The notes under the pieces are model-generated. The model did not search any database. It was not told the DNA's origin and was given only the letters and a program-made list of their open reading frames with translations. Below are positions 1 through 64,000 of a DNA stretch of 64,000 nt, piece after piece. This DNA comes from Roseiarcus fermentans (GTDB lineage: Bacteria > Pseudomonadota > Alphaproteobacteria > Rhizobiales > Beijerinckiaceae), in the NCBI RefSeq assembly GCF_003315135.1, contig NZ_QNRK01000012.1, positions 1 through 64,000 of the forward strand. Reading direction: 5' to 3'. Numbering within the stretch: the stretch's first letter is position 1; every line of letters starts with the position of its first letter. The position numbers and the translations under genes are program-made.

Positions 1-57
1 AGCGATTCTCGGCGGAGTTCCGCGGCCCACACGGCGCAACGTTCTCTATTCGTCCCC

Positions 58-432
58 TTATGCGTATCTGGTGGCCGTTTCGTTAGTTCGGGCCGTCCAG
101 CGCAGCGGCGACATCGGATCGCCGCGCGTGTCGGGCTCGACCAGCGCGTTCAGATCGTCGAGCAAGCCGGGGTCCGTTTCCGTCAGCGATTTGCGTCCCC
201 CTCCCGGACGGCGAACCAGACTGGGCGACGGCGGCGGCGCGTCGAGCTCCTTCAGCCCGCGTCCGATCGTGCTCGTGGCTATGCGCGTGACGCGGGAAAC
301 CGCGGCGATGCCCCCATGCCCCGCAGCCCTGGCTTCCGACGCAGCGAAAAGCCGTCGCTGCCGTTCATCCAGTTGAGGCAATATCGCCTCATGGCGCGCC
401 CGCAGCTTTTGGAGAGAATCTTCATCAATCAT
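58..432 (-). pseudogene. ISAzo13-like transposase, N-terminal fragment
   Basis: The reading frame encodes about 124 residues that resemble the N-terminus of ISAzo13-family (Rhodopirellula-type DDE) transposases: an HTH-like segment, then RRPGGGRK and DPMSPLRWT, a hallmark just before the DDE domain. The frame ends soon after PLRWT, so the roughly 300-residue catalytic domain is missing. I start it at the internal Met (432), because family members begin near MIDEDSLQ; an upstream Met at 453 also exists. It is a relic and cannot transpose. The window begins just beyond it, so the other insertion boundary cannot be judged. Confidence 0.7.
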
Positions 433-453
433 CCCCAAAACTACGACGCCCAA

Positions 454-747
454 CCGCCCAAGGGAATCCCCGCCGCCTAACGTCGGCCGATTCAGCTATT
501 GTCTGACGGGCCCTTAGGGTCGCCGGTCACGCTGGCGTGGTGGGCGGCATATTCACTGGCCTGCGCCAGCGCAGCGGCGGGGCCAGGTCTGATCTGGCAG
601 ATGGCGCATGTCAGCGCGGGCGCGCTAACCCTGCATGTCGGGCTGCTGACCGCGCTGATCCTGTTGTGGCGCGACCCTGTGGTCGGTGCGCGGCTGGCCA
701 TGATCGTCGCTGCGCGGCGGTCAGCATTGCGTTCGCGATAGGGCAAC
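454..747. other. Region without a confident gene; possible truncated membrane ORF
   Basis: A + strand frame at 499-741 (TTG start) would encode 80 residues with two hydrophobic stretches and no family I recognise. It may be the broken end of a membrane protein cut by the neighbouring insertion. No RNA gene or clear terminator is visible. Confidence 0.25.
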
Positions 748-1296
748 GTGCTTACGTCCGCGGTGATAGACGACCTAAGCCGCGCGCCGCCCGTTGCGAC
801 GATAGGGACCCACTGGCGGCTATTCACCGACCAGGTCATGGGGGGTGTCTCCATTGGCGCTATGGCGCGCGACGTGATTGCCGGCCGGCCGGCCATACGA
901 ATGCGTGGCGACGTCAGCCTCGAGAACAGTGGTGGTTTTGTTCAGATCGCCCTCGATCTCTCGCCTGATGCTGGGGTCGTCGACGCCAGCGTCTGGAGCG
1001 GGATCGAACTCGACGTATTCGGCAATGGCGAGGAGTACGGCGTTCACCTGCGGACTGCCGCCCTGATCAGGCCGTGGCAATCTTACCGCCAAGGTTTCAC
1101 GGCCCACGCGGCGTGGCGGACGGTTCAGCTGCCGTTCGATCGCTTTGTTCCCTATCGCACCGGTATTCCGCTCGATACGCATCGGTTGCGGCGCATTGGT
1201 GTGGTCGCCATTGGCCGCGATTTTTCGTGCGATCTTGCTCTCGGTGGGCTGCGGTTTATGACATCGCCGCGGTCAGTGAAGGAGCCCTCTTCATGA
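748..1296 (+). CDS. CIA30-like (NDUFAF1-family) domain protein
   Basis: This 182-residue protein has the CIA30 signature: FTDQVMGGVS near residue 27, followed by alternating beta-strand segments typical of the jelly-roll domain first named for complex I intermediate-associated protein 30. Bacterial members are soluble and mostly uncharacterised. Residues around SYRQGFTAHAAWRTVQLPF match the second conserved block. The start is GTG at 748. The stop overlaps the ATG of the next gene (ATGA), so the two are probably co-translated. Identity as CIA30 family is fairly secure, but a biochemical role cannot be read from the sequence. It looks like cargo unrelated to defence or replication. Confidence 0.75.
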   Translation: MLTSAVIDDLSRAPPVATIGTHWRLFTDQVMGGVSIGAMARDVIAGRPAIRMRGDVSLENSGGFVQIALDLSPDAGVVDASVWSGIELDVFGNGEEYGVHLRTAALIRPWQSYRQGFTAHAAWRTVQLPFDRFVPYRTGIPLDTHRLRRIGVVAIGRDFSCDLALGGLRFMTSPRSVKEPSS

Positions 1297-1787
1297 AGGT
1301 CATCCGCGATCCTGCCGGTCCGGGACAGGAAAGCGTCTGGTCATATCCGCGGCCGGCAGTGGCTGAGCCAAGCCAACGCCGTCTCAGGATCGTGCATCGC
1401 GATGTCGTCATCGCTGACACGCGCAGAGGCGTGCGCACGTTGGAGACGAGTCATCCGCCGAGTTATTATTTTCCGATGGATGACATTGCAGCGTTCGTTC
1501 TGCGGCCGTCGCGCCGTCGCTCTGTCTGCGAGTGGAAGGGCGAAGCGACCTACTTCGATGTCCGCGTGAACGACGAAACGCTGCGCGATGTCGCCTGGAG
1601 CTATCCCAATCCGAACCCGGCCTTCAGGTCCTTGCGCAACCACGTCGCATTTTACGCGGGGCCGTTTGACGGCTGCTTTGTCGATAACGAGCGCGTGACC
1701 CCGCAACCGGGAAACTTCTATGGCGGGTGGATCACCTCTGACGTCTCCGGCCCCTTCAAGGGAGCGCCGGGCAGCCTGCTCTGGTGA
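1293..1787 (+). CDS. DUF427 domain protein
   Basis: The 164-residue product has DUF427 features: ESVWSYPRP near the N-terminus, SHPPSYYFPMDDI, then CEWKGEATYFDV and DVAWSYPNP, the repeated W-x-Y-P signature of the family. DUF427 proteins are small beta-rich proteins of unknown function, common in alphaproteobacteria and actinobacteria. The start ATG overlaps the upstream CIA30 stop by four bases, which implies translational coupling; an upstream extension in the same frame has no supported start. The protein is full length for a single DUF427 domain with a short C-terminal tail. Confidence 0.85.
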   Translation: MKVIRDPAGPGQESVWSYPRPAVAEPSQRRLRIVHRDVVIADTRRGVRTLETSHPPSYYFPMDDIAAFVLRPSRRRSVCEWKGEATYFDVRVNDETLRDVAWSYPNPNPAFRSLRNHVAFYAGPFDGCFVDNERVTPQPGNFYGGWITSDVSGPFKGAPGSLLW

Positions 1788-2209
1788 TGGGCAAGTCGGT
1801 CCTCGGAGAATGCTTCCTGCGGCGACGCCGAAAATCTGTCCACGCTTGATCCGCTGGAGCGAGCGAACCCATCGGCGGGGATTGCGTCGGACGCGCTCCA
1901 AGAGAGAGCAGCGCGTCCTCCGTTCGCGGAGATCGGGGGTCATGGAACCGGAATCGGCATAACGTTTGCTGCCGCAAGGCTTCTTGCATTCCTCCCACCT
2001 TGGCGACACCGCACCCGCGCGGCTTGTCAGGCCTTAGGCCAAATCCAATCAGGAGGCCCTTGACGGCGCATGATGGGACGTCGGAAGCGCCTCGATCTCC
2101 AATTTCTGGGATAGCGGCATTTCGGATCGCGCTTCGGGGTGTCACCGCTGCGCCCAAAATGTTAACCAATCCTTCGGTACTGATTTGCGGTTTCTGGATT
2201 CAGCCAGCG
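1788..2209. other. Intergenic region upstream of ietA
   Basis: About 420 bases contain no gene I can support. Open frames exist on both strands but show no recognisable family or ribosome binding site. The promoter of ietAS should lie here, though no clear -35/-10 pair stands out. The region marks the boundary between the cargo genes and the defence island. Confidence 0.4.
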
Positions 2210-3280
2210 GTGGCCCGAAGCGACCTACTTCTCTCGATTGTGCGCGCCGGCGCGGCTGGTGACCGCAACGCATTGCGCTCGTCGGTCGAGGCCATTGTCG
2301 CAGAGGAACGGGGCAAGAATCATCACATTCTTGCAGACCGTCTCCAGCGAGCGCTAAGCGCGGTGTCCGTGACGCCCCCTTCCGCGCCGCAATCCGGCGG
2401 CCAGTCTGGCAAGGATACGATCCTTGAGAGCACACCCCGTCGACGGCTTGATGAGTTGATACTTCCGCTACCTGTGGGCGAACAGATCAAGCAGCTCGTG
2501 GAAGAGCAACACCGTGCTGATTTGCTTCGAGCTAACGGCATGCAACCGAGGCATCGAGTACTTCTTTCGGGCCCTCCCGGCAACGGCAAAACATCCGTAG
2601 CAGAAGCCGTCGCAGAGGCGCTCGCGGTGCAGTTCTTTACGGTCCGCTACGATGCGCTTGTGGGCTCGTATCTAGGCGAGACCAACGCACGTCTGGCACG
2701 CCTCTTCGACTACGCGCGTACCGTTCCGTGCGTATTGTTTTTCGATGAATTCGACTCAATCGGAAAGGAACGTGGTGACGTTCACGAAACGGGCGAAATC
2801 AAGCGTGTTGTATCCTTTCTCCTCATGCAAATCGACCAGTTGCCTAGTTATGTTGTAACCGTCGCGGCAACAAATCACGCAGAACTTCTGGACCGCGCGG
2901 TGTGGCGGCGGTTCCAGTTACGGCTAACAATGCCTCAGCCAACACGAGAAGGACTGGCGGTGTTTCTCGACCGCCAGCTTGATTGCTGGCCGGAGTCTGC
3001 AGGTATGGAAGCCTACAAACTCGCCACTTTCCTCGGTCCTGTCAGTTTCGCTGAAGCCCTTGAGTTTTGCCAGACTGTAAGGCGCCGGCACATTCTTTCC
3101 CTCGGCAACCAAACGCTGCGGGACATCCTCACCGAGCAAATCAATTTCTGGACTACCAGAGTCGCGCCGGAAGAAGCCGATGCCACACGATCCGGAGAAA
3201 CCTCTCCTCCGTCTGAACGAACCAAGCGGCGCCGGAAGGCGACGCTCGCCCGCCGGGGGGAGTCGAGCCCGCGCATTTGA
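2210..3280 (+). CDS. ietA: IetA-like AAA+ ATPase of an IetAS defence/incompatibility system
   Basis: The product (about 356 aa) is a single-module AAA+ ATPase. Walker A is LSGPPGNGKTSVAE, Walker B VLFFDEFDSIGKERGD, sensor 1 VAATNHAELLDRAVWRRF with the arginine finger. The frame stays open upstream to 2000, but I choose GTG at 2210 because family members begin MARSDLLL-VRAG, and VARSDLLLSIVRAG is found here. IetA pairs with a subtilisin-like IetS. The pair was described as an Agrobacterium plasmid incompatibility toxin-antitoxin system and later listed among anti-phage systems. The gene overlaps ietS by about 100 bases, as is usual for this pair. All ATPase motifs are intact, so the protein should be active. 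Confidence 0.88.
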   Translation: MARSDLLLSIVRAGAAGDRNALRSSVEAIVAEERGKNHHILADRLQRALSAVSVTPPSAPQSGGQSGKDTILESTPRRRLDELILPLPVGEQIKQLVEEQHRADLLRANGMQPRHRVLLSGPPGNGKTSVAEAVAEALAVQFFTVRYDALVGSYLGETNARLARLFDYARTVPCVLFFDEFDSIGKERGDVHETGEIKRVVSFLLMQIDQLPSYVVTVAATNHAELLDRAVWRRFQLRLTMPQPTREGLAVFLDRQLDCWPESAGMEAYKLATFLGPVSFAEALEFCQTVRRRHILSLGNQTLRDILTEQINFWTTRVAPEEADATRSGETSPPSERTKRRRKATLARRGESSPRI

Positions 3281-5705
3281 CCGAGGCGCACAGGAACGTG
3301 CTCACGGTCCACTCTTTCGGCGGTTGCACACTATACTCGACAGAGCTGACGCAGCGCTTGAGTTGCGCGCAGATGCAAGTTCACTGGCACCAGAACGTCT
3401 GCTTGTTTTCGAAGTAACTGGGTCGATTCAGAACTTCGTGAACGCTATCTCCCGCATACCAGGATTAGAATTTGCCGGCGAAGAGGAGTTGGCACCGGAC
3501 GAATTTGACAAGAATCCGGAATTCTATCTCCTTGTACCCCAACTCGATGCACTGAGGCAGATCGTTTCTCTTTGGGAAGGGTGGCAACGAGCCGGAACGG
3601 TGCCGAGGAACTACGGGCCATGGGCACAACTTTTTGCCCAGCTACGCATGATCCGACCCTGGGGACCGGCTGATCGCGTCTCTGAACAGAACCGAGAGTA
3701 CTTCCGCCACGCCATTGACGGCGCGGCTGACGATGAACTGCTCAGAATCGAAATCGAGTTGGTTTTTCGGGCAAGCGGAGACACCGCACAAGCGGCCGAA
3801 GCGGCGATCGCCAACCAAATCACGCACAGCGGCGGTGCCATCATCGATCGATCACGGCATCCCGAATTCGGTTATCATGCGATCCTCGCTGACGTACCGG
3901 CAGCCGAAATCCGGCGTTTGGCCGAACTCGACCCCGGCTCGCTCGCAGGCGCAGATCCCGTCGCCGCAATCGTCCCTCAGAGCGTAGGAACGCCAATCGA
4001 GGCGGAAGACCAAACACCTGTCGATCAGGCCCGGCCGCATCCTCCGGTTGAAGATCCGATCGCGGCAGTCTTCGATGGCGTGCCAGTGCAGGCCCACCCG
4101 TTGCTCGCCGGTCGGCTTGCGATCGATGACCCCACCAATCTCGAAGCAAGAGCTGTTGGACAGCGGCTTCACGGCACAGCGATGGCGTCTATTGCGTTGC
4201 ACGGCGATCTGAACGACCCCCCGACGCCGATTAGTCGTCGTGTCTATTTCCGTCCCGTCATGTATGCGCCGGCGATCGGTGATGAACTTTTCGATGGCGA
4301 CCGGTTGGTGGTCGATGTTATCGTTGAGGCCGTTATAAGAATGCGAGCTAATGGCGGTGGAAACGTCATTATTGTCAATGTTTCCCTTGGTGATATAACA
4401 AAACCATTCACTGGCAAGATCTCCACATGGGCCAGGGCATTGGATTATCTCGCGTTCCGCTATGGAATTCTTTTCCTGGTGAGTGCGGGCAACGTGAATG
4501 CTGGCATCTCGATGCGAGACTTTGCAAATGCCGCGGAATTTGAGGCTGCGCGGTCGGCAGATCGTTCGAGGGGAGCATTGCGTGGCGTTGATGCGGCAAA
4601 AGCGGACCGACGGCTGCTGGCGCCGGCAGACAGTCTCAATTCACTAACTATCGGAGCTTGGCATCGCGACTCATCGTCTGAGGTGTTTGGTGGAGTAACT
4701 CCTTTCGTGCCCTATGACGGTGAGGAAATGCCGAACCTATCGTCACGCCTCGGGCCAGGCCTGCGGCGCAGTACGAAGCCCGAGGCGCTGTTTGCGGGTG
4801 GTCGGCAGCGAGGTCGGCTCGATCCGGTGGCAGCTCCTCCAATACTGCTGAGCCATCCCAATCCGAGTCGCTTTTGGGGTCTGAAGGTGGCGGCTCCTCC
4901 GGGAAACGGAGGAATGGGACTGCACTACACTATGGGAACCAGTGCAGCGACGGCGCTCGCGACACACTCGGCACATCGGATCTTCGACGCCCTCGAAAGG
5001 GCCTACCCCGCATTGATTGCTCAAATGCCCTTGGCGGAGCGCGCCGCATTGCTGAAGGCGTTACTGGTTCATGCTGCATCTTGGCGTGGCTCGGACAAAT
5101 TTATCCGATCGGTCATCGATCCGGATGCAGAGATGCATCACGAGCATTGGCGGCGGGAGGTTTGCCGTCACCTGGGTTACGGATTTGTTGACCCCGAGGA
5201 CGCGATCGCCTGCGCATCTGATCGCGCGACCATGTGGGCCACTGGCTCAATCGGGCCTGAGGGGTCAATAGTGTTTGACGTCCCAATTCCCGCCGTCTTC
5301 GGCAACAGTTCCAGCCCTCGCGAAGTTCGCGCCACGCTCGCGTGGTTTGCGCCGACACGTCCTGGCCACCTCGCTTATCGAGCGGTTAAGTTGCGAGTTC
5401 CTTCGCTCCACACGGATGACTTGGAAACAGCGGGGATCAGCACGACCACAGGGCAGCCTACGAACACTCAATCCGAAAGCGGAACGATCGTTCACCGTCG
5501 TTGGCGCAACGCGCGGATCGGCACCGCCGCGGGTGGCGGGACGATCCCAGTTCAGGTTCAGCGCGAAATTGATCAAGGCGCACGCATCGACGAAGGCGTT
5601 CCATTTGGACTGGCAGTCACTGTTGAAATGCCCGGGGCGATTCAGGTTTACGATCAAATTCTCCCCAGCATTCGGGTTCGACCACGCCCGCAGGTCCGAG
5701 CCTGA
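3180..5705 (+). CDS. ietS: IetS-like subtilisin-family serine protease
   Basis: This 841-residue protein has an N-terminal region of about 290 residues followed by a peptidase S8 domain. The catalytic triad is visible: Asp299 (AVFDGVPVQAHPLL), His331 (RLHGTAMASIALHGD) and Ser588 (MGTSAATALATHS); the oxyanion Asn is N438 in LVSAGNVNAG. No signal peptide is seen, so it acts in the cytoplasm, which fits a role as toxin/effector regulated by its ATPase partner IetA. The start ATG lies inside ietA and is preceded by GGAAGA; the N-terminal MPH-x-KPLL block is typical of the family, which supports the long overlap. What triggers the protease is not known from sequence. The gene ends 44 bases before a convergent helicase gene. 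Confidence 0.88.
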   Translation: MPHDPEKPLLRLNEPSGAGRRRSPAGGSRARAFDRGAQERAHGPLFRRLHTILDRADAALELRADASSLAPERLLVFEVTGSIQNFVNAISRIPGLEFAGEEELAPDEFDKNPEFYLLVPQLDALRQIVSLWEGWQRAGTVPRNYGPWAQLFAQLRMIRPWGPADRVSEQNREYFRHAIDGAADDELLRIEIELVFRASGDTAQAAEAAIANQITHSGGAIIDRSRHPEFGYHAILADVPAAEIRRLAELDPGSLAGADPVAAIVPQSVGTPIEAEDQTPVDQARPHPPVEDPIAAVFDGVPVQAHPLLAGRLAIDDPTNLEARAVGQRLHGTAMASIALHGDLNDPPTPISRRVYFRPVMYAPAIGDELFDGDRLVVDVIVEAVIRMRANGGGNVIIVNVSLGDITKPFTGKISTWARALDYLAFRYGILFLVSAGNVNAGISMRDFANAAEFEAARSADRSRGALRGVDAAKADRRLLAPADSLNSLTIGAWHRDSSSEVFGGVTPFVPYDGEEMPNLSSRLGPGLRRSTKPEALFAGGRQRGRLDPVAAPPILLSHPNPSRFWGLKVAAPPGNGGMGLHYTMGTSAATALATHSAHRIFDALERAYPALIAQMPLAERAALLKALLVHAASWRGSDKFIRSVIDPDAEMHHEHWRREVCRHLGYGFVDPEDAIACASDRATMWATGSIGPEGSIVFDVPIPAVFGNSSSPREVRATLAWFAPTRPGHLAYRAVKLRVPSLHTDDLETAGISTTTGQPTNTQSESGTIVHRRWRNARIGTAAGGGTIPVQVQREIDQGARIDEGVPFGLAVTVEMPGAIQVYDQILPSIRVRPRPQVRA

Positions 5706-5749
5706 GGATCATTCTTGGACACGCGCGATGGGACTCCGAGATCTCATAG

Positions 5750-7813
5750 CTAAGTTGTGAAATCCGCCAGATATTCCGATGTCGGCGCTACGCCCGTCAG
5801 CAGCAGGTGTTCGCGCGCCCGCGTGCAGGCGACGTAGAGCAGTCGGCGCTCGGTTTCGTAGATGTCGTCGAGTTCCGCTTCGTCGGCTGCATCGGCGACC
5901 CGCTCGTCGAGCGGCAGAACACCTTCGTCGCAAGCCATCACGACGACGGCGCGGAATTCCAGTCCCTTTGCGAGGCTCATAGGCGCGGCCGTCATCTCGG
6001 CCGCCCCCGGAAGGTCCGCGATGGCGGCTCGGGCGCGCGCGACGAACTGCCGCGTCCGGACGAACAGGCCAATCTCGTGCGGCGCGATTCCGTCGCGAAG
6101 CCACGCCTCGACGGTGTCACGCACGGCGGCGGCTTCCGCGGCGACCGTGTCGAGGGACTTCACCTCGGGAGGCGGACCTTCGAAAACCGAGACGATCCCG
6201 CGTCGCTCGTCCTCCAGTCCATCGGTGTCGCGCAGCACCGTTGGCAAGAGTCTGTCGGCGGCCCGGCGGATCTGCTGCGAGGTGCGATAGCAGACCTTGA
6301 GCGTGTGCGAGCGGCCGCGCACGTCGACGCCGAGGCTCGCCCACGAGAATGGGTGCTGGAAGATCCGCTGTCCGAGGTCACCCGAAAGAAACAGGCCATC
6401 CGCGCCCGCCGGAGCGAGCGCGGCGAAGAACCTCAGTTCGGCGGGCGCGAGATCCTGTGCTTCGTCGACGACGACATGGTCGAATGGCTTCTTCTGCCGC
6501 TCCGAGAGCGCGTCCGCCAACCCGGCGAAGACGCTCGCCCACGTCGTGGCGCGTTCCGCTGTCAGCGCTTCTCGCACCGCCTGGAAAACCGGCCACAGGC
6601 GGGCGCGCTGGTTGGGGCCAAGCCGGCTCTTGCGGCCCATACGCTGGACGGTCGAATAGGCGTCGAGCGACGTCAGGCCCCACGCGTCGACGACATGCGT
6701 CCACTCCGACAGCAGGAACCGCTCGGAGAAGCCCTTGAGGCCCGCGGACGCGGTCGCCCCGCGCAGGCGGTCGCGCAGCACGGCGTCGCCGGCGATGCGT
6801 GGACGCACCCCGTGCTCGAGTTGGAACATCTGTTCGGCGATGCTGCGGAACGACGCGGTCGTGATCCGGCGGACAACGCCGCCGGTCTCCGGCGCCAGGA
6901 CGTGCGCCTTCTTCGACAGTTCCGCCGCCAGAGGATCGGAGAAACTGGCGAGCAGCACCTTCGCATGGGCGTTGTCGCGAGCGAGCCGCACAGCGCGATG
7001 GATCGCGACGATGGTCTTGCCTGTGCCGGCGGAACCGGCGACGCGCGCCGGTCCCGAGAAGGAACGCTCGACCAGCGCACGTTGCGAGGGGTGAAGAAAG
7101 ACGCCCCATTTCTCCCATGGATAGGCGAGCGCCTGCTCCAGCTCCTTCTGGTCGGCGATGAGTCTAATTCGGCGCGAGGCGTCGGGGTGTGCAAACGGAT
7201 CGGCGACAGTGGGCGGCGGAGCGGGCGCCGGAAACCTGCCGTTGGCGGCGTACTCGAGCAAAGCCTCGGACGCCTCGGCAGGCAGGTGGGCGGTCAACGC
7301 GAAGAAACCGTCTTCCGTCGCCGTGCGAACGTCGGCGAGCCAATCGGCGGGCACGCCGATCGACAGCAGGGAGTCATCGTCGAGCGAGGAAAACAGCGCC
7401 GTTGAGCCGGTCTCCTTTCCCTTGGCCTCCGCAGGCGCGGGAAAGACTAAGTCGAACGTCGCCGGCGGCGCGACGTCCTCGACGCGCTCGCGTACCTCGA
7501 CGATCTGAACGGCACCGGTGCGCGGGTGCGCCTCGATCCGCCGGCGTTCAGCCCAGGCATAGGCGTCGTCGTGACGCCCGACATAGGCGACCAGCAGGCT
7601 ATCGCCCGTCTTGTGGACTATCAGGCGGATGTCGCGATTGACCCGTGCCGACCAAAAGTTGGGGTCCTTGCTGGCGTCGATCCGGTGCAGCTGGAGGCCA
7701 TTCCCGCCCGGGTCCATCTGAAGATCGAAGACGCTCGCCTTCACGGCCTTTTGGTCGGGGCCGCTGAGCCGGTTGAAGGAGGCTGTGAAGGTGTCGGCGA
7801 TCAGGAAATTCAT
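5750..7813 (-). CDS. UvrD/Rep-type helicase with RelE/ParE-like N-terminal domain
   Basis: The product is 687 aa from the ATG at 7813; an upstream Met at 7873 lies inside the preceding gene and is less likely. Residues 1 to about 95 look like a RelE/ParE-superfamily fold, with the end pattern RDIRLIVHKTGDSLLVAYVG and HDDAYAWAERR. The rest is a superfamily 1 helicase: Walker A AGSAGTGKTIVA, Walker B HVVVDEAQDLAP, and C-terminal KGLEFRAVVVMACDEG and LLYVACTRARE. This combination occurs in known bacterial helicases; whether the RelE-like part is a nuclease or a binding module is unknown. It is the last gene of a five-gene leftward operon, 35 bases after the glycosylase-like gene. Confidence 0.85.
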   Translation of the reverse strand: MNFLIADTFTASFNRLSGPDQKAVKASVFDLQMDPGGNGLQLHRIDASKDPNFWSARVNRDIRLIVHKTGDSLLVAYVGRHDDAYAWAERRRIEAHPRTGAVQIVEVRERVEDVAPPATFDLVFPAPAEAKGKETGSTALFSSLDDDSLLSIGVPADWLADVRTATEDGFFALTAHLPAEASEALLEYAANGRFPAPAPPPTVADPFAHPDASRRIRLIADQKELEQALAYPWEKWGVFLHPSQRALVERSFSGPARVAGSAGTGKTIVAIHRAVRLARDNAHAKVLLASFSDPLAAELSKKAHVLAPETGGVVRRITTASFRSIAEQMFQLEHGVRPRIAGDAVLRDRLRGATASAGLKGFSERFLLSEWTHVVDAWGLTSLDAYSTVQRMGRKSRLGPNQRARLWPVFQAVREALTAERATTWASVFAGLADALSERQKKPFDHVVVDEAQDLAPAELRFFAALAPAGADGLFLSGDLGQRIFQHPFSWASLGVDVRGRSHTLKVCYRTSQQIRRAADRLLPTVLRDTDGLEDERRGIVSVFEGPPPEVKSLDTVAAEAAAVRDTVEAWLRDGIAPHEIGLFVRTRQFVARARAAIADLPGAAEMTAAPMSLAKGLEFRAVVVMACDEGVLPLDERVADAADEAELDDIYETERRLLYVACTRAREHLLLTGVAPTSEYLADFTT

Positions 7814-7848
7814 CGTCAATCCGTCTCCCGGGCGCTGGCAAGCGCGCC

Positions 7849-9027
7849 CTACCGGTGCGGGATGATCTTCCAAGCCCGCTCGGCCAGCGTGACGAAATCA
7901 GTCTGCGGCCCTCCCCGTTCGATCTCAGCGCGGTGGGCGCTCAAAGCATGAAGAAGCCGGTCATGCACCCTTGAATTCGTCGAATCCGTGCGAAACCTAC
8001 CCCGAAGGCCCGTGCAATAGGAGCGAAACTCCTGTATCGTCTCGTGGTGATTGATCGCGCGCTTGTGGTGCAGGCGCCAGAATGCGTCATCCCCCAGACC
8101 TTTCTTGCGAAGAAGATCGAGAAGCCGGACGGTTATTTTGGGGTCCGTGTTGTCTCTGAATTCATCGGGGGTTTGGTTCATCGCCCGGGCTTCCTGCGAT
8201 CGCTGCGATGCGGCTGATGTCGCGGACGCCGGTCTGACGCCGATCCCCGTCGCCCGGACAGCCGGCGCTGCAACGTCATCCGCCCGGGCAAACCGCGAGG
8301 CAACCGGCTTATGCCCTATGATCGCCCGGACAAGGCTCTCCGCAAGGTCAAAGCCCATCTGGCCATTGCCAAAGAACGGCGTGACGAAGCGGAGGCGTCC
8401 TTCAGCATCCTGGGCTGCAAGAACACTTGGGGCACCCGGCACTTGCTGCCAGGCCAACGCCGGCAGCAGACCTTGATACGCATGTTGTGCAGTCAGGCCA
8501 TGGCAGATAACGATCGCTGGGCGATGCTGTTCGATCAAGGTGCGGATGCGTGCGGCACGCTGCGCCTGATGCCGCGTCACGTCCACCCCCGTCTGCCGAA
8601 CCAGTTCAGTCCACTGGCGCGTGTGCAAACCCTTTTCAGGGACGGGCGACGCATACGTCATGAACGTCGCACCGTCGGACCGGCCCAACCGTGCTCGGAT
8701 ATACGCCCGGGCAGACGCGAGATCCCGCCAGTCATCGGCACCGCCGATTGCCCGGGCAAAACGCGCCATCCAAAGCCAGACCGGCGAAAATCGATCCCGC
8801 CGCGAGATGTCATACGGCCGGCCGTTTTCGACCAGGGTCATGTGCGCTTGAGCGAGGTCCATCGTCTCGTCGAACCGGCCTCGGGAGAAAAGGTTGGCGC
8901 GAACATCCGCGTCGGCCATGGCGCCAAGACCCTCCTCCAGCCCGATGAACCATAGCGGCGCGGCCAGATTGCCGTAGCCGACGAACCCCAAGACGCGCGC
9001 AACCGCGGCCGCCGACAGGTCACGCAT
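7849..9027 (-). CDS. Uracil-DNA-glycosylase-like protein with extra C-terminal domain
   Basis: This 392-residue protein begins with a pattern (GYGNLAAPLWFIGLEEG, residues 16-32) that resembles motif 1 of the uracil-DNA glycosylase superfamily, and has a later hydrophobic strand plus His (PAIVICHGLT) resembling the second active-site loop. About 110 C-terminal residues from an internal Met (MNQTPDEF) form a separate, mostly helical domain that I do not recognise, so this could be a fusion. The ATG overlaps the methyltransferase stop by eight bases, placing it firmly in the operon. In this context it may detect or process modified bases in invading DNA. The superfamily call is by eye, and catalytic activity is uncertain. 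Confidence 0.5.
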   Translation of the reverse strand: MRDLSAAAVARVLGFVGYGNLAAPLWFIGLEEGLGAMADADVRANLFSRGRFDETMDLAQAHMTLVENGRPYDISRRDRFSPVWLWMARFARAIGGADDWRDLASARAYIRARLGRSDGATFMTYASPVPEKGLHTRQWTELVRQTGVDVTRHQAQRAARIRTLIEQHRPAIVICHGLTAQHAYQGLLPALAWQQVPGAPSVLAAQDAEGRLRFVTPFFGNGQMGFDLAESLVRAIIGHKPVASRFARADDVAAPAVRATGIGVRPASATSAASQRSQEARAMNQTPDEFRDNTDPKITVRLLDLLRKKGLGDDAFWRLHHKRAINHHETIQEFRSYCTGLRGRFRTDSTNSRVHDRLLHALSAHRAEIERGGPQTDFVTLAERAWKIIPHR

Positions 9028-12000
9028 CGAAGCCTCGCCCGATCCGAAACACTTTCATCACCTCGTCGCCGAAGTGGTTGATGACCTTGACCGCGATGCG
9101 GCCGCTTTCCGGCCGCTCGAATGGGCGTGAGGTGTCGCAGTAGAGCGTCGCCCAGGCGTCCTCGTCGATGTCGGCCTGGAGCGCGGTCTTCAGGCTCTTG
9201 TAGGGGTCGTTGGCGCCGAGAAAGTAGGCGTGGCGGACGAAGAAACTTTCCTCGTCGTAGTCGGTGTCGATGAACCAGGCGGCGATGCCCGCCGCGTCGT
9301 TCGAGCGGATGTCGCCGGTGTTGGGATCGAACACGTCGACCCCATTCACCTTCACGCGAATCTCGGGCCCGCCGTCGTCGAGGATTTCGACATCGGGCTC
9401 GCCGAAGACGACGAACATGTTGCCGCGCCCGGTGTTCTTCAGCTCGTCCGACATGTGCATGTCGGGGTTGATCCGGGCCTTGAGGATTTTCAAGCTGCCG
9501 AGGCTTCCCAATTCCGACGAGTGCGCGTCGAAGTTGAAGGCGCAGGCGATGAGCACGTCGAAGCGGGCGTCCACCGCCTCGCGCGCGGCGGCAACGATGT
9601 CCTGCCGGCCGACCGTGCCGTATTCCGGTCCGATCAGGATCGCGGCGCGGCGCTCGGGGCCGTTCTCGCCTTCGACGAAAACGCCGCTGGCGCCGACGAA
9701 GGCGCCCGGCCAGGGGGTCAGGCTCTCGAACGTGATCCGGTCGCCCTTCGCCTGTTGCTTGACGCCTTCGGCCTTCAGATAGTCGATGACGATGGCGGCG
9801 AAATCCTGCGCCGCTAGATCGGCGTCAGCCGGGGATCGTCGGCCCTCGGCGGCCTCGATCTCGTCGATCAGTTCCTCCTCGCTCGCCGGCAGCACGCGGT
9901 GGGGCGACAGGCTCTCGACGGTGAACGGGCCGGCGACGCGGATGCGGGCATTGTCGACGTAGGGCTTGTCGTAGAGATATTCGACCTCGGCGCGCGCGGC
10001 GATCGAGGCGTCGATCTCCTTCTGCCGGGCGACGCGCGCCTCCCACCATTTGGCATGGAGCGCCTCGGCTTCCGGGTTCCAAGGCGTGCGCGGTTTGCTC
10101 GGCAAGGTCTTGAGGGTGAACTCCGCACCGATGTTGAGCGCAATCACGGCCAGCGCGTGCAGGCGTTCGCCTTCGGGCCTGGCCTCGTTGCGGGCGATGT
10201 AGAAGGCTTGCGTCGCGCCGTCGTCCCACGGCTCGCCGCTCTCGCGCGGAATCTCCCATTCCTGCCAGCTCTTGCCGAGCGCGGCGTCGAGACCCGTGCG
10301 TAGGGGTTCAAGAACGGCCTGCCACTTTTCCCAGATGTCGTCGATCAGTGGGTTGTTGGCGATCGACTTGAGGGTGATGTGCGGGACGCGCTCATAGACG
10401 AAGCCTTGGCGGAGGTCGTTGTGGACCGGCATGTCTAGCGGAACGCGCTGGGTCAGTTCGGCCTCTTTGGCGCGACCCTCGCGGCTGTCTGAGAGAAGAT
10501 ACCAAGGATACCGCGCCGCCATCAGCCGCGTGCGAGCCAACGCCAGCGCGACACGGCTAGTGTCGATGGTGATCCATCGCCGTCCCCATTGTTCAGCCAC
10601 GTAGGCCGTCGTGCCCGAACCGCAGGTAGGATCGAGGACAAGATCGCCAGGGTCGGTGGCCATCAGGATGCAACGTTGGATAACTTTTACTGACGTTTGA
10701 ACAACGTATACCTTCGGATCGAGCGTACTTGCACCGCTGCTCGTATCATTCCAATAATTCACAAAAGGAATAGCTGCAAAATCGTCCAAGTACCTCTTAT
10801 ACATAATTCCTTGACCCGATGACGTTATACGTCCTGCCTTTATGAGACGTGGCATTCCAATTTCGCCGGTTTTCCAATATCCAGTTCGCGGCCGAATCTC
10901 ACGACCTTCAAATTTCACAGGAAAGCTTCCAGGCGGTCGCTGCGAGACCAATGTATCTATCGCCAGCGGTCTACCAAATTCGCTGACCTTCGATTCATCC
11001 CAGTCATCTGAGAGCCTACGTCGATCTCCAGCGGCATTTTCAACAAATTGATACTTCTCGGAGCCAAGTCCACCAAGCTCCTTCCCAACATACAGCTGTC
11101 GGTATTTTACACTCGATTTGTCACGAGCGTAGTGAAGTATGTAGTCTAGCGTACCAGCCAAACCTAGTGATGATTGGCCGGCAGTTTTCTTGAAAGCAAT
11201 TTGCGATACGAGATTTATCTCACCCAACACCTCGTCCATCACCTCCCTTACTCGGTGTACGTTTTCGTCGCCAATCTGGACGAAGATTGATCCGCTCTCA
11301 GTGAGCAAATCTCGCATCGCGGTTAACCTATCCCGCAGATAGGCGAGGTAGCTGTGGACACCGTCCTTCCACGTGTCTCGAAACGCCTTCACCTGCTCGG
11401 GCTCGCGGCTGATGTCGGTCTGCTTGCCGTCCTTCACATCACGTGACTGCGTCGAGACCTGCCAGTTCGAGTTAAATTTGATGCCGTAAGGAGGGTCGAA
11501 GTAGATGCACTGGACCTTGCCCTTCAGACTCTCTCGTTCGGCCAAGCTCGCCATCACCTGAAGGCTGTCGCCGAGAATCATGCGGTTCGACCAGTGCTGG
11601 TCGTGCAGGTAGAATTCGGCGCGCTGATCCGGCGCGATCCCATTGAAGTCGGCGAACAGGTCGGGCATGTCGGCCTCGGCCTCGCGCTTGTTGGCCGTTC
11701 GCCGCTTTAGGTCGTCGATGATCGCCTTGGGATGGATCTTCTCCTGGATGTAGAGCGGCGGCACGTTGACGACGAGGTCGGTCCAGTCCTGCCGGTCCTT
11801 GCCCCGCCAGACGAGTTGCGCGTCGGACAGGGTGAGCTCGCCGGTCTCCGCCAGCTCCTTCATCTGCTCGGCGGTGATCCTGATCCTGGCCCCGTTCCAG
11901 ATCAGCTCCGGCCGGCTCGGTTCCTCCGCCGCCCGCGTCTCGCCCTCCGCTAACGGCCGCGCCCTCGGATAATGCTTCGGCGGCCGCGGCGCCGCGTCCT

Positions 12001-12124
12001 CGTCCCGGCGGAAAAAACTCTCCATCTCCGCCGTCGGAATGTTCCGCCGCGAAGCCTCGGTGTGTTTGAGAGTGCCGACCTGCTTCGAGGGCCTGCTGTC
12101 GGAGGAGCGAGGAGAGCGGGCCAT
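9020..12124 (-). CDS. Type III-like (beta-class) DNA adenine methyltransferase, Mod
   Basis: The 1034-residue protein carries the beta-class order of methyltransferase motifs: IYFDPPYGIKF (motif IV, DPPY at 210-213) before DLVLDPTCGSGTT (motif I, 498-506). These bind S-adenosylmethionine and the target adenine. The segment between them is the expected target-recognition region; its DNA (about 10660-11320) is clearly more AT-rich than the flanks. A long C-terminal half of about 500 residues is unassigned. The start ATG shares one base with the preceding stop (TGATG), so translation is coupled. With the Res-like gene upstream, it should methylate host sites in a type III-like restriction system. 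Confidence 0.88.
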   Translation of the reverse strand: MARSPRSSDSRPSKQVGTLKHTEASRRNIPTAEMESFFRRDEDAAPRPPKHYPRARPLAEGETRAAEEPSRPELIWNGARIRITAEQMKELAETGELTLSDAQLVWRGKDRQDWTDLVVNVPPLYIQEKIHPKAIIDDLKRRTANKREAEADMPDLFADFNGIAPDQRAEFYLHDQHWSNRMILGDSLQVMASLAERESLKGKVQCIYFDPPYGIKFNSNWQVSTQSRDVKDGKQTDISREPEQVKAFRDTWKDGVHSYLAYLRDRLTAMRDLLTESGSIFVQIGDENVHRVREVMDEVLGEINLVSQIAFKKTAGQSSLGLAGTLDYILHYARDKSSVKYRQLYVGKELGGLGSEKYQFVENAAGDRRRLSDDWDESKVSEFGRPLAIDTLVSQRPPGSFPVKFEGREIRPRTGYWKTGEIGMPRLIKAGRITSSGQGIMYKRYLDDFAAIPFVNYWNDTSSGASTLDPKVYVVQTSVKVIQRCILMATDPGDLVLDPTCGSGTTAYVAEQWGRRWITIDTSRVALALARTRLMAARYPWYLLSDSREGRAKEAELTQRVPLDMPVHNDLRQGFVYERVPHITLKSIANNPLIDDIWEKWQAVLEPLRTGLDAALGKSWQEWEIPRESGEPWDDGATQAFYIARNEARPEGERLHALAVIALNIGAEFTLKTLPSKPRTPWNPEAEALHAKWWEARVARQKEIDASIAARAEVEYLYDKPYVDNARIRVAGPFTVESLSPHRVLPASEEELIDEIEAAEGRRSPADADLAAQDFAAIVIDYLKAEGVKQQAKGDRITFESLTPWPGAFVGASGVFVEGENGPERRAAILIGPEYGTVGRQDIVAAAREAVDARFDVLIACAFNFDAHSSELGSLGSLKILKARINPDMHMSDELKNTGRGNMFVVFGEPDVEILDDGGPEIRVKVNGVDVFDPNTGDIRSNDAAGIAAWFIDTDYDEESFFVRHAYFLGANDPYKSLKTALQADIDEDAWATLYCDTSRPFERPESGRIAVKVINHFGDEVMKVFRIGRGFDA

Positions 12125-14007
12125 CAGGCGGCAACCTCGCTCTCGGCAGCTTCCATCAGTTCGGCTTCCCGTTCGTCTTCACCGAAACTGTCGTCAGGAT
12201 CAGGCGGCGCCACATCCTCGCGGACCGCGGGCTTGCCCATGGCGGTCTCGATCAGCTTGAGCAGGCGCTCGCGCCGATCGTCAAAGAACGCGGTGAAATC
12301 GTTCGCCTGCAGGAGCGCGACGCTGATCTCATGCGTTCGCAAGATTGACTCCAGACGGTCGGCGGCTATCGGCGGATTCTGCGCGCTGCCCTTTTCAAGG
12401 CGAGCGAGGTAGGCAGACGGAGCGACGCCCCCGATGACGCGGTTGGTTCGCGCCGACAGGGGCGCCTTGTTGACGATGCTGTTGTAGACTTCTGGCTTGA
12501 TGTTGTTCGACTTGCACCAAGCCTCGGGAAAGACGTGGTGGATGTCGACGTTCTCGTCGAAGAAGACCGTCTGGTCGAAAGGCTGCCCTGACCTGAAATC
12601 CTCGGCGCCACACCGCATCAGCAGGGCGTGGACGCCCTTGTAGGCGGCGGACAGCCTGGTGCGCAGCGTCCGCAGGCGCTCCTCACGGAAGTCCGCCCGT
12701 TCGATCGTCTGAGGAACCGCTCCGCCACTGATCCATCGGGGAACGTCTCGGATGTCGAGGGCGAAGCGGGACTCGACTGCCGACCCATAGAGTTCGCCGA
12801 AGACACCGCACCAGTACCATTGTGCAAGCAGCTTACGGACCGCGTCGTTCTCCCAGTTTGGCCCGAGCTCGGCGAGGATTGCCGCCAACGGCACGAGTTG
12901 TGTTTGATACGGCAGGTCGCGGGCGCGAAAGACCTTGAGCCAGTGCAGGAACTTTGCGGCTGTGACGTAGCCCTGCTCGACCTTGCCAGCATATTCGACA
13001 TATGCCGACAACGGGATCTGCAGAAGGCTGTTGCGAGTCGCGCTGATTGCTGGCGGGTCGCGCCCCTCGTCCTCGGCCTTGGTCCGAAGGGCCTTCGTAT
13101 GCAGAAGCGACACCGCCTGAAGGAACTCGACGGGCTCGACATTGGCGAGGACGGGCTGTTTCACCAGCTTGTCGCGACGGGCCTTCCAGTCATCGCGAAG
13201 GCGAAACGGCTTGCCGTCAACCTCCTGGCCGGCATACATGGCCGTTACCAGTTCGAACGCGTCGAGTGGTTTCCCGCCAGTATTCACCTTCTCGAAAACA
13301 AGGCAAACGGCGGGGCGACTGGTGTCCTTGCCTAGCGTGATCACCGGCACCTGATAATCGGAGAAGTTGTTGATGACCTTGATCGAGAAGTCGTTGATCA
13401 GCGCCATGTGATCCTTGCGGGCTTCCATGTCCTGGAGCACCCATGTGAGCGCCGCCTGCACCCACAACTGCGCCTCGAACATGCGATCGATCGGGAAGTG
13501 AAGCGCGGCAAACTCCGACGCTTCGGTCGACAGATCGAGGACGATATCGCGACCGAAGTTCGCGCGGATGACCCGATCTTCGGGGACCGGGACGATCGCG
13601 TCCCGCCGGGCGATGTTTGGGTTCAATGCAGCCCTGATGTCGAAATAGAAATGGAGCCGGGCTGGCTGCTTCTTCGCGGTCAACGTCGCGACCGCGGAGC
13701 GGGTCGATGTCGACTGGTACAGCGACGTCATCCGCTGCTGGCCATCGAGGAGATAGGCCTCGAGCGGTTTTGCCGCGGGAGGCGCGCCTTCGACGGGACG
13801 CACGGCGAACGCCACCTCGCCCGAGGCGTCTAGAGTCATCAAGGCCCCGACGGGAAAGCCCTCGGAGATCGAAGCCAGCAAGTCGATGATGCGGTCCTGG
13901 TCCCAGACCCAGCCTCGTTGGAAATCGGGCAGCTGCAATTTTCCCTCGTGGCACTCGCGCATCAGGTCCTTGAGGGCGATTGGATTCGTCTTGAACGACG
14001 TCGTCAC
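12124..14007 (-). CDS. DUF262/HNH protein of the GmrSD type
   Basis: This 627-residue protein starts with a DUF262 domain: LPDFQRGWVW (26-35) and LLDGQQRMTSL (86-96), the DGQQR motif characteristic of GmrS-like NTPase/nucleases. Near the C-terminus (about 489-497) IHHVFPEAW is a His-Me/HNH-type signature like that of DUF1524/GmrD. GmrSD enzymes restrict phage DNA with modified cytosines, so the fusion could give a modification-dependent cleavage activity. It lies between Res and Mod, overlapping both by one to four bases, which is not the ordinary type III layout. The intact motifs suggest an active enzyme; the substrate is unknown. Confidence 0.85.
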   Translation of the reverse strand: MTTSFKTNPIALKDLMRECHEGKLQLPDFQRGWVWDQDRIIDLLASISEGFPVGALMTLDASGEVAFAVRPVEGAPPAAKPLEAYLLDGQQRMTSLYQSTSTRSAVATLTAKKQPARLHFYFDIRAALNPNIARRDAIVPVPEDRVIRANFGRDIVLDLSTEASEFAALHFPIDRMFEAQLWVQAALTWVLQDMEARKDHMALINDFSIKVINNFSDYQVPVITLGKDTSRPAVCLVFEKVNTGGKPLDAFELVTAMYAGQEVDGKPFRLRDDWKARRDKLVKQPVLANVEPVEFLQAVSLLHTKALRTKAEDEGRDPPAISATRNSLLQIPLSAYVEYAGKVEQGYVTAAKFLHWLKVFRARDLPYQTQLVPLAAILAELGPNWENDAVRKLLAQWYWCGVFGELYGSAVESRFALDIRDVPRWISGGAVPQTIERADFREERLRTLRTRLSAAYKGVHALLMRCGAEDFRSGQPFDQTVFFDENVDIHHVFPEAWCKSNNIKPEVYNSIVNKAPLSARTNRVIGGVAPSAYLARLEKGSAQNPPIAADRLESILRTHEISVALLQANDFTAFFDDRRERLLKLIETAMGKPAVREDVAPPDPDDSFGEDEREAELMEAAESEVAA

Positions 14008-17000
14008 TTGCTGCTCCCCATAAGCCTTTCGACGAGCGCTGCGAAATCCTGGTCCATCACCGTCCAGTCGCGAAACTCGGCGAAGGCCCAGCGGCCGAAG
14101 CCGCCGAGCCCGTTCACTCCCGGAATCCAGAGTTCGCGCATCGTCTGCGCCTTGGCCTTGTCGCTCTCGTCCTTGATGCCCTTGACCTCGAGCACGATGT
14201 TGAGCGGCTCGTCGCCGCCGTCATCGAGCCGGACCAGGAAGTCGGGCAGGTAGCGGCGCGTGACGCCGCGATCGAGATAGGGGATCTCGAAGCCGAGCGC
14301 CTGGTTCTTGGCATAGGCGAGAACGCGCGGATGGGCCTCGAGCGTTTGCGCCAGCGGCTCTTCCCAGTCGCTGTCCAGCACGACATGGCTGATCTGGCTT
14401 CTGGGCGGCTGCGCGCCGGTCTTCCAGCAGGGCTTCGAGGTGATGAAGTTGACGTGCCGCGTCGATCCCTTCGGATTGTAGGGATCGAGCACCGCGAGGA
14501 TGCGCCCTTCGCTGGCGCGCGTGCAGGCGATGTCGATCTTCTCCGCCGCCCGCGCAAGCTGGTCCTGATAGAGGATCGCGCCGACCGGCACGCCCTTGGT
14601 GACGAGATAGCCTTCGTCGAGCCAGCGGCGGGCGAGGCGCTGGATCTGCGGGAAGAGATGCTGTTTCGGGAAACCGTCCTCGTCGCGAAAGCTCGTATAG
14701 AGCAGGTGCTTGGCGAGGTTGAAACTGATCTCCGACGGTCGCAGACGCTCCAGCACCTGGGGCGTGATGGTTACGCCGGCGCCGACGATGCCCTCCATAA
14801 CGACCGAGGTGGGCCCGATGTCCGCCGGCGTGATTTCGAGCCTGCTCTCCTCGTTGAAGACGGCCTCGAGCTTCTCGGACGGCAGGTCCCGACGGTAGCC
14901 GCTTACGCGCGGGAAGACGATCTCGAGCTCGGCGCGCTCCTTGATCGCGTGGACGCGGGTGACCGGCTTCGGCTTGGTGGGCGTGGCCACTTGCGGCGAG
15001 GCGGCGAAGTCGAACGGGATGCCCATGATGTCGGCGTATTCGACGTCGAAGAGGCCGGTCTCGGGGTTGAGATCGTAGGACTGGCGGCGAAGGCCGCGGC
15101 CGACGACCTGCTCGCACAAAAGCTGCGTGCCGAACGCACGCACGCCGAGGATGTGGGTAACGGTATTCGTGTCCCACCCTTCCGTCAGCATCGACACCGA
15201 GACGACGCAGCGGATCTGCTCGCCGAGGCGGCCGGGACGGCCGACCGTGTTCATCACCTCGCGTAGCAAGGCCGCTTCGCTGGCTTCGCCCTGCGCGGCG
15301 CCAGCGCCTTCGCGCGCCGCGAGCTCGCGCTTGAACTGCTCGATCTCCGCGCCGGCGGCCTCGCGGAATCCCTTGTCGAGCGCGTCGCCGGCCTCGATCT
15401 GGCGAGAGTCGATCAGCAGCGTGCGCGGGCGGGGAAGGCGTCTGCCCTCATCGTCGTAGTTGCGGAAGAGCTCAAGATGGCCGGCATGAAAGGCCGCGCG
15501 CTCGCCTTCCTCGGCGTCGCCGCGCTCGAAGCCGGCGATCCACTCGAAAACAAGTTTGGAGATGGCGGTGTTCTGGCAGACCACGATGAAGACTGGCGGC
15601 ACGCCGATCCCCGCGCGCTCCCAGCGCTCGAACTCGCCGGCGTAATGGCTGTAGAGCGTGGTCAGTCCGGTCCTGAGCATGGGTGGCAGGTCAAAGGCGC
15701 TGAGCTTGGCGGCGCCCGCGGCGGTCTTGGGCAGATCCTTGCCGATGTGCTTCCAGAGATCGCGGTAGACGACGGTGTCGACGCCGACGAGGTTGTCGCT
15801 CACGGGCACGCGGGGCAACTTCACGATGCCGCTCTCGATTGCGTCCATCAGGCTGAAATCCGACACGACCCAGGGAAAGAGGTAGCCCTCGGAATAACCT
15901 GAGCCCCGCAGGAAGAAGGGCGTGGCCGAGAGGTCGTAGACGGCGCGCACGCCTTTCGACAGCTTGCGGTCGAGCGCCTCGATGCCGTTGATCCAGAGCC
16001 GCGCGGCTTCCTCGTTCTCGGCGGCCTCCTTCCTGTCGTCGCCGGTCAGCGCGCCCTCGGCGTCGGCTCCGACCTTGTGGCGATAGCAGTGGTGCGCCTC
16101 GTCATTGATGACGTTGACACGGTCGTAGTTGAGCAGCTTGCCGCAGGCCCTCTGCAGCATCTCGGCGTCCGTTTCGGTCGTCTTGAGCGGCTCGGGATCG
16201 TTTCCCTGCAGGAAGCTTCGCGCAACCTTCGGCAGCGCCAGCGTCTCGCGATGCTGAAAGGCGTGATAGTTGGTGATGACGATCTCCGCGCGCCGGATCT
16301 CCGGCAGCATTTCCGGCGGCGCGATCTCTCGGGTCTCGTAATAGTTATCCGGCTCGCTCGGCTGCAGAACCCGGAGCCGATCCTTGATCGTGATGCCGGG
16401 CGTGACGATCAGAAAGGCGCGAGAAAAGTCCTTGGAGTCCTTTCGCGCGGCGTTGACCGCCTGCCACGCAATCAGCATGGCCATGACCGTCGTCTTGCCG
16501 CTGCCTGTCGCCATCTTCAGGGCCAGGCGGAAGAGTTCGGGATTGGCCTCCTCGTTGGCCTTGGCGATCTGATCGAGAAGTCCCTTCGACGCCGCCCGCT
16601 TGGGCGCGACCTCTGTCAGCCAGATGACCGTCTCGACGGCTTCCACCTGACAGAAAAATGGACGCGGACCGACGAACCGGTGATGGCGCCAGTGCTCGAG
16701 GAGCCGCTGCGAGACGGCGGTAACGCCCCAGTCGGCGGGATTCCGCAAGCTTCGCCACCGCTCGACGTAGCTGCGGATCTCGTTGATCAGCGCGTTCTCG
16801 GTGTAGGTCTCGAGGTCCAGAGAGGCCTGCGCAGCGGAGGCCTTTTTCCGGGATGCAGGAACGGGGACGATGAAGCGCGACGGACGGCGTCCTTGCCTCG
16901 GCTCGCCCTCGAGCGGCTGACCATTCGGGCCGAGCGGATGATGGAGCTCCGGCGCGCGGTAGGGCGAATTCAGAATCGGCCGTTCGTAGAAGCTGTTCAC
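14004..17000 (-). CDS. Type III-like restriction subunit: superfamily 2 helicase with C-terminal nuclease (Res)
   Basis: The 998-residue protein has helicase motifs in order: LKMATGSGKTTVMAMLIAW (Walker A about 162-172), VNVINDEAHHCYRHK (DEAH about 300), SMLTEGWDTNTVTHI and CEQVVGRGLRRQSY (motif VI). The C-terminus carries a PD-(D/E)xK-type nuclease pattern: RRYLPDFLVRL then NIVLEVKG about 15 residues on. This is the architecture of type III Res subunits and the related BPTD_3080-type restriction endonucleases. It is the first gene of the leftward operon and overlaps the DUF262 gene by four bases (ATGA). It should translocate and cut DNA lacking the methylation set by the downstream Mod. Confidence 0.88.
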   Translation of the reverse strand: MNSFYERPILNSPYRAPELHHPLGPNGQPLEGEPRQGRRPSRFIVPVPASRKKASAAQASLDLETYTENALINEIRSYVERWRSLRNPADWGVTAVSQRLLEHWRHHRFVGPRPFFCQVEAVETVIWLTEVAPKRAASKGLLDQIAKANEEANPELFRLALKMATGSGKTTVMAMLIAWQAVNAARKDSKDFSRAFLIVTPGITIKDRLRVLQPSEPDNYYETREIAPPEMLPEIRRAEIVITNYHAFQHRETLALPKVARSFLQGNDPEPLKTTETDAEMLQRACGKLLNYDRVNVINDEAHHCYRHKVGADAEGALTGDDRKEAAENEEAARLWINGIEALDRKLSKGVRAVYDLSATPFFLRGSGYSEGYLFPWVVSDFSLMDAIESGIVKLPRVPVSDNLVGVDTVVYRDLWKHIGKDLPKTAAGAAKLSAFDLPPMLRTGLTTLYSHYAGEFERWERAGIGVPPVFIVVCQNTAISKLVFEWIAGFERGDAEEGERAAFHAGHLELFRNYDDEGRRLPRPRTLLIDSRQIEAGDALDKGFREAAGAEIEQFKRELAAREGAGAAQGEASEAALLREVMNTVGRPGRLGEQIRCVVSVSMLTEGWDTNTVTHILGVRAFGTQLLCEQVVGRGLRRQSYDLNPETGLFDVEYADIMGIPFDFAASPQVATPTKPKPVTRVHAIKERAELEIVFPRVSGYRRDLPSEKLEAVFNEESRLEITPADIGPTSVVMEGIVGAGVTITPQVLERLRPSEISFNLAKHLLYTSFRDEDGFPKQHLFPQIQRLARRWLDEGYLVTKGVPVGAILYQDQLARAAEKIDIACTRASEGRILAVLDPYNPKGSTRHVNFITSKPCWKTGAQPPRSQISHVVLDSDWEEPLAQTLEAHPRVLAYAKNQALGFEIPYLDRGVTRRYLPDFLVRLDDGGDEPLNIVLEVKGIKDESDKAKAQTMRELWIPGVNGLGGFGRWAFAEFRDWTVMDQDFAALVERLMGSSK

Positions 17001-17347
17001 CTTCGCCGCCCCGCCCCACGGTCCAAACCCGGACGCTGGGTCGTGTTATCCCGGCAGTCCCGAATCCCTTGTGAGGATGACAGTGTAGCCAAGGAACGCC
17101 AACAAATCCCCCGCAAAAAGCGTGCTTGGCCGCTGATGGCGCCGTAATATGCATTTTGATGGGTCGCAGGCGTGCCGATTTCAGCGGCCGTAATCCGGCG
17201 ACGCACAGCGGAAGACGCTCAACGAGAAAGGTCCGCGCGGTCGCGATCTCCGACGCGTTTCGTGTGGATAGAGGAACGGCGACCTTGCTAATCGCGCCCG
17301 GGATGCACGAATAGGTAGCCAGGGCTCTGTACAAATTCTTGAGGTCC
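17001..17347. other. Divergent intergenic region between Res operon and SIR2-APAZ/pAgo operon
   Basis: About 350 bases separate two divergent defence operons and must hold both promoters. I see no gene and no single promoter clear enough to name. The part near 17270-17340 is somewhat AT-richer and would suit the rightward promoter. Confidence 0.4.
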
Positions 17348-20212
17348 ATGGCTGCGATCCCGAACATCCAAAGCGCCAGCGTCGGCCGGCTCTATTCGGT
17401 TTTGGTAGGCCAACCGACCCCCGTTCTTTTGCTGGGAGCGGGTGCGTCTGTGCGATCAGGTATCCCGCTCGCCGCAGATATGGTCGAACAAGCGGCGCGT
17501 TGGGCTTACGCGCGGGAGCATGGCAGATCACCAAAAGACCCCCGACTGCTGCGCAGCGATTGGTTCCCTTGGCTGAAGGCGAAGCCTTGGTACGATCTCA
17601 CCGGTAGTGTTGCTGACAACTACCCTCCCGCTATCGAAAACCTCCTGCAGCCGCGTCAGGCGCGCGCAGATTTTTTTAGGGAACTCCTTCAGACAAAGAT
17701 CAATCCAAGCGTTGGGTATGAAAAGCTCGCGGAATTCCTTCATCAGGGGTTGGTGAAAACGGTCTTAACCACGAACTTCGATATGAACCTGCCCGATGTG
17801 AAGGTGCGTATCCGGCGTCCCCACCACATCGACGTCATTCAAACGCCTTCGGACTATACGAAATTCTCAACAATTCCGCCATATCCGCAGCAAGTTTTCC
17901 TGCATGGTTCGGTGGACCATTACACCGATAAGAATATTCTGGATGAGGTGCAGCATCTTGATCCCGAACTCGTGCGGATGATCGCACCTTTGTTGCGGGA
18001 CCATCCTCTGATCGTAGTCGGCTATCGCGGGGCCGAGCCTTCGGTGATGCAACACCTGTTGCTAGAGAACGCCGAGCAGGCCTACAATTACCGGCACGGA
18101 ATCTATTGGTGCAAAATGAAGGGCGACCGGGTCGAAAGCCTGCCGCCCATGGTGTTGGCGCTCGCCAGCGCGATCGGCGCGAACTTTACCCTCGTCGATA
18201 TCGACGGCTTCGACGAACTCTTCGCCCGCGACCTATGGCTGCTGCACCAGGATGCAGACGCCCCGTTGGCTATGGCCAGCGGCACAGGCGCAGCGCCCGC
18301 GCCCACCTTGGACATGGACGTCGTGAATTTGGCCGGGCTTGATGATCTGGACTGGCCGACAGTCCGGGCGCGTCTCGTCCTGTATTGCGAGGCGCTTCAA
18401 ATCCGGGTGCCCGCACCGCCCGACCGCGCGTGGATCGTTGACCGGTTGCTCCAAACGAATCTGGCGGTGCGTGACGACAAGGGGGGCGTCCAATTGACGA
18501 CCGCCGGGTGCCTGCTTTTCAGTCAGGGGCCGCAGAAGCTCATCCCGCAGGCGGGAGTGACGCTACGCGTGAGTGGAAATGGCGAGTGGTTGCGCCGCGC
18601 CCTTGGGGAAAAGGGCCTCGAAAGCGGGCTGGCGTCGGACGTGCTGGAACACACGATCAAGGGGAATCTTTGGGCCCAATACGACGGCATCAATGACGTC
18701 CTGACTTCGGTAAACAGGCCGTTTCGGCTGAAGGGGGAACAGTCCGAAACGGTCCTGCCGTATCCACCGCTGGCGCTGAAGGAAGTCGTCGTAAACGCGC
18801 TGGTCCACCGAGACTATTCGGTGACCAATCCGATCGTGATCGATGTAACCGCTGCAAGCATACGGATCACGAACCCCGGCGGCCTGGTCGATGAAGTGCA
18901 ACGGCGCGTCGAAGCGGGTTCCATTGAAGAGGAGATTCGTCGCGGCCGCCGGGGAATTAAGGGATATCGGAATCCGGTCCTCGCTGACTTGTTCTACGGT
19001 AGCGGTGAAATGGACAAGGCTGGGTCTGGCTTATCCGACGTTTATAAGACCGTGCGTTCCAACGGCGGTGATGTACGCTTCGGCCCGACTCGGAACAATG
19101 ACGAGTTCGAGGTGGTGATCATGACTCGACCGGAGGCGGTCGATGAGGTCACCGGAACGGCGACCCCAGTCGTGCTCACGACGTCGCGTTATGCGGCGAA
19201 CATCCTTGAAGTGGTGAGCCTGCCGGAGAACATTTATCATGCGGGGACTGAGCTGCAGCACCACCGCCAGCTATTCGCTGCCCTCCCAAACGAGTGGCTT
19301 CCGCCATCGATTTTCCTGTCGGGGCGGCTCTACAGTTTCCATGATTTCGAGCACCCACGGAACCCTCTTGCCAAGGTCATCGACGATGGCGACGTCGAGC
19401 CACTTTTGCTTACGGAATTCACGGCGGATCAGGAGGGCGAGCGACGCCTCGTCCAGTTGCTCAATTTGGGACTGGAGAAGCATCTGTACCGTCGCGGTCT
19501 GATCGTAGACCGCAAGCGCAAGCGTGCGTACTTTCCGCGTACTGAGGCGGGGTCACGGTCGATCGCCTATCAGGCACGCCTGCGCCGGGCGAAACGCACG
19601 GTGGTAAAGGCGCGGGTTTCCCCCAGAACCGGCACGGTCAGCTACTGGGAGCATGAGGCCCTTGGCTATCGGTTCGACAAATTCGGGGCAACGTGGGGCC
19701 TTTTGCTCGAACCCGGATATGTCTTCACTTTCGACGGCGCCAAAGGACTGCTGGCCCCTGACCGAGTCAACCGACTTTCGACCAAGCGCGCTGCCCGCGA
19801 CTACAACGCCACGGTCCATCAAGATCTTTCGTTCTGGGCGTGGTGCCTCTCCGGGGGTGAGATTTCGTTCGCGCTCGATCTCTCGTGGCCCCGTCCGACG
19901 CAAGTCGCGGACGATGCTGCCGGGGACGCGGACGACGATCGCTGGTCGGACGTCCACCCGATGCAGGTAGAGCGCGCGGGCGGTGGTGAGGATGCCAACC
20001 GGTATCCGCACATTGTTTTGTCCGCGCGCCTGCCAACCGTGACAGTGAATGATCTAGAACTTGCGCTGGGTAACTCCGAGGAGTCCGACTCCGACGACGC
20101 GCTGGAGGCCCTTGACGAGGAACTCGAGGGGCTAGCGGAAGAACAACGGTTGGGGGCGAGCGCTGCGGCTGAGACCGAGACTGAGGAGGCCGACTATGCC
20201 GATCAGTCTTGA
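17348..20212 (+). CDS. SIR2 - RecG/DHS-like ATP-binding - APAZ protein of a short Argonaute system
   Basis: The 954-residue product has three parts. Residues about 1-300 are a SIR2 domain: LLLGAGASVRSGIPLA, VLTTNFDMNL and VFLHGSVDHY keep the NAD-pocket glycine motif and catalytic Asn and His. Residues about 370-620 match the C-terminal RecG/DHS-like ATP-binding domain: LKEVVVNALVHRDYS, IRITNPGGLVDEV, GSGLSDVYKT. Residues about 640-870 look like APAZ, the platform that pairs with short pAgo. In known SIR2-APAZ/pAgo (SPARSA) systems, guide-directed DNA sensing triggers NAD depletion; those proteins are much shorter and lack the middle domain. I prefer ATG 17348 over a TTG nine bases earlier. 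The gene overlaps the Argonaute gene by 17 bases. Confidence 0.88.
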   Translation: MAAIPNIQSASVGRLYSVLVGQPTPVLLLGAGASVRSGIPLAADMVEQAARWAYAREHGRSPKDPRLLRSDWFPWLKAKPWYDLTGSVADNYPPAIENLLQPRQARADFFRELLQTKINPSVGYEKLAEFLHQGLVKTVLTTNFDMNLPDVKVRIRRPHHIDVIQTPSDYTKFSTIPPYPQQVFLHGSVDHYTDKNILDEVQHLDPELVRMIAPLLRDHPLIVVGYRGAEPSVMQHLLLENAEQAYNYRHGIYWCKMKGDRVESLPPMVLALASAIGANFTLVDIDGFDELFARDLWLLHQDADAPLAMASGTGAAPAPTLDMDVVNLAGLDDLDWPTVRARLVLYCEALQIRVPAPPDRAWIVDRLLQTNLAVRDDKGGVQLTTAGCLLFSQGPQKLIPQAGVTLRVSGNGEWLRRALGEKGLESGLASDVLEHTIKGNLWAQYDGINDVLTSVNRPFRLKGEQSETVLPYPPLALKEVVVNALVHRDYSVTNPIVIDVTAASIRITNPGGLVDEVQRRVEAGSIEEEIRRGRRGIKGYRNPVLADLFYGSGEMDKAGSGLSDVYKTVRSNGGDVRFGPTRNNDEFEVVIMTRPEAVDEVTGTATPVVLTTSRYAANILEVVSLPENIYHAGTELQHHRQLFAALPNEWLPPSIFLSGRLYSFHDFEHPRNPLAKVIDDGDVEPLLLTEFTADQEGERRLVQLLNLGLEKHLYRRGLIVDRKRKRAYFPRTEAGSRSIAYQARLRRAKRTVVKARVSPRTGTVSYWEHEALGYRFDKFGATWGLLLEPGYVFTFDGAKGLLAPDRVNRLSTKRAARDYNATVHQDLSFWAWCLSGGEISFALDLSWPRPTQVADDAAGDADDDRWSDVHPMQVERAGGGEDANRYPHIVLSARLPTVTVNDLELALGNSEESDSDDALEALDEELEGLAEEQRLGASAAAETETEEADYADQS

Positions 20213-21692
20213 CCTAAAGGAGTTTGAGGCACCGCTGCTGGAGTTCGGCGGACCGGGCATGTTCACCGATCCGCGCGAAGGTTTGCGCGAAGGCGGTCCA
20301 TTCGACATGCGTTTCGGCGCAGCGCGCGGCGAGCGAGTGAACATTGGTCTCATCGGCTGCGATCAGATGGTTGCTCGCACTCTCGATTGGCTGAAACGCA
20401 CAGAAGGCTACTTGCCCGCCGATCGCGGCGTTGCGAGCTATCCGGCGTTTCCAGGCTTTGAGGCCGTGTTCCGCTCGAAGCTAACCACGAGTCCTCGCTG
20501 GACCATCACGTTCTCGGGGCCGCATAGCGAGCTGCACAAAGCGCTGGCGCTGACGAATATCAAGGACAGGTTCGAAGGGGTTCTCGGCGCATTTTCCTCA
20601 GCGCTGAGGCGGCTCGGGAAACTCGAAATCGCGAAACCGGATGTCGTTATATGCTGCTTATCAGACGAGATCATGGCGAAATGCCGGACGATCCAGAGGA
20701 CCCTTTCCAAAGAAGAAAAGAAGGCGGCCGAGGCCTTGAAGAAACGTCAGGCCAGCATTCAGCTTGATCTTTTCGATTTGGTCACTGAGGAGCAGCCAGA
20801 CGATCTTCTAAGCCGAGATTTCAGACGGGCACTAAAGGCGCAGGCAATGGTAGAGCGCCTACCCGTTCAGATCGCGACGAGCAGTCTCGTTTTAGAAGGG
20901 GTCTCAAACCAAGGCTCTTCGACGCGAGCGTGGAACAGCTCGGTCGGCCTCTACTATAAGGCTGGAGGAATTCCTTGGCGAATGAAACTTGACGGTCCGG
21001 AGACCTGCTTCGTCGGAATAAGCTTCCACCACGTGAAGACGCGCGAAAAGCACCTCGTCCGGTCGAGCATTGCGCAAGCCTTTTCGAGTCAGGGCGAAGG
21101 CTTTGCAATCCGTGGGGGCGATGTTGAGTACGACGACCGCCAGGGTCGCAACGTCCATTTGACGGAAGATCAGGCACGACAGTTGGGACGCGACATTCTC
21201 GCGGAGTATCGCGACCGGGTTGGGGGTACGCCACTCCGAGTCGTCCTGCACAAAACGTCCGCCTACTGCGAGGGCGAACGCCTCGGTTTTCGAGGGGCGC
21301 TTGCTGAGGTGCCGATCGTTGAACTTATCAACGTTATGCAGACGCAATTTCGGCTGGTACGTTTTGGTGCGTATCCACCGAACCGCGGAACGCTGTGCAC
21401 AGTAAATGACTCGGCGGCATACCTATTCACCACGGGATACATGCGCGAGTTTCGGACCTATCCCGGACCGCATATTCCGACGCCTATTCAGATAAGCGGG
21501 GACCAGATCGGCGACCTGGACCAGGTCGCAAGGGACATCCTTGGCCTTGCTCGCATGAACTGGAACACAGCGAACGTCACTGGTGGAACTCCTGTGACAT
21601 TGTTCTTTGCGCGCCGGGTCGGCGGCATCATGGCGGAGTATGGTTTGGCGACCGAGGAGAAGCCGCCTTCCTCGTTTCGATATTATATGTAG
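20196..21692 (+). CDS. Short prokaryotic Argonaute (MID-PIWI)
   Basis: The 498-residue protein has short-pAgo features: a MID-like first half and a PIWI-like second half with AGGIPWRMKL, FVGISFHHVK, EYRDRVGGTPLRVVLHKTS and, near the end, TGGTPVTLFFARRVGG. It lacks N and PAZ domains, as all short pAgos do. Short pAgos are catalytically inactive; they bind guide and target and activate the partner effector. I did not find an obvious intact DEDX tetrad. The start lies 17 bases inside the SIR2-APAZ gene, so the two are translated together. It converges on scpB with a gap of about 100 bases. Confidence 0.88.
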   Translation: MPISLDLKEFEAPLLEFGGPGMFTDPREGLREGGPFDMRFGAARGERVNIGLIGCDQMVARTLDWLKRTEGYLPADRGVASYPAFPGFEAVFRSKLTTSPRWTITFSGPHSELHKALALTNIKDRFEGVLGAFSSALRRLGKLEIAKPDVVICCLSDEIMAKCRTIQRTLSKEEKKAAEALKKRQASIQLDLFDLVTEEQPDDLLSRDFRRALKAQAMVERLPVQIATSSLVLEGVSNQGSSTRAWNSSVGLYYKAGGIPWRMKLDGPETCFVGISFHHVKTREKHLVRSSIAQAFSSQGEGFAIRGGDVEYDDRQGRNVHLTEDQARQLGRDILAEYRDRVGGTPLRVVLHKTSAYCEGERLGFRGALAEVPIVELINVMQTQFRLVRFGAYPPNRGTLCTVNDSAAYLFTTGYMREFRTYPGPHIPTPIQISGDQIGDLDQVARDILGLARMNWNTANVTGGTPVTLFFARRVGGIMAEYGLATEEKPPSSFRYYM

Positions 21693-21788
21693 TCGGAGCC
21701 TCCGGATACGGAGAAGCTTGTCTCATGACCCGACCAGCCGGTTGCCGTCCGCACAGACGGGAACCGCAGCGGCCGTTGTCGGAAGCGG

Positions 21789-22478
21789 TTAAGGAACGCG
21801 AACCGGGAATACTCTTTTCTCCAGCCCTCCGTCGCTTGCGTATGGAGTGCTCCCTTCTTCGTCGGCATCGCCCGTCCTGCCATCGTCCTCGATCAGCCCC
21901 GCGTCCTTGAGCGCCTCGAGGTCGGGCAGGTCGCGCAGCGACTCGAACCCGAACTCGAGCAGGAATTTCTCCGTCGTCACGTACGCGTAGGGCGCCCCGA
22001 GCTTTGGGCTGCGCGGCCCGGCCGCGATCAGCCCCTCCTCGCGCAAGGCCCCAATCAGGTCGCGCGAGATCTCGCGCCCGAACATGTCGGAGAGCTCGCC
22101 GCGCGTCGCCGGCTGAAACATCGCGATTGCCATCAAGACCCCGGCCTCGAGCTTGGTCAGCTGCTTCGCGTCGCCAGAAATGTCGAGGGCGACGCGGATC
22201 GCCGGGCCGAAGGCGGGGCGGGTGTGGAGGGTGTAGGACTCCCCTGCCCGCACCAACTCGATCGGCCGCCCGCGCAGGTCTTCCTTGAAATCGTCGAGCA
22301 GCAGATCGAGCGCGCAGTTTTCTCCGACCACGCGGGCGAGCACGTCGCGGCCGACCGGCTTCGCCGCGGCGAACAGCACCGCCTCGACCCGCGCCTTCCA
22401 CTCCCGCCAGCGGAGCTCCGCCGGCAGGTCGGCGAGCTCGCGGTCGAAGTCCGGCTCTTGGCTCGGCCGGCGCGCCAT
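21789..22478 (-). CDS. scpB: ScpB-like segregation and condensation protein
   Basis: The 229-residue product matches ScpB: WKARVEAVLFAAAKPVGRDVLARVVG at the start of the first winged helix, then LTKLEAGVLMAIAMFQPATRGEL and YAYVTTEKFLLEFGFESLRDLP, the standard second winged-helix ending. ScpB normally forms the MukBEF-like SMC-ScpAB complex on chromosomes. Here it stands without scpA or smc, beside DUF1403 and a tyrosine recombinase, an arrangement seen on rhizobial plasmids. ATG 22478 is chosen because the conserved domain starts soon after it; the gap from DUF1403 is four bases. It may interact with host ScpA/SMC to aid plasmid segregation, which is inference. Confidence 0.88.
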   Translation of the reverse strand: MARRPSQEPDFDRELADLPAELRWREWKARVEAVLFAAAKPVGRDVLARVVGENCALDLLLDDFKEDLRGRPIELVRAGESYTLHTRPAFGPAIRVALDISGDAKQLTKLEAGVLMAIAMFQPATRGELSDMFGREISRDLIGALREEGLIAAGPRSPKLGAPYAYVTTEKFLLEFGFESLRDLPDLEALKDAGLIEDDGRTGDADEEGSTPYASDGGLEKRVFPVRVP

Positions 22479-22482
22479 CGTC

Positions 22483-23430
22483 TCAGAGCCCGTAGAGCCG
22501 GAAGGTCGCCCGGCCGGTGAGCTCGCGCGCCGCGCCGAGCGTGACGAGGCGCTCGAACAGCCGCCGGCGCGCGCGATCACTCAGACCCGGGATCGGCGCC
22601 GCGGCGGAGATCGCGTCGTCGCCGAGCAGCGCCGTGATCGCGCCTGTCTTCCCTTTCGCCCGCAGCTTTGGCGCGGCGTCGGCCAGCTGCGCGGCGCGAC
22701 GGGAAAGGTCGTGGGCCAGGTCGAGGGCGGCGAGCGCCGCGCGGGCGTACGCCAAGGCTGTTAGCTTTCCCCAACCGGTCTCCCCCGGGCGCGGCCACCG
22801 GCCATCGCCCCCGGTCTTGCGCGAAAAGAGCTCGCCGGCGAGGAGGGGCACGGCGACCGGCCAGGCGAGCGCTCTTGCCAGCGCGGCGTCGGCGCAAAAC
22901 AGGGCGAGCGGCTCGGCGTCGGTGCGCATCTTGATCACCATCTCGGCGGCCGCGGCCGCGAGGGTCGGGGCCGGCCGGCCGCGCCCGGCGGCCTGCGCGA
23001 GCGCGGCGGCGAGCTCCCCTGCCCCGTCGAGGTCGAGCGGCGCCTGGAGATCGGCGGCGACGGCGGCGAGCCGCTTCGGACGGAAGGGATCGCCCGGACC
23101 GCAGAGCGTCCGGAAGGCGGAATAGACTCGTCCCGCGGGCCCGAGATCCTGTCCGGGTTTCGCGAGGGCGACGGCGTCGCGCAGCGCCGTCTCGTCTTCC
23201 CGGCGGTTGAGCAGGTTTTGGGCGACGGCGGCGGCGGATTTCAGGGCGAGGCGGGCGCGCCAGGCCCCGGCCCACGGCGGCTCGGATTTCGCGACGGAAT
23301 CGAGGGCTGACAGCGCCGCGCCGGCGAAGAACAGGGCCTCGGCCTCGGAAATCTCGCGCAAATTCCGATCCGGACGCGCCCAGACGGGCGCGTGGGGAAG
23401 GTTGAACGGGGCGAGCTCGGCGCGAATCAT
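22483..23430 (-). CDS. DUF1403 family protein
   Basis: The 315-residue protein is helical and alanine-rich, with the DUF1403 pattern: EALFFAGAALSALD near residue 35, WRARLALKSAAA, LCADAALARALAW-like and GLSDRARRRLFERLV near the C-terminus. The function of DUF1403 is unknown, but the gene nearly always travels on alphaproteobacterial plasmids with scpB and an integrase, as here. It is the first gene of a leftward two-gene operon and starts about 77 bases from a perfect palindrome at 23507-23537, which may be its operator or a recombination site. Confidence 0.82.
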   Translation of the reverse strand: MIRAELAPFNLPHAPVWARPDRNLREISEAEALFFAGAALSALDSVAKSEPPWAGAWRARLALKSAAAVAQNLLNRREDETALRDAVALAKPGQDLGPAGRVYSAFRTLCGPGDPFRPKRLAAVAADLQAPLDLDGAGELAAALAQAAGRGRPAPTLAAAAAEMVIKMRTDAEPLALFCADAALARALAWPVAVPLLAGELFSRKTGGDGRWPRPGETGWGKLTALAYARAALAALDLAHDLSRRAAQLADAAPKLRAKGKTGAITALLGDDAISAAAPIPGLSDRARRRLFERLVTLGAARELTGRATFRLYGL

Positions 23431-23506
23431 CGTCGCAATCGTACCCGAGCGCGGCGCTTATCGCCACCGTTTGCGCGCGAAAGCGCCCCACCTGTCGGGC
23501 GAAATT

Positions 23507-23537
23507 GATGTCCGATAATGTTGCATTATCGGACATC
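23507..23537. repeat. Perfect palindrome, 14-bp arms with 3-base centre
   Basis: GATGTCCGATAATG is followed by TTG and its exact reverse complement. It lies between DUF1403 (leftward) and vapB (rightward), near a tyrosine recombinase gene. The size and symmetry suit a recombinase core/resolution site or an operator; which one cannot be decided from sequence. Confidence 0.85.
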
Positions 23538-23663
23538 GCTGTCATTATACAAGGAACCGCAGAATCCGAGCCCCGGAGACCCGATTTGAGCCCTCCCGCG
23601 AGCCCGGAACCGCCCAGCAGCCGTCCGCCGCAGGCGGTGGCGACCGGCGGTCGGCCTCCGCGG

Positions 23664-23693
23664 TGGTAGAAAGGCGTCAATTGCGGTAGAATG
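23664..23693 (+). promoter_or_regulatory. Direct repeat upstream of vapBC, candidate operator
   Basis: GGTAGAAAGG and GGTAGAATGG lie 20 bases apart, two helical turns, and 36-65 bases before the vapB start. Direct repeats on one face of the helix are a plausible binding site for the VapBC complex, which normally represses its own promoter. Confidence 0.45.
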
Positions 23694-23728
23694 GTGGACG
23701 CACTGCCGTGTTGCGAGAAGGATCGGCC

Positions 23729-23977
23729 ATGAGCCTCAACATCAAGGATCCGGAGGCCCACCGCCTCGCCCAGGCGATCGCCCGCGCGACCGGCGAGACA
23801 ATGACCCGGGTCGTCACCGAGGCCCTGCGCGAGCGCCTCGCCACGATCGAACGGAGACGGGCGCGCGCCAGCGTCGAGGAATTGCTGGCGATCGCCGACC
23901 GGGCCGCGGCGCACGTCAAGCGCCCCTACCTGGACCACGCCGAGCTCCTCTACGACGAGCATGGGCTGCCGAAATGA
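23729..23977 (+). CDS. vapB: VapB-family antitoxin
   Basis: The 82-residue protein begins [18 protein letters not shown], the usual start of the Rv0623/VapB-like antitoxin family: an N-terminal DNA-binding fold and a C-terminal tail that wraps the toxin. ATG 23729 has AGAAGGA in front; an earlier GTG is unlikely. Its stop overlaps the toxin ATG by four bases (ATGA), the standard coupled arrangement. It should bind VapC and repress the operon, possibly at the direct repeat upstream. Confidence 0.9.
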
Positions 23978-24360
23978 TCGTCGACACGTCGGCGCTGGTG
24001 GCGATCCTCTACCGCGAGCCGGAGGCCAAGCGCTTCGTCGAACGGATCGAGGCGGCCGACGTCTTGCGGCTCAGCGTCGCCAACTACGTCGAGCTCGCGA
24101 TGGTCGTCGAGAGCCAGCTCGGTCACGATGGCATGCGCCAGGCGGAGGCCTTCCTGCGCCGCGCCGGCGTCGTGGTCGAGCCGGTGACGCTCGAGCACGG
24201 CGAACTCGCCCGCCAGGCGTTTCTCGACTTCGGCAAGGGCCGGCACAAGGCGGGCCTCAACTTCGGCGACTGTTTCGCCTACGCCCTCGCCAGAGCGACC
24301 GGCGAGGCCCTGCTGTTCAAGGGCGACGATTTCGCCCTGACCGACATTGCGCGCGCATGA
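23974..24360 (+). CDS. vapC: VapC-family PIN-domain ribonuclease toxin
   Basis: The 128-residue product is a full-length PIN domain. Acidic residues expected to bind the catalytic metal are present: Asp4 ([12 protein letters not shown]), the Glu of NYVELAMV, Asp of [11 protein letters not shown] and Asp of GDDFALTDI. VapC toxins cut tRNA or rRNA when freed from VapB. The gene overlaps vapB by four bases. On a plasmid the pair would act as an addiction module. The call is secure, but the RNA target is unknown. Confidence 0.92.
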
Positions 24361-24451
24361 TGAGCGGCCATGTCTGCAGCGCTCCCTGCGAGCCCGCGCC
24401 GCGAGACGCTTCCTGGGAGCGGCTGCGCCTCGGCCGGTCGGGACGGCGTCC

Positions 24452-25495
24452 ATGACTTCGAACGTCCCCCCGGCCCTGCCGGAAGCCGATCCCCCAGGCG
24501 AAGCTCGCCTCCCAGCGAAGCTCGAGCCGCTGGTCGAGACCGCCCGCGCCTACGCCCGCGCCGCGACGTCGCAAAACACCAACCGCGCCTACGCCGCCGA
24601 CTGGCGCGACTATCTGCGCTGGCGCGCCCGGCAGGGCCTCGACCTGAAACCGCTCGCCGACCCCGAATGCGTCGGCCTCTACCTCGCGGCGCTCGCGTCC
24701 GGCGCCAAGGGCGCGGGCGGGCGACCGCGCACCGTCGGCACCATCGAGCGGCGGCTGTCCGCCCTCGTCTGGAATTTTTCCCAGCGGGCCCTGCCTTTCG
24801 ACCGCAAGGACCGCCATGTCGCGACCGTGCTCGCCGGCGTCCGGCGCACCCACGGCCGGCCGCCGGTCCAGAAGGAGGCACTCCTGCCCGAGCATGTCAT
24901 GGCCATGCTCGGCGCCCTTCCGCCATCGAACCTCCGAAACATCCGGGACCGGGCGATCCTGTTGCTCGGCTTCGCCGGCGGCCTGCGCCGCTCGGAGGTC
25001 GCCGGCCTGGTCATGAGCCCCGAGGATTCGCTTCAAGGCTCAGGCTGGCCGGAATTCTTCGACGATGGCGTGCTCCTTACCTTGCGCGGCAAGACGGGCT
25101 GGCGCGAGGTCGAGATCGGCCGCGGCTCATCGGACCGGACCTGCCCGGTCGCCGCGCTCGAGGCCTGGCTCAAATTTGGGCGGATCGCGCGCGGGCCGAT
25201 CTTTCGCGCCGTGGTCGGACGCGAGGTCGGATCGGAGGCGCTCAACGACCGCCACGTTGCGCGCCTGGTCAAACGCCTCGCGGTCGCCGCCGGCGTGCGC
25301 GGCGACCTGCCCGAGGGCGATCGGGAAGGGAAGTTCTCCGGCCATTCGCTGCGCGCCGGGCTCGCCTCCTCGGCCGAGATCGACGAGCGCTACGTCCAGA
25401 AACACCTGGGCCACGCGTCAGCCGAAATGACCCGCCGCTACCAGCGGCGCCGCGACCGCTTTCGCGTCAATCTCACCAAGGCGGCGGGGCTGTGA
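24452..25495 (+). CDS. Tyrosine recombinase (site-specific integrase)
   Basis: The 347-residue protein has an N-terminal SAM-like core-binding domain and a catalytic domain with the full active-site set: Arg in FAGGLRRSEVAGL, Lys in LRGKTGWREVE, His-x-x-Arg in FSGHSLRAGLAS, His in KHLGHAS and Tyr in MTRRYQRR. ATG 24452 is chosen because the upstream in-frame sequence overlaps vapC and lacks family similarity. It lies near a perfect palindrome at 23507 and a DUF1403-scpB pair, so plasmid multimer resolution is a reasonable role. A decayed second recombinase lies at about 27.0-27.8 kb. Confidence 0.9.
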   Translation: MTSNVPPALPEADPPGEARLPAKLEPLVETARAYARAATSQNTNRAYAADWRDYLRWRARQGLDLKPLADPECVGLYLAALASGAKGAGGRPRTVGTIERRLSALVWNFSQRALPFDRKDRHVATVLAGVRRTHGRPPVQKEALLPEHVMAMLGALPPSNLRNIRDRAILLLGFAGGLRRSEVAGLVMSPEDSLQGSGWPEFFDDGVLLTLRGKTGWREVEIGRGSSDRTCPVAALEAWLKFGRIARGPIFRAVVGREVGSEALNDRHVARLVKRLAVAAGVRGDLPEGDREGKFSGHSLRAGLASSAEIDERYVQKHLGHASAEMTRRYQRRRDRFRVNLTKAAGL

Positions 25496-25698
25496 TTGCG
25501 GGAATCGGCCTCCATTGCAGAGCCCCCTCCCCTATTGGATGCGAACGCAAAGGCAAAATGGAACGCAAGGCTTTTGGCTAAGCGCTTCAATTTGAAATCG
25601 TGAGGCAAAAGCGACACCCGAGGACTGGCACGAGGACACGGTGCTTCCCTCTGGCCGGCGCGGATGCGCTTGCAGGTCACGTCGCTTCGACCTAGGTG

Positions 25699-25719
25699 TA
25701 GGTACACAATGTGTATCTA
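25699..25719 (+). promoter_or_regulatory. Palindromic operator candidate upstream of tacA
   Basis: A 21-base near-perfect palindrome, centred on TACACA-A-TGTGTA with a single mismatch pair, sits about 32 bases before the tacA start. Ribbon-helix-helix antitoxins such as TacA bind such sites, so autoregulation of the pair is likely. Confidence 0.55.
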
Positions 25720-25750
25720 TCACGCTATGGTGTGGGGAAGGAGATTTGCC

Positions 25751-26047
25751 ATGGCTACGACCACGACCAAGGAGACGACCCCGCCGCCGGTCACGCGCGC
25801 CGTGAACCTGCGCGTGCGCGAGGATGTGCGGGACCTGATCGACCGGGCGGCGCGCGTCAACGGCAAGACGCGCTCGGACTTCATGATCGAGGCAGCGCGG
25901 CAGGCCGCCGAGAACGCGCTGCTAGATCAGACCTTCGTGCGGGTCGATACCGAAACCTATGCTCAATTCCTGAGCGTATTGGACCGTGCGCCGTCCGGCG
26001 AGGGGTATGAGCGGCTGATGCGCGCCCCGAAGCCCTGGAAAGGTTAA
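25751..26047 (+). CDS. DUF1778 ribbon-helix-helix antitoxin, TacA-like
   Basis: The 98-residue product has the DUF1778 core: TRAVNLRVREDVRDLIDRAA followed by KTRSDFMIEAARQAAE, a ribbon-helix-helix DNA-binding motif, and a C-terminal tail (about 65-98) that would neutralise a GNAT toxin. ATG 25751 is preceded by AAGGAGAT. The gene ends two bases before the acetyltransferase start, so the two form a TacAT/AtaRT-like toxin-antitoxin operon under a palindromic operator candidate. Confidence 0.88.
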   Translation: MATTTTKETTPPPVTRAVNLRVREDVRDLIDRAARVNGKTRSDFMIEAARQAAENALLDQTFVRVDTETYAQFLSVLDRAPSGEGYERLMRAPKPWKG

Positions 26048-26049
26048 AC

Positions 26050-26544
26050 GTGGAGTTTCGGGCGCCGGACCTTCTGACGGCCGAGCATGTTCTGACGGCG
26101 TTCGATTCCGGCGTGGCCTCGCTGGACGACTGGCTGCGCCGGCGGGCCCTGGCCAATCAGGTTTCGGGCGCCTCCCGCATATATGTCGTCGCGACCCCGG
26201 AAAACCGCGTCCTGGGCTATTACGCGCTGGCGTCCGGCGCGCTCGCGCACGCCGAGGCGCCTGGCCGGATCAAAAGGAACATGCCGGATCCGATCCCCAT
26301 GGCTGTCATCGGCCGCCTGGCGATCGACCGCTCGATGCACGGGAGGGGATTGGGCGTGGCGCTGCTGCAGGACGCGGTGCTGCGCGTGCGACAGGCAGCG
26401 TCGATCATGGGGATTCGCGGCGTCCTCGTTCATGCGATTTCGGACGAAGCGCGGGCGTTCTATGAACACCACGGTTTCATCTCATCGGGGACGAACCCGT
26501 TGACACTCATCCTCTCTGTAGCGGACTGGGCGCCTGATGGGTGA
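26050..26544 (+). CDS. GNAT-family acetyltransferase toxin, TacT-like
   Basis: The 164-residue protein is a GNAT acetyltransferase. VIGRLAIDRSMHGRGLGVALL is motif A with the acetyl-CoA pyrophosphate loop (HGRGLG), and FYEHHGFISSG is the C-terminal Tyr-containing signature of TacT/AtaT toxins, which acetylate aminoacyl-tRNA. The start is GTG at 26050, two bases after the antitoxin stop. The length fits the family. With the upstream DUF1778 gene it forms a type II toxin-antitoxin pair. Confidence 0.88.
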   Translation: MEFRAPDLLTAEHVLTAFDSGVASLDDWLRRRALANQVSGASRIYVVATPENRVLGYYALASGALAHAEAPGRIKRNMPDPIPMAVIGRLAIDRSMHGRGLGVALLQDAVLRVRQAASIMGIRGVLVHAISDEARAFYEHHGFISSGTNPLTLILSVADWAPDG

Positions 26545-26999
26545 ATTTCCGGCCCGGGTGGGTCCGTATTGCTTCACTCGGTATCGCTAAGGATGCCCTT
26601 TGCGATGGTGAGCGGGGTGCCGGCCGACTTCGAGGCGTGTCGCGCGCCAGAATTGGCGGATCGGGCAGGAGCGCCTGTCCTGCGGTCCAGTTTCAACCCA
26701 GCCCGCGATTCCTCGCCCGAAATGCTGGTGGCGCGCACTCATCAGATTCGAGGGTGGCTCGGCGTGAAACGGCGTTTCCCGGTCATCGTCTACAAGAGCG
26801 CGAAGACGGTCATTCTGCGCGCCGGCGAACGATTGACGATGGTGACGCCGCAGGACGTGAAGCCGTCTTGCAGGCCTTCCGAGAGGAGGAGCCGGCACCC
26901 GGAACGGCGGAAGAAGTATCGCCGCAACCAGCTATCCCCTGCCCTCGCCCGCCGCAGAAGGCATGCTCCTCATCCCCCACCACCTTTGGACCCCCCCCC

Positions 27000-27848
27000 C
27001 AAGCGAGAGAGCGACACCCGACACGGCTTGCTTCCCGACGTCGCCGGATCCTTGCACGTAGAAGGGCCTTTGCGCGTCGACGATCGGCACGCTCCCTCGA
27101 CGGTTCGGCGTTGTCTGTCGAGTTGGGCGCCCCTGCATCGCTGGAAGGGACACGAAGGACCGTTCGCCTCCCCTGCCCTACGCTCCGCGGGGCGGCTCGC
27201 CGTCCGGGCCACCGGGCGGCAATGCAAGCGGAAGAGCAAGCGTGCGGTGACACGCGACATCCCTGATCGGTTCGTCGCAACCTGCGCCTCCGATCGCCTT
27301 GTTGACACACGCTATCTTGCGATCCTCATGGTCGCGTTCGCGTCGGGAGACCGCCGGCGAAGCAAGGTCGGGCGGCTCAGGTTCGAGCAATTGCAGGAAG
27401 AGCCGCCTGTTCCCGTCGATCCCGCCGATCCGGATTCGACCCCCCTGCCCTACCTTGTGATCTGCCTCGGCCGCACCAGGATGACTTCGGCCGACGACGA
27501 GGCGAAGGTGTTCCTGGTCGTCGCTCCGGTCGCAGTGGTGAAGGAATGGCTCCAACGCGCCGATATTCCCAAGGGTCCCACTTTCCGCGCCGTAAATCGC
27601 TTGGGCTCCGTCGGGGACCGAGCGCTGACGCCCCAGTCGATCAACGTGATCCTCAAGCGCCGATGTGCGGCGGCCGGGTCAACCCGGCGGACTTCTCGGT
27701 TCAAGGCCTGCGATCCGAAGGCGGCGTTTCTGGCAACGTAGCCTCGCCGACGCTTCCTCACGAGCCACGGCCGGCCTTGGATCGCTTCCTTGACGCTCGG
27801 ACGGGGCTCGACGTCGGCCATGCCGCCCGATCAGTCGTCATTCGCTGA
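27000..27848 (+). pseudogene. Decayed tyrosine recombinase
   Basis: Segments of an integrase-like protein can be read across two frames: an N-terminal SAM-like part near 27090-27180, a core with DRLVDTRYLAILMVAFASG, then SINVILKRRCAAAG up to about 27680, after which the homologous ending (NPADFSVQGLRSEGG, equivalent to the usual HGLRSG box) continues in another frame to 27848. The catalytic first Arg context is altered (DRRRSKVGRLR) and the final Tyr region is not recognisable. The gene is frameshifted and inactive. The 26545-26999 stretch before it is also degenerate; a fragment VIVYKSAKTVILRAGERL is readable, but no family is evident. Confidence 0.65.
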
Positions 27849-28016
27849 CCAAGCTGACGTCTACGAACAGCGGCGGCGACCGACGTCTTACTTGATCGAG
27901 GGCGACGACGGAAAGGCGCTTGCCCTCATCGGGCCGGGCTGGTTATCCTCCGGATGGTGAGGGGAGGGGCTCGGCGTCCAACAAAGCGGGCTGATCCTCG
28001 ACCGGAAGCGGGATGA

Positions 28017-28032
28017 GTTGTCCGCGTACAAC
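28017..28032. promoter_or_regulatory. parS-type site 1
   Basis: GTTGTCCGCGTACAAC fits the repABC centromere consensus GTTNNNNGCNNNNAAC; the right half deviates from perfect symmetry by one base. RepB should bind it for plasmid partition. Confidence 0.8.
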
Positions 28033-28150
28033 TGAACTTCGAGGATGCGATTGGCGAGAACGGCGCGCGCGTTCATTCGGTTGCGGCGGTCGGCGTCGAA
28101 CGGTCCGACAGACGGCGGAAGGAGAGAGGATGGGACATACCTCCGATTGA

Positions 28151-28166
28151 GTTGTCCGCGGACAAC
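28151..28166. promoter_or_regulatory. parS-type site 2 (perfect palindrome)
   Basis: GTTGTCCGCGGACAAC is a perfect 16-base palindrome and probably the reference sequence for this plasmid's RepB. It starts exactly 134 bases after site 1. Confidence 0.85.
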
Positions 28167-28284
28167 TCAACGGCAGCTATGGCTGTGCGACGGCATGTCG
28201 GCTATCCGAGAGCGGGTGGTCGGAGGATCCCCCTCTCTGCGCAGGAGGCTGCCGAGGAAGCTGCGCTTGGGGAACGTCATTGGA

Positions 28285-28300
28285 GTTGTACGCGGACAAC
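28285..28300. promoter_or_regulatory. parS-type site 3
   Basis: GTTGTACGCGGACAAC differs from the perfect site at one base in the left half. It starts 134 bases after site 2. Confidence 0.8.
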
Positions 28301-28466
28301 GCAACGCCACCGGGGACGCGATCCTGTGTCGTCGACGGGGTCGCGTTGGGCTGTGACCGCGTGCCCTCTGCCCACGGGTTCACGCTTTCTCAAGCCGCAA
28401 AGTTTGGCGCGCCGCCTCAGCCGAAAAAAAATTCGTATCAGGGCAGGGCCGTGGGGGCGGTTTTCG

Positions 28467-28482
28467 GTTGTCCGCGTGCAAC
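28467..28482. promoter_or_regulatory. parS-type site 4
   Basis: GTTGTCCGCGTGCAAC deviates in the right half only. It lies about 140 bases before the repA start and 182 bases after site 3, so RepB bound here may also affect the repABC promoter. Confidence 0.8.
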
Positions 28483-28622
28483 CGAAGGTATTCCAGACCG
28501 CCTGCTGCGTTAAGATCTCATTAACCGAAAACTCCTTGCGTTCTGGCCCGAATCGCCTCCTTATCGGCATCAGCGCTTATTGAGGCTACCAGCCAAAAAA
28601 AGCGCAGACGCAGAGATCGAGC

Positions 28623-29828
28623 ATGCCGTCGTCAGCGAATCCTCAGACAGACAGTTTGGGCGACCTTCGTTCGCTCATCAACGCTGACGCCGTCGAGCTT
28701 TCAAGGCGGCTGCGCGCCCAGCAGGTTCGCGACTTTCCGCCCGCAGCCGAAAAGACGATCCGAAACTTCTCACCGGGCGAAGCCGCGCGCTTCATCGGAA
28801 TCCACGAGGGCTACCTTCGGCAACTGGTCTCCGAAGGGAAGGGGCCGCCGCCTCTGGCGAACGGCCGTCGAACCTATTCCATTCACGACATTGAATCCCT
28901 GAGGGCGGACCTCGACACGGCCGGAAAGGGCGTTCGCCGGTATATCCCGCGCCGTCGGGACGGAGAACACCTTCAGGTCATCTCGGTCATGAACTTCAAG
29001 GGCGGGAGTGGAAAGACCACGACCGCGGCGCACCTCGCACAGTACCTAGCGCTTCGCGGCTATCGTGTTCTGGCGATCGATCTAGACCCGCAGGCCAGCC
29101 TCTCGGCGCTCTTCGGCAACCAGCCCGAGCTTGATGTCGGGGAGAACGAGACGATCTACGGCGCGATCCGCTACGACGATGCCCGCCGCGACATGGCCGA
29201 AATCGTCCGCGGCACCTACATTCCGAGCCTTCACGTCGTCCCGGGCCACCTGGAGCTGATGGAGTTCGAACACGAAACTCCGAAGGCCCTGATGAACCGC
29301 GAGAGCGGGGATTCGCTGTTCTTTGCCCGAATAGGGCAGGCGTTGGCGCAGGTCACCGACGCGTACGACGTCGTAGTCATCGATTGCCCGCCGCAACTCG
29401 GGTTCCTCACCCTTTCCGCCCTGTGCGCGGCGACCGCGGTTCTGATCACGGTGCATCCGCAAATGCTCGACGTGATGTCGATGTCGCAGTTCCTGAACAT
29501 GACCGGGAGCCTGCTCGACGTCGTGGCCTCCGCCGGCGGGGCCACCGAATACGACTGGATGCGCTACCTCGTGACCCGATACGAGCCGAGCGACGGGCCG
29601 CAGACCACGATGGTCGGCCTGATGCGCTCCATCTTCGGCGCCAGGGTGTTGACCCACCCGATGGTGAAAAGCACGGCCATCGCCGACGCCGGGCTGACCA
29701 AGCAGACGCTCTATGAAGTCGAGCGGCATCAGTTCACACGAGGGACATACGATCGCGCGATCGAGGCGCTGGATCTTGTCAACGGCGAGATCGAGGCAAT
29801 CATCAAGCACGTTTGGGGTCGGAAATAA
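28623..29828 (+). CDS. repA: RepA, ParA-like partition ATPase of repABC
   Basis: The 401-residue product is a type Ia ParA-like protein: an N-terminal helix-turn-helix region (about 47-100, FSPGEAARFIGIHEGYLRQL), a deviant Walker A (MNFKGGSGKTTT, Lys-Gly-Gly at 126-128), Walker A' LAIDLDPQASLSALFG and Walker B DVVVIDCPPQLGFLT. RepA with RepB partitions the plasmid and represses the repABC promoter. Its stop shares one base with the repB ATG (TAATG). The parS array lies directly upstream, and the length is normal for RepA. Confidence 0.95.
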   Translation: MPSSANPQTDSLGDLRSLINADAVELSRRLRAQQVRDFPPAAEKTIRNFSPGEAARFIGIHEGYLRQLVSEGKGPPPLANGRRTYSIHDIESLRADLDTAGKGVRRYIPRRRDGEHLQVISVMNFKGGSGKTTTAAHLAQYLALRGYRVLAIDLDPQASLSALFGNQPELDVGENETIYGAIRYDDARRDMAEIVRGTYIPSLHVVPGHLELMEFEHETPKALMNRESGDSLFFARIGQALAQVTDAYDVVVIDCPPQLGFLTLSALCAATAVLITVHPQMLDVMSMSQFLNMTGSLLDVVASAGGATEYDWMRYLVTRYEPSDGPQTTMVGLMRSIFGARVLTHPMVKSTAIADAGLTKQTLYEVERHQFTRGTYDRAIEALDLVNGEIEAIIKHVWGRK

Positions 29829-30847
29829 TGGCGCGAAAAATCTCCTTCGACGCTCCCGACGCCGAAACCGCGCCGTCTTCGGAAGAGACGCATCCGACGC
29901 CCACGCAGAAGGTTCGGCCGCTCCTCGGGATCGAACGGACAATCCGTCAGCCGAGCGCGGTCGGCGCGATCTCCCAGAGCTTGGGGGGAATCGCCGAGAG
30001 GGTCAAACGCGCCGATCAGATCGAGCAGAAGCTGATCGAAGGCCAAGTCGTAGTCGAACTCGATCCCGCTCTCATCGACAACTCTTTCGTGCCCGACCGC
30101 ATGGAGGCGACGGAAGCGCAGAACGCGGAATTCAGGGAGATCATTCGGCGGCACGGCCAGAGCGTCCCGATCCTCGTGCGTCCGAATCCGTCGAACGCCG
30201 AGCGCTATCAGGTCGCTTTCGGGCATCGCCGGCTTCGGGCGGCGCGGGAGCTCGGCGTCAAGGTCCGCGCGGTCGTGCGCTCCCTCAGCGACGAGGAACT
30301 CGTCGTCGCGCAGGGCCAAGAGAACAGTAGCCGGACCGATCTGACATTCATCGAGCGCGCCCGCTTCGCCGCACGGCTCGAAGACCGGAAATTTTCGAGA
30401 GAGACCATCATGTCGGCGCTCAACGTCGACAAGGCGGCCCTCTCGCGCCTCATCTCGGTTGCGACCCGAATCCCGCAGGCGGTCATCGAGGCCATCGGCC
30501 CCGCGCCGGCGTTCGGGCGGGTGCGGTGGCAGGAACTCACGGAGCTTCTCGAAGACGAGGGCGCGAGGTCACGCGCGCTGTCCTTCGTCGCTGAGCCCGC
30601 GTTCGCCGAGATGGATACCGACGCGCGTTTCGAAAAGCTCGCTCACGCGCTGAAAACAAAGACCCAGCGCGTACGTTCGGAGCCATGGGTCACCGACGAC
30701 GGGACGCACGCCGCCCGAGTATCCAGATCCGGGAAGAAGCTGACCCTCATGTTCGATGATCGGGTCGCGCCCCACTTCGGCGAATTTGTCAGAGAGAACC
30801 TTCAGGCGCTGTACGTTCAATACAAGGCCTCAAGTTCGTCGACCTAA
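29828..30847 (+). CDS. repB: RepB, ParB-like centromere-binding protein of repABC
   Basis: The 339-residue protein has ParB features: FVPDRMEATEAQNAEFREII, then SVPILVRPNP and FGHRRLRAARELG (the ParB/Srx CTP-binding box), then QGQENSSRTDLTFIERARFAARLED and a helix-turn-helix (SALNVDKAALSRLISVA). It should bind the four parS sites at 28.0-28.5 kb. ATG 29828 overlaps the repA stop by one base and fits family starts (MARK), so a shorter upstream extension is not needed. The 208-base gap after it carries the ctRNA gene. Confidence 0.95.
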   Translation: MARKISFDAPDAETAPSSEETHPTPTQKVRPLLGIERTIRQPSAVGAISQSLGGIAERVKRADQIEQKLIEGQVVVELDPALIDNSFVPDRMEATEAQNAEFREIIRRHGQSVPILVRPNPSNAERYQVAFGHRRLRAARELGVKVRAVVRSLSDEELVVAQGQENSSRTDLTFIERARFAARLEDRKFSRETIMSALNVDKAALSRLISVATRIPQAVIEAIGPAPAFGRVRWQELTELLEDEGARSRALSFVAEPAFAEMDTDARFEKLAHALKTKTQRVRSEPWVTDDGTHAARVSRSGKKLTLMFDDRVAPHFGEFVRENLQALYVQYKASSSST

Positions 30848-30911
30848 CGCAAATTCACTGGACGGCAACGTCCGGAGCAGAGCTTCAACTCAACCCAGAC
30901 GGAGAAAACGG

Positions 30912-30967
30912 CAAAAGAAAAAGGCCCCCGAAACGTCGCCGTCCCGGAAGCCCTCTCGTGTTGTAGC
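30912..30967 (-). ncRNA. repABC antisense RNA (ctRNA / incA)
   Basis: The repB-repC gap shows the standard parts of a repABC counter-transcribed RNA on the - strand: a promoter (TTGACT, 17 bases, GATTCT) and, about 20 bases downstream of the predicted start, a 13-bp hairpin with a GCGA tetraloop and a U-rich tail. The predicted RNA is about 55 nt, the usual size. ctRNAs base-pair with the repC leader, cause premature termination or block the repC ribosome site, and determine incompatibility. The start is inferred from the promoter, not measured. Confidence 0.85.
30923..30952 (-). terminator. Intrinsic terminator of the ctRNA
   Basis: Both 13-base arms pair completely if G-U pairs are allowed, closing a GCGA (GNRA) loop, and the - strand transcript continues with UUUUUCUUUU. 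This is a strong Rho-independent terminator. Confidence 0.9.
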
Positions 30968-30973
30968 AAGCCG

Positions 30974-31002
30974 AGAATCGCACTTCCGAGAATCTCAGTC
31001 AA
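30974..31002 (-). promoter_or_regulatory. Promoter of the ctRNA
   Basis: On the - strand TTGACT (30997-31002) and GATTCT (30974-30979) are spaced by 17 bases, a sigma70-like arrangement that places the RNA start near 30967. Confidence 0.7.
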
Positions 31003-31055
31003 GAGTCGCGCCGATTCGGTGAGCAGGTTTTCTTTGCCCGAGCAGAGGCAAGGAC

Positions 31056-32282
31056 ATGGAGACTCACTTACCAACGACGCCCTTTGGGCGGCGATCCCTT
31101 ACGCTTGCCCATGTGGCGGCGCAGGTCGCCGCGTCGAGCCGGCCGCCCGACAAGATCGTCCACAAATGGAAGATTTTTCGCGCGATTTGCATTGCCCGGC
31201 CGATGCTCGGCGTGTCCGAACGGGCACTGTCGGTCCTCAACGCGCTCCTGACCTTCCATCCGGAGACGACGCTGACGGGTGAGGCGCTCACCGTCTTTCC
31301 GTCGAACGAGCAACTGTCGCTCCGCGCGCACGGAATGCCCGCCTCGACGTTGCGGAGGCATCTGGCGGTCCTGGTCGACGCCGGGCTCATCATCCGCAGG
31401 GACAGCCCGAACGGGAAGCGCTACGTGCGGCGGGGCAGGGGAGGGGAGACGCTTCACGCATTCGGCTTCGACCTTTCTCCGCTCGTGGCCCGCGCCGACG
31501 AATTCGAACGCCTGGCAGCCGAGATCGAAGCCGAAGCTTGCGCCGTCAAACTTGCCCGGGAACGGATAACGCTCTGCCGGCGCGACATCGCCAAGATGAT
31601 CGCGACTGGGATCGAGGGAGGCGTTCCAACGCTCAGGGAAGGGCAGGGACCTGCAAGCTGGCAGGACGTTCACGGTGCCTTCCGGGCAGTTGTGGAGGGC
31701 CTACCCAGGGCGGCGACGCGCCCGCAGATCGAGGAGGCCGCCGATGCGCTGTCGCAGCTCGCCGACGATATCCGCATCCTCCTGGAAACGCAGGTCAAAA
31801 CGACAATTATGAGCGCCAATGAGTCCCAGATTGAGCGCCACATACAGAATTCAACCTCAGAACCCCCAACTGATCTTGAACCCGCTTTCCAAGAAAGCAG
31901 GGGCGAGGAACCGATACGCCTTCATCCCGAGGCGAAGAGGGCGAGGGAAACCGTGTACCCACTCGGCATGGTCCTCGACGCCTGCCCCGATATCCTCGAC
32001 TATTCCCGGGGAGGGATCTCAAACTGGCGGGATTTGCTCGCCGCCGCAAGCGTGGTTCGTTCCGCGCTCGGTGTCAGCCCAAGCGCCTGGCAAGAGGCCC
32101 AGACCATCCTGGGCGAAACGTCCGCGGCGATCGTGATCGCAGCGATCCTGCAACGCGGAAATGCGATCACAAGCGCCGGAGGCTACCTGCGCGAACTCAC
32201 CCGGAAGGCGCAGGCGAACACGTTCTCGATCGGGCCCATGCTCATGGCGCTCATCTCCGCCAGACAGAAAAAGCGTGCGTAG
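31056..32282 (+). CDS. repC: RepC replication initiator
   Basis: The 408-residue product is a RepC protein: N-terminal winged-helix domain (HKWKIFRAICIARPMLGVSERALSVL split across the first helices, and SNEQLSLRAHGMPASTLRRHLA), a basic middle, and the C-terminal block SALGVSPSAWQEAQTILG with SAGGYLRELTRKA. RepC binds the origin located within its own gene. It is full length. Translation should be controlled by the ctRNA encoded just upstream. Confidence 0.95.
   Translation: METHLPTTPFGRRSLTLAHVAAQVAASSRPPDKIVHKWKIFRAICIARPMLGVSERALSVLNALLTFHPETTLTGEALTVFPSNEQLSLRAHGMPASTLRRHLAVLVDAGLIIRRDSPNGKRYVRRGRGGETLHAFGFDLSPLVARADEFERLAAEIEAEACAVKLARERITLCRRDIAKMIATGIEGGVPTLREGQGPASWQDVHGAFRAVVEGLPRAATRPQIEEAADALSQLADDIRILLETQVKTTIMSANESQIERHIQNSTSEPPTDLEPAFQESRGEEPIRLHPEAKRARETVYPLGMVLDACPDILDYSRGGISNWRDLLAAASVVRSALGVSPSAWQEAQTILGETSAAIVIAAILQRGNAITSAGGYLRELTRKAQANTFSIGPMLMALISARQKKRA
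31790..31880. other. Predicted origin of replication inside repC
   Basis: In repABC plasmids oriV lies in an AT-rich part of repC. The stretch around 31790-31880 is clearly AT-richer than the rest of repC and codes for a low-conservation linker, so it is the best candidate. The exact RepC binding site is not visible. Confidence 0.5.
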
Positions 32283-32311
32283 GCGAGCGACCTGTCGCCG
32301 CCTGTCAGCTC

Positions 32312-32593
32312 CTACGCCCAAGCCTGAGTCATCAATTTCGCCAAGCCTTCGCCAACCGCTGTCGCCCAGCGGCGGGGCGCAGGGGCGGGATCCGAAGTGG
32401 CGAGGTCCGGCGTATCGGGCGTAGGCTCGCTGGACGACTTCGGCACCGTGATGCGCTCGAGTATCTCGCCGACAAGAAGGTGGGCTTGGACCGCCGTCAG
32501 TCCTTCGGCAATCGAGGTCGAGTCGATGCGCAGCCGGAACATTGTCCGAGAGGCGCCTGGAATGTCAGTCTCGATCACGATCTGTCTGACCAT
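32312..32593 (-). CDS. Hypothetical small protein
   Basis: A 93-residue frame convergent with repC. It reads MVRQIVIETDIPGASRT at the start, a beta-strand-rich first half and a proline-rich linker before a helical end. A purine-rich stretch (GAGGACAGGGG) precedes the ATG. I recognise no family. Amino-acid composition is balanced rather than arginine-rich, which favours a real gene over a shadow frame, but support is limited. Confidence 0.4.
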   Translation of the reverse strand: MVRQIVIETDIPGASRTMFRLRIDSTSIAEGLTAVQAHLLVGEILERITVPKSSSEPTPDTPDLATSDPAPAPRRWATAVGEGLAKLMTQAWA

Positions 32594-32847
32594 ACCCCTG
32601 TCCTCGGCGCCGTCGGCGGCAGGAACGGTATTGCGTTCCTCGCATGAGGTCGAGCCAACGAGCGGGTCGGGTCAGGATTTGGGGCCTCACGTCCCCACCT
32701 TTTCGAAGGCGTCGACGACGCGCTCGAGGAACTTGCCGAACACGAGCCCAGCCGGTGCCGGCAGCTGCGGTGATCGGGCATCTAACTGAAATGATTGCAC
32801 TATCGTTCTAGAAGTAAGCGTAAGCCGACAAGCAGTAGGTCAGCGGC

Positions 32848-33585
32848 TCATCGCCCTTTGAATAGCCGTCGCTTCCAACGTTCTCCCGGCTTGAGCTCGT
32901 TGCCGAACACATAGCGACCCATGATGGTTCGCTTTCGCTTTGGACACGAAAGCTCGTCGATGGTCACGGGGAGGGGCGCCGAGGCGTCTGTCCTGCGGAT
33001 GAGAGTTCGGTCGTTGACGGAAGCTGAGGCCGGCACGGCGTCGAAAGTGATCGGAATCTGGGCCCTGCGTTTTGTCTTTGGGCGCGGCGCTGGAACGCTG
33101 GAGTTTTGGACGACCTGATTCGACGCCGGCGTGGCCTCGTCTGCTGAAACGGCTATCCCGTCGATGGGCGGCCCGATGCACCGAGCCGGCTCAACTGGCG
33201 CAACGTTCCACGACCGCGCCGCCGGGTCGCAGGGGACTTCCAACGTCGGCGTCGACTGCGAGCCCTGCACTCTTCTCGGGCGCCCCGGTCGCGGCCTCAG
33301 CGTTCGCGCAATTGGATCCGACGCGGCCGGGGGCTCGACGAGGCTTTGAAGAATGCGACCCGTTGTAAGTGGGGCGGCGACTTCAACGGAGGGCTGAATT
33401 GGACTCTTGGGCGGCATGAAGATAGCTGACGCAAGATGATGAGAAGCACTGCGGAGTGCAGTGGGCCGGATCTTAGGCGCCATCGATTGAACTTCGCTCG
33501 AGCTTGTCGATTTGCCAGCAGATCGCGATCGATGCCGAACTTCGACGGTGAACGACGGTTTGGCGCGTCTCAATGAGGCTCTCAA
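32848..33585 (-). CDS. Hypothetical protein, possibly plasmid-specific
   Basis: The 245-residue frame starts with a TTG; a second TTG at 33573 preceded by GAGAG may be the real start, giving LRRAKPSFTVEVRHR as N-terminus. The middle is low-complexity and proline-rich. The C-terminal 60 residues look ordered (PVTIDELSCPKRKRTIMGRY then FGNELKPGERWKRRLF). I cannot assign a family. It lies between repC and the rightward gene block and is oriented leftward like the smaller frame at 32312. Confidence 0.5.
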   Translation of the reverse strand: MRASLRRAKPSFTVEVRHRSRSAGKSTSSSEVQSMAPKIRPTALRSASHHLASAIFMPPKSPIQPSVEVAAPLTTGRILQSLVEPPAASDPIARTLRPRPGRPRRVQGSQSTPTLEVPCDPAARSWNVAPVEPARCIGPPIDGIAVSADEATPASNQVVQNSSVPAPRPKTKRRAQIPITFDAVPASASVNDRTLIRRTDASAPLPVTIDELSCPKRKRTIMGRYVFGNELKPGERWKRRLFKGR

Positions 33586-33609
33586 TCAATTGATGGAGGC
33601 GATAATTCA

Positions 33610-33631
33610 GCTCGCAAAATAACTTGCGAGC
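33610..33631. repeat. Inverted repeat, 8-bp arms
   Basis: GCTCGCAA and TTGCGAGC are separated by AATAAC. A second short repeat GTAGC...GCTAC follows at about 33648. The sequence is not followed by a T run, so it is not a standard terminator; it could be a protein-binding site. Confidence 0.5.
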
Positions 33632-33676
33632 CAAAACGCGGTAGCTCAATACGCTACACCAACAGCAAAGACAAGC

Positions 33677-33934
33677 TTAGTTCGGCCGCGTCCGACTCGC
33701 CGCGAGCGCCGAGTCGCCCCCCTGCCCCTGCGACTGGCGCCAGGCGTCCGGCGAGACTCCGAGCGCCGCCTGGGCGAGGTTCGCCGCATCGACGAACTCG
33801 CCCGTCCTCTCGGTCGGCTTGAGGGATCGGCTACTCGGAGGCGGTCGCGGTCCCGCCAGGTGGCGCTTGCCGGTCATGGCCCAGATGAAGCGCGCCGCCC
33901 GAGCCGCGCCGTGACGATAGCTATCCTCGCCCAT
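33677..33934 (-). pseudogene. Short frame with repC-like C-terminal relic
   Basis: From a Met at 33934 the frame gives 85 residues. Its end contains AANLAQAALGVSPDAWRQSQ, which resembles the C-terminal RepC block of the resident repC (AAASVVRSALGVSPSAWQEA); I count 11 identical of 21 aligned residues, including ALGVSP and AW. The rest has no recognised family, and no strong ribosome site is seen. It is best read as a relic of a former repC-like gene, or a small unknown gene whose tail resembles RepC by chance. Confidence 0.35.
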
Positions 33935-34004
33935 GCCGGAGCCGAGGATTTCCTGTTCGCGCCAACGCCCTCGAACCTCGTCCTGAAGAGCGAGGGAGAG
34001 AAGG

Positions 34005-34175
34005 ATGGCTACCGCTTGCGCCGGCCGCGCCGACAAGGGTTCGTCGCAGGCTCCCGCGCGTTCCGCGCGCCCTTGCAGCGCGACCGCCTCGCGGTCGGCG
34101 GGAAGGGCAGGGGCGAGGACCAGCCCAAGTCCAGACAGCCCAGCTCCTGCATCCGAACGCGAGGAGCGACCATGA
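34005..34175 (+). CDS. Possible leader ORF across hairpin element E1
   Basis: A 56-codon frame starts at ATG 34005 after GAGGGAGAG and ends with a TGA that overlaps the toprim ATG by four bases. It reads through hairpin E1. A matching frame (MATA start, shared APARSARPCSAT) runs through hairpin E2 at 39309 and also ends by a four-base overlap with the next gene. The repeated layout suggests a leader peptide that couples translation; similarity may equally follow from the conserved nucleic-acid element. Confidence 0.35.
   Translation: MATACAGRADKGSSQAPARSARPCSATASRSAGRAGARTSPSPDSPAPASEREERP
34026..34097 (+). repeat. Hairpin element E1 upstream of the toprim operon
   Basis: An imperfect stem (CAAGGG with CCCTTG and outer GC pairs) encloses a 30-base loop containing CGCGCG-TTC-CGCGCG, and is followed at 34081-34097 by a second hairpin CGACCGC-CTC-GCGGTCG. 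About 140 bases here match element E2 (39.24-39.40 kb) closely, including the upstream TTCCTGTTCGCGC and ATGGCTACCGCT. Confidence 0.7.
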
Positions 34176-35122
34176 GCGATTCCGAAATCGAAGACTTGCG
34201 CGACAAGGTGCATTGCGCCGTCGTGCTCGAGCGCACGCCGCCGCCCTGGAGGCTCGACCGGAAGGAGAGCACGAAGCTCAGCCTGAAGTATCGCCGCGGG
34301 AAGGGCGAGATCCTGATCGTCAGCCACGGCGGACGCGGCTGGTGGGACCCTATGAGCGACGCCAAGGGCGACGTCTTCGGGCTTGTCCAGAGGCTGGAGC
34401 CGGGGATCAATTTCGGCCATGTCCGCAAGCGCCTGCGCGAATTCGCAGGGCTGTCGCCGGCCTTTCCGATCGCCGAGAGGGCAGGGCGACGCAAGGACCC
34501 CGATCGGCCTGTGCCCCTGCGCTGGGCGGATCGGAAGCCCGTGTGGCCGGGTTCTCCGACGTGGCGGTATCTTGCGCGAAAGCGATTCCTGCCGACGATG
34601 ACCATCGAGGCGGCTTCGGGCGCCGGAGTCTTGCGGGAAGGTCCGGCCGGCAGCGCCTGGTTCGCTCATTTCGACAACGACGGCGTCGTCGCCCATGTCG
34701 ACGTGCGCGGCCCGACGTACAAAGGCTCCCTCACCGGCGGATCGAAGTCGCTCTTCCGGTTGCCCCCGGCCGCCACAACCCGGCCACGGCTCGTTCTCGC
34801 CGAGGCGGCGATCGACACGCTGAGCGTCGCCGGGCTCGAGCGCCTTCGTGGCGACACGCTCTACGCCGCGACCGGCGGCGGGATGGGACCGGGCACGATC
34901 GCCGCGCTCGAGGCGCTGATCGCCGAGATGGCGGCGCTCCCCGACGCTCTCCTCTGCAGCGCCGCGGACGCCAACGACGCAGGCGACCGGTATGCAGAGC
35001 GTCACCGATCGGCGGCGGAAAAATTCGGGGTGGGTTTCGCGTGGCTACGGCCTCCCATCGAAGGCGGCGACTGGAACGACGTCTTGCGCGCCCGCGCCGC
35101 GAGCCGGGGAGGCAAGTCATGA
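34172..35122 (+). CDS. Toprim-domain protein (DUF3991/toprim, primase-like)
   Basis: The 316-residue protein has an N-terminal region like DUF3991 (WWDPMSDAKGDVFGLVQRL) and a C-terminal toprim domain: Glu in RLVLAEAAIDTLSVAGL and the acidic DxD-like pair in SAADANDAGDRYA. Such proteins are plasmid primases or primase-like factors, though a zinc finger and a clear polymerase core are absent. ATG 34172 has GAGGAG in front. Its stop overlaps the next gene (ATGA). A role in priming the incoming strand after conjugation would fit, but this is inference. Confidence 0.8.
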   Translation: MSDSEIEDLRDKVHCAVVLERTPPPWRLDRKESTKLSLKYRRGKGEILIVSHGGRGWWDPMSDAKGDVFGLVQRLEPGINFGHVRKRLREFAGLSPAFPIAERAGRRKDPDRPVPLRWADRKPVWPGSPTWRYLARKRFLPTMTIEAASGAGVLREGPAGSAWFAHFDNDGVVAHVDVRGPTYKGSLTGGSKSLFRLPPAATTRPRLVLAEAAIDTLSVAGLERLRGDTLYAATGGGMGPGTIAALEALIAEMAALPDALLCSAADANDAGDRYAERHRSAAEKFGVGFAWLRPPIEGGDWNDVLRARAASRGGKS

Positions 35123-35817
35123 CTGCGATCACGAAGGGAGCGCCGCGGGCCTTCGTGCTCTTGCGGTCCCGCCGTCGCCTCGACCTTCTCGATCCCGATC
35201 CCGAGGCCTGGACCGACGAAGACCTCGCCGGGGGTCTCTCGCGCACCATGCGATGGGGCGGGGCGTCGCAATGGGAGCACCCGCTCTCCGTCGCCCAACA
35301 TAGCCTCACCGTGCTGGCGATCCGGGAGGCGGACGGAGCGCTGACCGCGGGGGAGGGGCTTCGCGAGCTCCTGCACGACGCCACGGAATTCATGCTGGGC
35401 TGGGACTGCATCACCCCGCTCAAGGCGCAACTGGGCGAGCCGTTTCGCGCCCTCGAGGCCCGCCTGCAGACCGCGATCGACGCGCGCTACCGATTGCCGC
35501 GATGGACGCCCGAAGACTACGCGCTCCACAAGCGGGCGGACCGGCTCGCCGCGGCTTCCGAGGCAATGCACGTCGTCGGCTGGAGCCGGGTCGAGATGCG
35601 CAAGACCCTCGGCATCGCGGAGACTCCGCTCGTTCACGACCCACTCTCGCCATGCGCCTTCGCGCCGTGGGAGCCCTGGCCCCCGCGCGTCGCCGAGCGG
35701 CTCTTCCTCGAGCGGTTCCATGCCCTCGACCACGCTCATCGGTCCGAGCTTCGAAAGCTGGAGCCAGAGCTCCGATCTTCTCTCGTTCTCACAGGAGCCG
35801 AACATGCCGCTTCCTGA
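35119..35817 (+). CDS. HD-domain phosphohydrolase, YfbR-like
   Basis: The 232-residue product carries the HD-superfamily metal pattern: His in WEHPLSVAQHSLTVL, the HD pair in LLHDATEFMLGWD and a later Asp in KRADRLAAASEAM. The arrangement resembles YfbR-like 5'-nucleotidases that act on deoxynucleoside monophosphates. The start overlaps the toprim stop by four bases and its end overlaps the next helicase start by 14, so it sits in the middle of a coupled operon. With the adjacent primase-like and helicase genes, a nucleotide-pool or replication role is plausible. Confidence 0.75.
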   Translation: MTAITKGAPRAFVLLRSRRRLDLLDPDPEAWTDEDLAGGLSRTMRWGGASQWEHPLSVAQHSLTVLAIREADGALTAGEGLRELLHDATEFMLGWDCITPLKAQLGEPFRALEARLQTAIDARYRLPRWTPEDYALHKRADRLAAASEAMHVVGWSRVEMRKTLGIAETPLVHDPLSPCAFAPWEPWPPRVAERLFLERFHALDHAHRSELRKLEPELRSSLVLTGAEHAAS

Positions 35818-37954
35818 CGATATCCCCGGATACGACGTCGACCCGGGCGGTGACGCTGCGGCTTACGACGAATGGGCGGCGCTCGCGGCCGAACCGGCTC
35901 ACCCGCCCCACGATCATCAGCAACGCGAGGCCGGCGATTGTCGGACTTCCTTCGACGCGATTGCCGCGACCCTGACGACGACCCAGATGAGGGCCGCTTC
36001 TCACCCCGGATCGATCCTCGTGCTGGCGGGAGCGGGGACCGGCAAGACATCGACGCTGACCGCAGCCGTCGCCCACCGGGTCGCCGTCGACGGCGTCCCG
36101 CCTCATCGCGTCCTGGCCGCCACCTTCACCAACAAGGCCGCAGCGGAAATGGCGGGCCGGATCCGCGTCGCCCTCGGTCCGGACGCCGCTCCCCATTGGC
36201 TCGGCACGTTTCATGGGCTCGCCGCCCGCCAGCTGCGCGCCTCTCCCGAAGTCGCCTCCTTGCGCGACAATTTCGACATCCTCGACGCCGACGACTCCCG
36301 CCGGATTCTCCGCCGCGTCATGAAGGCGCTGAACTTCGCGGCCGACGAAGACGACGGCGGCAAGCGCGACCCGGTCAAGATCGTGGCGGGGCACATCGGC
36401 AGGTTCAAGGACCTCCTGATGACGCCGAGAGCTGCGTCCGCCCACGTCGAAAATCGGATCGGCGAAGCAAACCGTCTCCATGCCGCGATCGACGCTGCCG
36501 GACTGACCGCGGCGGCGAATGTGTACCCCGAATATCAAGCGCGCCTGCGGGAAGCGAACGCCGCCGACTTCGGCGACCTTCTGCTATGGCCGACCCTCGC
36601 TCTGGTCAACGACGCCGACTACCGTGCGCGATGGGCGGGCAGATTCGACTGGGTCCATGCGGACGAGTACCAGGACGTCAATTTCGCCCAATACACTTGG
36701 CTGAAGACGCTCGCGTCCCATGGGCGTCGCATGTTCGTCGTCGGCGACGACGACCAGTCGATCTACGGCTGGCGCGGCGCCGACGTCACCTTCATCCGGC
36801 GCTTCAAGCTCGACTTTCCCGATGCCGTCGATATTCGCCTCGAGGAGAATTTCCGCTCGACCGGCCACATCCTCGCGGCCGCCAACGCGATCATCGCAGA
36901 GGACAAGGCGCGCTTCGGGAAGACGCTCTTCACCCGGAAAGGGCAGGGGGCGCCGGTCGAGCTCATGAGCTTCCGCGACGGCGAGAACGAAGCGGCCGGC
37001 CTCGCCGAGGCGCTGATCCTCCGCAAAGGGGAGGGCGCCCGCTGGTCGGAGATGGCCGTCCTCTACCGGAACAACTTCCTGTCGCGCGCCTTCGAGGAAG
37101 CCCTGTTGCGCGCGAAAATCCCGTATCGCCTCGTCGGCGATGTCGGCTTCTACGCGCGCGCCGAGATCAAGGACGCGCTGGCGCTCCTTCGACTCGCGGC
37201 CATGCCCGACGATCGCCAGTCGGACGAGGCCTTCCGGCGCGTCATCAACGAGCCGCGACGCGGGTTTGGCGCCAAGGCGATCGAGATCCTCGAACGCGAC
37301 GCGAGCTTCTTCGGCGTCTCGCTGCTCAAGGCCGTCGAGACAGCGGCGCTTCCCCCGAAGACCCGGGAAGCAGGCCTCCAATTCGTCGACCAGATTCGCG
37401 CCGTCGCCGGCGACACGACGCTGACGCTCGCCGACCAGCTTTCCCTGTTGCTCGATCGGACGGGCTATCGCGCCATGCTGCGGGCGAGCAGGGCCGAGAA
37501 CATGGAGCCAAAGCTCGAGAACCTCGGGGAGCTCCTCGACATCGTCGGCGGCTTTCACAGCGCCCGGGAGTTCCTCGATCACGCTGCGCTCGCGACGAGC
37601 CGCGAAAGGGAAGGGGACGAGGACGCCGTCAGCCTGATGACCTTGCACAAGGCCAAGGGGCTCGAGTTCCCGCACGTCTTCCTGCCCGCCTTCGAGGCCG
37701 GAATTCTTCCGTCGAGCTACGGCGAGATCGACGAAGAGCGCCGCCTCGCCTATGTCGGCCTGACCCGCGGCATGCGTCGGGTTCGCATCTCCTGGGCGCT
37801 CTATCGCCGCGGGCCGGCCGAACCGTCGCCGTTCCTCGACGCCATCCCCGAAGGCTCGCGAGTGTTCCTCTCCCGCCCCGACCCCAGACATCTCTCCCCG
37901 CAAGCGAAAGCGGGCCTGCGACACATCGCCGGCCGGCTGCATCGCCGCGGCTGA
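35804..37954 (+). CDS. UvrD/PcrA-type superfamily 1 helicase
   Basis: The 716-residue protein has a full SF1A helicase set: Q motif LTTTQMRAA (about 57), Walker A LAGAGTGKTSTL (75-86), motif II WVHADEYQDVN, motif III VVGDDDQSIYGWRGAD, motif V VSLMTLHKAKGLEFPHVF and motif VI YVGLTRGMRRV. ATG 35804 has AGGAG and overlaps the HD gene by 14 bases. It is shorter than chromosomal UvrD at the N- and C-termini. A 3'-5' helicase could help plasmid replication or resist RecBCD-like attack. Confidence 0.9.
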   Translation: MPLPDDIPGYDVDPGGDAAAYDEWAALAAEPAHPPHDHQQREAGDCRTSFDAIAATLTTTQMRAASHPGSILVLAGAGTGKTSTLTAAVAHRVAVDGVPPHRVLAATFTNKAAAEMAGRIRVALGPDAAPHWLGTFHGLAARQLRASPEVASLRDNFDILDADDSRRILRRVMKALNFAADEDDGGKRDPVKIVAGHIGRFKDLLMTPRAASAHVENRIGEANRLHAAIDAAGLTAAANVYPEYQARLREANAADFGDLLLWPTLALVNDADYRARWAGRFDWVHADEYQDVNFAQYTWLKTLASHGRRMFVVGDDDQSIYGWRGADVTFIRRFKLDFPDAVDIRLEENFRSTGHILAAANAIIAEDKARFGKTLFTRKGQGAPVELMSFRDGENEAAGLAEALILRKGEGARWSEMAVLYRNNFLSRAFEEALLRAKIPYRLVGDVGFYARAEIKDALALLRLAAMPDDRQSDEAFRRVINEPRRGFGAKAIEILERDASFFGVSLLKAVETAALPPKTREAGLQFVDQIRAVAGDTTLTLADQLSLLLDRTGYRAMLRASRAENMEPKLENLGELLDIVGGFHSAREFLDHAALATSREREGDEDAVSLMTLHKAKGLEFPHVFLPAFEAGILPSSYGEIDEERRLAYVGLTRGMRRVRISWALYRRGPAEPSPFLDAIPEGSRVFLSRPDPRHLSPQAKAGLRHIAGRLHRRG

Positions 37955-37973
37955 GAGAGGGCAGGGGGCGGCA

Positions 37974-38192
37974 ATGCGATCGCTGTTCGATCGTTTCTCC
38001 TCCGATGAACCCGCAGCGCCGGCGGCGCCGGCGACGCCGATCCTCCGTGCGGACGGGCAGCGAGCCTGCGCCGTTTGCGGCGAGCCGGCGCCGTTCGGAT
38101 TCGGCGTGCGCCTTCTTCACAACCGCGAAGGGCGATGGGCCTGCAGGGACCACCGCGAGGCGGTCGAAGCGATGAGGGAGACCAACCCATGA
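37974..38192 (+). CDS. Small putative zinc-binding protein
   Basis: The 72-residue protein has a CAVC ... CRDH arrangement ([17 protein letters not shown] and [10 protein letters not shown]), a likely single zinc site. GGGGGCGGCA precedes the ATG, and the stop overlaps the next gene by four bases (ATGA). I know no characterised homologue; it looks like one of the many small genes of alphaproteobacterial plasmids. The context is the helicase-toprim operon upstream. Confidence 0.65.
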
Positions 38193-38728
38193 CCATGGAC
38201 CACGATACCGTCACTGATCGTTGCGACACGCTCGAACTCGAGGAGGTCGCTTCGCGCGCTCCGCACGACTCCGGCGCAGACGAGAGCCCAGAAACCGAAG
38301 GGCAGGGCGGCGCCGCCACTCACGACGGCGGACTTCCGCATCGAGAACGCCTCCCCAATCGGCGGCGCGGCTACACCCAGAAGGCGCGGGTCGGAGGGCA
38401 GAAAATCTACCTCAGAACCGGAAACTACGCCGACGGCCGCCTCGGCGAGATCTTCATCGACATGCACAAGGAAGGCGCGACCTTCCGGTCGCTCATGAAC
38501 AACTTCGCGATCGCCGTCTCGCTCGGCCTGCAGCACGGCGTCCCGCTCGAGAAATTCGTGGACGTCTTCAGGGGCGCCCGCTTCGAACCCGCAGGCCTTG
38601 TCGAAGGCAACGAAAGAATCGAACACGCGACCTCGATCCTCGACTACATCTTTCGCGAGCTGGCCATCTCCTATCTCGGCCGCGACGACCTCGCGACGGA
38701 TCAATCCGAGGAAGCCGGTCTCGAATGA
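38189..38728 (+). CDS. Solitary TSCPD/NrdJ C-terminal-like protein
   Basis: After an acidic N-terminus of about 55 residues, the rest closely resembles the C-terminal domain of the B12-dependent class II ribonucleotide reductase: [59 protein letters not shown], then [18 protein letters not shown]. The catalytic barrel is absent, so this 179-residue protein cannot reduce ribonucleotides. It may modulate the host NrdJ or bind nucleotides. The start overlaps the previous stop. The family match is clear even though the role is not. Confidence 0.8.
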
Positions 38729-38842
38729 CCGAAAGGTTAGGCCGCCGGCGCCGACGATCCATCGCGATCGGGAATCGATCCCGATCCGTCGATTCCTACA
38801 ATTCATTTGACGCAATAGTCATATTCGCTGTCTGTTCCCGCC

Positions 38843-39091
38843 ATGCCCCAAGACGCCCTCGACGCCATGCTCCTCGAGAAGGTCGATCCCGCCAAGGGAA
38901 TGGCGCGGTTCTATGTGATCTCGGTCGAGCCGACGCTCTTTCCTGAGACCGCGCTCGTGCGCCGGTGGGGCCGGATCGGAACGGCGGGACGACAGCGCAT
39001 CGAACTCCATCCGTCGCCTCGGTCGGCCGGCGACGCTCTTCGCAGGTGGCTTCGCCGCAAGATCCGCCGCGGATACATCCCGAGAGGGTGA
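38843..39091 (+). CDS. WGR-domain protein
   Basis: This 82-residue protein is a single WGR domain: RFYVISVEPTLFPETALVRRWGRIGTAGRQR includes the name-giving W-G-R, with the usual strand-helix continuation (SAGDALRRWLRRKIRRGYI). WGR domains bind nucleic acids, as in PARP proteins and bacterial MolR. Small stand-alone WGR genes are frequent on alphaproteobacterial plasmids. It follows the NrdJ-like gene by about 115 bases. Confidence 0.85.
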   Translation: MPQDALDAMLLEKVDPAKGMARFYVISVEPTLFPETALVRRWGRIGTAGRQRIELHPSPRSAGDALRRWLRRKIRRGYIPRG

Positions 39092-39469
39092 TCTCGCCTC
39101 AAGTCGCTGCGAGGACGTGCAGTGCGCTCGCGACCGTGCGGGAAGTCAAGGCTGGCAAGGGGCCGGCTTCGGGACGGACCTGCGGTTCGCAGGCTCGCTC
39201 AAGCTCATCGCCGGCGCAGCGTTACGAACTCATCCCCGAGGACGAAAAAGCAATTCCTGTTCGCGCAGACGCCGAAGACGCTTCGGTGAGAGACGGAGAG
39301 CGAACGGAATGGCTACCGCTAGCGCCGATCGCGCAACAAGAGTTCGTCGCGACGCTCCCGCGCGTTCCGCGCGCCCTTGCAGCGCGACCGGTTCGCGGTC
39401 GCTCCGGTCGACGGCAGGAAGCTCCCAAGGGCTTGAAAGTCGAACCTGCCGGAACCCGAGACGAGACCA
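39092..39469. other. Leader region of the dnaA-like gene
   Basis: About 380 bases without a confirmed gene contain the element E2 hairpins and its leader frame. The 39092-39230 part shows nothing recognisable. Confidence 0.5.
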
Positions 39470-39473
39470 ATGA
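39309..39473 (+). CDS. Possible leader ORF across hairpin element E2
   Basis: A 54-codon frame starts at ATG 39309 (GGAGAG upstream) and stops by a four-base overlap with the ATG at 39470. It parallels the leader frame at 34005: both begin MATA and share APARSARPCSAT, and both end in an ATGA overlap. It may couple translation or simply reflect the conserved hairpin DNA. Confidence 0.35.
   Translation: MATASADRATRVRRDAPARSARPCSATGSRSLRSTAGSSQGLESRTCRNPRRDQ
39330..39401 (+). repeat. Hairpin element E2
   Basis: Stem pairs CAAGAG-like left arm with CCCTTG and flanking GC pairs around a 30-base loop containing CGCGCG-TTC-CGCGCG; the second hairpin CGACCG-GTTCG-CGGTCG lies at 39385-39401. It is a close copy of E1. 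Confidence 0.7.
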
Positions 39474-40024
39474 CGATCTATCCCAGCGAGCCCAAGAGCG
39501 CGGCCGAGATGATCGCGCGATACCGCGACGTGAAGCGCCGGCTCAATACCCCTGCGCCGACAGTGCGGTCTGAAGAGATCGCTCTCAAGGATCTTGAGAC
39601 CATCGTTGTCTTCGTTCTCGCCGTCGCCGCCGTGACGCGCGTTCGCAACCGCGAGGCCGCGAGGCGCGCCGATCTCCTTTCGCTGCTCCACGCGCCGGTC
39701 ACTACGCCGGTCATTACGCCGGGCAGCGCGGCGAAAGCGGAGCTCCGCGCCGTCTCGGAGAAGACAGGCGTTCCCATAAAGGCCATCCTCGGACGAGAGC
39801 GGGTCGCCAACGTCGCGGCCGCCCGTCACGAGGCGGTCTGGCGGGTTCATCAGGTCACCCGCTGGTCGTTGCCGCGGGTCGGCCGCTTCTTCGGGGACCG
39901 AGACCACACCACGGTTCTGAACTCGCTCCGGCGCATGGAAGAGAAAGCGGCCCTCGACCCGGAGCTCAGCGCCTGCATGACGCGGGTCCGCGAGCGGGGA
40001 AGGGAACGGATCTCTTCCCACTGA
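39470..40024 (+). CDS. Solitary DnaA domain IV-like DNA-binding protein
   Basis: The C-terminal 100 residues of this 184-aa protein match DnaA domain IV: VSEKTGVPIKAILGRER, VAAARHEAVWRVHQVTRWSL, and the DnaA-box recognition signature FFGDRDHTTVLNS. The AAA+ module is missing. Such proteins could bind DnaA boxes, compete with host DnaA or serve plasmid functions. The N-terminal 80 residues are helical and unassigned. The gene is preceded by element E2 and a leader frame overlapping its start. Confidence 0.85.
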   Translation: MTIYPSEPKSAAEMIARYRDVKRRLNTPAPTVRSEEIALKDLETIVVFVLAVAAVTRVRNREAARRADLLSLLHAPVTTPVITPGSAAKAELRAVSEKTGVPIKAILGRERVANVAAARHEAVWRVHQVTRWSLPRVGRFFGDRDHTTVLNSLRRMEEKAALDPELSACMTRVRERGRERISSH

Positions 40025-40127
40025 CGCCTCGAGCGGGAGTCAGGCGCGCCGGCGAGTCTCTCGAAGCAAGAGCATCGACGAGAACCGACAGGCCGCATTT
40101 CGAGGCGCGAACGAGCGCGCCGGCTAT

Positions 40128-40197
40128 CGCATCCCGGCGGCCCGCGACAAGGGTTGGGCCGGGCGCTTCGCGCCCTTGCCGCGGCCGCCGGGATGCG
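40128..40197 (+). repeat. Hairpin element E3
   Basis: Two arms of about 25 bases, beginning CGCATCCCGGCGGCC and ending with the matching GGCCGCCGGGATGCG, enclose a loop with GGGCCGGGCGCTTCGCG. One bulge is present. It ends 43 bases before the next start codon. Confidence 0.85.
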
Positions 40198-40239
40198 AGG
40201 CGCAAGAGGCTGTTTCCGTTCAAGGAGGACGACAGCCCA

Positions 40240-41141
40240 ATGCGAACCTCGAGAATCGATTCCGCCGGGAGGACCCCGCGCACGAGGACCACCACGCTCG
40301 ACCTCTTCCGCCACGACATGCGCAAGCTCACGGTTTACGGGCTTCCGCTCAATCCGCTCTCGGCGCTCGATCAGCTCGCCGGCGCGTCTTTCTGCGTCTC
40401 CTACGGGACGCGCGACAAGCTGAACCGGCAGCTCGACGACGCCATCCGCCTCGTCGGAGAGGACCAGATCCTGCTCGTCGACAACGGTGCCTTCGGCATG
40501 CACAAGCGGGGCGTCGACGCCCGCGACGAAGCCTACCTCGAAGATTACGAACGCTGGGCGCAGGCCATTCTCGACCGCTGCCCGCACGCGATCGCCGTGA
40601 TCCTGACGTCATCGAAGGCGCCGAGACCGAGAATAGGGACCTCGTCATGACGACGATGCTCGACTACGAGCGCGCGATGCCGATCTGGCACATGCACGAA
40701 AGCATCGACACCCTCATCCACCTCTGCGAGAGCCCGTTCAACTACCTTGGGTTCGGGTCGAGCGGCGAATTCTGGAAGGTCGGAACCGGCAAGTGGGCGC
40801 GCCGGATCGACGAGGCCTTCGCCGCAATCGACCGCTGGGAGTGCGAGAGCGAAGGCGCCTACATCCGGCCTCGCATCCACATGATGCGCGCGCAGTCGAA
40901 GGCCCATCTCTTCCCGTTCGATTCGAGCGACAGCTGCAACGTCGCCATCAACCACAACCGCTACCGCGGCGAGGGCGGCGACTGGCTCCGGCGGCGCGCT
41001 CTCTTCGTCGACGAGCGCGTCCAGGGGAGCGCCGGCCCGGAGGCCGAGCACCAGGTCAAGAGGCCGTTGCTCGAGCATCTGGAGACGGCGCGCTGGCGCG
41101 CCTCGTTCTGGGAAGGCGTCCGCAGTGGCCGTGACTTCTGA
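40240..41141 (+). pseudogene. TGT/DpdA-like protein gene with a frameshift
   Basis: Reading in two frames gives a continuous protein of about 300 residues: KLTVYGLPLNPLSALDQLAG, VDNGAFGMHKRG, then after a shift near 40609 PDVIEGAETENRDLVMTTML, MPIWHMHESIDTLI, NYLGFGSSGEFW and FPFDSSDSCNVAINHNRY. The pattern of a VDNGAF strand, a P-D-V-I loop, G-F-G-S-S-G and the late SDS box suggests a TIM-barrel relative of tRNA-guanine transglycosylase, such as phage DpdA, which inserts 7-deazaguanine into DNA. One missing base breaks the gene; it could be a mutation or a sequencing error. AAGGAGG precedes the ATG. Confidence 0.55.
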
Positions 41142-41355
41142 CTGGCTCGCTCGCGCGCTCCGGCTGCGCGCCAACACCCGGACGCGGTCGTCGGCCCACG
41201 CCGCCGCGTTCAAGCCCTGAATTGCGCCGGGCCTCGACATGACCGTGCCTGCGGCCCGCGACGAGCCGGGCTGCTCGACCTGCCGGTCTCACGGGCGAAG
41301 ACGAGAGAGAGCACTGCGAGAGGGAAGGGGAGGACGAAAGAGAGGCGCCGGCTAT

Positions 41356-41424
41356 CGCATCCCGTCCGCCGCGGCAAGGGTCTGGCCGGGCGCTTCGCGC
41401 CCTTGCCGCGGCGGACGGGATGCG
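41356..41424 (+). repeat. Hairpin element E4
   Basis: The arms are two perfect 25-base complements (left 41356-41380, right 41400-41424) around a 19-base loop ending GCCGGGCGCTTCGCG. It ends 52 bases before ardC. Compared with E3 the arm positions that differ have changed on both sides, keeping the pairing. Confidence 0.9.
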
Positions 41425-41476
41425 ACGCGCGAGGGGCTGTTTCCGATCGAACCATCGAGAAAGGAAAAGCCCGAAA

Positions 41477-42427
41477 ATGAGACCCTTCAAACACGAATCC
41501 GCACGGCGCGACCATTATCAGGAGCTGACCGAGGCGGTGATCGCCAAGCTCGAAGAGGGGACGCCCCCCTGGCGCAGGCCCTGGGACCCGAGCAAATGCG
41601 CCGCCGCCACGAGCCCGATGAACCCCGTCACGGGACGCTCGTACCGCGGCGTCAACGCGCTCGCGCTCGCCCTCTCGCCGCTCGCCTTCGCCGGCGACCC
41701 GCGCTGGATGACTTATCGCCAGGCCGGGGAGCGCGGCTGGCAGGTGCGCAAGGGCGAGAAGGGCGCGATCGTGTTCTTCTACAAGAAGCTCGAACTCCGC
41801 GACCGCCAAGGCGACGACGACGAGCGCCGCACGATCCCGCTCCTGCGCGCCTACACGGTCTTCCACGCCTCGCAAATCGACGGCGTGCCGGAACTCGGGG
41901 CGCCGATGGCCGCGAGACCCGTCCCCGAGCGGATCGCCGACGCCGACCTCATCGTGAAGGCGAGCGGCGTGCGGGTCGAGATCGGCGGAGACCGCGCGTA
42001 CTACGCCCCCGCGAGCGACCACATTCGCATGCCGCCGGATGAAGCTTTCGAGAGTCCGGCCGCAAGGTCAGCAACGGTTCTGCATGAATTAGGACACGCG
42101 AGCGGGGCGCCACACCGTCTCAACCGCGATCTTTCCGGCCGATTCGGAGATACGGCGTACTCGCGCGAAGAACTCCGGGCGGAATTGGCGAGCTATTTCG
42201 TCGGAAGCGCACTCGACCTGCCTTGCGACGTACCGAATCACGTAAGCTATATTCAGTCTTGGATCAAGGTGCTCAAATCCGACACGCGGGAAATCTTCCG
42301 CGCCGCGGCGGACGCGAGCCGCATCGCCGACTGGATCCTCTCTCATCACCCAGACCATGGCGAGAGCCGCGACCCGGCGAGCGAGGACGAGCCCTCACCC
42401 GCGCCGACCGAAGCCCTGGCCGCCTGA
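41477..42427 (+). CDS. ardC: ArdC-type antirestriction protein
   Basis: The 316-residue protein has the ArdC layout: an N-terminal ssDNA-binding domain (DHYQELTEAVIAKLEEGT, PWRRPW, TGRSYRGVNALAL, GWQVRKGEKG) and a C-terminal metallopeptidase-like domain with HELGHASGAPHRL (HELGH about 203-207) and a downstream Glu in EELRAELASYF. ArdC proteins protect incoming plasmid DNA from restriction and coat ssDNA. ATG 41477 is preceded by GAAAGGAAA. Element E4 lies just upstream. Confidence 0.92.
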   Translation: MRPFKHESARRDHYQELTEAVIAKLEEGTPPWRRPWDPSKCAAATSPMNPVTGRSYRGVNALALALSPLAFAGDPRWMTYRQAGERGWQVRKGEKGAIVFFYKKLELRDRQGDDDERRTIPLLRAYTVFHASQIDGVPELGAPMAARPVPERIADADLIVKASGVRVEIGGDRAYYAPASDHIRMPPDEAFESPAARSATVLHELGHASGAPHRLNRDLSGRFGDTAYSREELRAELASYFVGSALDLPCDVPNHVSYIQSWIKVLKSDTREIFRAAADASRIADWILSHHPDHGESRDPASEDEPSPAPTEALAA

Positions 42428-42510
42428 CCCAAGGCTCCGCCATCGACGACGAGATCGGCCGCGTCGTGCGACGCGGGCGACCCGCGCGAACGCAGAAGGG
42501 AGAACACCTC

Positions 42511-42777
42511 ATGTCCGAAATGAAGCCGCGCGGATCGCGGTTCGAGCGAGGCTTCCGCCTCGGGTCGGAGGGCGAAGACGGGACGCATCTCCGCGACACA
42601 TCCGGATGGCCTTACTCGATCTACCTTCAGGACGACAGTGTCGGCGGGTGCGACGCCGTGCTCTGCCACGGCATCCAGAACCTGAGCGACGCCGAGCACC
42701 TGCTCGCCGTCTGCAACGGCGCCGAACACCCCGCGATCAAGAGCTCCCTGCAGGTGTTCGCCTGGGCGAAGCCCTGA
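42511..42777 (+). CDS. Hypothetical small protein
   Basis: The 88-residue product reads MSEMKPRGSRFERGFRLG with a centre containing YSIYLQDDSVGG and an end with HLLAVCNGAEHPAIKS. It is neutral and compact, with no family that I recognise. AGAAGGGAG precedes the ATG. It lies 83 bases after ardC in a run of small genes of the same direction. Confidence 0.6.
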   Translation: MSEMKPRGSRFERGFRLGSEGEDGTHLRDTSGWPYSIYLQDDSVGGCDAVLCHGIQNLSDAEHLLAVCNGAEHPAIKSSLQVFAWAKP

Positions 42778-42802
42778 CGGCGGCGGGAACGGAGGCAGCC
42801 CC

Positions 42803-43150
42803 ATGCAAAAATTCAGGATGATCGAGATCGGCTACGACGAGTTCCGGGACGCCTGCGAGGTCCTGCCGCCAGCCATCATGCTGCATGACGGCTTCCTGCT
42901 CGGCGAGCCCTACAGCGACGGCCCGTGCTCGATCCTGAACAGGCAAGACACGGTCTGGTGGGCCTACTTCGGGCCCGGCCACGAAGGCGCGCAGCACTTC
43001 AAGGCCGACACGCCCCTGACGAAGACGGAGTTCCGCGAGGCGATCCGCCTCCTGCGCGCCGGCCAGGGCGGGACGTTCGCGGGGAGGGAGGAAGCCGATC
43101 GAGATCGAAGACTCAACCAAAACGGACATCAGCAAGGAGACGCAACGTGA
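42803..43150 (+). CDS. Hypothetical protein
   Basis: The 115-residue product has an ordered first 90 residues (KFRMIEIGYDEFRDACEVLP, SILNRQDTVWWAYFGPGHEG, EFREAIRLLRAG) and a charged tail. No family is recognised. Its stop overlaps the next gene's GTG by four bases, so the two are coupled. Confidence 0.65.
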   Translation: MQKFRMIEIGYDEFRDACEVLPPAIMLHDGFLLGEPYSDGPCSILNRQDTVWWAYFGPGHEGAQHFKADTPLTKTEFREAIRLLRAGQGGTFAGREEADRDRRLNQNGHQQGDAT

Positions 43151-43515
43151 AATACTCGATCTGGTACATGCGTCCCGAATGGTTCGGGGAAGGGATCTCC
43201 GGCGCAAGGCCGGACCCGAAGAACCTCGAGGCGACCCACGTCCACCTGAAGGACATCCACGAGTTCGCCCAAACAAGCCCGCTCGAAGCCATCTACCGCG
43301 CCATGCAGGGCGAGGTCTGGTCGCCCAGGGGCGAGGCGCGCGGCCTGATCCGCTCGAAGGGCCTCGAGCACACGTCGATGAGCGTCGGCGACATCATCGT
43401 TCCCGAGGACAGCGGCCAGGTCTTCATCGTCGCGTCGTTCGGCTTCGAGGAGGTCACCGCGCCCCGGACCGTCGCGGAAGCCTTCGCCGCACGGAAGTCG
43501 GAACCCGCCCGGTAA
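43147..43515 (+). CDS. Hypothetical protein
   Basis: A GTG start at 43147, four bases inside the preceding stop and preceded by an excellent AAGGAGA, gives 122 residues: KYSIWYMRPEWFGEGISG, then HLKDIHEFAQTSPLEAIYRAM, SMSVGDIIV and FIVASFGFEEV. The final beta-rich half is reminiscent of small plasmid proteins of unknown role seen in rhizobia and methylotrophs. No catalytic motif is obvious. Confidence 0.65.
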   Translation: MKYSIWYMRPEWFGEGISGARPDPKNLEATHVHLKDIHEFAQTSPLEAIYRAMQGEVWSPRGEARGLIRSKGLEHTSMSVGDIIVPEDSGQVFIVASFGFEEVTAPRTVAEAFAARKSEPAR

Positions 43516-43776
43516 CTCAATCCGACTGAAACTGATCGGGAACAGGAGGTCGGAGCCGGAGAGGCCAGCAGGATCCGGGTGCGGGTCAAAGGGAGTTGGC
43601 GTCTACGCGTGCCGCGCACCTCGAACGCTTCAACCGTCGCCCTGCGGAGCCCCTGAGAGAGCCGCAGTCCGAGACCGCACGCCTCAGACCGACTGTCTTC
43701 GAAAGCGTGAGCGTCAGCGCGGTCCGGCCGCCCAAGGCGACCGGACGACGCGGGCGATCCTGCCCTGCGAGCGGAG

Positions 43777-44763
43777 ATGAGAATGGGATCGACAATCACT
43801 GTCGGCAAGCACGCCGCGGCGTTTCGCGCCGCCGACGGGCTCGTCTATTTCGCCCTCTACGAAAAAACGTACGAGAGCAACGTGTCGCCGAAGACGCCGC
43901 GCTGGAGCTGCATCCATTTCGGGACGCTCGACTCCGCCATCCAGCGCATCTTCGACTTCGGCGGCTCGTGCGAAGGCGGAATGCTCTGCGGGCCGGCCAG
44001 GCGGCAGATTCTGCCGGAGACCTACATCGGCCACTGGCTCAAGCTCATGAAGGCGCCGCACGCCATGCCGGATCGCCGCGTCACACTGAGGACAGGCGAC
44101 GGATTCGCCAACGCCTTCTCGGGCGAGACCTGCGCCCGCGGCGCAGACGCCTTCAATCAGGCCGGCTTCGGCTTCATCGCCGACGAGATCGCGCAGGGAA
44201 AAGCAGCTTCGCCCGATCTCCACGCCTACGCCGGACCCCTGGCGCGTCTATGGGCCGACAAGATCGTGCACCCGTGGCGGATCATCGAGGACGGTCCCTG
44301 CCTGGACTCCACGACCGCTCCCAGCCTCGGCTACAACCCAACGCCGGCACGAGCCTTCACCGTCCGCCAGGTCGAAGCGTACAAGGCGGATGAGAACAAT
44401 ATCCTCATGCGCGACGCCGACGGCAGCTGGCGGATCGCCGGCTGGGCCTATTCGATCGTGGGCGACTACGTGAGGAGCCTCGCCGCCGAAGAGCAGAGTC
44501 TGCCTGGCTCTTACCGGACACGGATCGAAGCGTTGCGCGCCGCGCTCGAAGCCGCGCCCCCTCTGCCGGAGGGAACGACCGTCACGATCAACCCCGGCGA
44601 GTGGACGTGGCGGTGCAGCGACGAGTTTCGGGCGCTGATGGCCGGATCGGAGCCCTTCACGGTGCCGGCGCAGATCGCGCTCGAGAACTGCATCACCTTC
44701 GCAAAGCCCGATCGGGTGACCTGGAGCCTGCCGGGCGAGCAGGCCCTGATTGCCGCGGAATAG
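43777..44763 (+). CDS. Hypothetical protein
   Basis: The 328-residue protein is soluble, without signal peptide or membrane segment. Readable blocks are AAFRAADGLVYFALYEKTYE, IHFGTLDSAIQRIFDFGG, GFGFIADEIAQGK and TINPGEWTWRCSDEF. I cannot assign a family or role. The second or third codon Met may be the start; the region before it (43516-43776) has no gene but a GC-rich hairpin at about 43722-43752 (GTCCGG/CCGGAC). It is the only mid-size gene of this stretch and follows a run of small genes. Confidence 0.65.
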   Translation: MRMGSTITVGKHAAAFRAADGLVYFALYEKTYESNVSPKTPRWSCIHFGTLDSAIQRIFDFGGSCEGGMLCGPARRQILPETYIGHWLKLMKAPHAMPDRRVTLRTGDGFANAFSGETCARGADAFNQAGFGFIADEIAQGKAASPDLHAYAGPLARLWADKIVHPWRIIEDGPCLDSTTAPSLGYNPTPARAFTVRQVEAYKADENNILMRDADGSWRIAGWAYSIVGDYVRSLAAEEQSLPGSYRTRIEALRAALEAAPPLPEGTTVTINPGEWTWRCSDEFRALMAGSEPFTVPAQIALENCITFAKPDRVTWSLPGEQALIAAE

Positions 44764-44829
44764 GGCCGCGTGTCGGGGGCGGGCGTGCTCGCTTTCGCTG
44801 AAGCCGAGAGCCGCTGAAGGGAGAAAAGC

Positions 44830-45009
44830 AAATCGGTCTACGACCAGTGGAGGTCCTACCCGGACGCAACCTGGCGGTTCCGGTCCATCCGCAATCGGAA
44901 AACGAAGCCTACGCGCCGAGCCTGACACGCTCGATGTCGCCGCCGCAGCGCGGAGCGCGTCGAACGGGAAGCCGCGGGAATCGCGTGCGAGCGGGAGCAG
45001 GCGGCATAG
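44830..45009 (+). pseudogene. Degraded small gene (tentative)
   Basis: Without a start codon, frame KSVYDQWRSYPDATWRFRSI begins at 44830 after GGGAGAAAAGC; a protein-like continuation appears in other frames (EPDTLDVAAA, then ERVEREAAGIACEREQAA ending at TAG 45009). This looks like a small plasmid gene broken by two frameshifts and a lost start. Support is modest. Between 44764 and 45215 nothing else is seen apart from element E5. Confidence 0.35.
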
Positions 45010-45056
45010 ATCGCAACGAACGTGAACACGGTCGGAGCACGCAAGACGACCTGCCA

Positions 45057-45121
45057 GCCGCCGACGCGCCGCGCAAGGGTCCAGCCGGGCGCTTCGCGCC
45101 CTTGCGCGGCGCGCCGCCGGC
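45057..45121 (+). repeat. Hairpin element E5
   Basis: Perfect 15-base arms (45065-45079 and 45099-45113, CGCGCCGCGCAAGGG and complement) enclose a 19-base loop ending AGCCGGGCGCTTCGCG; weaker pairing extends outward. It ends about 95 bases before the DUF3085-like start. Confidence 0.85.
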
Positions 45122-45215
45122 CCGCCGTCCGAGGATGTGTTTCAGGAAGTCCTGAACCCACGAACGCAACGACGATGGAGACATCGCCATCGAAACTCGC
45201 AGCAGGGAAAGACCA

Positions 45216-45629
45216 ATGTCACGACTTGTCTTCAAGGCGGAGGATCTCCGCCGAATCGTCACGCACGCGCTCGCGGCGCCGAGCCATTCCGTAGGCTACG
45301 GCGGCGTCAAAGGCGACGTCATCCTCGTCCACGATCAGGGCGTCTACCTGATGAGCGCCGGCCAGCCGCGCGACCTCATCAGCGAAGGCGGCGTCTCGAG
45401 CTACGTGGCCTACGCTGAGGGCTGCGACCCCGGCAAGGACTCGGCCTGGTGGGAGAGGGCGCGCGAGCTCGTCGGCGGCGACGACTTCGGCGAGCATTTT
45501 CCTTGGGCGAAGGCGATCGGCGCGGCCATCGACGCCGGCGCGACGACCGTCGCCATCAACATCACCCAAGAGAGCATCTCTCTCGTCGCATTCGGTTCGA
45601 ACTCTTGCCTCGGGGAGCGCGCGTCGTGA
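45216..45629 (+). CDS. DUF3085-like protein
   Basis: The 137-residue product starts SRLVFKAEDLRRIVTHALAA and continues HSVGYGGVKGDVILVHDQGV, GVSSYVAYAEGCDP and FPWAKAIGAAIDAGATTVAI. The start and the glycine-rich GY block resemble DUF3085, a plasmid-borne family of unknown function. I am fairly but not fully sure of the family. Its stop overlaps the following GTG start by four bases. Hairpin E5 precedes the operon. Confidence 0.6.
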   Translation: MSRLVFKAEDLRRIVTHALAAPSHSVGYGGVKGDVILVHDQGVYLMSAGQPRDLISEGGVSSYVAYAEGCDPGKDSAWWERARELVGGDDFGEHFPWAKAIGAAIDAGATTVAINITQESISLVAFGSNSCLGERAS

Positions 45630-45853
45630 TCCTGACCACCCACCCCCAGCGCGTCTCGATCAAGCGCAAACACGAGCAGCTCGTCTCGACCTTCGTGGAG
45701 CGGATCAGGCGCGGCGAGCGCCCCGCCCTCCCCCCGACCTATCGGGAGTTCCGCGCGACCGTGCAGCCCACCTTCGGCTGCGACGGCGCGGTTGTCGTGA
45801 AGTGGTGCGGCATGTGGGTCTGCATCGAACGTGACGGCTACGCCCACACCTGA
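45626..45853 (+). CDS. Hypothetical small protein
   Basis: GTG 45626 overlaps the upstream stop (GTGA) and has GGGGAG in front. The 75 residues read ILTTHPQRVSIKRKHEQLVS, GERPALPPTYREFRATV and CDGAVVVKWCGMWVCIERDG. The last part looks like a small beta-hairpin with three Cys/Trp positions. No family is recognised. Translation coupling to the DUF3085-like gene suggests a joint role. Confidence 0.6.
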   Translation: MILTTHPQRVSIKRKHEQLVSTFVERIRRGERPALPPTYREFRATVQPTFGCDGAVVVKWCGMWVCIERDGYAHT

Positions 45854-46098
45854 CGCCCAGCGCCACGATGTTCCTGTTGCCGGACGAGTAACGACTAGCT
45901 GACATGGCTCGCCGGAGCGATCCGGCGGGCTGAAATCCCCGCTCCCGTCGGCGCCCCTTGCGCGCAGATGTGGACGCTCGAGCGCCCGAGAGCGCGACGG
46001 GCGCCGTTGACCACACGGCCGCCGGCCGAACCGCCGACTCCCCCCACGCACTCCGACTCACGACGGCCCAGCCACACCGAACGGAGGCTCGATCCCCC

Positions 46099-47037
46099 AT
46101 GCCCTTCGCCGTGCCCTATCTCGATCTCACCCTTGCCTGCCAGCGTCACACGTTCAAACGCACGACCTATCAGACGGCGCGCCCGCCCTTCGATCCCTCG
46201 CGCTTCGGCGTCGAGCCGATCGAAACGGCTGTCGCGCGCAGCTTTGTCGAGACGCATCACTACAGCGGAACGTTTCCGGTCGAGATCGCCTCGTACGGGC
46301 TCTTCGAGTCGAAGCCGAACGCGCGCGCCACCCTGGTCGGGGTCGCGGTCTTCTCGATCCCTGTGAACACGCCGAGGACGCTCAGCGGCCTCCTCAAACC
46401 CGGACAGGCGGTCTCGGACCTCGGCCGCTTCATCCTCAACGATCATGTCCTCGCCAACGCGGAGACCTGGTTCCTGGCGCGCGCTTTGAAGGCGCTGCGG
46501 CGCGACCGCACCCTTGCCGACGGCAAGACGCCACGGTTTCCGTTCAGCACATCCTATTCCGACCCCTGCCCGCGCCTGGGGGTCGACCGGATCATCTTTC
46601 CCGGCCACGTCGGCGCGATCTACCAGGCGAGCAATGCCCTCTATACCGGTCGGTCGCGAGCGCGTGTCCTCTGCCTCACCCGCTCCGGCATCGCCATCTC
46701 CGACCGCGCGCTCTCGAAACTGCGCGCCGACGACAATGACGCGCGCCACGTCTACGCGCAGCTTCGCGATCACGGCGCGCCGCAGCTCGAGCCCGGCGAA
46801 ACGGGCGCGCGCTACCTCGCCCGGGCCCTCGCCGACGGCCCGTTCCGCCGCGTCCGACATCGCGGCAATCACCGCTACGTCCTCCTCCCGCCGACCCATG
46901 CCCTTCGCCGGAAGATCGTCGGCGCGTTTCCGACGCTCGAATACCCGAAGCGCACCGATCCCCCGCCGGAGACCGACCCTCGACCCCCTCGCGTCGACGA
47001 GGACATCAGCGAGGACGCACACGGGAGGGCGCAATGA
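46099..47037 (+). CDS. Mom-like DNA-modification protein (adenine methylcarbamoylation family)
   Basis: The 312-residue protein shows the Mom-family core: FVETHHYSGTFPVEIASYGL, LVGVAVFSIPVN, VSDLGRFILNDHVLANAETW, FLARALKALRRDR, then STSYSDPCPR and IIFPGHVGAIYQASNALYTG. Phage Mu Mom is a GNAT-fold enzyme that modifies adenine so that restriction enzymes no longer cut. A plasmid copy could protect incoming DNA. Its stop overlaps the next (broken) gene by four bases. The region 45854-46098 before it shows no gene. Confidence 0.75.
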   Translation: MPFAVPYLDLTLACQRHTFKRTTYQTARPPFDPSRFGVEPIETAVARSFVETHHYSGTFPVEIASYGLFESKPNARATLVGVAVFSIPVNTPRTLSGLLKPGQAVSDLGRFILNDHVLANAETWFLARALKALRRDRTLADGKTPRFPFSTSYSDPCPRLGVDRIIFPGHVGAIYQASNALYTGRSRARVLCLTRSGIAISDRALSKLRADDNDARHVYAQLRDHGAPQLEPGETGARYLARALADGPFRRVRHRGNHRYVLLPPTHALRRKIVGAFPTLEYPKRTDPPPETDPRPPRVDEDISEDAHGRAQ

Positions 47038-47431
47038 CGGTCGCGAGCGCGCCCTTCGGCGACGATCCGATCGTCGTGGCGTACGGCGCCGGGGTCGACA
47101 GCACCGCAATGCTGGTGGGCCTTCATTGTCTCGGGGTCAGGCCGGCAATGCTCATGTTCGCCGACACAGGGCCGGCGCTGCATCTACCTTCGCCTGCGCT
47201 CTCCCGTTCGCCCCGGAGCGTCCCGCGATCGACGGTGCCCTCGCCGTTGCGATCGACGCCGAGGCCGCAGCCTGGGCCTCGTTCTTCGACGTCACCGACG
47301 AGGCCGGGATCGAGGGCCGTCGCCAGCTCATGCGGGCCAACGCGCACGTCGGATACCTCGCCCCGCTCGTCCCGTTCCTGCCGCGCCCCCTTCGGCAGCG
47401 GCGGAAGGATCGAGACGAGTGGCGACAGTGA
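47034..47431 (+). pseudogene. Truncated PAPS-reductase-like (ATP pyrophosphatase) gene
   Basis: The first 45 residues are a PP-loop: DDPIVVAYGAGVDSTAMLVG and RPAMLMFADTG, as in phosphoadenosine phosphosulfate reductase and DndC-like enzymes. After FADTG (about 47168) the homology stops; an unrelated-looking sequence (LAVAIDAEAAAWASFFDVTD) continues in another frame to a stop at 47431. A deletion or frameshift has removed the catalytic rest. It overlaps the Mom-like gene, as expected for a former operon partner. Confidence 0.6.
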
Positions 47432-47488
47432 CGCGCTTCGCGCGACCGCTGTCGAAGACAACCGCCCCAAACTCGAAGGAGGTTTCCA

Positions 47489-47845
47489 ATGAAGCAGTAC
47501 AGCACAGAGGTCACATGGCTCGTGCCGGAATATGTGACCCTGACCGTCAAGGCGGAGACGCCGCAGGAAGCGATGGAAAAGGCGCTTGCGGAGGTTGCGC
47601 TCGATCCAGATCGATTTCCGCGGAAGCTCGACTACGACACCTGCGGCCCGGACGCCGTCACGGGCCTCTGGAAGGGACCCGAGGCCTATGCCGACGCCAG
47701 GGAGCTCGACCTTCCCCGGACGCCGACCCAGACTCTGGAAGCCGCGATCGCGGCCGTCGTCCAAGAGGCGCGTGCCGGGGCGGCGGCGCCGCCCGAGATC
47801 CATGCGCTCATCGAGGCGTTCGACGCCTGGAGAGAGGCGCGCTGA
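47489..47845 (+). CDS. Hypothetical protein
   Basis: The 118-residue product begins MKQYSTEVTWLVPEYVTLTV, with the beta-alpha pattern of small plasmid proteins (AETPQEAMEKALAEVALDPD), a Trp-rich centre and a helical end (IHALIEAFDAWREAR). GGAGG precedes the ATG. It resembles no family that I can name. Confidence 0.6.
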   Translation: MKQYSTEVTWLVPEYVTLTVKAETPQEAMEKALAEVALDPDRFPRKLDYDTCGPDAVTGLWKGPEAYADARELDLPRTPTQTLEAAIAAVVQEARAGAAAPPEIHALIEAFDAWREAR

Positions 47846-47914
47846 TTTGGACCGAGACCCATGAGAGCTCGCTCGAGCCCCATGGTCGTCACCCACCCGA
47901 AGGAAATCAGTGCC

Positions 47915-48302
47915 ATGCCGAAGATCAAGATGATCTGCCCCTATTGCGGCAGCGACGACGTCACCCGCGACGCGCTCGCGCGCTGGAGCGTCCCCGAACA
48001 GAAATGGGAGGTCTCGAGCGAGCTCGACACCATGCAATGCGAGGCCTGCGGTCGGGAGATCGGACCCGACGGCTTCGACACGGCGCCCGTCGAAGCCGAC
48101 ACCCGCGACATCGGGCTCGCCGTTCGCGATTTCCTCGAAGGGCGAACGCTCTCGATCCGTCGGGACAACGAGGACGGCGGGACCCTCGATCCCGGTCGCC
48201 GACGCCGCCGTCGACGCGATCGACGCCTCCGATCCGAACAACCTGATCGTCGTGCTGGACAACGGACAGCGCTTCACCCTGCGCGTCATCGCCGGCGCCT
48301 GA
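47915..48302 (+). pseudogene. Zinc-ribbon protein gene with a frameshift near 48180
   Basis: From ATG 47915 (AAGGAAA upstream) the frame encodes a clear zinc ribbon, MICPYCGSDDVTRDALARWS and MQCEACGREIGPDG, and then AVRDFLEGRTLSIRRDNEDG. At about 48180-48188 the protein-like sequence jumps to another frame: IPVADAAVDAIDASDPNNL followed by IVVLDNGQRFTLRVIAGA and a stop at 48302. A one-base shift in a GGCGGGACCC run explains this. The intact protein would be about 128 aa. The shift could be a real mutation or a sequencing error. Confidence 0.7.
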
Positions 48303-48315
48303 CTGGAGGTACTTC

Positions 48316-48891
48316 ATGGCCAAGCAACTCACCCTCGACGAACTCATCGAAGCCGCCGACCGTGCAAGGCTCCCGACGGCGAAGCCAATCATGCGCGCGA
48401 TCGAGAGCCTCGCGATGGCGCTCGGCGTCGATCTCGCAGACAGGCTCGGCGTCCTCTGCGGCGAAGCCCGGTTCGACTCCCTCGACGGTCTCACGATCCC
48501 GTTTCATGCGAGAACGAAATGGCAACGGTGCCCCGAAGCCTTGTCCGAGTTCAATCCCGACGAATGGGACGAGGGGCCACAGTCCCAAGCGACCGAACCG
48601 CGCGACGAGACTTCGCCCGCGGCCGCGGAGACGACGGCGATGTTCGTCGCCCGCTACGAGAATCGCCACGGCGAAGCCGTCACGCGCGTCTTCGCGACGA
48701 CAACGCTCGCTCGAGACTGGAAGAACGCGATCGGCCGCGACAACTGGGACGCGGTCCGCGACGGCCCACGGCCGGAAGAGGTCGGCGACGCATGGTTCGA
48801 CCTGCAGGCTGACCGCGGCTCGGAGAGCTTCTCGATCGAACCCTGTACCCTCGAGCTCTCGCTTGCGGCTCCTCAGGGAGGCGCGCCATGA
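48316..48891 (+). CDS. Hypothetical protein
   Basis: The 191-residue protein has a helical N-terminal half (MAKQLTLDELIEAADRARLP, AIESLAMALGVDLADRL) and, after an acidic linker, a compact C-terminal domain (MFVARYENRHGEAVTRVFAT). GGAGG lies upstream. No family is recognised. Its stop overlaps the following start by four bases (ATGA). Confidence 0.65.
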   Translation: MAKQLTLDELIEAADRARLPTAKPIMRAIESLAMALGVDLADRLGVLCGEARFDSLDGLTIPFHARTKWQRCPEALSEFNPDEWDEGPQSQATEPRDETSPAAAETTAMFVARYENRHGEAVTRVFATTTLARDWKNAIGRDNWDAVRDGPRPEEVGDAWFDLQADRGSESFSIEPCTLELSLAAPQGGAP

Positions 48892-49292
48892 TCCGCCCCT
48901 GCCCTTGCGGCTCCGGCCTCCCGAGCTGGTGGGAGCACGACGCCCGCGGCATCCCGCTCGCCCGCGTATGCGACGCCTGCATCGACCAGAAGCTCGCAGC
49001 GTACCGGCCGGAGATCCTGACCGACCCGGCCTACCTGGCTGACGAGCCGATCGAAGACGACGACTTAAAGGCGGACAGCGCCCGGAATCGTGGTCCTCGA
49101 CGACAGGACGACCTGACGGCGTCTTCAAGAGAAGGGACACCCGAGACAGAGATGCAAATGGGAACTGCCAGCCGCCGCCACGGCTGGCAAGGGTCGGGCC
49201 GGGCGCTTCGCGCCCTTGCCAGCCCCGTCGGCGGCCGGCCGGGGAGATCGGGTTCTTCGGAAGAGTCCGAATGCGGAAAGGAAGCCCGATGA
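48888..49292 (+). CDS. Small Cys-rich protein, C-terminal extension through hairpin E6
   Basis: The first 60 residues form a likely zinc-binding unit (MIRPCPCGSGLPSWWEHDAR, VCDACIDQKLAAYRPEIL, DPAYLADEPIEDDD). The reading frame then continues through hairpin E6, giving a low-complexity tail of about 70 residues that is probably not part of the original protein. The natural stop was likely lost or lies in a mutated codon. The start overlaps the upstream gene by four bases. Confidence 0.6.
   Translation: MIRPCPCGSGLPSWWEHDARGIPLARVCDACIDQKLAAYRPEILTDPAYLADEPIEDDDLKADSARNRGPRRQDDLTASSREGTPETEMQMGTASRRHGWQGSGRALRALASPVGGRPGRSGSSEESECGKEAR
49171..49235 (+). repeat. Hairpin element E6
   Basis: Arms of 23 bases (49171-49193 and 49213-49235) pair except for a small internal loop; the inner stem is GGCTGGCAAGGG with its complement, and the 19-base loop ends GGCCGGGCGCTTCGCG. 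It lies about 230 bases before the darB-like gene. Confidence 0.85.
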
Positions 49293-49465
49293 ACGACCGA
49301 CGAGAAGCCGACACAAGACCCCGGTCCGATCGCGGCTGAGCCGCGCCTCCTCGACCTCCCCTCCCCTCCCTTCCTGCGTGCGAACTCGACTCGTACCGAA
49401 GCGCCCTGCCCCGCTCCGGACCCACGAGGACTCGCGCGCTTTTTCGTTTCGAAGAGGCCTCGCCC

Positions 49466-52400
49466 ATGGACCACGACCAGTTCTCCCTGCCCTTCCTCGA
49501 CACGACCAGCCTCGGCGGCGGTTTCGGCCTTTACGGCGGATCGTCGGCGCCGAAGCGGTCCCCGAAGTCCGCCCCGACGCGCGAGGACGCGGAGCTGTTC
49601 GACCCGCCGGTTTTCGAACCCGCGACGTCCGACGAGACCCCGATCCCGACGCCGGCCGTCGCCGCGCAGGATTACCAGCTCGCCGGAGATCGCCGTCTTG
49701 GCCAGACCTGGAAAGAGCGCGCCGAGGACAATCTCGCCGCGATCCGCCTCATGACGGCGATCCAGGCCGAAGGCCGCCACGCCCGTCCGGACGAGCAGGA
49801 GCGCCTCGCCAGATTCGTGGCCTTCGGCGCCTCGGATGTCGCAGACAAAGTCTTCCGCCGCGTCGACCAGGATTTCGAACGGGCATGGGAGGAGATCGGC
49901 CTCGAGCTCGAACAGGCCGTCTCGCGCGAGGACCTCGCAAGCCTGAAGCGCGCGACGCAATACGCCCATTTCACACCCGAGTTCATCGTCCGGGCCATCT
50001 GGCGGGCGCTTCGCCGTATGGGCTTTTCCGGCGGGCGCGTCCTCGAGCCCGGCTGCGGGACGGGGCTCTTCTTCGCGCTTTCGCCAGAGCCGCTGTCCGG
50101 CAAGCTCGCGCTGACGGGTGTCGAAATGGACGCAACGACCGCCCGGATCGCAAGACTCCTCTATCCGAACGCCCGCATCCGCCACGAGGATTTCACGAAG
50201 GCGCGATTGCCCGAGCTCTACGATCTCGCGATCGGTAATCCGCCCTTCTCCGACCGCACCGTGCGCGCCGACGATCCGGCCGGGGCGCTCAGCCTCTCCC
50301 TGCACGACTTTTTTCTCGCACGCTCCGTCGAGCGGCTGAGGCCCGGCGGCCTCGCAGCGTTCGTGACCTCGCGCTGGACGATGGACAAGATCGATGGAAA
50401 GGCGCGCGAGCACATCGCAGCCATGGCCGATCTCGTCGGCGCCGTGCGGCTCCCCGAAGGCGCAATGCACGACCGCGCAGGAACGGACGTCGTCGTCGAC
50501 ATCCTCTTCCTTCAGAGGCGGGACGCAGGAGCAGCGCCTGCCGGCGCGTCCTGGGACAGCCTGTCCGAAGCCGTGCCGGCCGAGGACGGCGACCCGGCGC
50601 TCTCGATCAACCGATACTTCGTTGAGCACCCCGAAATGGCGCTCGGAACCCATGCGCGAACCACGAGCGCCTACGGGCCAGTCTATACCCTGAAGCCGGT
50701 CATTTCGACGGAAGGTGCGCTCTCGGATCTCCTGGCGGAAGCCCTCGACCGCCTTCCGCGCGACCTCTTCAAACCGGCCGCGGCCCTCCCGAAGCCGTCG
50801 TTCGAATCGAAGGTCCGGGTCGGCACGGCCGCAGACGGCGCCGCAATCAAGGAAGGCAGCTATCTCGTCCATGAAGGCCACCTTGTCCAGATCGTCGCCG
50901 GCGAGCCGCAGCCGATCGCCGTGCGCGACGGCAGGGGAACCGAGGGCATCCCCGCAAAGCACGCCCGCATCATCCGCGGCCTCATCGCCGTTCGCGACGC
51001 CGTCCGCGAGGTTCTGCGCACGCAGGCCAACGACGAGCCCTGGGGCTCGGCGCAGATCCGGCTGCGCTCGGCCTACGCGCTCTTTGTGCGCAACTTCGGC
51101 CCGATCAACCTGACGACGATCAGCCACACCGTGACCGCAGAGGGCGACACGCGAGAAACCTTCCGTCGGCCGAACCTTCAGCCCTTCCTCGACGATCCCG
51201 ACGTCTGGCTCGTCGCCTCGATCGAGGACTACGACCTCGAAAGCGGAACGGCGAAACACGGACCGATCTTCCGCGAACGGGTGCTCCATCCCGAGACGAC
51301 GCCGCTGATCGAGACGGCCCAGGACGCGCTCGCCGTCACGTTGCACGAGACCGCCCTCGTCGACCTCGACCGCATCGCCGAGCTTCTCGGCCGCTCGCGC
51401 GAGACGGCCATCGCGAACTTAGGCGAGCGCATCTTCCTCGATCCCGAACCGAGCGTCGCCATGAACCGCGACGTCTGGGTGACGGCCGACGCCTATCTCT
51501 CGGGCAAGGTCCGCGACAAGCTCACGGCGGCGCGCGCCGCCGCGGCGCTCGATCCACGATATCGGCGCAATGTCGACGCGCTCGAGAAGACCCTGCCCGA
51601 AGACCTGAAGCCGTCCGACATCACCGCCCGCCTCGGCGCGCCGTGGATTCCGGCCGACGTCGTCGCCGCCTTCTCGGAGGAGGTCCTCGGCGTCAGGACG
51701 CCCGTCTATCACACGGTCGAGATCGCGTGCTGGTCGATCAATGTCCACGCCTTCGTGCCGATCGCCAGCTCCTCGACCGATTGGGGCACGGCCCGTCGCC
51801 ACGCCGGCGAACTCCTCACGGACGCTTTGAACGCCTCCCTGCCCCAGATCTACGACGAGTTCGAGGAAGACGGGGTCAAGAAGCGGGTGCTGAACGCCTC
51901 GGACACCGAGGCCGCCAAGGACAAGCTCGCGAAGATCAAGGCGGCGTTCGAAACCTGGGTGTGGAAGGACTTCGAACGCGCCGAGCGCCTCGCCCGCATC
52001 TACAACGACCGCTTCAACAATCTCGTCCCCCGACACTTCGACGGGTCGCATCTGACGATTCCCGGCGCCTCGAGCGTCATCAGCTTCTACGCCCACCAGA
52101 AGCGCGTCATCTGGCGGATCGTCGCCTCGGGGACGACCTATGTCGCCCACGCGGTCGGGGCCGGAAAGACCTTCTCGCTGGCGGCTGCGATCATGGAGCA
52201 GAAGCGGCTCGGCCTCATCACCAAGGCCATGATGGTCGTACCCGGCCATTGCCTCGCCCAGGCGTCGCGCGAATTCCTCCAGCTCTACCCGACGGCCCGC
52301 ATCCTGGTCGCCGACGAAACCAACTTCGTCAAGGACAAGCGCCAACGCTTCCTCGCCCGCGCCGCGACCGCGCAATGGGACTGCATCATCATCACCCACT

Positions 52401-54565
52401 CCGCGTTCAAGTTCATCCCCGCCCCGGCCGAATTCGAGCGCGCGCTGATCACACGGCAGATGCAATCCTATTCCGATCTCCTCGAGCGGATCGACGGGGC
52501 CGACCGGCTTTCGCGAAAGCGCATCGAGCGCATGAAGGAAGGCCTCGAGGAGGATCTCGAGCGGCTGAAATCGCGCAAGGACGACATGATCACGATCGCC
52601 GAGCTCGGCGTCGACCAGCTGATCGTCGACGAGATGCAGGAGTTCCGGAAGCTCTCGTTCGCGACCAACCAGACGACCCTGAAGGGCATCGATCCGGACG
52701 GCTCGCAACGGGCCTGGGACCTCTACGTCAAGGTCCGCTTCATCGACATGACCGTGAACCCCGGCCGGGCGCTGATCGCGGCCTCCGGCACGCCGATCAC
52801 GAATTCGCTCGCCGAGCTCTTCACGCTCCAGCGCTTCATCCAGCCGGACGCTCTCGCCGAGCGCGGCATCCAGGAGTTCGACGCCTGGGCGGCGAGTTTC
52901 GGCGAGACCAGGACTGAGCTCGAGTTGCAGCCCTCCGGCCTCTACAAGCCCGTCACCCGGTTCTGCGAGTTCGTCAACGTGCCGGACCTCATGGCTATCT
53001 ATCGCATGGCGACCGACGTCGTGCTCAAGTCCGATCTTCGCCAGTATCTGAAGCTCCCGGCGATCGCCGGCGGGCGCAGGCAGATCGTCGCCGCCCCGGC
53101 GAGCGACGCCTTCCTCGCCTACCAGCGCCGTCTCGCAGAGCGGATCAAGGCGATCGAGGCGCGGACCGGCAAGCCGGTCAAGGGCGACGACATCCTGCTC
53201 TCCGTCATCACCGACGGCCGGCACGCCGCGATCGACCTGCGCTTCGTTGGCCCGGACAACGACAACGATCCTTCGAACAAGTTGAACGCGCTGATCGACA
53301 CCGTTCATCGCATATGGGAACAAACAGCGAACATTCGCTATACCCGCCTCGACGGCGTCCCCTACGCTCTCCCCGGCGCAGCCCAGATGATCTTCTCCGA
53401 TCTCGGCACGCTCGCCGCCGAGGAGACGCGCGGGTTCTCCGCCTATCGCTGGATCAAGGATTCACTGATCGCGCGCGGCGTGCCGGCGAGCCAGGTCGCG
53501 TTCATGCAGGACACCAAGAAGTCCTCGGCGAAGCAGCAGCTCTTCAACGCCGTGAACGCCGGCCAGATCCGCGTGCTGATCGGCTCGTCCGAAACAATGG
53601 GGACCGGGGTCAACGCCCAGCGTCGCCTCAAGGCGCTCCACCATCTCGACGTTCCGTGGCTCCCCTCGCAGATCGAGCAGCGCGAGGGCCGGATCGAGCG
53701 CCAGGGCAACGAGAACGACGAGATCGAGCTCTACGCCTACGCCACCAAGCGCAGCGTTGACGCAACCGGATGGCAGATCCTCGAACGGAAGGCCCGCTTC
53801 ATCGACGCGGCCATGTCCGGCGACCGCTCGGTTCGACGGATCGAGGACGCCGGCTCGCAGGCGAACCAGTTCGCTCTCGCCAAGGCCATCGCCTCGGGCG
53901 ACGAACGGCTCATGCGCAAGGCCGGGCTCGCGTCCGAAATCGCCCGGCTCGAGCGCCTGCGTGACAGCCATTTCGACGATCAGTTCGCCATCCGGCGCAA
54001 GATCGGCTTCGGCGAAAAGCGGCTCGAGGAGGCGACCCGTAGAATCGAGGCGATCACGCAGGATCTCGCCAGGCGCATCCCGACGCGGGGCGAGGCTTTC
54101 GTCATGACGATCGGCGATCGGCCCTTCGCCGAACGCAAGCGCGCGGGCGAGGCGCTGATTGCGGTTGCCCGAAAGATGAAGCCGACGAAACCGGGGGCCG
54201 TCGTGCCGATCGCCGCGATCGGCGGCTTCGCGGTCGTCGTCAGGACGGGCTATTTCGACGACATCGAGATCAGGCTCGACCGCGCCGCCGCCGGGACCGA
54301 CGCCATCCCTCTCGACAAGGATGCGACGCCGCTCGGCCTCGTCTCGCGCATCGAATCCGCGCTCGCCAGGTTCGATCTCGAGCTCGCCGAAGAGCGCCGC
54401 ACGGCGGCCGAGGTCTCCGGGTGGCTCCCCGGCTTCAAGGCGAGGCTCGGCGACGCCTTCCCGCATGAGGCGGAGCTCGAGGAGAAACGCGCCGAAATGG
54501 CGGAGCTAGACGCGTCGCTCGCGGCCGCCACTGACGCGCCGAATCCGGATCGCGCCGAGGCGTGA
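49466..54565 (+). CDS. DarB-like methyltransferase-helicase, antirestriction protein
   Basis: The 1699-residue protein has an N-terminal gamma-like N6-methyltransferase (motif I RVLEPGCGTGLFF at 191-203, motif IV LAIGNPPFSDR, NPPF 258-261) and, after a long middle, a superfamily 2 helicase: Walker A HAVGAGKTFSLAAA about 895-908, motif II LIVDEMQEFRKL about 1053, motif VI QIEQREGRIERQGN about 1400. The arrangement resembles phage P1 DarB, which protects DNA from type I restriction, and related huge methylase-helicases on conjugative elements. ATG 49466 is the first good start. It dominates the operon downstream of element E6. Confidence 0.85.
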   Translation: MDHDQFSLPFLDTTSLGGGFGLYGGSSAPKRSPKSAPTREDAELFDPPVFEPATSDETPIPTPAVAAQDYQLAGDRRLGQTWKERAEDNLAAIRLMTAIQAEGRHARPDEQERLARFVAFGASDVADKVFRRVDQDFERAWEEIGLELEQAVSREDLASLKRATQYAHFTPEFIVRAIWRALRRMGFSGGRVLEPGCGTGLFFALSPEPLSGKLALTGVEMDATTARIARLLYPNARIRHEDFTKARLPELYDLAIGNPPFSDRTVRADDPAGALSLSLHDFFLARSVERLRPGGLAAFVTSRWTMDKIDGKAREHIAAMADLVGAVRLPEGAMHDRAGTDVVVDILFLQRRDAGAAPAGASWDSLSEAVPAEDGDPALSINRYFVEHPEMALGTHARTTSAYGPVYTLKPVISTEGALSDLLAEALDRLPRDLFKPAAALPKPSFESKVRVGTAADGAAIKEGSYLVHEGHLVQIVAGEPQPIAVRDGRGTEGIPAKHARIIRGLIAVRDAVREVLRTQANDEPWGSAQIRLRSAYALFVRNFGPINLTTISHTVTAEGDTRETFRRPNLQPFLDDPDVWLVASIEDYDLESGTAKHGPIFRERVLHPETTPLIETAQDALAVTLHETALVDLDRIAELLGRSRETAIANLGERIFLDPEPSVAMNRDVWVTADAYLSGKVRDKLTAARAAAALDPRYRRNVDALEKTLPEDLKPSDITARLGAPWIPADVVAAFSEEVLGVRTPVYHTVEIACWSINVHAFVPIASSSTDWGTARRHAGELLTDALNASLPQIYDEFEEDGVKKRVLNASDTEAAKDKLAKIKAAFETWVWKDFERAERLARIYNDRFNNLVPRHFDGSHLTIPGASSVISFYAHQKRVIWRIVASGTTYVAHAVGAGKTFSLAAAIMEQKRLGLITKAMMVVPGHCLAQASREFLQLYPTARILVADETNFVKDKRQRFLARAATAQWDCIIITHSAFKFIPAPAEFERALITRQMQSYSDLLERIDGADRLSRKRIERMKEGLEEDLERLKSRKDDMITIAELGVDQLIVDEMQEFRKLSFATNQTTLKGIDPDGSQRAWDLYVKVRFIDMTVNPGRALIAASGTPITNSLAELFTLQRFIQPDALAERGIQEFDAWAASFGETRTELELQPSGLYKPVTRFCEFVNVPDLMAIYRMATDVVLKSDLRQYLKLPAIAGGRRQIVAAPASDAFLAYQRRLAERIKAIEARTGKPVKGDDILLSVITDGRHAAIDLRFVGPDNDNDPSNKLNALIDTVHRIWEQTANIRYTRLDGVPYALPGAAQMIFSDLGTLAAEETRGFSAYRWIKDSLIARGVPASQVAFMQDTKKSSAKQQLFNAVNAGQIRVLIGSSETMGTGVNAQRRLKALHHLDVPWLPSQIEQREGRIERQGNENDEIELYAYATKRSVDATGWQILERKARFIDAAMSGDRSVRRIEDAGSQANQFALAKAIASGDERLMRKAGLASEIARLERLRDSHFDDQFAIRRKIGFGEKRLEEATRRIEAITQDLARRIPTRGEAFVMTIGDRPFAERKRAGEALIAVARKMKPTKPGAVVPIAAIGGFAVVVRTGYFDDIEIRLDRAAAGTDAIPLDKDATPLGLVSRIESALARFDLELAEERRTAAEVSGWLPGFKARLGDAFPHEAELEEKRAEMAELDASLAAATDAPNPDRAEA

Positions 54566-54672
54566 TCCGGGATCCTGGATCTCGGCGACCCCGCCTGAGG
54601 ACCCGTCGCCGCCCCGACGCACCCGGCCGGCCCCACGATGGGCCCACGACCATCACGCAGAAGGAGCAAACC

Positions 54673-54870
54673 ATGCCGTCGTATCGAAACGACCCGCGGT
54701 GGATCACCGCGAAGTGGCCCGGCAAGGACCGGGAGGGCGCCGAGTACAAGAAGGGCGACCGGGTCTTCTACTATCCGCTGACGAAGACCATCGTCGCCGG
54801 AGAGGCAGCGGAGAAGGCGGCGGCTGAGTTCGCGTCGGACCGCGCCGACGAAGAGTTCACGGGAGGCTGA
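54673..54870 (+). CDS. Hypothetical small protein
   Basis: The 65-residue product reads PSYRNDPRWITAKWPGKDRE and GDRVFYYPLTKTIVAGEAAE. It is compact, with an ordered core and an acidic end. AAGGAG precedes the ATG. It stands between the darB-like gene and another small gene, with the next start four bases after its stop. No family is recognised, but the sequence looks like a conserved plasmid gene. Confidence 0.65.
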   Translation: MPSYRNDPRWITAKWPGKDREGAEYKKGDRVFYYPLTKTIVAGEAAEKAAAEFASDRADEEFTGG

Positions 54871-54874
54871 CGCG

Positions 54875-55192
54875 ATGGAAGAGCAAATTGTGGTCGCCCT
54901 GACTACCGCGCAGGTCGATTGGCTCCGCGGAGCCTTCACCCAGCGACTCATCGTCGAGAGCGATCCCGGGCTGCGGGACTTTCTCGACACGCTCGCCGAC
55001 CAGTTCGAGCAGAGCGTCGACGCGTCAGCGTGGCGGTCCCAGACCGATGGGCGTCATCCGCCTGCCGCGATGAGTCACGCCTCGAATTCTTCAGAAAAGG
55101 GAGCTCATGGTGAGCAGACAGACATACGACGCGCGCCAATCCCCCTCCGTTCGGATTGTAGACGACGTCCATCGCAAGAAGGCTCGCCGTGA
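54875..55192 (+). CDS. Hypothetical small protein
   Basis: The first 55 residues look protein-like (LTTAQVDWLRGAFTQRLIVE, FLDTLADQFEQSVDAS); the remaining 50 are low-complexity and may be an extension into non-coding sequence. The start follows the previous stop by four bases. The end overlaps a possible small frame at 55107. No family is recognised. Confidence 0.5.
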   Translation: MEEQIVVALTTAQVDWLRGAFTQRLIVESDPGLRDFLDTLADQFEQSVDASAWRSQTDGRHPPAAMSHASNSSEKGAHGEQTDIRRAPIPLRSDCRRRPSQEGSP

Positions 55193-55199
55193 AGGCTGA
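55107..55199 (+). CDS. Possible 30-residue peptide gene
   Basis: ATG 55107 is preceded by AAAAGGGAGCTC, a good ribosome site. The peptide MVSRQTYDARQSPSVRIVDD plus a basic end stops at 55199, just before element E7. It could be a leader peptide for the parB-like operon or the truncated start of a lost gene. Confidence 0.3.
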   Translation: MVSRQTYDARQSPSVRIVDDVHRKKARREG

Positions 55200-55236
55200 C
55201 GGGCGGGCAAGGAACCTCCGAGCACGGGACGCCCGT

Positions 55237-55316
55237 CCGCCGCAAAGGGTGGGTCCGTCCCGCCGCTTCGCTTGGCGGTCCGGATCCCGGCGCTTCAAGC
55301 GCCGCCTTTGCCCCGG
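55237..55316 (+). repeat. Hairpin element E7
   Basis: GCAAAGG and CCTTTGC close a longer inner region that carries two small hairpins, CCGCC...GGCGG and the perfect GGCGCTT-C-AAGCGCC (55289-55303). It resembles E3-E6 in outer stem and position but not in loop sequence. It ends about 70 bases before the ParB-like start. Confidence 0.6.
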
Positions 55317-55388
55317 CCGGATCGCCCGCGCTTCTCAGGGTTTCGTCTTCGAGAAAGTCCTCGAAGAGCAGAAGCCAGGAGCACTCAG

Positions 55389-57158
55389 ATGGAACTGCGA
55401 CGCGTCGATCCGGTCACCCTCAAAATCAACCCCCGCAATCCCCGTAAAATCCAGCCCGGCGAAATGTCCGACGAGGCGCTCGCCGCGAGCATCCAGCTGA
55501 TCGGCATTCTGCAGCCGCCGGTTGCGAGCGACAAGGACGGCGAACTCGAGTTGGTCTTCGGCGAGCGTCGCGTCAAGACAGCCATCAAAGTCGGCCTCCC
55601 CGAGATCGACGTCCTGGTCAAGGATCCAGACGACAAGGACAACATGCGCGCCGTCAGCGAGAACGTGATCCGCGCGCCCATGGCCACGGTCGACCTCTGG
55701 CGCGGGATCGAAAGCCTCGCCTCCGAAGGCTGGACCGAGGAGGCGATCGCCTCCGCGTTCGCAATTTCCGTCCGCCAGGTCCGGAAGCTCCGCCTGCTCG
55801 CAACCGTCCATCCGGCGATCCTCGACCAGATCGGCGCCGGAGACATGCCGAAGGAGCAGGAACTGCGCACGATCGCGTCGGCCTCGCGCGAGGATCAGGA
55901 GAACGTCTGGAAGAAGATCAAGCCAAAGAAGGGGGAGCGCGCGGTCTGGTGGCAGATCGCGCAGGCGCTCAACAAGACCCGCTTCTTCGCCAGGGACGCG
56001 AAATTCGGCGAGGACGAGCGCGCGGCCTTCGCCATCGTCTGGCAGGAGGACCTCTTCGCAGAAGGCGACGAGGACAATCGCTTCACCGTCGACGGCGAGG
56101 CGTTCCTGGCGGCCCAGCGGGCGTGGCTCGACGCCCACATGCCGAAGAACGGCGTCCTTCTCGAGGTTGACGACTACGGTCGCGAGAAACTGCCGCCCAA
56201 GGCCGAGCGCACCTGGACAAAGCCGAAGAAGGGCGACCAGATCGGCTTCACGATCCACCCGCGCGACGGGACGATCCACGAAACCGTTTTCCGCATCCCG
56301 AAACCTGAAGCCCCGAAGGGAAAGGACCGCGCGGAGGACGCGCCGACGCCGAAGACAACCCGGCCCGAAATCACGAGCAAGGGAACCGAGATCATCGGGG
56401 CCCTCCGAACCGAGGCGCTCGTGAAGAGCCTCGAGGTCGATCCTTGCGACGACGTCCGCCTGATCGGCCTCCTCGTCCTGGCTCTCAACGCCAACAACGT
56501 CATGATCCAGACCGACGACTACAATCGCCCCGAACGGAAGTCTCTCGTTCAGTCGATCACCGCGGGCGGCGAGCTCACTGCGGACGCTGAGCGCCTGCGC
56601 ATCGTCGCGCGACAGATGCTCATGAGCGTCCTGTCGTGCGCGCCCGGTCGGGGCGACAGCGGACTCGTGGCCCGAATCGCCGGGCGCGCGCTCGGCGCCG
56701 ACGCGCACATCGCGAACATGGCGACGGAGGACTTTCTGTCGTGCCTGTCGAGGGCGGGCATCGAAAAGGTCGGATCAAGCCTCGGAGTTCTGCCGCGCCC
56801 GCGCGTCAAAGACACCCGCGCCGAAGTCATCAAGCAGGCGGCCGGCGCAACCTACGTCCATCCGGCCGCCCTGTTTGCGCTGACCGAAGCAGAGATCGCA
56901 CGGCAAGCAGAGGCGCCGCGCCAATACTCGTGGGAAAACGCCGATCCGGAAAAGGCCGACGAGGAACTGGGGGAGGGCGCAACGGGCGCCGAAGACGGGG
57001 AACCGGCCAACGAGCCACAGGAGGCGCTTCAGGACGATCCGGAGCACGACGGCGAAGGGGGCGAGGGGGCGCGGGACGACGAGCGTCGAAACGACGGGGA
57101 AGCGGTCGCAGAGACGGGCAATCGTCGCCGTCGGCGACGTGAGACCGCGGCGACCTGA
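55389..57158 (+). CDS. ParB/Srx-domain protein of the plasmid leading-region type
   Basis: The 589-residue protein starts with a ParB N-terminal domain: LRRVDPVTLKINPRNPRKIQ, SIQLIGILQPPVASD and LVFGERRVKTAIKVGLPEID, followed by a helix-turn-helix (EEAIASAFAISVRQVRKLRL). The centre and C-terminal part (about 230-520) are unassigned and the last 70 residues are acidic. ATG 55389 fits the domain start. It is not the partition protein, which is RepB; such ParB-like proteins are common near conjugative leading regions and may act on DNA or as nucleases. Element E7 precedes it. Confidence 0.8.
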   Translation: MELRRVDPVTLKINPRNPRKIQPGEMSDEALAASIQLIGILQPPVASDKDGELELVFGERRVKTAIKVGLPEIDVLVKDPDDKDNMRAVSENVIRAPMATVDLWRGIESLASEGWTEEAIASAFAISVRQVRKLRLLATVHPAILDQIGAGDMPKEQELRTIASASREDQENVWKKIKPKKGERAVWWQIAQALNKTRFFARDAKFGEDERAAFAIVWQEDLFAEGDEDNRFTVDGEAFLAAQRAWLDAHMPKNGVLLEVDDYGREKLPPKAERTWTKPKKGDQIGFTIHPRDGTIHETVFRIPKPEAPKGKDRAEDAPTPKTTRPEITSKGTEIIGALRTEALVKSLEVDPCDDVRLIGLLVLALNANNVMIQTDDYNRPERKSLVQSITAGGELTADAERLRIVARQMLMSVLSCAPGRGDSGLVARIAGRALGADAHIANMATEDFLSCLSRAGIEKVGSSLGVLPRPRVKDTRAEVIKQAAGATYVHPAALFALTEAEIARQAEAPRQYSWENADPEKADEELGEGATGAEDGEPANEPQEALQDDPEHDGEGGEGARDDERRNDGEAVAETGNRRRRRRETAAT

Positions 57159-57182
57159 TCCCGGGGAGCCACGATCCTTCTC

Positions 57183-57212
57183 GCGCGAGCGCGGACATGC
57201 CGGCGCTCGCGC
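57183..57212. repeat. Perfect inverted repeat, 10-bp arms
   Basis: GCGCGAGCGC and GCGCTCGCGC flank a 10-base loop, just after the parB-like gene and about 130 bases before the next start. There is no T run, so it is not a typical terminator; it may be a further member of the leader hairpins. Confidence 0.6.
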
Positions 57213-57345
57213 CCGACGGTCGCGCCGACCCCGTGCACGACGCCCGGGCCGAGGCGGAATGACGATCAACCGGAGCCTGGGTCCCGTCCGCAAGCGCGGT
57301 CGGGCTCGCGCGGACCACCGCCAAGCAATCCCGGAGGGTTCATCA

Positions 57346-57726
57346 ATGACGACTTACAGCATCGACGACCACGATCTCGACGCGCTCCGAACCATCCGGA
57401 CCTGGATCCTCGACCCACGACGCAACCCAAGAGCCGGCGAGGCGCTCGCCGCGTGGATCGAGAACCTCGTCCCGGGCTCCGATCCAGCCCCCGTCCACGT
57501 GTTCCTCGTCGAGGGCTACGGTCCCTTCCCGTGGCACGGCCTGACGGTCGCCAAGGCATGGCCGTACGCGAACATCGACGCCCAGGCGCTGCGCCGGTCA
57601 GCGTATCGGCGGGTGATCGCGCTGGAGAGCGCCCAGGCGCCCGACGCCGCGCACTGGGACGAATACGGCTGGACGCTGCGCACGGTCACCCCGCCCCTGC
57701 CTGAGCCCAAGCACGGGCGGCGCTGA
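57346..57726 (+). CDS. Hypothetical protein
   Basis: The 126-residue product reads MTTYSIDDHDLDALRTIRTW and VHVFLVEGYGPFPWHGLTVA, with a proline-rich end. GGAGGG precedes the ATG. It is likely a soluble single-domain protein of unknown role. It is 187 bases downstream of the ParB-like gene, with a 10-bp perfect hairpin in the gap. Confidence 0.65.
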   Translation: MTTYSIDDHDLDALRTIRTWILDPRRNPRAGEALAAWIENLVPGSDPAPVHVFLVEGYGPFPWHGLTVAKAWPYANIDAQALRRSAYRRVIALESAQAPDAAHWDEYGWTLRTVTPPLPEPKHGRR

Positions 57727-57761
57727 CGGAAACGACGACGGACCATGAAGGAACACGAAAA

Positions 57762-58163
57762 ATGCCCATCAACATGGTCACCCTGCCCGCGATCGAACGG
57801 GGCCGCCTGAACGAACTGGCACAAAGCGTCATTGCGGCGATGGACTACGCCGACGCCCTGAAACGCCCGCGCACCAAGGCGGATCTCGCCGAGTTGCTGG
57901 CAGCCCTCAACGCGGCCGGTTGCCCGTCGAACGAGGGGGAGCCGCCCGCAGTCGTCTTCGCCGGCCGGCGCCTGATCCTCTGGGAGGTGGACGCCATCGT
58001 CGAGGCCCTGCGCCTCGCGGTAGAATTCGCGCCCGACGACAGCGTGCGGAGCAACAGCGAGCACCTCCTGCGCCTCCTCGGCACGGACGTCGATTGCGAC
58101 GCAGACGCGGAGGCGTGCCCGACGCTCATGCTCGAGAAGGAGGCGCGCCGTGGACCATCCTGA
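57762..58163 (+). CDS. Hypothetical protein
   Basis: The 133-residue, mostly helical protein starts MPINMVTLPAIERGRLNELA and contains KADLAELLAALNAAGCPSNE. An AAGGAA ribosome site precedes it. It overlaps the next frame by 14 bases. I recognise no family. Confidence 0.6.
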   Translation: MPINMVTLPAIERGRLNELAQSVIAAMDYADALKRPRTKADLAELLAALNAAGCPSNEGEPPAVVFAGRRLILWEVDAIVEALRLAVEFAPDDSVRSNSEHLLRLLGTDVDCDADAEACPTLMLEKEARRGPS

Positions 58164-58374
58164 TCGCGCACCAGCCCGATCTTGGCGAACGGACCAAGCG
58201 GAATGGACGCCGACCGACCTGATCCTCGCCTGCGAGCGCGCCGCAAGCCGCCGAAATCCGCGCGACCGAGATCCAGCGCGTTGGAACAAGAGCGCATGGC
58301 GGAGGTATCTCTACACAGCCGCACACGCGCCGAGTCCTAGTCAATGGAGAAAAACTACCGAAAATAGGCAATAG
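58150..58374 (+). CDS. Hypothetical small protein
   Basis: GTG 58150 gives 74 residues with a Trp-rich basic centre (WTPTDLILACERAASRRNPR, WNKSAWRRYLYTAAHAP). GAAGGAGG lies a short distance upstream within the preceding gene. The frame ends just before a strong terminator, which supports it as the last gene of the operon. No family is recognised. Confidence 0.5.
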   Translation: MDHPDRAPARSWRTDQAEWTPTDLILACERAASRRNPRDRDPARWNKSAWRRYLYTAAHAPSPSQWRKTTENRQ

Positions 58375-58388
58375 ATTTCGTAAAGGAC

Positions 58389-58435
58389 AAAGAAGGGCTC
58401 ACCGAGCCGCCGTGGCTCGGTGCGCCCTTCTTTTT
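58389..58435. terminator. Bidirectional intrinsic terminator
   Basis: CACCGAGCC and GGCTCGGTG form the core stem, extended by AAGAAGGGC with GCCCTTCTT outside, followed by T5 on the + strand and, on the opposite strand, by a T-rich stretch. It separates convergent genes ending at 58374 and 58462. Confidence 0.9.
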
Positions 58436-58461
58436 GCCGCACAACGCCGTTGGAAAGACCT

Positions 58462-58926
58462 TTAGCGAAGTTTGTCTTTCGGAATGTCATGACCATCCGG
58501 AAAGAACCAGGCCTTCGCTCCAGGATCGAGATGGAATTGAACACGGGCTCCGCGCCACGACAATGTACAGCCGCCGGTCGATCCTGGCGCTCGATACAAC
58601 GGTCGGATCACATCCTCAGAGATCCACCCAAGCTGGCCACCGACCCGCAATGCTCGTACAAATCCATTCTGCCTTTGAAGAGGCCAAGCGACATAAACGA
58701 CACCCGGCGCAACACCTAATTTCCCACTATCGACAGATGGACCGTTGAACACCGGCGGCAAACCTTTCCCAACCCACAGGTCGTCCGGGGTCAGTTTTAG
58801 GCGTTCGGCATCGACATGATAACACTGATATCCAAACAACGGGCTCCCGGGCTCTAGACGATCTGCATGAGCGGGCTGGCTGATAAGAACTGACAGGCTG
58901 ATCAAGCCGACATAACTCTTGTTCAT
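58462..58926 (-). CDS. Secreted SH3-like domain protein
   Basis: The 154-residue protein has a signal peptide (MNKSYVGLISLSVLISQPAHA, cleavage near residue 21) and then a beta-rich region; VGGQLGWISEDVIRP with PVFNGPSVDSGKLGVAPGVVY resembles a bacterial SH3 domain that binds peptidoglycan. ATG 58926 is preceded by GGAG; an upstream TTG is less likely. It is the last gene of a leftward set of exported cell-wall proteins. The family assignment is tentative. Confidence 0.6.
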   Translation of the reverse strand: MNKSYVGLISLSVLISQPAHADRLEPGSPLFGYQCYHVDAERLKLTPDDLWVGKGLPPVFNGPSVDSGKLGVAPGVVYVAWPLQRQNGFVRALRVGGQLGWISEDVIRPLYRAPGSTGGCTLSWRGARVQFHLDPGAKAWFFPDGHDIPKDKLR

Positions 58927-58938
58927 TCTGGTCTCCAA

Positions 58939-59820
58939 TTATTGTAGGACTGTTTGGTAGGCTGTACCCGATCCCAATCGATTTATAATCGTGCTGCGCC
59001 ATTGGCCCACCGTGCTTGACGTTGTCAGGCCATTTGCAGCTAGTTGGCTTGCAGTTAATCCGGTCAGCGTTGCAATATTATCTGAATCGCTTGCGTCAGC
59101 AACGCTTGGGCCGACTCCGGCTCCGAATTGATATACTGCTCTTGCATCCAAGACAGTGGGATTGGAAATCGTCGTTTGCGCCTGAAGCAACAGCGCGTCT
59201 TGCCTCAACTCATACGCCGCCGCATAAGCTTCGGTCGCCGGATCCATTCGCCCGTCGAGCCCAGAAACGATGCTCCCGGAGATATCGGAATTGTAGGCGA
59301 CCGCGCCGTTGATGTCGGCCGTATAGGTGGAGCTGATCATCTGAAACGCGCCAGCGGCCGAGCTCCCACCGGACGCCCCCACATTCTGGCAATTCGACTC
59401 CATGACGCATGTCGCGGCAAGGGCGTTGGCGCTGACGCCCATCGCCGCCGCCGCGTTCGCGGCCTGCGAACCCCAATCCTGCGCCATCATAGTATCGTAG
59501 GCCGCGCCGGTCCCGCCCGTCCCGGCTCCAACCCCGGTTGTCACCCCGCTCCCGACCCCACCGGTGTCGGCGCCCGCGCCCGAACCCCCGAGCAGCGTGT
59601 CGCCGCCTGACGGGAACGAGAACGCCGGAAGGCCGGGCTCCGGAAACGTCGGGTGAACCTGGACCGGCAACCCTTGAGGCAAGACGATCTGCGGCTCAGC
59701 ATGCGCTCGCGGAGCCGACATGATCGCCGCCGCAAACATCGCCGCCCTCAGGCTTCGCGGACATTCGCGACGCGACGGCCGTTCCGCGCGCGCTCTTCGG
59801 GCATGAACTCTGCGAGACAT
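58939..59820 (-). CDS. Lytic transglycosylase-like, VirB1-type secreted protein
   Basis: The 293-residue protein starts at ATG 59820 after GAGAGGAGG, with an N-terminal export signal ending APRAHAEP. A short segment LPVQVHPTFPEPGLPAFSFP and a glycine-rich linker follow. The SLT-like domain has the catalytic Glu in ATCVMESNCQN and the GAFQMISSTY box; VYQFGAGVG lies later. It would cut peptidoglycan glycan strands, as VirB1 does for type IV secretion assembly. A longer upstream frame exists but lacks a ribosome site. The segment before the linker is shared with the BPSL0067-like protein at 60631. Confidence 0.8.
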   Translation of the reverse strand: MSRRVHARRARAERPSRRECPRSLRAAMFAAAIMSAPRAHAEPQIVLPQGLPVQVHPTFPEPGLPAFSFPSGGDTLLGGSGAGADTGGVGSGVTTGVGAGTGGTGAAYDTMMAQDWGSQAANAAAAMGVSANALAATCVMESNCQNVGASGGSSAAGAFQMISSTYTADINGAVAYNSDISGSIVSGLDGRMDPATEAYAAAYELRQDALLLQAQTTISNPTVLDARAVYQFGAGVGPSVADASDSDNIATLTGLTASQLAANGLTTSSTVGQWRSTIINRLGSGTAYQTVLQ

Positions 59821-60159
59821 GAGGCCTCCTCTCGAACCAGAGGCCAGATGGTTCAGGACGCCTGCGCGAACAGGAACCCGCGAAATCGTCACCGCTTCGA
59901 TCGATGTCTCCCAATCCAGACGGGATGCGCGCCAATGCACCCTTCCCGACGGGGAAGGCGGGGTCCGGTGCGCGGGCTGCGGGGCGGACAAAGGCCCTCC
60001 TACGGGCGCGCGGGACCGGACCGGGCGCGGCCTTGCGCGGGCGCGCTGCCGCGCGCCGCCATTGGCCGTTGTCGCGCATCGACCGGTTCGAGCGCCGGTC
60101 GCGTCGATGCCCTTCAGAACGCCAACACCAAGACGCCCACCGACCCGTCCCGTCGCGAC
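59821..60159. other. Gap inside the cell-wall gene set
   Basis: About 340 very GC-rich bases hold no gene I can support. On the - strand AAGGCC and GGCCTT can pair around a GC-rich interior near 59990-60040, which is reminiscent of the leader hairpins but too weak to call. Confidence 0.35.
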
Positions 60160-60621
60160 CTATCGATCCGCTCTGCCCAGCACCTCGCGAAGCGATTCTC
60201 CGCGGCGGACATAGACGATGTCGTTGATGAGCCACTCGCCGGTCGGCGTATGCAACATCCGAAACTCGATGGTCTGATCGGGACCATGCTGAAGTTGCAT
60301 TGTCGCAACCACTCGGTTCGGACCTGCCATCTCAGCCGAGAGGGACTTGATCCCGCCGCCGCCTTGCGTCCCCGTCAACGGGTCGGCGTCGAACACAGGA
60401 AAGTCCTTGTTGTGTTTCATCGCCGTCGTCCACACCTGATTGAACGAAGCCGAGAAATACTTGCGCATGAGCGGCGTCGGCGTGGCGTCGAAGATTCGAA
60501 CCTGATCCTCGATTGCGTCCAAGGCCGCAAGCGCCTTCACGGTGTCGATCGGCCCGCCGTCGCCGGCGACCGCTCGACCGACCAGCATCGCGAACACAAG
60601 AATGGATAAACGCTTTCGCAT
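60160..60621 (-). CDS. Exported DUF3828-like protein
   Basis: The 153-residue protein begins with a signal peptide (MRKRLSILVFAMLVGRAVAG) and continues with YFSASFNQVWTTAM, PLTGTQGGGGIKSL, VVATMQLQHGPDQTIEF and GEWLINDIVYVRRGESLRE, which follow the pattern of DUF3828-type periplasmic proteins. The function is unknown. GAGG lies before its ATG; it starts nine bases after the BPSL0067-like stop, so they are cotranscribed. Confidence 0.6.
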   Translation of the reverse strand: MRKRLSILVFAMLVGRAVAGDGGPIDTVKALAALDAIEDQVRIFDATPTPLMRKYFSASFNQVWTTAMKHNKDFPVFDADPLTGTQGGGGIKSLSAEMAGPNRVVATMQLQHGPDQTIEFRMLHTPTGEWLINDIVYVRRGESLREVLGRADR

Positions 60622-60630
60622 CGGACTGCC

Positions 60631-61371
60631 TCACCGAATTGTGTAGTAACGACTGCCGCCTTCGGCCGTGTTCGTACCCCAGGCGCTCCACGGAATCGTG
60701 TGAATCGAAGCGCCGCCGGAATTCTTATACTGGTCGAGGATCTGAACACCGGTCGCGTCCTGGCCGAGGTAGATCCCTGTGTGGCTGACGCCATAGTCGC
60801 CGCCGGGACTGTCAGGCGGACCATACGCGCCGTTGAAGTTGAACGTCGCGATCGGCGTTCCCACAGGAATATCCGTCGCTCCCTGGACGAGCTCGCCCTG
60901 CTGCCATTGGCTCGAAGGCGGCAAAGACGGATCGAAGGAGCGCGTCAAAGACACGCACTCCTGGTTCACACCGTAGTAGGACCCGACATATTGCTGATAG
61001 TCTGACGCCAGGGTCGACAACGGCTGACCCCCCGAGCCGTCCGACGTCCCCCCGACCGTCCCTGATCCGCCGGGATCCCCGCTCCCAACCGATCCCCCGA
61101 GCAACGTCCCGCCGCCGGCCGGAAACGAGTACGCCGGCAAGCCGGGCTCCGGAAACGTCGGGTGAACCTGAACCGGCAACCCGCTCGGCGTCACGACCTG
61201 CGGATCGGCCCAGCTCGGGCCGCCGAGGACCGCAAAGCCGGCCGTCGCCACGAGCCCCAGACCAACCGGCGCCACGATCGGCCAAAGCCAGTCCGCCGAT
61301 CGCCTCCTCTTCCGTCTGCCCGCCGCGACGGTCGCCCGCCAGAGGACGGGCGCCCGGTTTGGCGTCGCCAT
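60631..61371 (-). CDS. BPSL0067-family (CHAP-like) peptidoglycan amidase
   Basis: The 246-residue protein has a basic N-terminus and one membrane/export helix (WLWPIVAPVGLGLVATAGFA), then LPVQVHPTFPEPGLPAYSFP plus a glycine-rich linker, and a C-terminal domain with the BPSL0067 pattern: catalytic Cys in NQECVSLTRSF, PPSSQWQQGELVQG, GTPIATFNFNGAYG and His in YGVSHTGIYLGQ, ending VQILDQY. These cysteine peptidases cleave peptide stems in the cell wall. The N-terminal segment is nearly identical to that of the lytic transglycosylase 1 kb away. GGGAGAAG precedes the ATG. It heads the leftward operon. Confidence 0.75.
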   Translation of the reverse strand: MATPNRAPVLWRATVAAGRRKRRRSADWLWPIVAPVGLGLVATAGFAVLGGPSWADPQVVTPSGLPVQVHPTFPEPGLPAYSFPAGGGTLLGGSVGSGDPGGSGTVGGTSDGSGGQPLSTLASDYQQYVGSYYGVNQECVSLTRSFDPSLPPSSQWQQGELVQGATDIPVGTPIATFNFNGAYGPPDSPGGDYGVSHTGIYLGQDATGVQILDQYKNSGGASIHTIPWSAWGTNTAEGGSRYYTIR

Positions 61372-61483
61372 CGCTCTTCTCCCTGATCGTCAGGACGATC
61401 AGGGTCGAAGCGATCCGCGCGAACACGAATCCCTTTCTTCGAGACGCGCGCAGGCGGCGCGCTGGGAACGGAGTTGCGCCGCC

Positions 61484-62059
61484 TTAACGAGAGCGGGCGT
61501 TGTGCGCCGCGATTACCGCGTTCATGTCGTCCTCGGCGTTCGCGGGCCGCCAGGCCTCGCCGCGCATTGCGAAGGCGACCGCCCGATCGGCGCCATGGGC
61601 CGCCTCGGCGGCCTCATGGGCGACGATCTGAAGTCTCGCCGCCTCGATCGCCCAATAGTCCGCCGCCTCCCTCAACGGCGCAATCCAGTAGCCGCCCTCG
61701 ATCTGCGCGATCGCGAGCTTCTCGTTGTCGGCGTCCGATCGCATGGACGCCTGCCGCGCCTGAGCGCAGGCGGCGACGGCGCGATCGATGAGCGGCCTCA
61801 GGATCCCGTTCAACGTCGCGCGCCGCGCCTCGCGGTCGACGGGCAAGTCCATCGCCGCAATCCTCTCCGCCATCGCCCGGTCCGCCTTGCCGCGACCCTC
61901 CGGGTCCGACGCGTCGAACCCGAACGCCTCGGCGATCAACTCGACTTCGCGCGAGTCGGGCGCGACGTCGATCAGAAGCTCGATCGACGGCTTTGCGCGC
62001 AATTCGACGGGGAAGCGGACGATATTCCCGCCCAGCAGGGACAACGTCTCGTAACGCAT
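61484..62059 (-). CDS. Hypothetical protein
   Basis: ATG 62059 is preceded by GGGAGG; longer upstream frames lack a ribosome site. The 191-residue, helix-rich protein reads MRYETLSLLGGNIVRFPVEL, SIELLIDVAPDSREVELIAE and NGILRPLIDRAVAACAQARQ. It is soluble, with no signal peptide, and matches no family I know. It is divergent from ssb and may belong to the transfer/cell-wall set to its left. Confidence 0.65.
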   Translation of the reverse strand: MRYETLSLLGGNIVRFPVELRAKPSIELLIDVAPDSREVELIAEAFGFDASDPEGRGKADRAMAERIAAMDLPVDREARRATLNGILRPLIDRAVAACAQARQASMRSDADNEKLAIAQIEGGYWIAPLREAADYWAIEAARLQIVAHEAAEAAHGADRAVAFAMRGEAWRPANAEDDMNAVIAAHNARSR

Positions 62060-62492
62060 GGAACTGCCTCCCGGATCGAACAAACCATGAACAATTACCA
62101 GCGGGCGCCCCGCCTCGTCAACACAAGATGTAGGGGTTTTGGAGAGAAAGCGAGAAAAGACCGGGAGAGAACAAGCGCAGGAATGCGCAAGAGACGGGAC
62201 AGGAATGGGCTGCGCTCGCGGCCCGTGCGGTCCCCCGGATTTCCGTGCGGCCATGAAGCCGGACAGACCGCGCCGCAACGGCTGCGGGCGACGATTTTCC
62301 CCTTCGGCCCCCAAGGGGCCGAATTCCTCGCGCGGCAAAATCGCCGCCCTTCGCCGTCCTCCGCTCATCGCTACGGCCCGCTCGCGAGGCTCGCGGGTGC
62401 TGGCCCGGCCCGCCCGGCTTCCTTCGAGCCGCACCTGAGGGACCGACGGCACGAGCCGAAGGCCCGAGGAGAACGGAAGAAGGAGCGAACAC
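62060..62492. other. Divergent leader region of ssb
   Basis: About 430 bases with no supported gene. It holds element E8 and further GC-rich dyads around 62380-62430. The ssb promoter must lie here. Confidence 0.5.
62287..62348 (+). repeat. Nested hairpin element E8 upstream of ssb
   Basis: GGCGACGATTTT pairs with AAAATCGCCGCC (one mismatch) around an inner perfect hairpin TTCGGCCCC-CAA-GGGGCCGAA (62303-62323). It resembles E1-E7 in position and GC-rich nesting but not in loop sequence. Confidence 0.65.
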
Positions 62493-62885
62493 ATGAACAC
62501 GCCCGCGGAATTCACGATCGTCGGCCGGGTCGGCGAGATCAAGCAGGTCGGTACGACGCTGCGCGTCAGCATCGCCTCGAGCTACAGCCGCAAGGACAAT
62601 CGCGGCGAATGGATCGAGCGCACCCGCTGGAATGAAGTCACCATCTTCAGCGAGACCACGCGTGGCTACGTCAGACGCAACATCGGCAAGGGCGACCTCG
62701 TCTTCACCTCGGGTTCCCTCGGCCAGACGCAGTGGGAGAAGGACGGCGAGACCTTCTACGGCGTCACACTCGCCGCCGAGCGTATCGAGCGCCTGTGCAA
62801 GGGCCCGAACCACCGGGGCGACAAGGGGGACGAGCCCCAGGAGGCGCAGCGTCCGGCGGTCGACGATTCGGATATCCCGTTTTGA
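62493..62885 (+). CDS. ssb: Plasmid single-stranded DNA-binding protein
   Basis: The 130-residue protein has an OB fold of SSB type (FTIVGRVGEIKQVGTTLRVS, RTRWNEVTIF, VRRNIGKGDLVFTSGSLGQT) and the acidic C-terminal tip DDSDIPF that recruits partner proteins. It is shorter than chromosomal SSB. Plasmid ssb genes are typical leading-region genes expressed at entry into the recipient. The gene follows a 430-base leader with hairpin E8. Confidence 0.92.
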   Translation: MNTPAEFTIVGRVGEIKQVGTTLRVSIASSYSRKDNRGEWIERTRWNEVTIFSETTRGYVRRNIGKGDLVFTSGSLGQTQWEKDGETFYGVTLAAERIERLCKGPNHRGDKGDEPQEAQRPAVDDSDIPF

Positions 62886-62965
62886 CTCAACCGAGGGGAG
62901 GCTTCGGCCTCCCCGACCTTTGCTCGTCTCCCCCTTCCCTCCTTCCCGCCTCTTCGAGACCCCCC

Positions 62966-63373
62966 ATGTTCCACTTCGCGAAACTCCGACTCGCGCGCCG
63001 CGCCGACCCTCCGAAGGACGCCTGGCGCCGCCTCGCCGAACAGGTCGCCCTCGACCGCGCGAGCCGCCGCAGCGAGAGCAGAGCGCGCATCGCGCTCACG
63101 CTGACGCAGGACGCCGAACTCCGCTGGACCCTCGCCGACACCGGCGTCATCCATCTCCACGGGCGCGACGGTCGCGGCCGCCACGTCCCGGCCGTCTGGC
63201 GCGCGCCCGAGGACTTCGATCGCGACCGCGTTCGAGCCCTCTTTCGCCGCCTCGCCTCAGGTGCCCTGGTCGAACTCGAAGGGCTCTGGCGAACCCGTGA
63301 CGTGCGCGGAACCCCCTTGATCGATTTCGTCGCCCAGTACATCACCCTCGACGCCGATCCGCCCGTCCCGTGA
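62966..63373 (+). CDS. Hypothetical protein
   Basis: The 135-residue, arginine-rich protein reads MFHFAKLRLARRADPPKDAW, ALTLTQDAELRWTLADTGVI and RGTPLIDFVAQYITLDADPP, with an alternating beta pattern in the centre. No strong ribosome site is visible, though the frame lies 80 bases after ssb in the same direction. I do not recognise the family. Confidence 0.55.
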   Translation: MFHFAKLRLARRADPPKDAWRRLAEQVALDRASRRSESRARIALTLTQDAELRWTLADTGVIHLHGRDGRGRHVPAVWRAPEDFDRDRVRALFRRLASGALVELEGLWRTRDVRGTPLIDFVAQYITLDADPPVP

Positions 63374-63466
63374 GCGCCGCGAAGCCGACAGTCGCCAAGC
63401 CGAAAGGAAGCATCCGATGCGGAACCGTGCTACCCTACGCACCATGAACCTCGTCCTCGCAAGCCC

Positions 63467-64000
63467 ATGACGCTCGCCGAATTCCTCGCCTGGGAGGAGC
63501 GGCAGGACCTGCGCTACGAGTTCGATGGTTTCCAACCCGAAGACATGACCGGCGGCACAGTCGGCCATGCGGCCATCCAGGCCAATCTTGCCATCGCCCT
63601 CGGCGGACGACTCCTTGGCAAGCCCTGTCGATTTTACGGTAGCGACCTCAAGATCCAGGTCGCAGACGATCATATCCGCTACCCGGACGGCATGGTCGTT
63701 TGTTCGGACGTCGATCAACGAGCGAAGGTCATTCAGGACCCCGTCGTGATCTTCGAGGTGCTGAGCCCGAGCACCGCGGGCAAGGATCGCATCGTCAAGG
63801 CGCGCGAATACCAGGCGACGCCCTCTGTCCAGCGCTACGTCATGCTCGAGCAGGACCGGATCGGCGCCACCGTCCATGGCCGGGCCGCCGACGGATGGAG
63901 CGTCGTCGTCCTGAAGGAGGACGATACGCTCGCCCTTCCCGAGATCGGCCTTTCGATCCCGCTCGCCGAGTTCTACGAGGACCTGACCTTCGAGCACGAT
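63467..64000 (+). CDS. Uma2-family (DUF820) endonuclease-like protein, cut by the window end
   Basis: The visible 178 residues match Uma2 proteins: LAEFLAWEERQDLRYEFDGF, MTGGTVGHAAIQANLAIALG, YPDGMVVCSDVD, VVIFEVLSPSTAGKD and KAREYQATPSVQRYVMLEQD. The PD-(D/E)xK-like residues (Asp in YPDGM, Glu in IFEVLS) are present. The ATG at 63467 overlaps a tiny frame (63444, MNLVLASP) that looks like the usual N-terminus of the family displaced by one base, so the true start may be frameshifted. The last residues are beyond the window. Function in cells is unclear. Confidence 0.8.
   Translation, partial: MTLAEFLAWEERQDLRYEFDGFQPEDMTGGTVGHAAIQANLAIALGGRLLGKPCRFYGSDLKIQVADDHIRYPDGMVVCSDVDQRAKVIQDPVVIFEVLSPSTAGKDRIVKAREYQATPSVQRYVMLEQDRIGATVHGRAADGWSVVVLKEDDTLALPEIGLSIPLAEFYEDLTFEHD

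Follow-up and report, generated by a model that had tools for sequence, protein, structure and literature searches.

The window, a 64,000-nucleotide stretch of Roseiarcus fermentans (contig NZ_QNRK01000012.1, positions 1 to 64,000), carries hairpin elements E1–E8 upstream of a series of rightwards-oriented genes, and raises the question of which molecule forms these hairpins, RNA or single-stranded DNA, and what they do there. The elements and the genes behind them are as follows.

34016–34100, + strand: E1, hairpin before the toprim/DUF3991 gene (family scan)
34172–35122, + strand: toprim/DUF3991 gene (Pfam)
39318–39410, + strand: E2, E1-like hairpin upstream of the DnaA domain IV gene (about 39338)
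39470–40024, + strand: DnaA C-terminal domain gene (Bac_DnaA_C; Pfam)
40127–40199, + strand: E3, type A hairpin upstream of the DpdA/TGT-like gene (family scan)
41355–41425, + strand: E4, type A hairpin before ardC (family scan)
41477–42427, + strand: ardC (ArdcN + MPTase-PolyVal; Pfam)
45053–45125, + strand: E5, type B hairpin before the DUF3085 and Mom-family genes (family scan)
45216–45629, + strand: DUF3085 gene (Pfam)
46099–47037, + strand: Mom-family gene
49167–49239, + strand: E6, type B hairpin upstream of the DarB-like SNF2/methylase gene (family scan)
49466–54565, + strand: DarB-like SNF2 helicase/methylase gene, 1699 aa (SNF2/helicase by Pfam)
55228–55325, + strand: E7, CAAAGG/CCTTTG variant upstream of the ParB_N gene, containing two inner hairpins
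55389–57158, + strand: ParB_N gene, 589 aa (Pfam)
62283–62348, + strand: E8, hairpin upstream of ssb that lacks the CAAGGG/CCCTTG stem; an uncertain member
62493–62885, + strand: ssb (SSB; Pfam)

E3–E6 have a common fixed core, and changes in one arm are compensated in the other. The sequence-only reading had taken E1, E2, E7 and E8 as looser relatives, which holds for E1 and E7 (recovered by the family scan, with the core or inner stem of E1 at 34034–34075 and the core of E7 at 55243–55310) and for E2, which the family scan missed and whose inner stem has one A.C break; all three have the same layout as E3–E6, and E8 stays uncertain. The E1 loop is of the class TTCGTCGC..GCGCGTTCCGCGCG, with relatives before toprim or similar genes in two Methylosinus stretches (L095 and L096), and the E7 variant recurs in L094, L095, L096 and L142. 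E4 has two perfect arms, as proposed, although each is 26 nt long (41355–41380 and 41400–41425) rather than 25. Among the 39 contig proteins scanned, Pfam matches support the toprim, DnaA-IV, ardC, DUF3085, SNF2/helicase, ParB_N and SSB gene calls; the DpdA/TGT-like gene has none.

The family is real and has a wider membership than first noted. Homologous leading regions were located through protein searches, and 20 alphaproteobacterial plasmid stretches were taken from the matches listed. The family scan discarded candidates whose outer stem scored below 10 or whose local hairpin lay elsewhere than on the 3′ side. Of the 116 elements left, two were nested duplicates, and the 114 distinct ones come from Roseiarcus/Rhodoblastus contigs and from plasmids belonging to seven alphaproteobacterial families. 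The pattern CAAGGG-N(3–25)-CCCTTG occurs four times in the window (40148, 41375, 45074 and 49188), each time reported on the + strand, whereas 100 dinucleotide shuffles average 0.06 occurrences and never exceed 1. A whole-record scan of 13 named plasmids gives 19 matches in 10 records, with none for the reversed-pattern control. A class-wide scan of 385 genomes is uninformative, since its 34 matches outside the own genome are no clear excess over 17 for the reversed control. The genome-contig scan gave 54 stretches, of which 18 are Roseiarcus/Rhodoblastus-type records; the remaining 36 (Clostridia, Maricaulis, Nocardioides and others) were not assigned to the family. Blastn of the leaders against plasmids finds seven weak records for E4 and one for E6. 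An Rfam search of E1–E8 yields no overlap at the gathering score, the listed overlap being mir-4776 (E 0.41, 27 bits versus 97), and no published account of the family was found in the open-licence literature, most subscription papers lying outside that coverage.

The elements are placed and oriented with respect to genes. In 19 annotated plasmid stretches all 74 elements lie on the gene strand, and 68 of these are followed by a gene start 30–120 nt downstream (7.1% for random positions); 18 of the 19 matches in the named plasmids are on the strand of the leading genes. The hairpins stand just before genes that are likely the first to enter a new cell. REP elements are likewise small GC-rich palindromes present in several copies, and several copies per replicon are found here too. 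Random placement with respect to genes, as of mobile REP-like repeats, had been named as an outcome that would refute the sequence-only reading. It was not seen: place and orientation before genes are fixed rather than dispersed, and the own 6.8-Mb genome holds only five copies with the strict pattern, or seven with a looser one, on two contigs. A dispersed REP or mobile repeat was rejected given the fixed relation to genes across plasmids, and such an origin has next to no probability.

The arms covary so as to retain pairing, as the sequence-only reading had proposed. In an alignment of 32 copies (29 distinct rows) covering the inner 12 pairs of the stem and two loop pairs, 96.6% of cells pair and 52 cells have changes on both sides. 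The covariation score is 0.314 compared with 0.096 in shuffled alignments (0/500 as high) and at most 0.110 for slid partners; the number of pairs with a double change (6 versus 5.1 shuffled; 67/500) is not unusual in this alignment. Drift of the arms without compensation did not occur and, together with the non-random placement, this bears out the claim of a structure under selection, in ssDNA or RNA. The near-invariant GCAAGGG/CCCTTGC core is a palindrome, as might be expected of a duplex-DNA operator or cruciform to which a plasmid protein, for instance the ParB_N protein, binds, but the arms change sequence and yet keep pairing, and neither an operator nor a symmetric cruciform predicts the one-strand polarity described below, making this reading very improbable.

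Strand polarity was determined with 76 cluster representatives of the family elements. A local hairpin is present in 71 of these and has a triloop in 44; the triloop is GNA on the template strand in 39 of the 44 and on the gene strand in none, where the triloops are TNC. In the named plasmids, for which no loop-specific pattern was used in selection, 23 of 27 triloops are GNA. Mismatches on the template strand are mostly G.G, G.A and G.T; outside positions 2–3 the corresponding gene-strand counts are C.C 46 to G.G 7, C.T 80 to A.G 9 and A.C 87 to G.T 24, despite gene-strand flanks that are rich in G and A. Sense pairing with G.U tolerance is not seen, with 25 G.T to 94 A.C on the gene strand, although the excess of A.C over G.T shrinks after controlling for mismatch letters (63 versus 43.9, s.d. 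5.6). In DNA folding the template strand is the more stable in 74/76 whole elements and in 72/76 stem-only folds, and also for E8 (−31.6 versus −26.8 kcal/mol); for E3 and E4, which are near-perfect palindromes, the gene strand is marginally better. Among 950 other hairpins used as a control the split is 537 to 397 by strand with near-symmetric mismatches, although among the strongest of these the template strand is likewise preferred (97 to 50). The complement strand is also favoured in 26 of the 32 folded non-family genome-contig matches, partly because the search pattern fixed the loop. The positive control, an F-like leading region, has two hairpin regions, and both favour the template strand (−65.8 versus −57.5 and −69.5 versus −61.6). 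These observations decide for a template-strand DNA fold rather than one in messenger RNA.

The two mutually exclusive folds noticed earlier both exist on paper: the minimum-energy template-strand DNA folds of E3, E4 and E5 have GGGCGC-GAA-GCGCCC stacked on the outer stem, and that of E6 keeps the long stem. They may act as a switch.

An mRNA 5′ leader (an attenuator, RNase III site or ribosome-binding-site structure in the sense transcript) would account for the strong gene-strand RNA folds of E3, E4 and E6 (E4 is unusual at z −6.35), and possible hairpins around the ribosome-binding site and ATG, such as GGCTGT..ACAGCC in type A, could act in mRNA; the structured region upstream of pLS20 establishment genes, EGeRS1, is described as blocking readthrough (PMC8708921). 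This reading is nevertheless improbable given the scarcity of G.T among gene-strand mismatches, the TNC triloops, the lower gene-strand stability in stem-only folds, and RNA folds of E1 and E2 that are ordinary (z −0.49 and +0.75). An antisense RNA from the other strand predicts the same mismatch polarity, through G.U pairs in RNA, but would need a separate antisense promoter before every operon, and GNA triloops are favoured by DNA rather than RNA; we regard it as highly improbable.

A TrwC relaxase gene lies downstream of the leading genes (contig coordinates 71778–74903), as does the relaxase gene in L096, L102 and L105, where it is in view; no oriT or nick site was located. From this relaxase position, the template strand is probably the transferred strand. 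Precedent exists for leading genes on the T-strand and for ssDNA promoters (PMC11541004, PMC9849209). We favour, with a probability of about 0.6, the view that the elements are candidate ssDNA start sites of the plasmid leading region, acting at entry like the F-plasmid Frpo without its −35/−10 boxes. The transferred strand, with its 5′ end at an oriT to the right of the window, would be the template of the rightwards genes, and each element would fold on it as a long hairpin comprising an outer stem of about 20–26 bp, the near-invariant GCAAGGG/CCCTTGC stem and, inside it, a GC-rich hairpin that is often closed by a GNA triloop (GAA or GCA). The hairpin duplex would recruit an initiating enzyme, either host RNA polymerase or a primase, and synthesis would proceed through the operon (ardC, Mom, DarB-like, ParB-like and others) in the direction of oriT. 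Protective genes would in this way be expressed early, or be the first to become double-stranded, and the signal would be lost once the entering DNA is duplex.

A few enterobacterial plasmids are known to carry ssDNA promoters. Like Frpo/ssi of F and ColIb-P9, the present hairpins form on the template-serving strand before leading-region genes (ssb, anti-restriction and ParB-like), in several copies per plasmid, with better template-strand folding also in the F-like control, a comparison made by layout and F-like folding. They differ from Frpo/ssi in being GC-rich, in their alphaproteobacterial hosts, in the fixed GCAAGGG/CCCTTGC stem, in an inner hairpin whose loop is often GNA, and in having no reconstituted −35/−10 boxes: in the element plus 80 nt, none of the 76 reaches 9 of 12 matches to TTGACA-N16–19-TATAAT (1.0 shuffled). 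There is no conserved −10 in the right arm among the 76, and sigma-70-like sites upstream are not enriched (2/76 versus 2.7 shuffled), so a sigma-70 promoter was rejected, whether within the element or ahead of it; other sigma motifs were inspected by eye only. One CCCTTGC is present in the same arm in the F-like regions, possibly by chance.

Alternatively, the elements may be second-strand priming sites at which a primase (host DnaG or the plasmid toprim/DUF3991 protein) makes the downstream operon duplex, ordinary promoters then driving expression. Strand and polarity predictions are identical to those of ssDNA start sites, the window shows a toprim/DUF3991 gene, as do the plasmid stretches L093–L105 (except L096) and L136–L140 but not L141 or L142, and Frpo itself is reportedly both promoter and primer site, according to a paper's title. 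Priming has no need for the fixed 30–120 nt spacing to the gene start, however, and would leave expression to promoters of which no enriched sigma-70-like form lies beside the elements; we consider it unlikely, though far from negligible.

The start-site reading also invites comparison with the virion RNA polymerase promoter of phage N4, described as a template-strand hairpin whose 3-nt loop forms a sheared G:A pair, together with a GC-rich heptamer (PMC4496689). The template heptamer GCGNAGC occurs in 48 of the 76 elements; 22 of the 76 belong to a group first found with a loop-specific pattern, and the match to N4 depends on a reconstruction of the form of its heptamer from the residue numbers given in that source. 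Unlike in N4, the small hairpin sits within a long paired stem, and no RNA polymerase family is matched by Pfam among the 39 scanned contig proteins. We tentatively entertain an unrecognised alphaproteobacterial initiation system for entering ssDNA, in which GNA-triloop template hairpins before each entry operon, convergent with N4 promoters rather than with the sigma-70-type Frpo, might be read by some polymerase or primase that perhaps enters the cell together with the DNA or is itself a leading-region gene product.

In Bacillus pLS20, establishment operons that include ardC are preceded by EGeRS1, conserved regions with inverted repeats that are described as lacking a strong constitutive promoter (PMC8708921). 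The present hairpins similarly precede establishment operons including ardC, but EGeRS1 is 400–600 bp long, and the pLS20 transferred strand is given as the non-template strand (PMC8708921), opposite to that proposed here.

The family marks entry genes, and hence candidate anti-defence genes, of alphaproteobacterial plasmids whose hosts include methanotrophs, Roseomonas, acetic acid bacteria and relatives of rhizobia. Two published surveys find ssDNA promoters, by the criteria they describe, through similarity to known Frpo or through −35/−10 boxes (PMC11541004, PMC12826799), so these hairpins would be missed. The template-strand loop together with mismatch polarity provides a general sequence test of whether a hairpin acts as ssDNA or RNA. 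The family scan found no member in a Geminicoccaceae stretch (L104), which contains another long hairpin in two copies (5782 and 23883), one of them before ardC.

The core of the elements, CAAGGGTNNNGCCNNGCGCTTCGCGCCCTTG, is present in four copies in the window and one on contig C58 of the same genome, with relatives in two further genomes of the genus and in Rhodoblastus records; a third genus-level match (G010) appears to be a chance match. The outer arms define two subtypes, type A (E3 and E4) preceding ardC and the DpdA-like gene and type B (E5 and E6) preceding the others. As the sequence-only reading proposed, these arms vary yet pairing is kept, and compensation is strong among aligned copies. 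Outside the window there are 28 copies; for 23 a downstream gene on the same strand resembles one of C12, the contig containing the window, and no C12-like downstream gene was found for the other five. Contig C58 (L028) has a DarB-like gene and four elements that share one strand, and is probably another plasmid.

C12 is 167,006 bp long within a 6.8-Mb genome and has repABC signatures (a RepC Pfam match, a ctRNA scoring above its gathering score and an S-element scoring below its own). The rightwards genes between 34 and 58 kb encode toprim/DUF3991, UvrD, TSCPD, WGR, DnaA-C, ArdC, DUF3085 and ParB_N proteins, a Mom-family protein and a 1699-aa SNF2/methylase protein, and are followed by:

62.5 kb: ssb, after the rightwards genes
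71778–74903 (contig coordinates): TrwC relaxase gene, beyond ssb

Much of this gene order is kept in named relatives (Methylocella, Methylocapsa, Methylosinus, Roseomonas and Beijerinckia). The DpdA/TGT-like gene of the window consists of two overlapping frames (40240–40650 and 40647–41141) and is one longer ORF in relatives L033 and L037. A 143-nt direct repeat with 79% identity is located at 59558–59700 and 61067–61209. Minus-strand genes left of repABC (12124–17000) with ResIII/endonuclease and GmrSD_N domains suggest, from domain content, a restriction or defence cluster.

The same architecture (an outer stem, a CAARRG stem and an inner hairpin adjoining the 3′ arm) is found with other loops in named plasmids, where it precedes genes such as ardC, darB-like genes and toprim; these plasmids belong to the Beijerinckiaceae, Methylocystaceae, Acetobacteraceae, Nitrobacteraceae, Boseaceae, Phyllobacteriaceae and Stappiaceae. 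A family scan gave 116 matches, 114 once two nested ones were removed, which form 76 clusters at 80% arm identity, clustering that lessens the effect of kinship among copies related by descent without removing it; the strict form has zero matches in shuffled sequence. The family was reached from leading-region proteins, and abundance elsewhere was covered by C12 and 13 whole plasmid records. A pattern scan of these 13 gave 19 matches in 10 records, and a reversed control pattern gave none. Eighteen of the 19 are on the leading-gene strand, one of them beyond the annotated stretch compared; the remaining match, in a Bradyrhizobium record, is located elsewhere and appears unrelated. Three records lack the strict form: those of Methylocapsa and Beijerinckia have CAAAGG or CAAAAG variants instead, and the family scan found no member in that of Geminicoccaceae. 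The Geminicoccaceae plasmid L104 contains two identical long hairpins of different sequence (5782–5855 and 23883–23956), one before ardC and one before a small gene.

Element orientation was fixed by the inner hairpin, independently of genes, and compared with the genes afterwards. All 74 elements at 19 annotated loci are on the gene strand, with a median of 65.5 nt from inner stem to next annotated start. A gene start lies within 30–120 nt for 68 of them versus 7.1% of random positions (the other six are at 183, 217, 255, 445, 706 and 1350 nt), and the proposed association with downstream genes is thus non-random.

The inner hairpin was found in 71 of the 76 clusters, 44 with triloops. Thirty-nine of these are TNC on the gene strand (TTC 21, TGC 17, TCC 1), corresponding to GNA on its complement, the template strand; 31 of the 39 are closed by C-G, and none of the 44 is GNA on the gene strand. 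Named plasmids alone, which entered the sample without any loop-specific pattern, give template-strand GNA in 23 of 27. With DNA folding parameters the template strand is the more stable for 74 of 76 whole elements, against 128 of 228 random windows; once the loop is neutralised the count is 72 of 76 (Roseomonas 28/28, Beijerinckiaceae/Methylocystaceae 15/16, Roseiarcus/Rhodoblastus 19/22, other 10/10). Among 950 other hairpins at these loci, taken as controls, the template strand is favoured in 537 and the gene strand in 397 (97 and 50 for the 150 strongest), and 2 of 34 triloops are TNC. Within the window, six elements (E1, E2, E5, E6, E7 and E8) fold better on the template strand, and for E3 and E4 the two strands differ by no more than 0.5 kcal/mol.

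A sense-RNA structure would tolerate G.U on the gene strand, and a template-strand structure would tolerate G.T on its own strand, read as A.C on the gene strand. Gene-strand mismatches under symmetric scoring are A.C 94, G.T 25 and others 238 across the 76 clusters, and A.C versus G.T is 30 to 8 at 50% arm identity (23 clusters). Excluding positions 2–3, the counts are C.C 46/G.G 7, C.T 80/A.G 9 and A.C 87/G.T 24, for which flank composition predicts ratios of 0.58, 0.33 and 1.77, respectively; control hairpins have G.G 1043/C.C 1240, A.G 1065/C.T 1108 and G.T 1031/A.C 1097. At positions 2–3, C.C accounts for 79 of 88 mismatches and is G.G on the template strand. Template-strand mismatches are therefore mostly G.G, G.A and G.T, the more stable DNA mismatches. 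Permuting partners within mismatches leaves a residual A.C excess (63 versus 43.9, sd 5.6, maximum 61).

A T-rich stretch lies 35–37 nt right of CCCTTG, and a purine-rich stretch starting about 40 nt right of it is probably a ribosome binding site; initiation near the hairpin base or at its inner hairpin would suit both. Both regions of an F-like positive control (L143), picked by position and mutual similarity, likewise prefer the template strand. We therefore favour the elements as putative ssDNA start sites working like Frpo, the ssDNA promoter of the F plasmid, without filing them as Frpo members; the main rival is second-strand priming at the elements. A promoter can take the form of a template-strand hairpin whose triloop has a sheared G:A pair, as those of phage N4 illustrate (PMC4496689). 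None of 39 scanned C12 proteins matched an RNA polymerase family in Pfam. A sigma-70-like pair is not enriched upstream (at least 9 of 12 matches in 2 of 76; shuffled 2.7) or inside the elements (0 of 76; shuffled 1.0), and no conserved −10 was seen in the right arms of the 76. Both L143 hairpins (4695–4894 and 1374–1573) have CCCTTGC in the gene-strand 3′ arm, possibly by chance, and ssb and psiB of this F-like leading region are neighboured by a ParB-family gene.

According to PMC11541004, the orientation of anti-defence genes and of others prevalent in leading regions would allow transcription of the entering strand, and the relaxase gene is typically lagging. In C12 and three compared stretches (L096, L102 and L105) a relaxase gene lies 3′ of the leading genes, a position that fits the template strand being the transferred strand; no nick site was found. 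However, the polarity reported for pLS20 is opposite to that inferred here (PMC8708921, section 4.1).

Similar hairpins occur in other taxa. Most of those on Clostridial and Synergistaceae contigs (L041, L051, L058, L065, L069, L071, L075, L078, L079, L083 and L092) read TGTCAAGGGT..GCGCTTCGCGCCCTTGACA, and that of L058, perhaps within an integrative element, adjoins two ORFs, one integrase-like and one sigma-like. A CAAGGGT..CCCTTG hairpin is present four times or more in Nocardioides (L056, L074, L082 and L088), one copy adjoining an ORF that we take to resemble a DUF222/HNH protein. Maricaulis genomes contain a long, repeated hairpin with the same core pattern (L049, L066, L067, L073, L086, L087 and L091).
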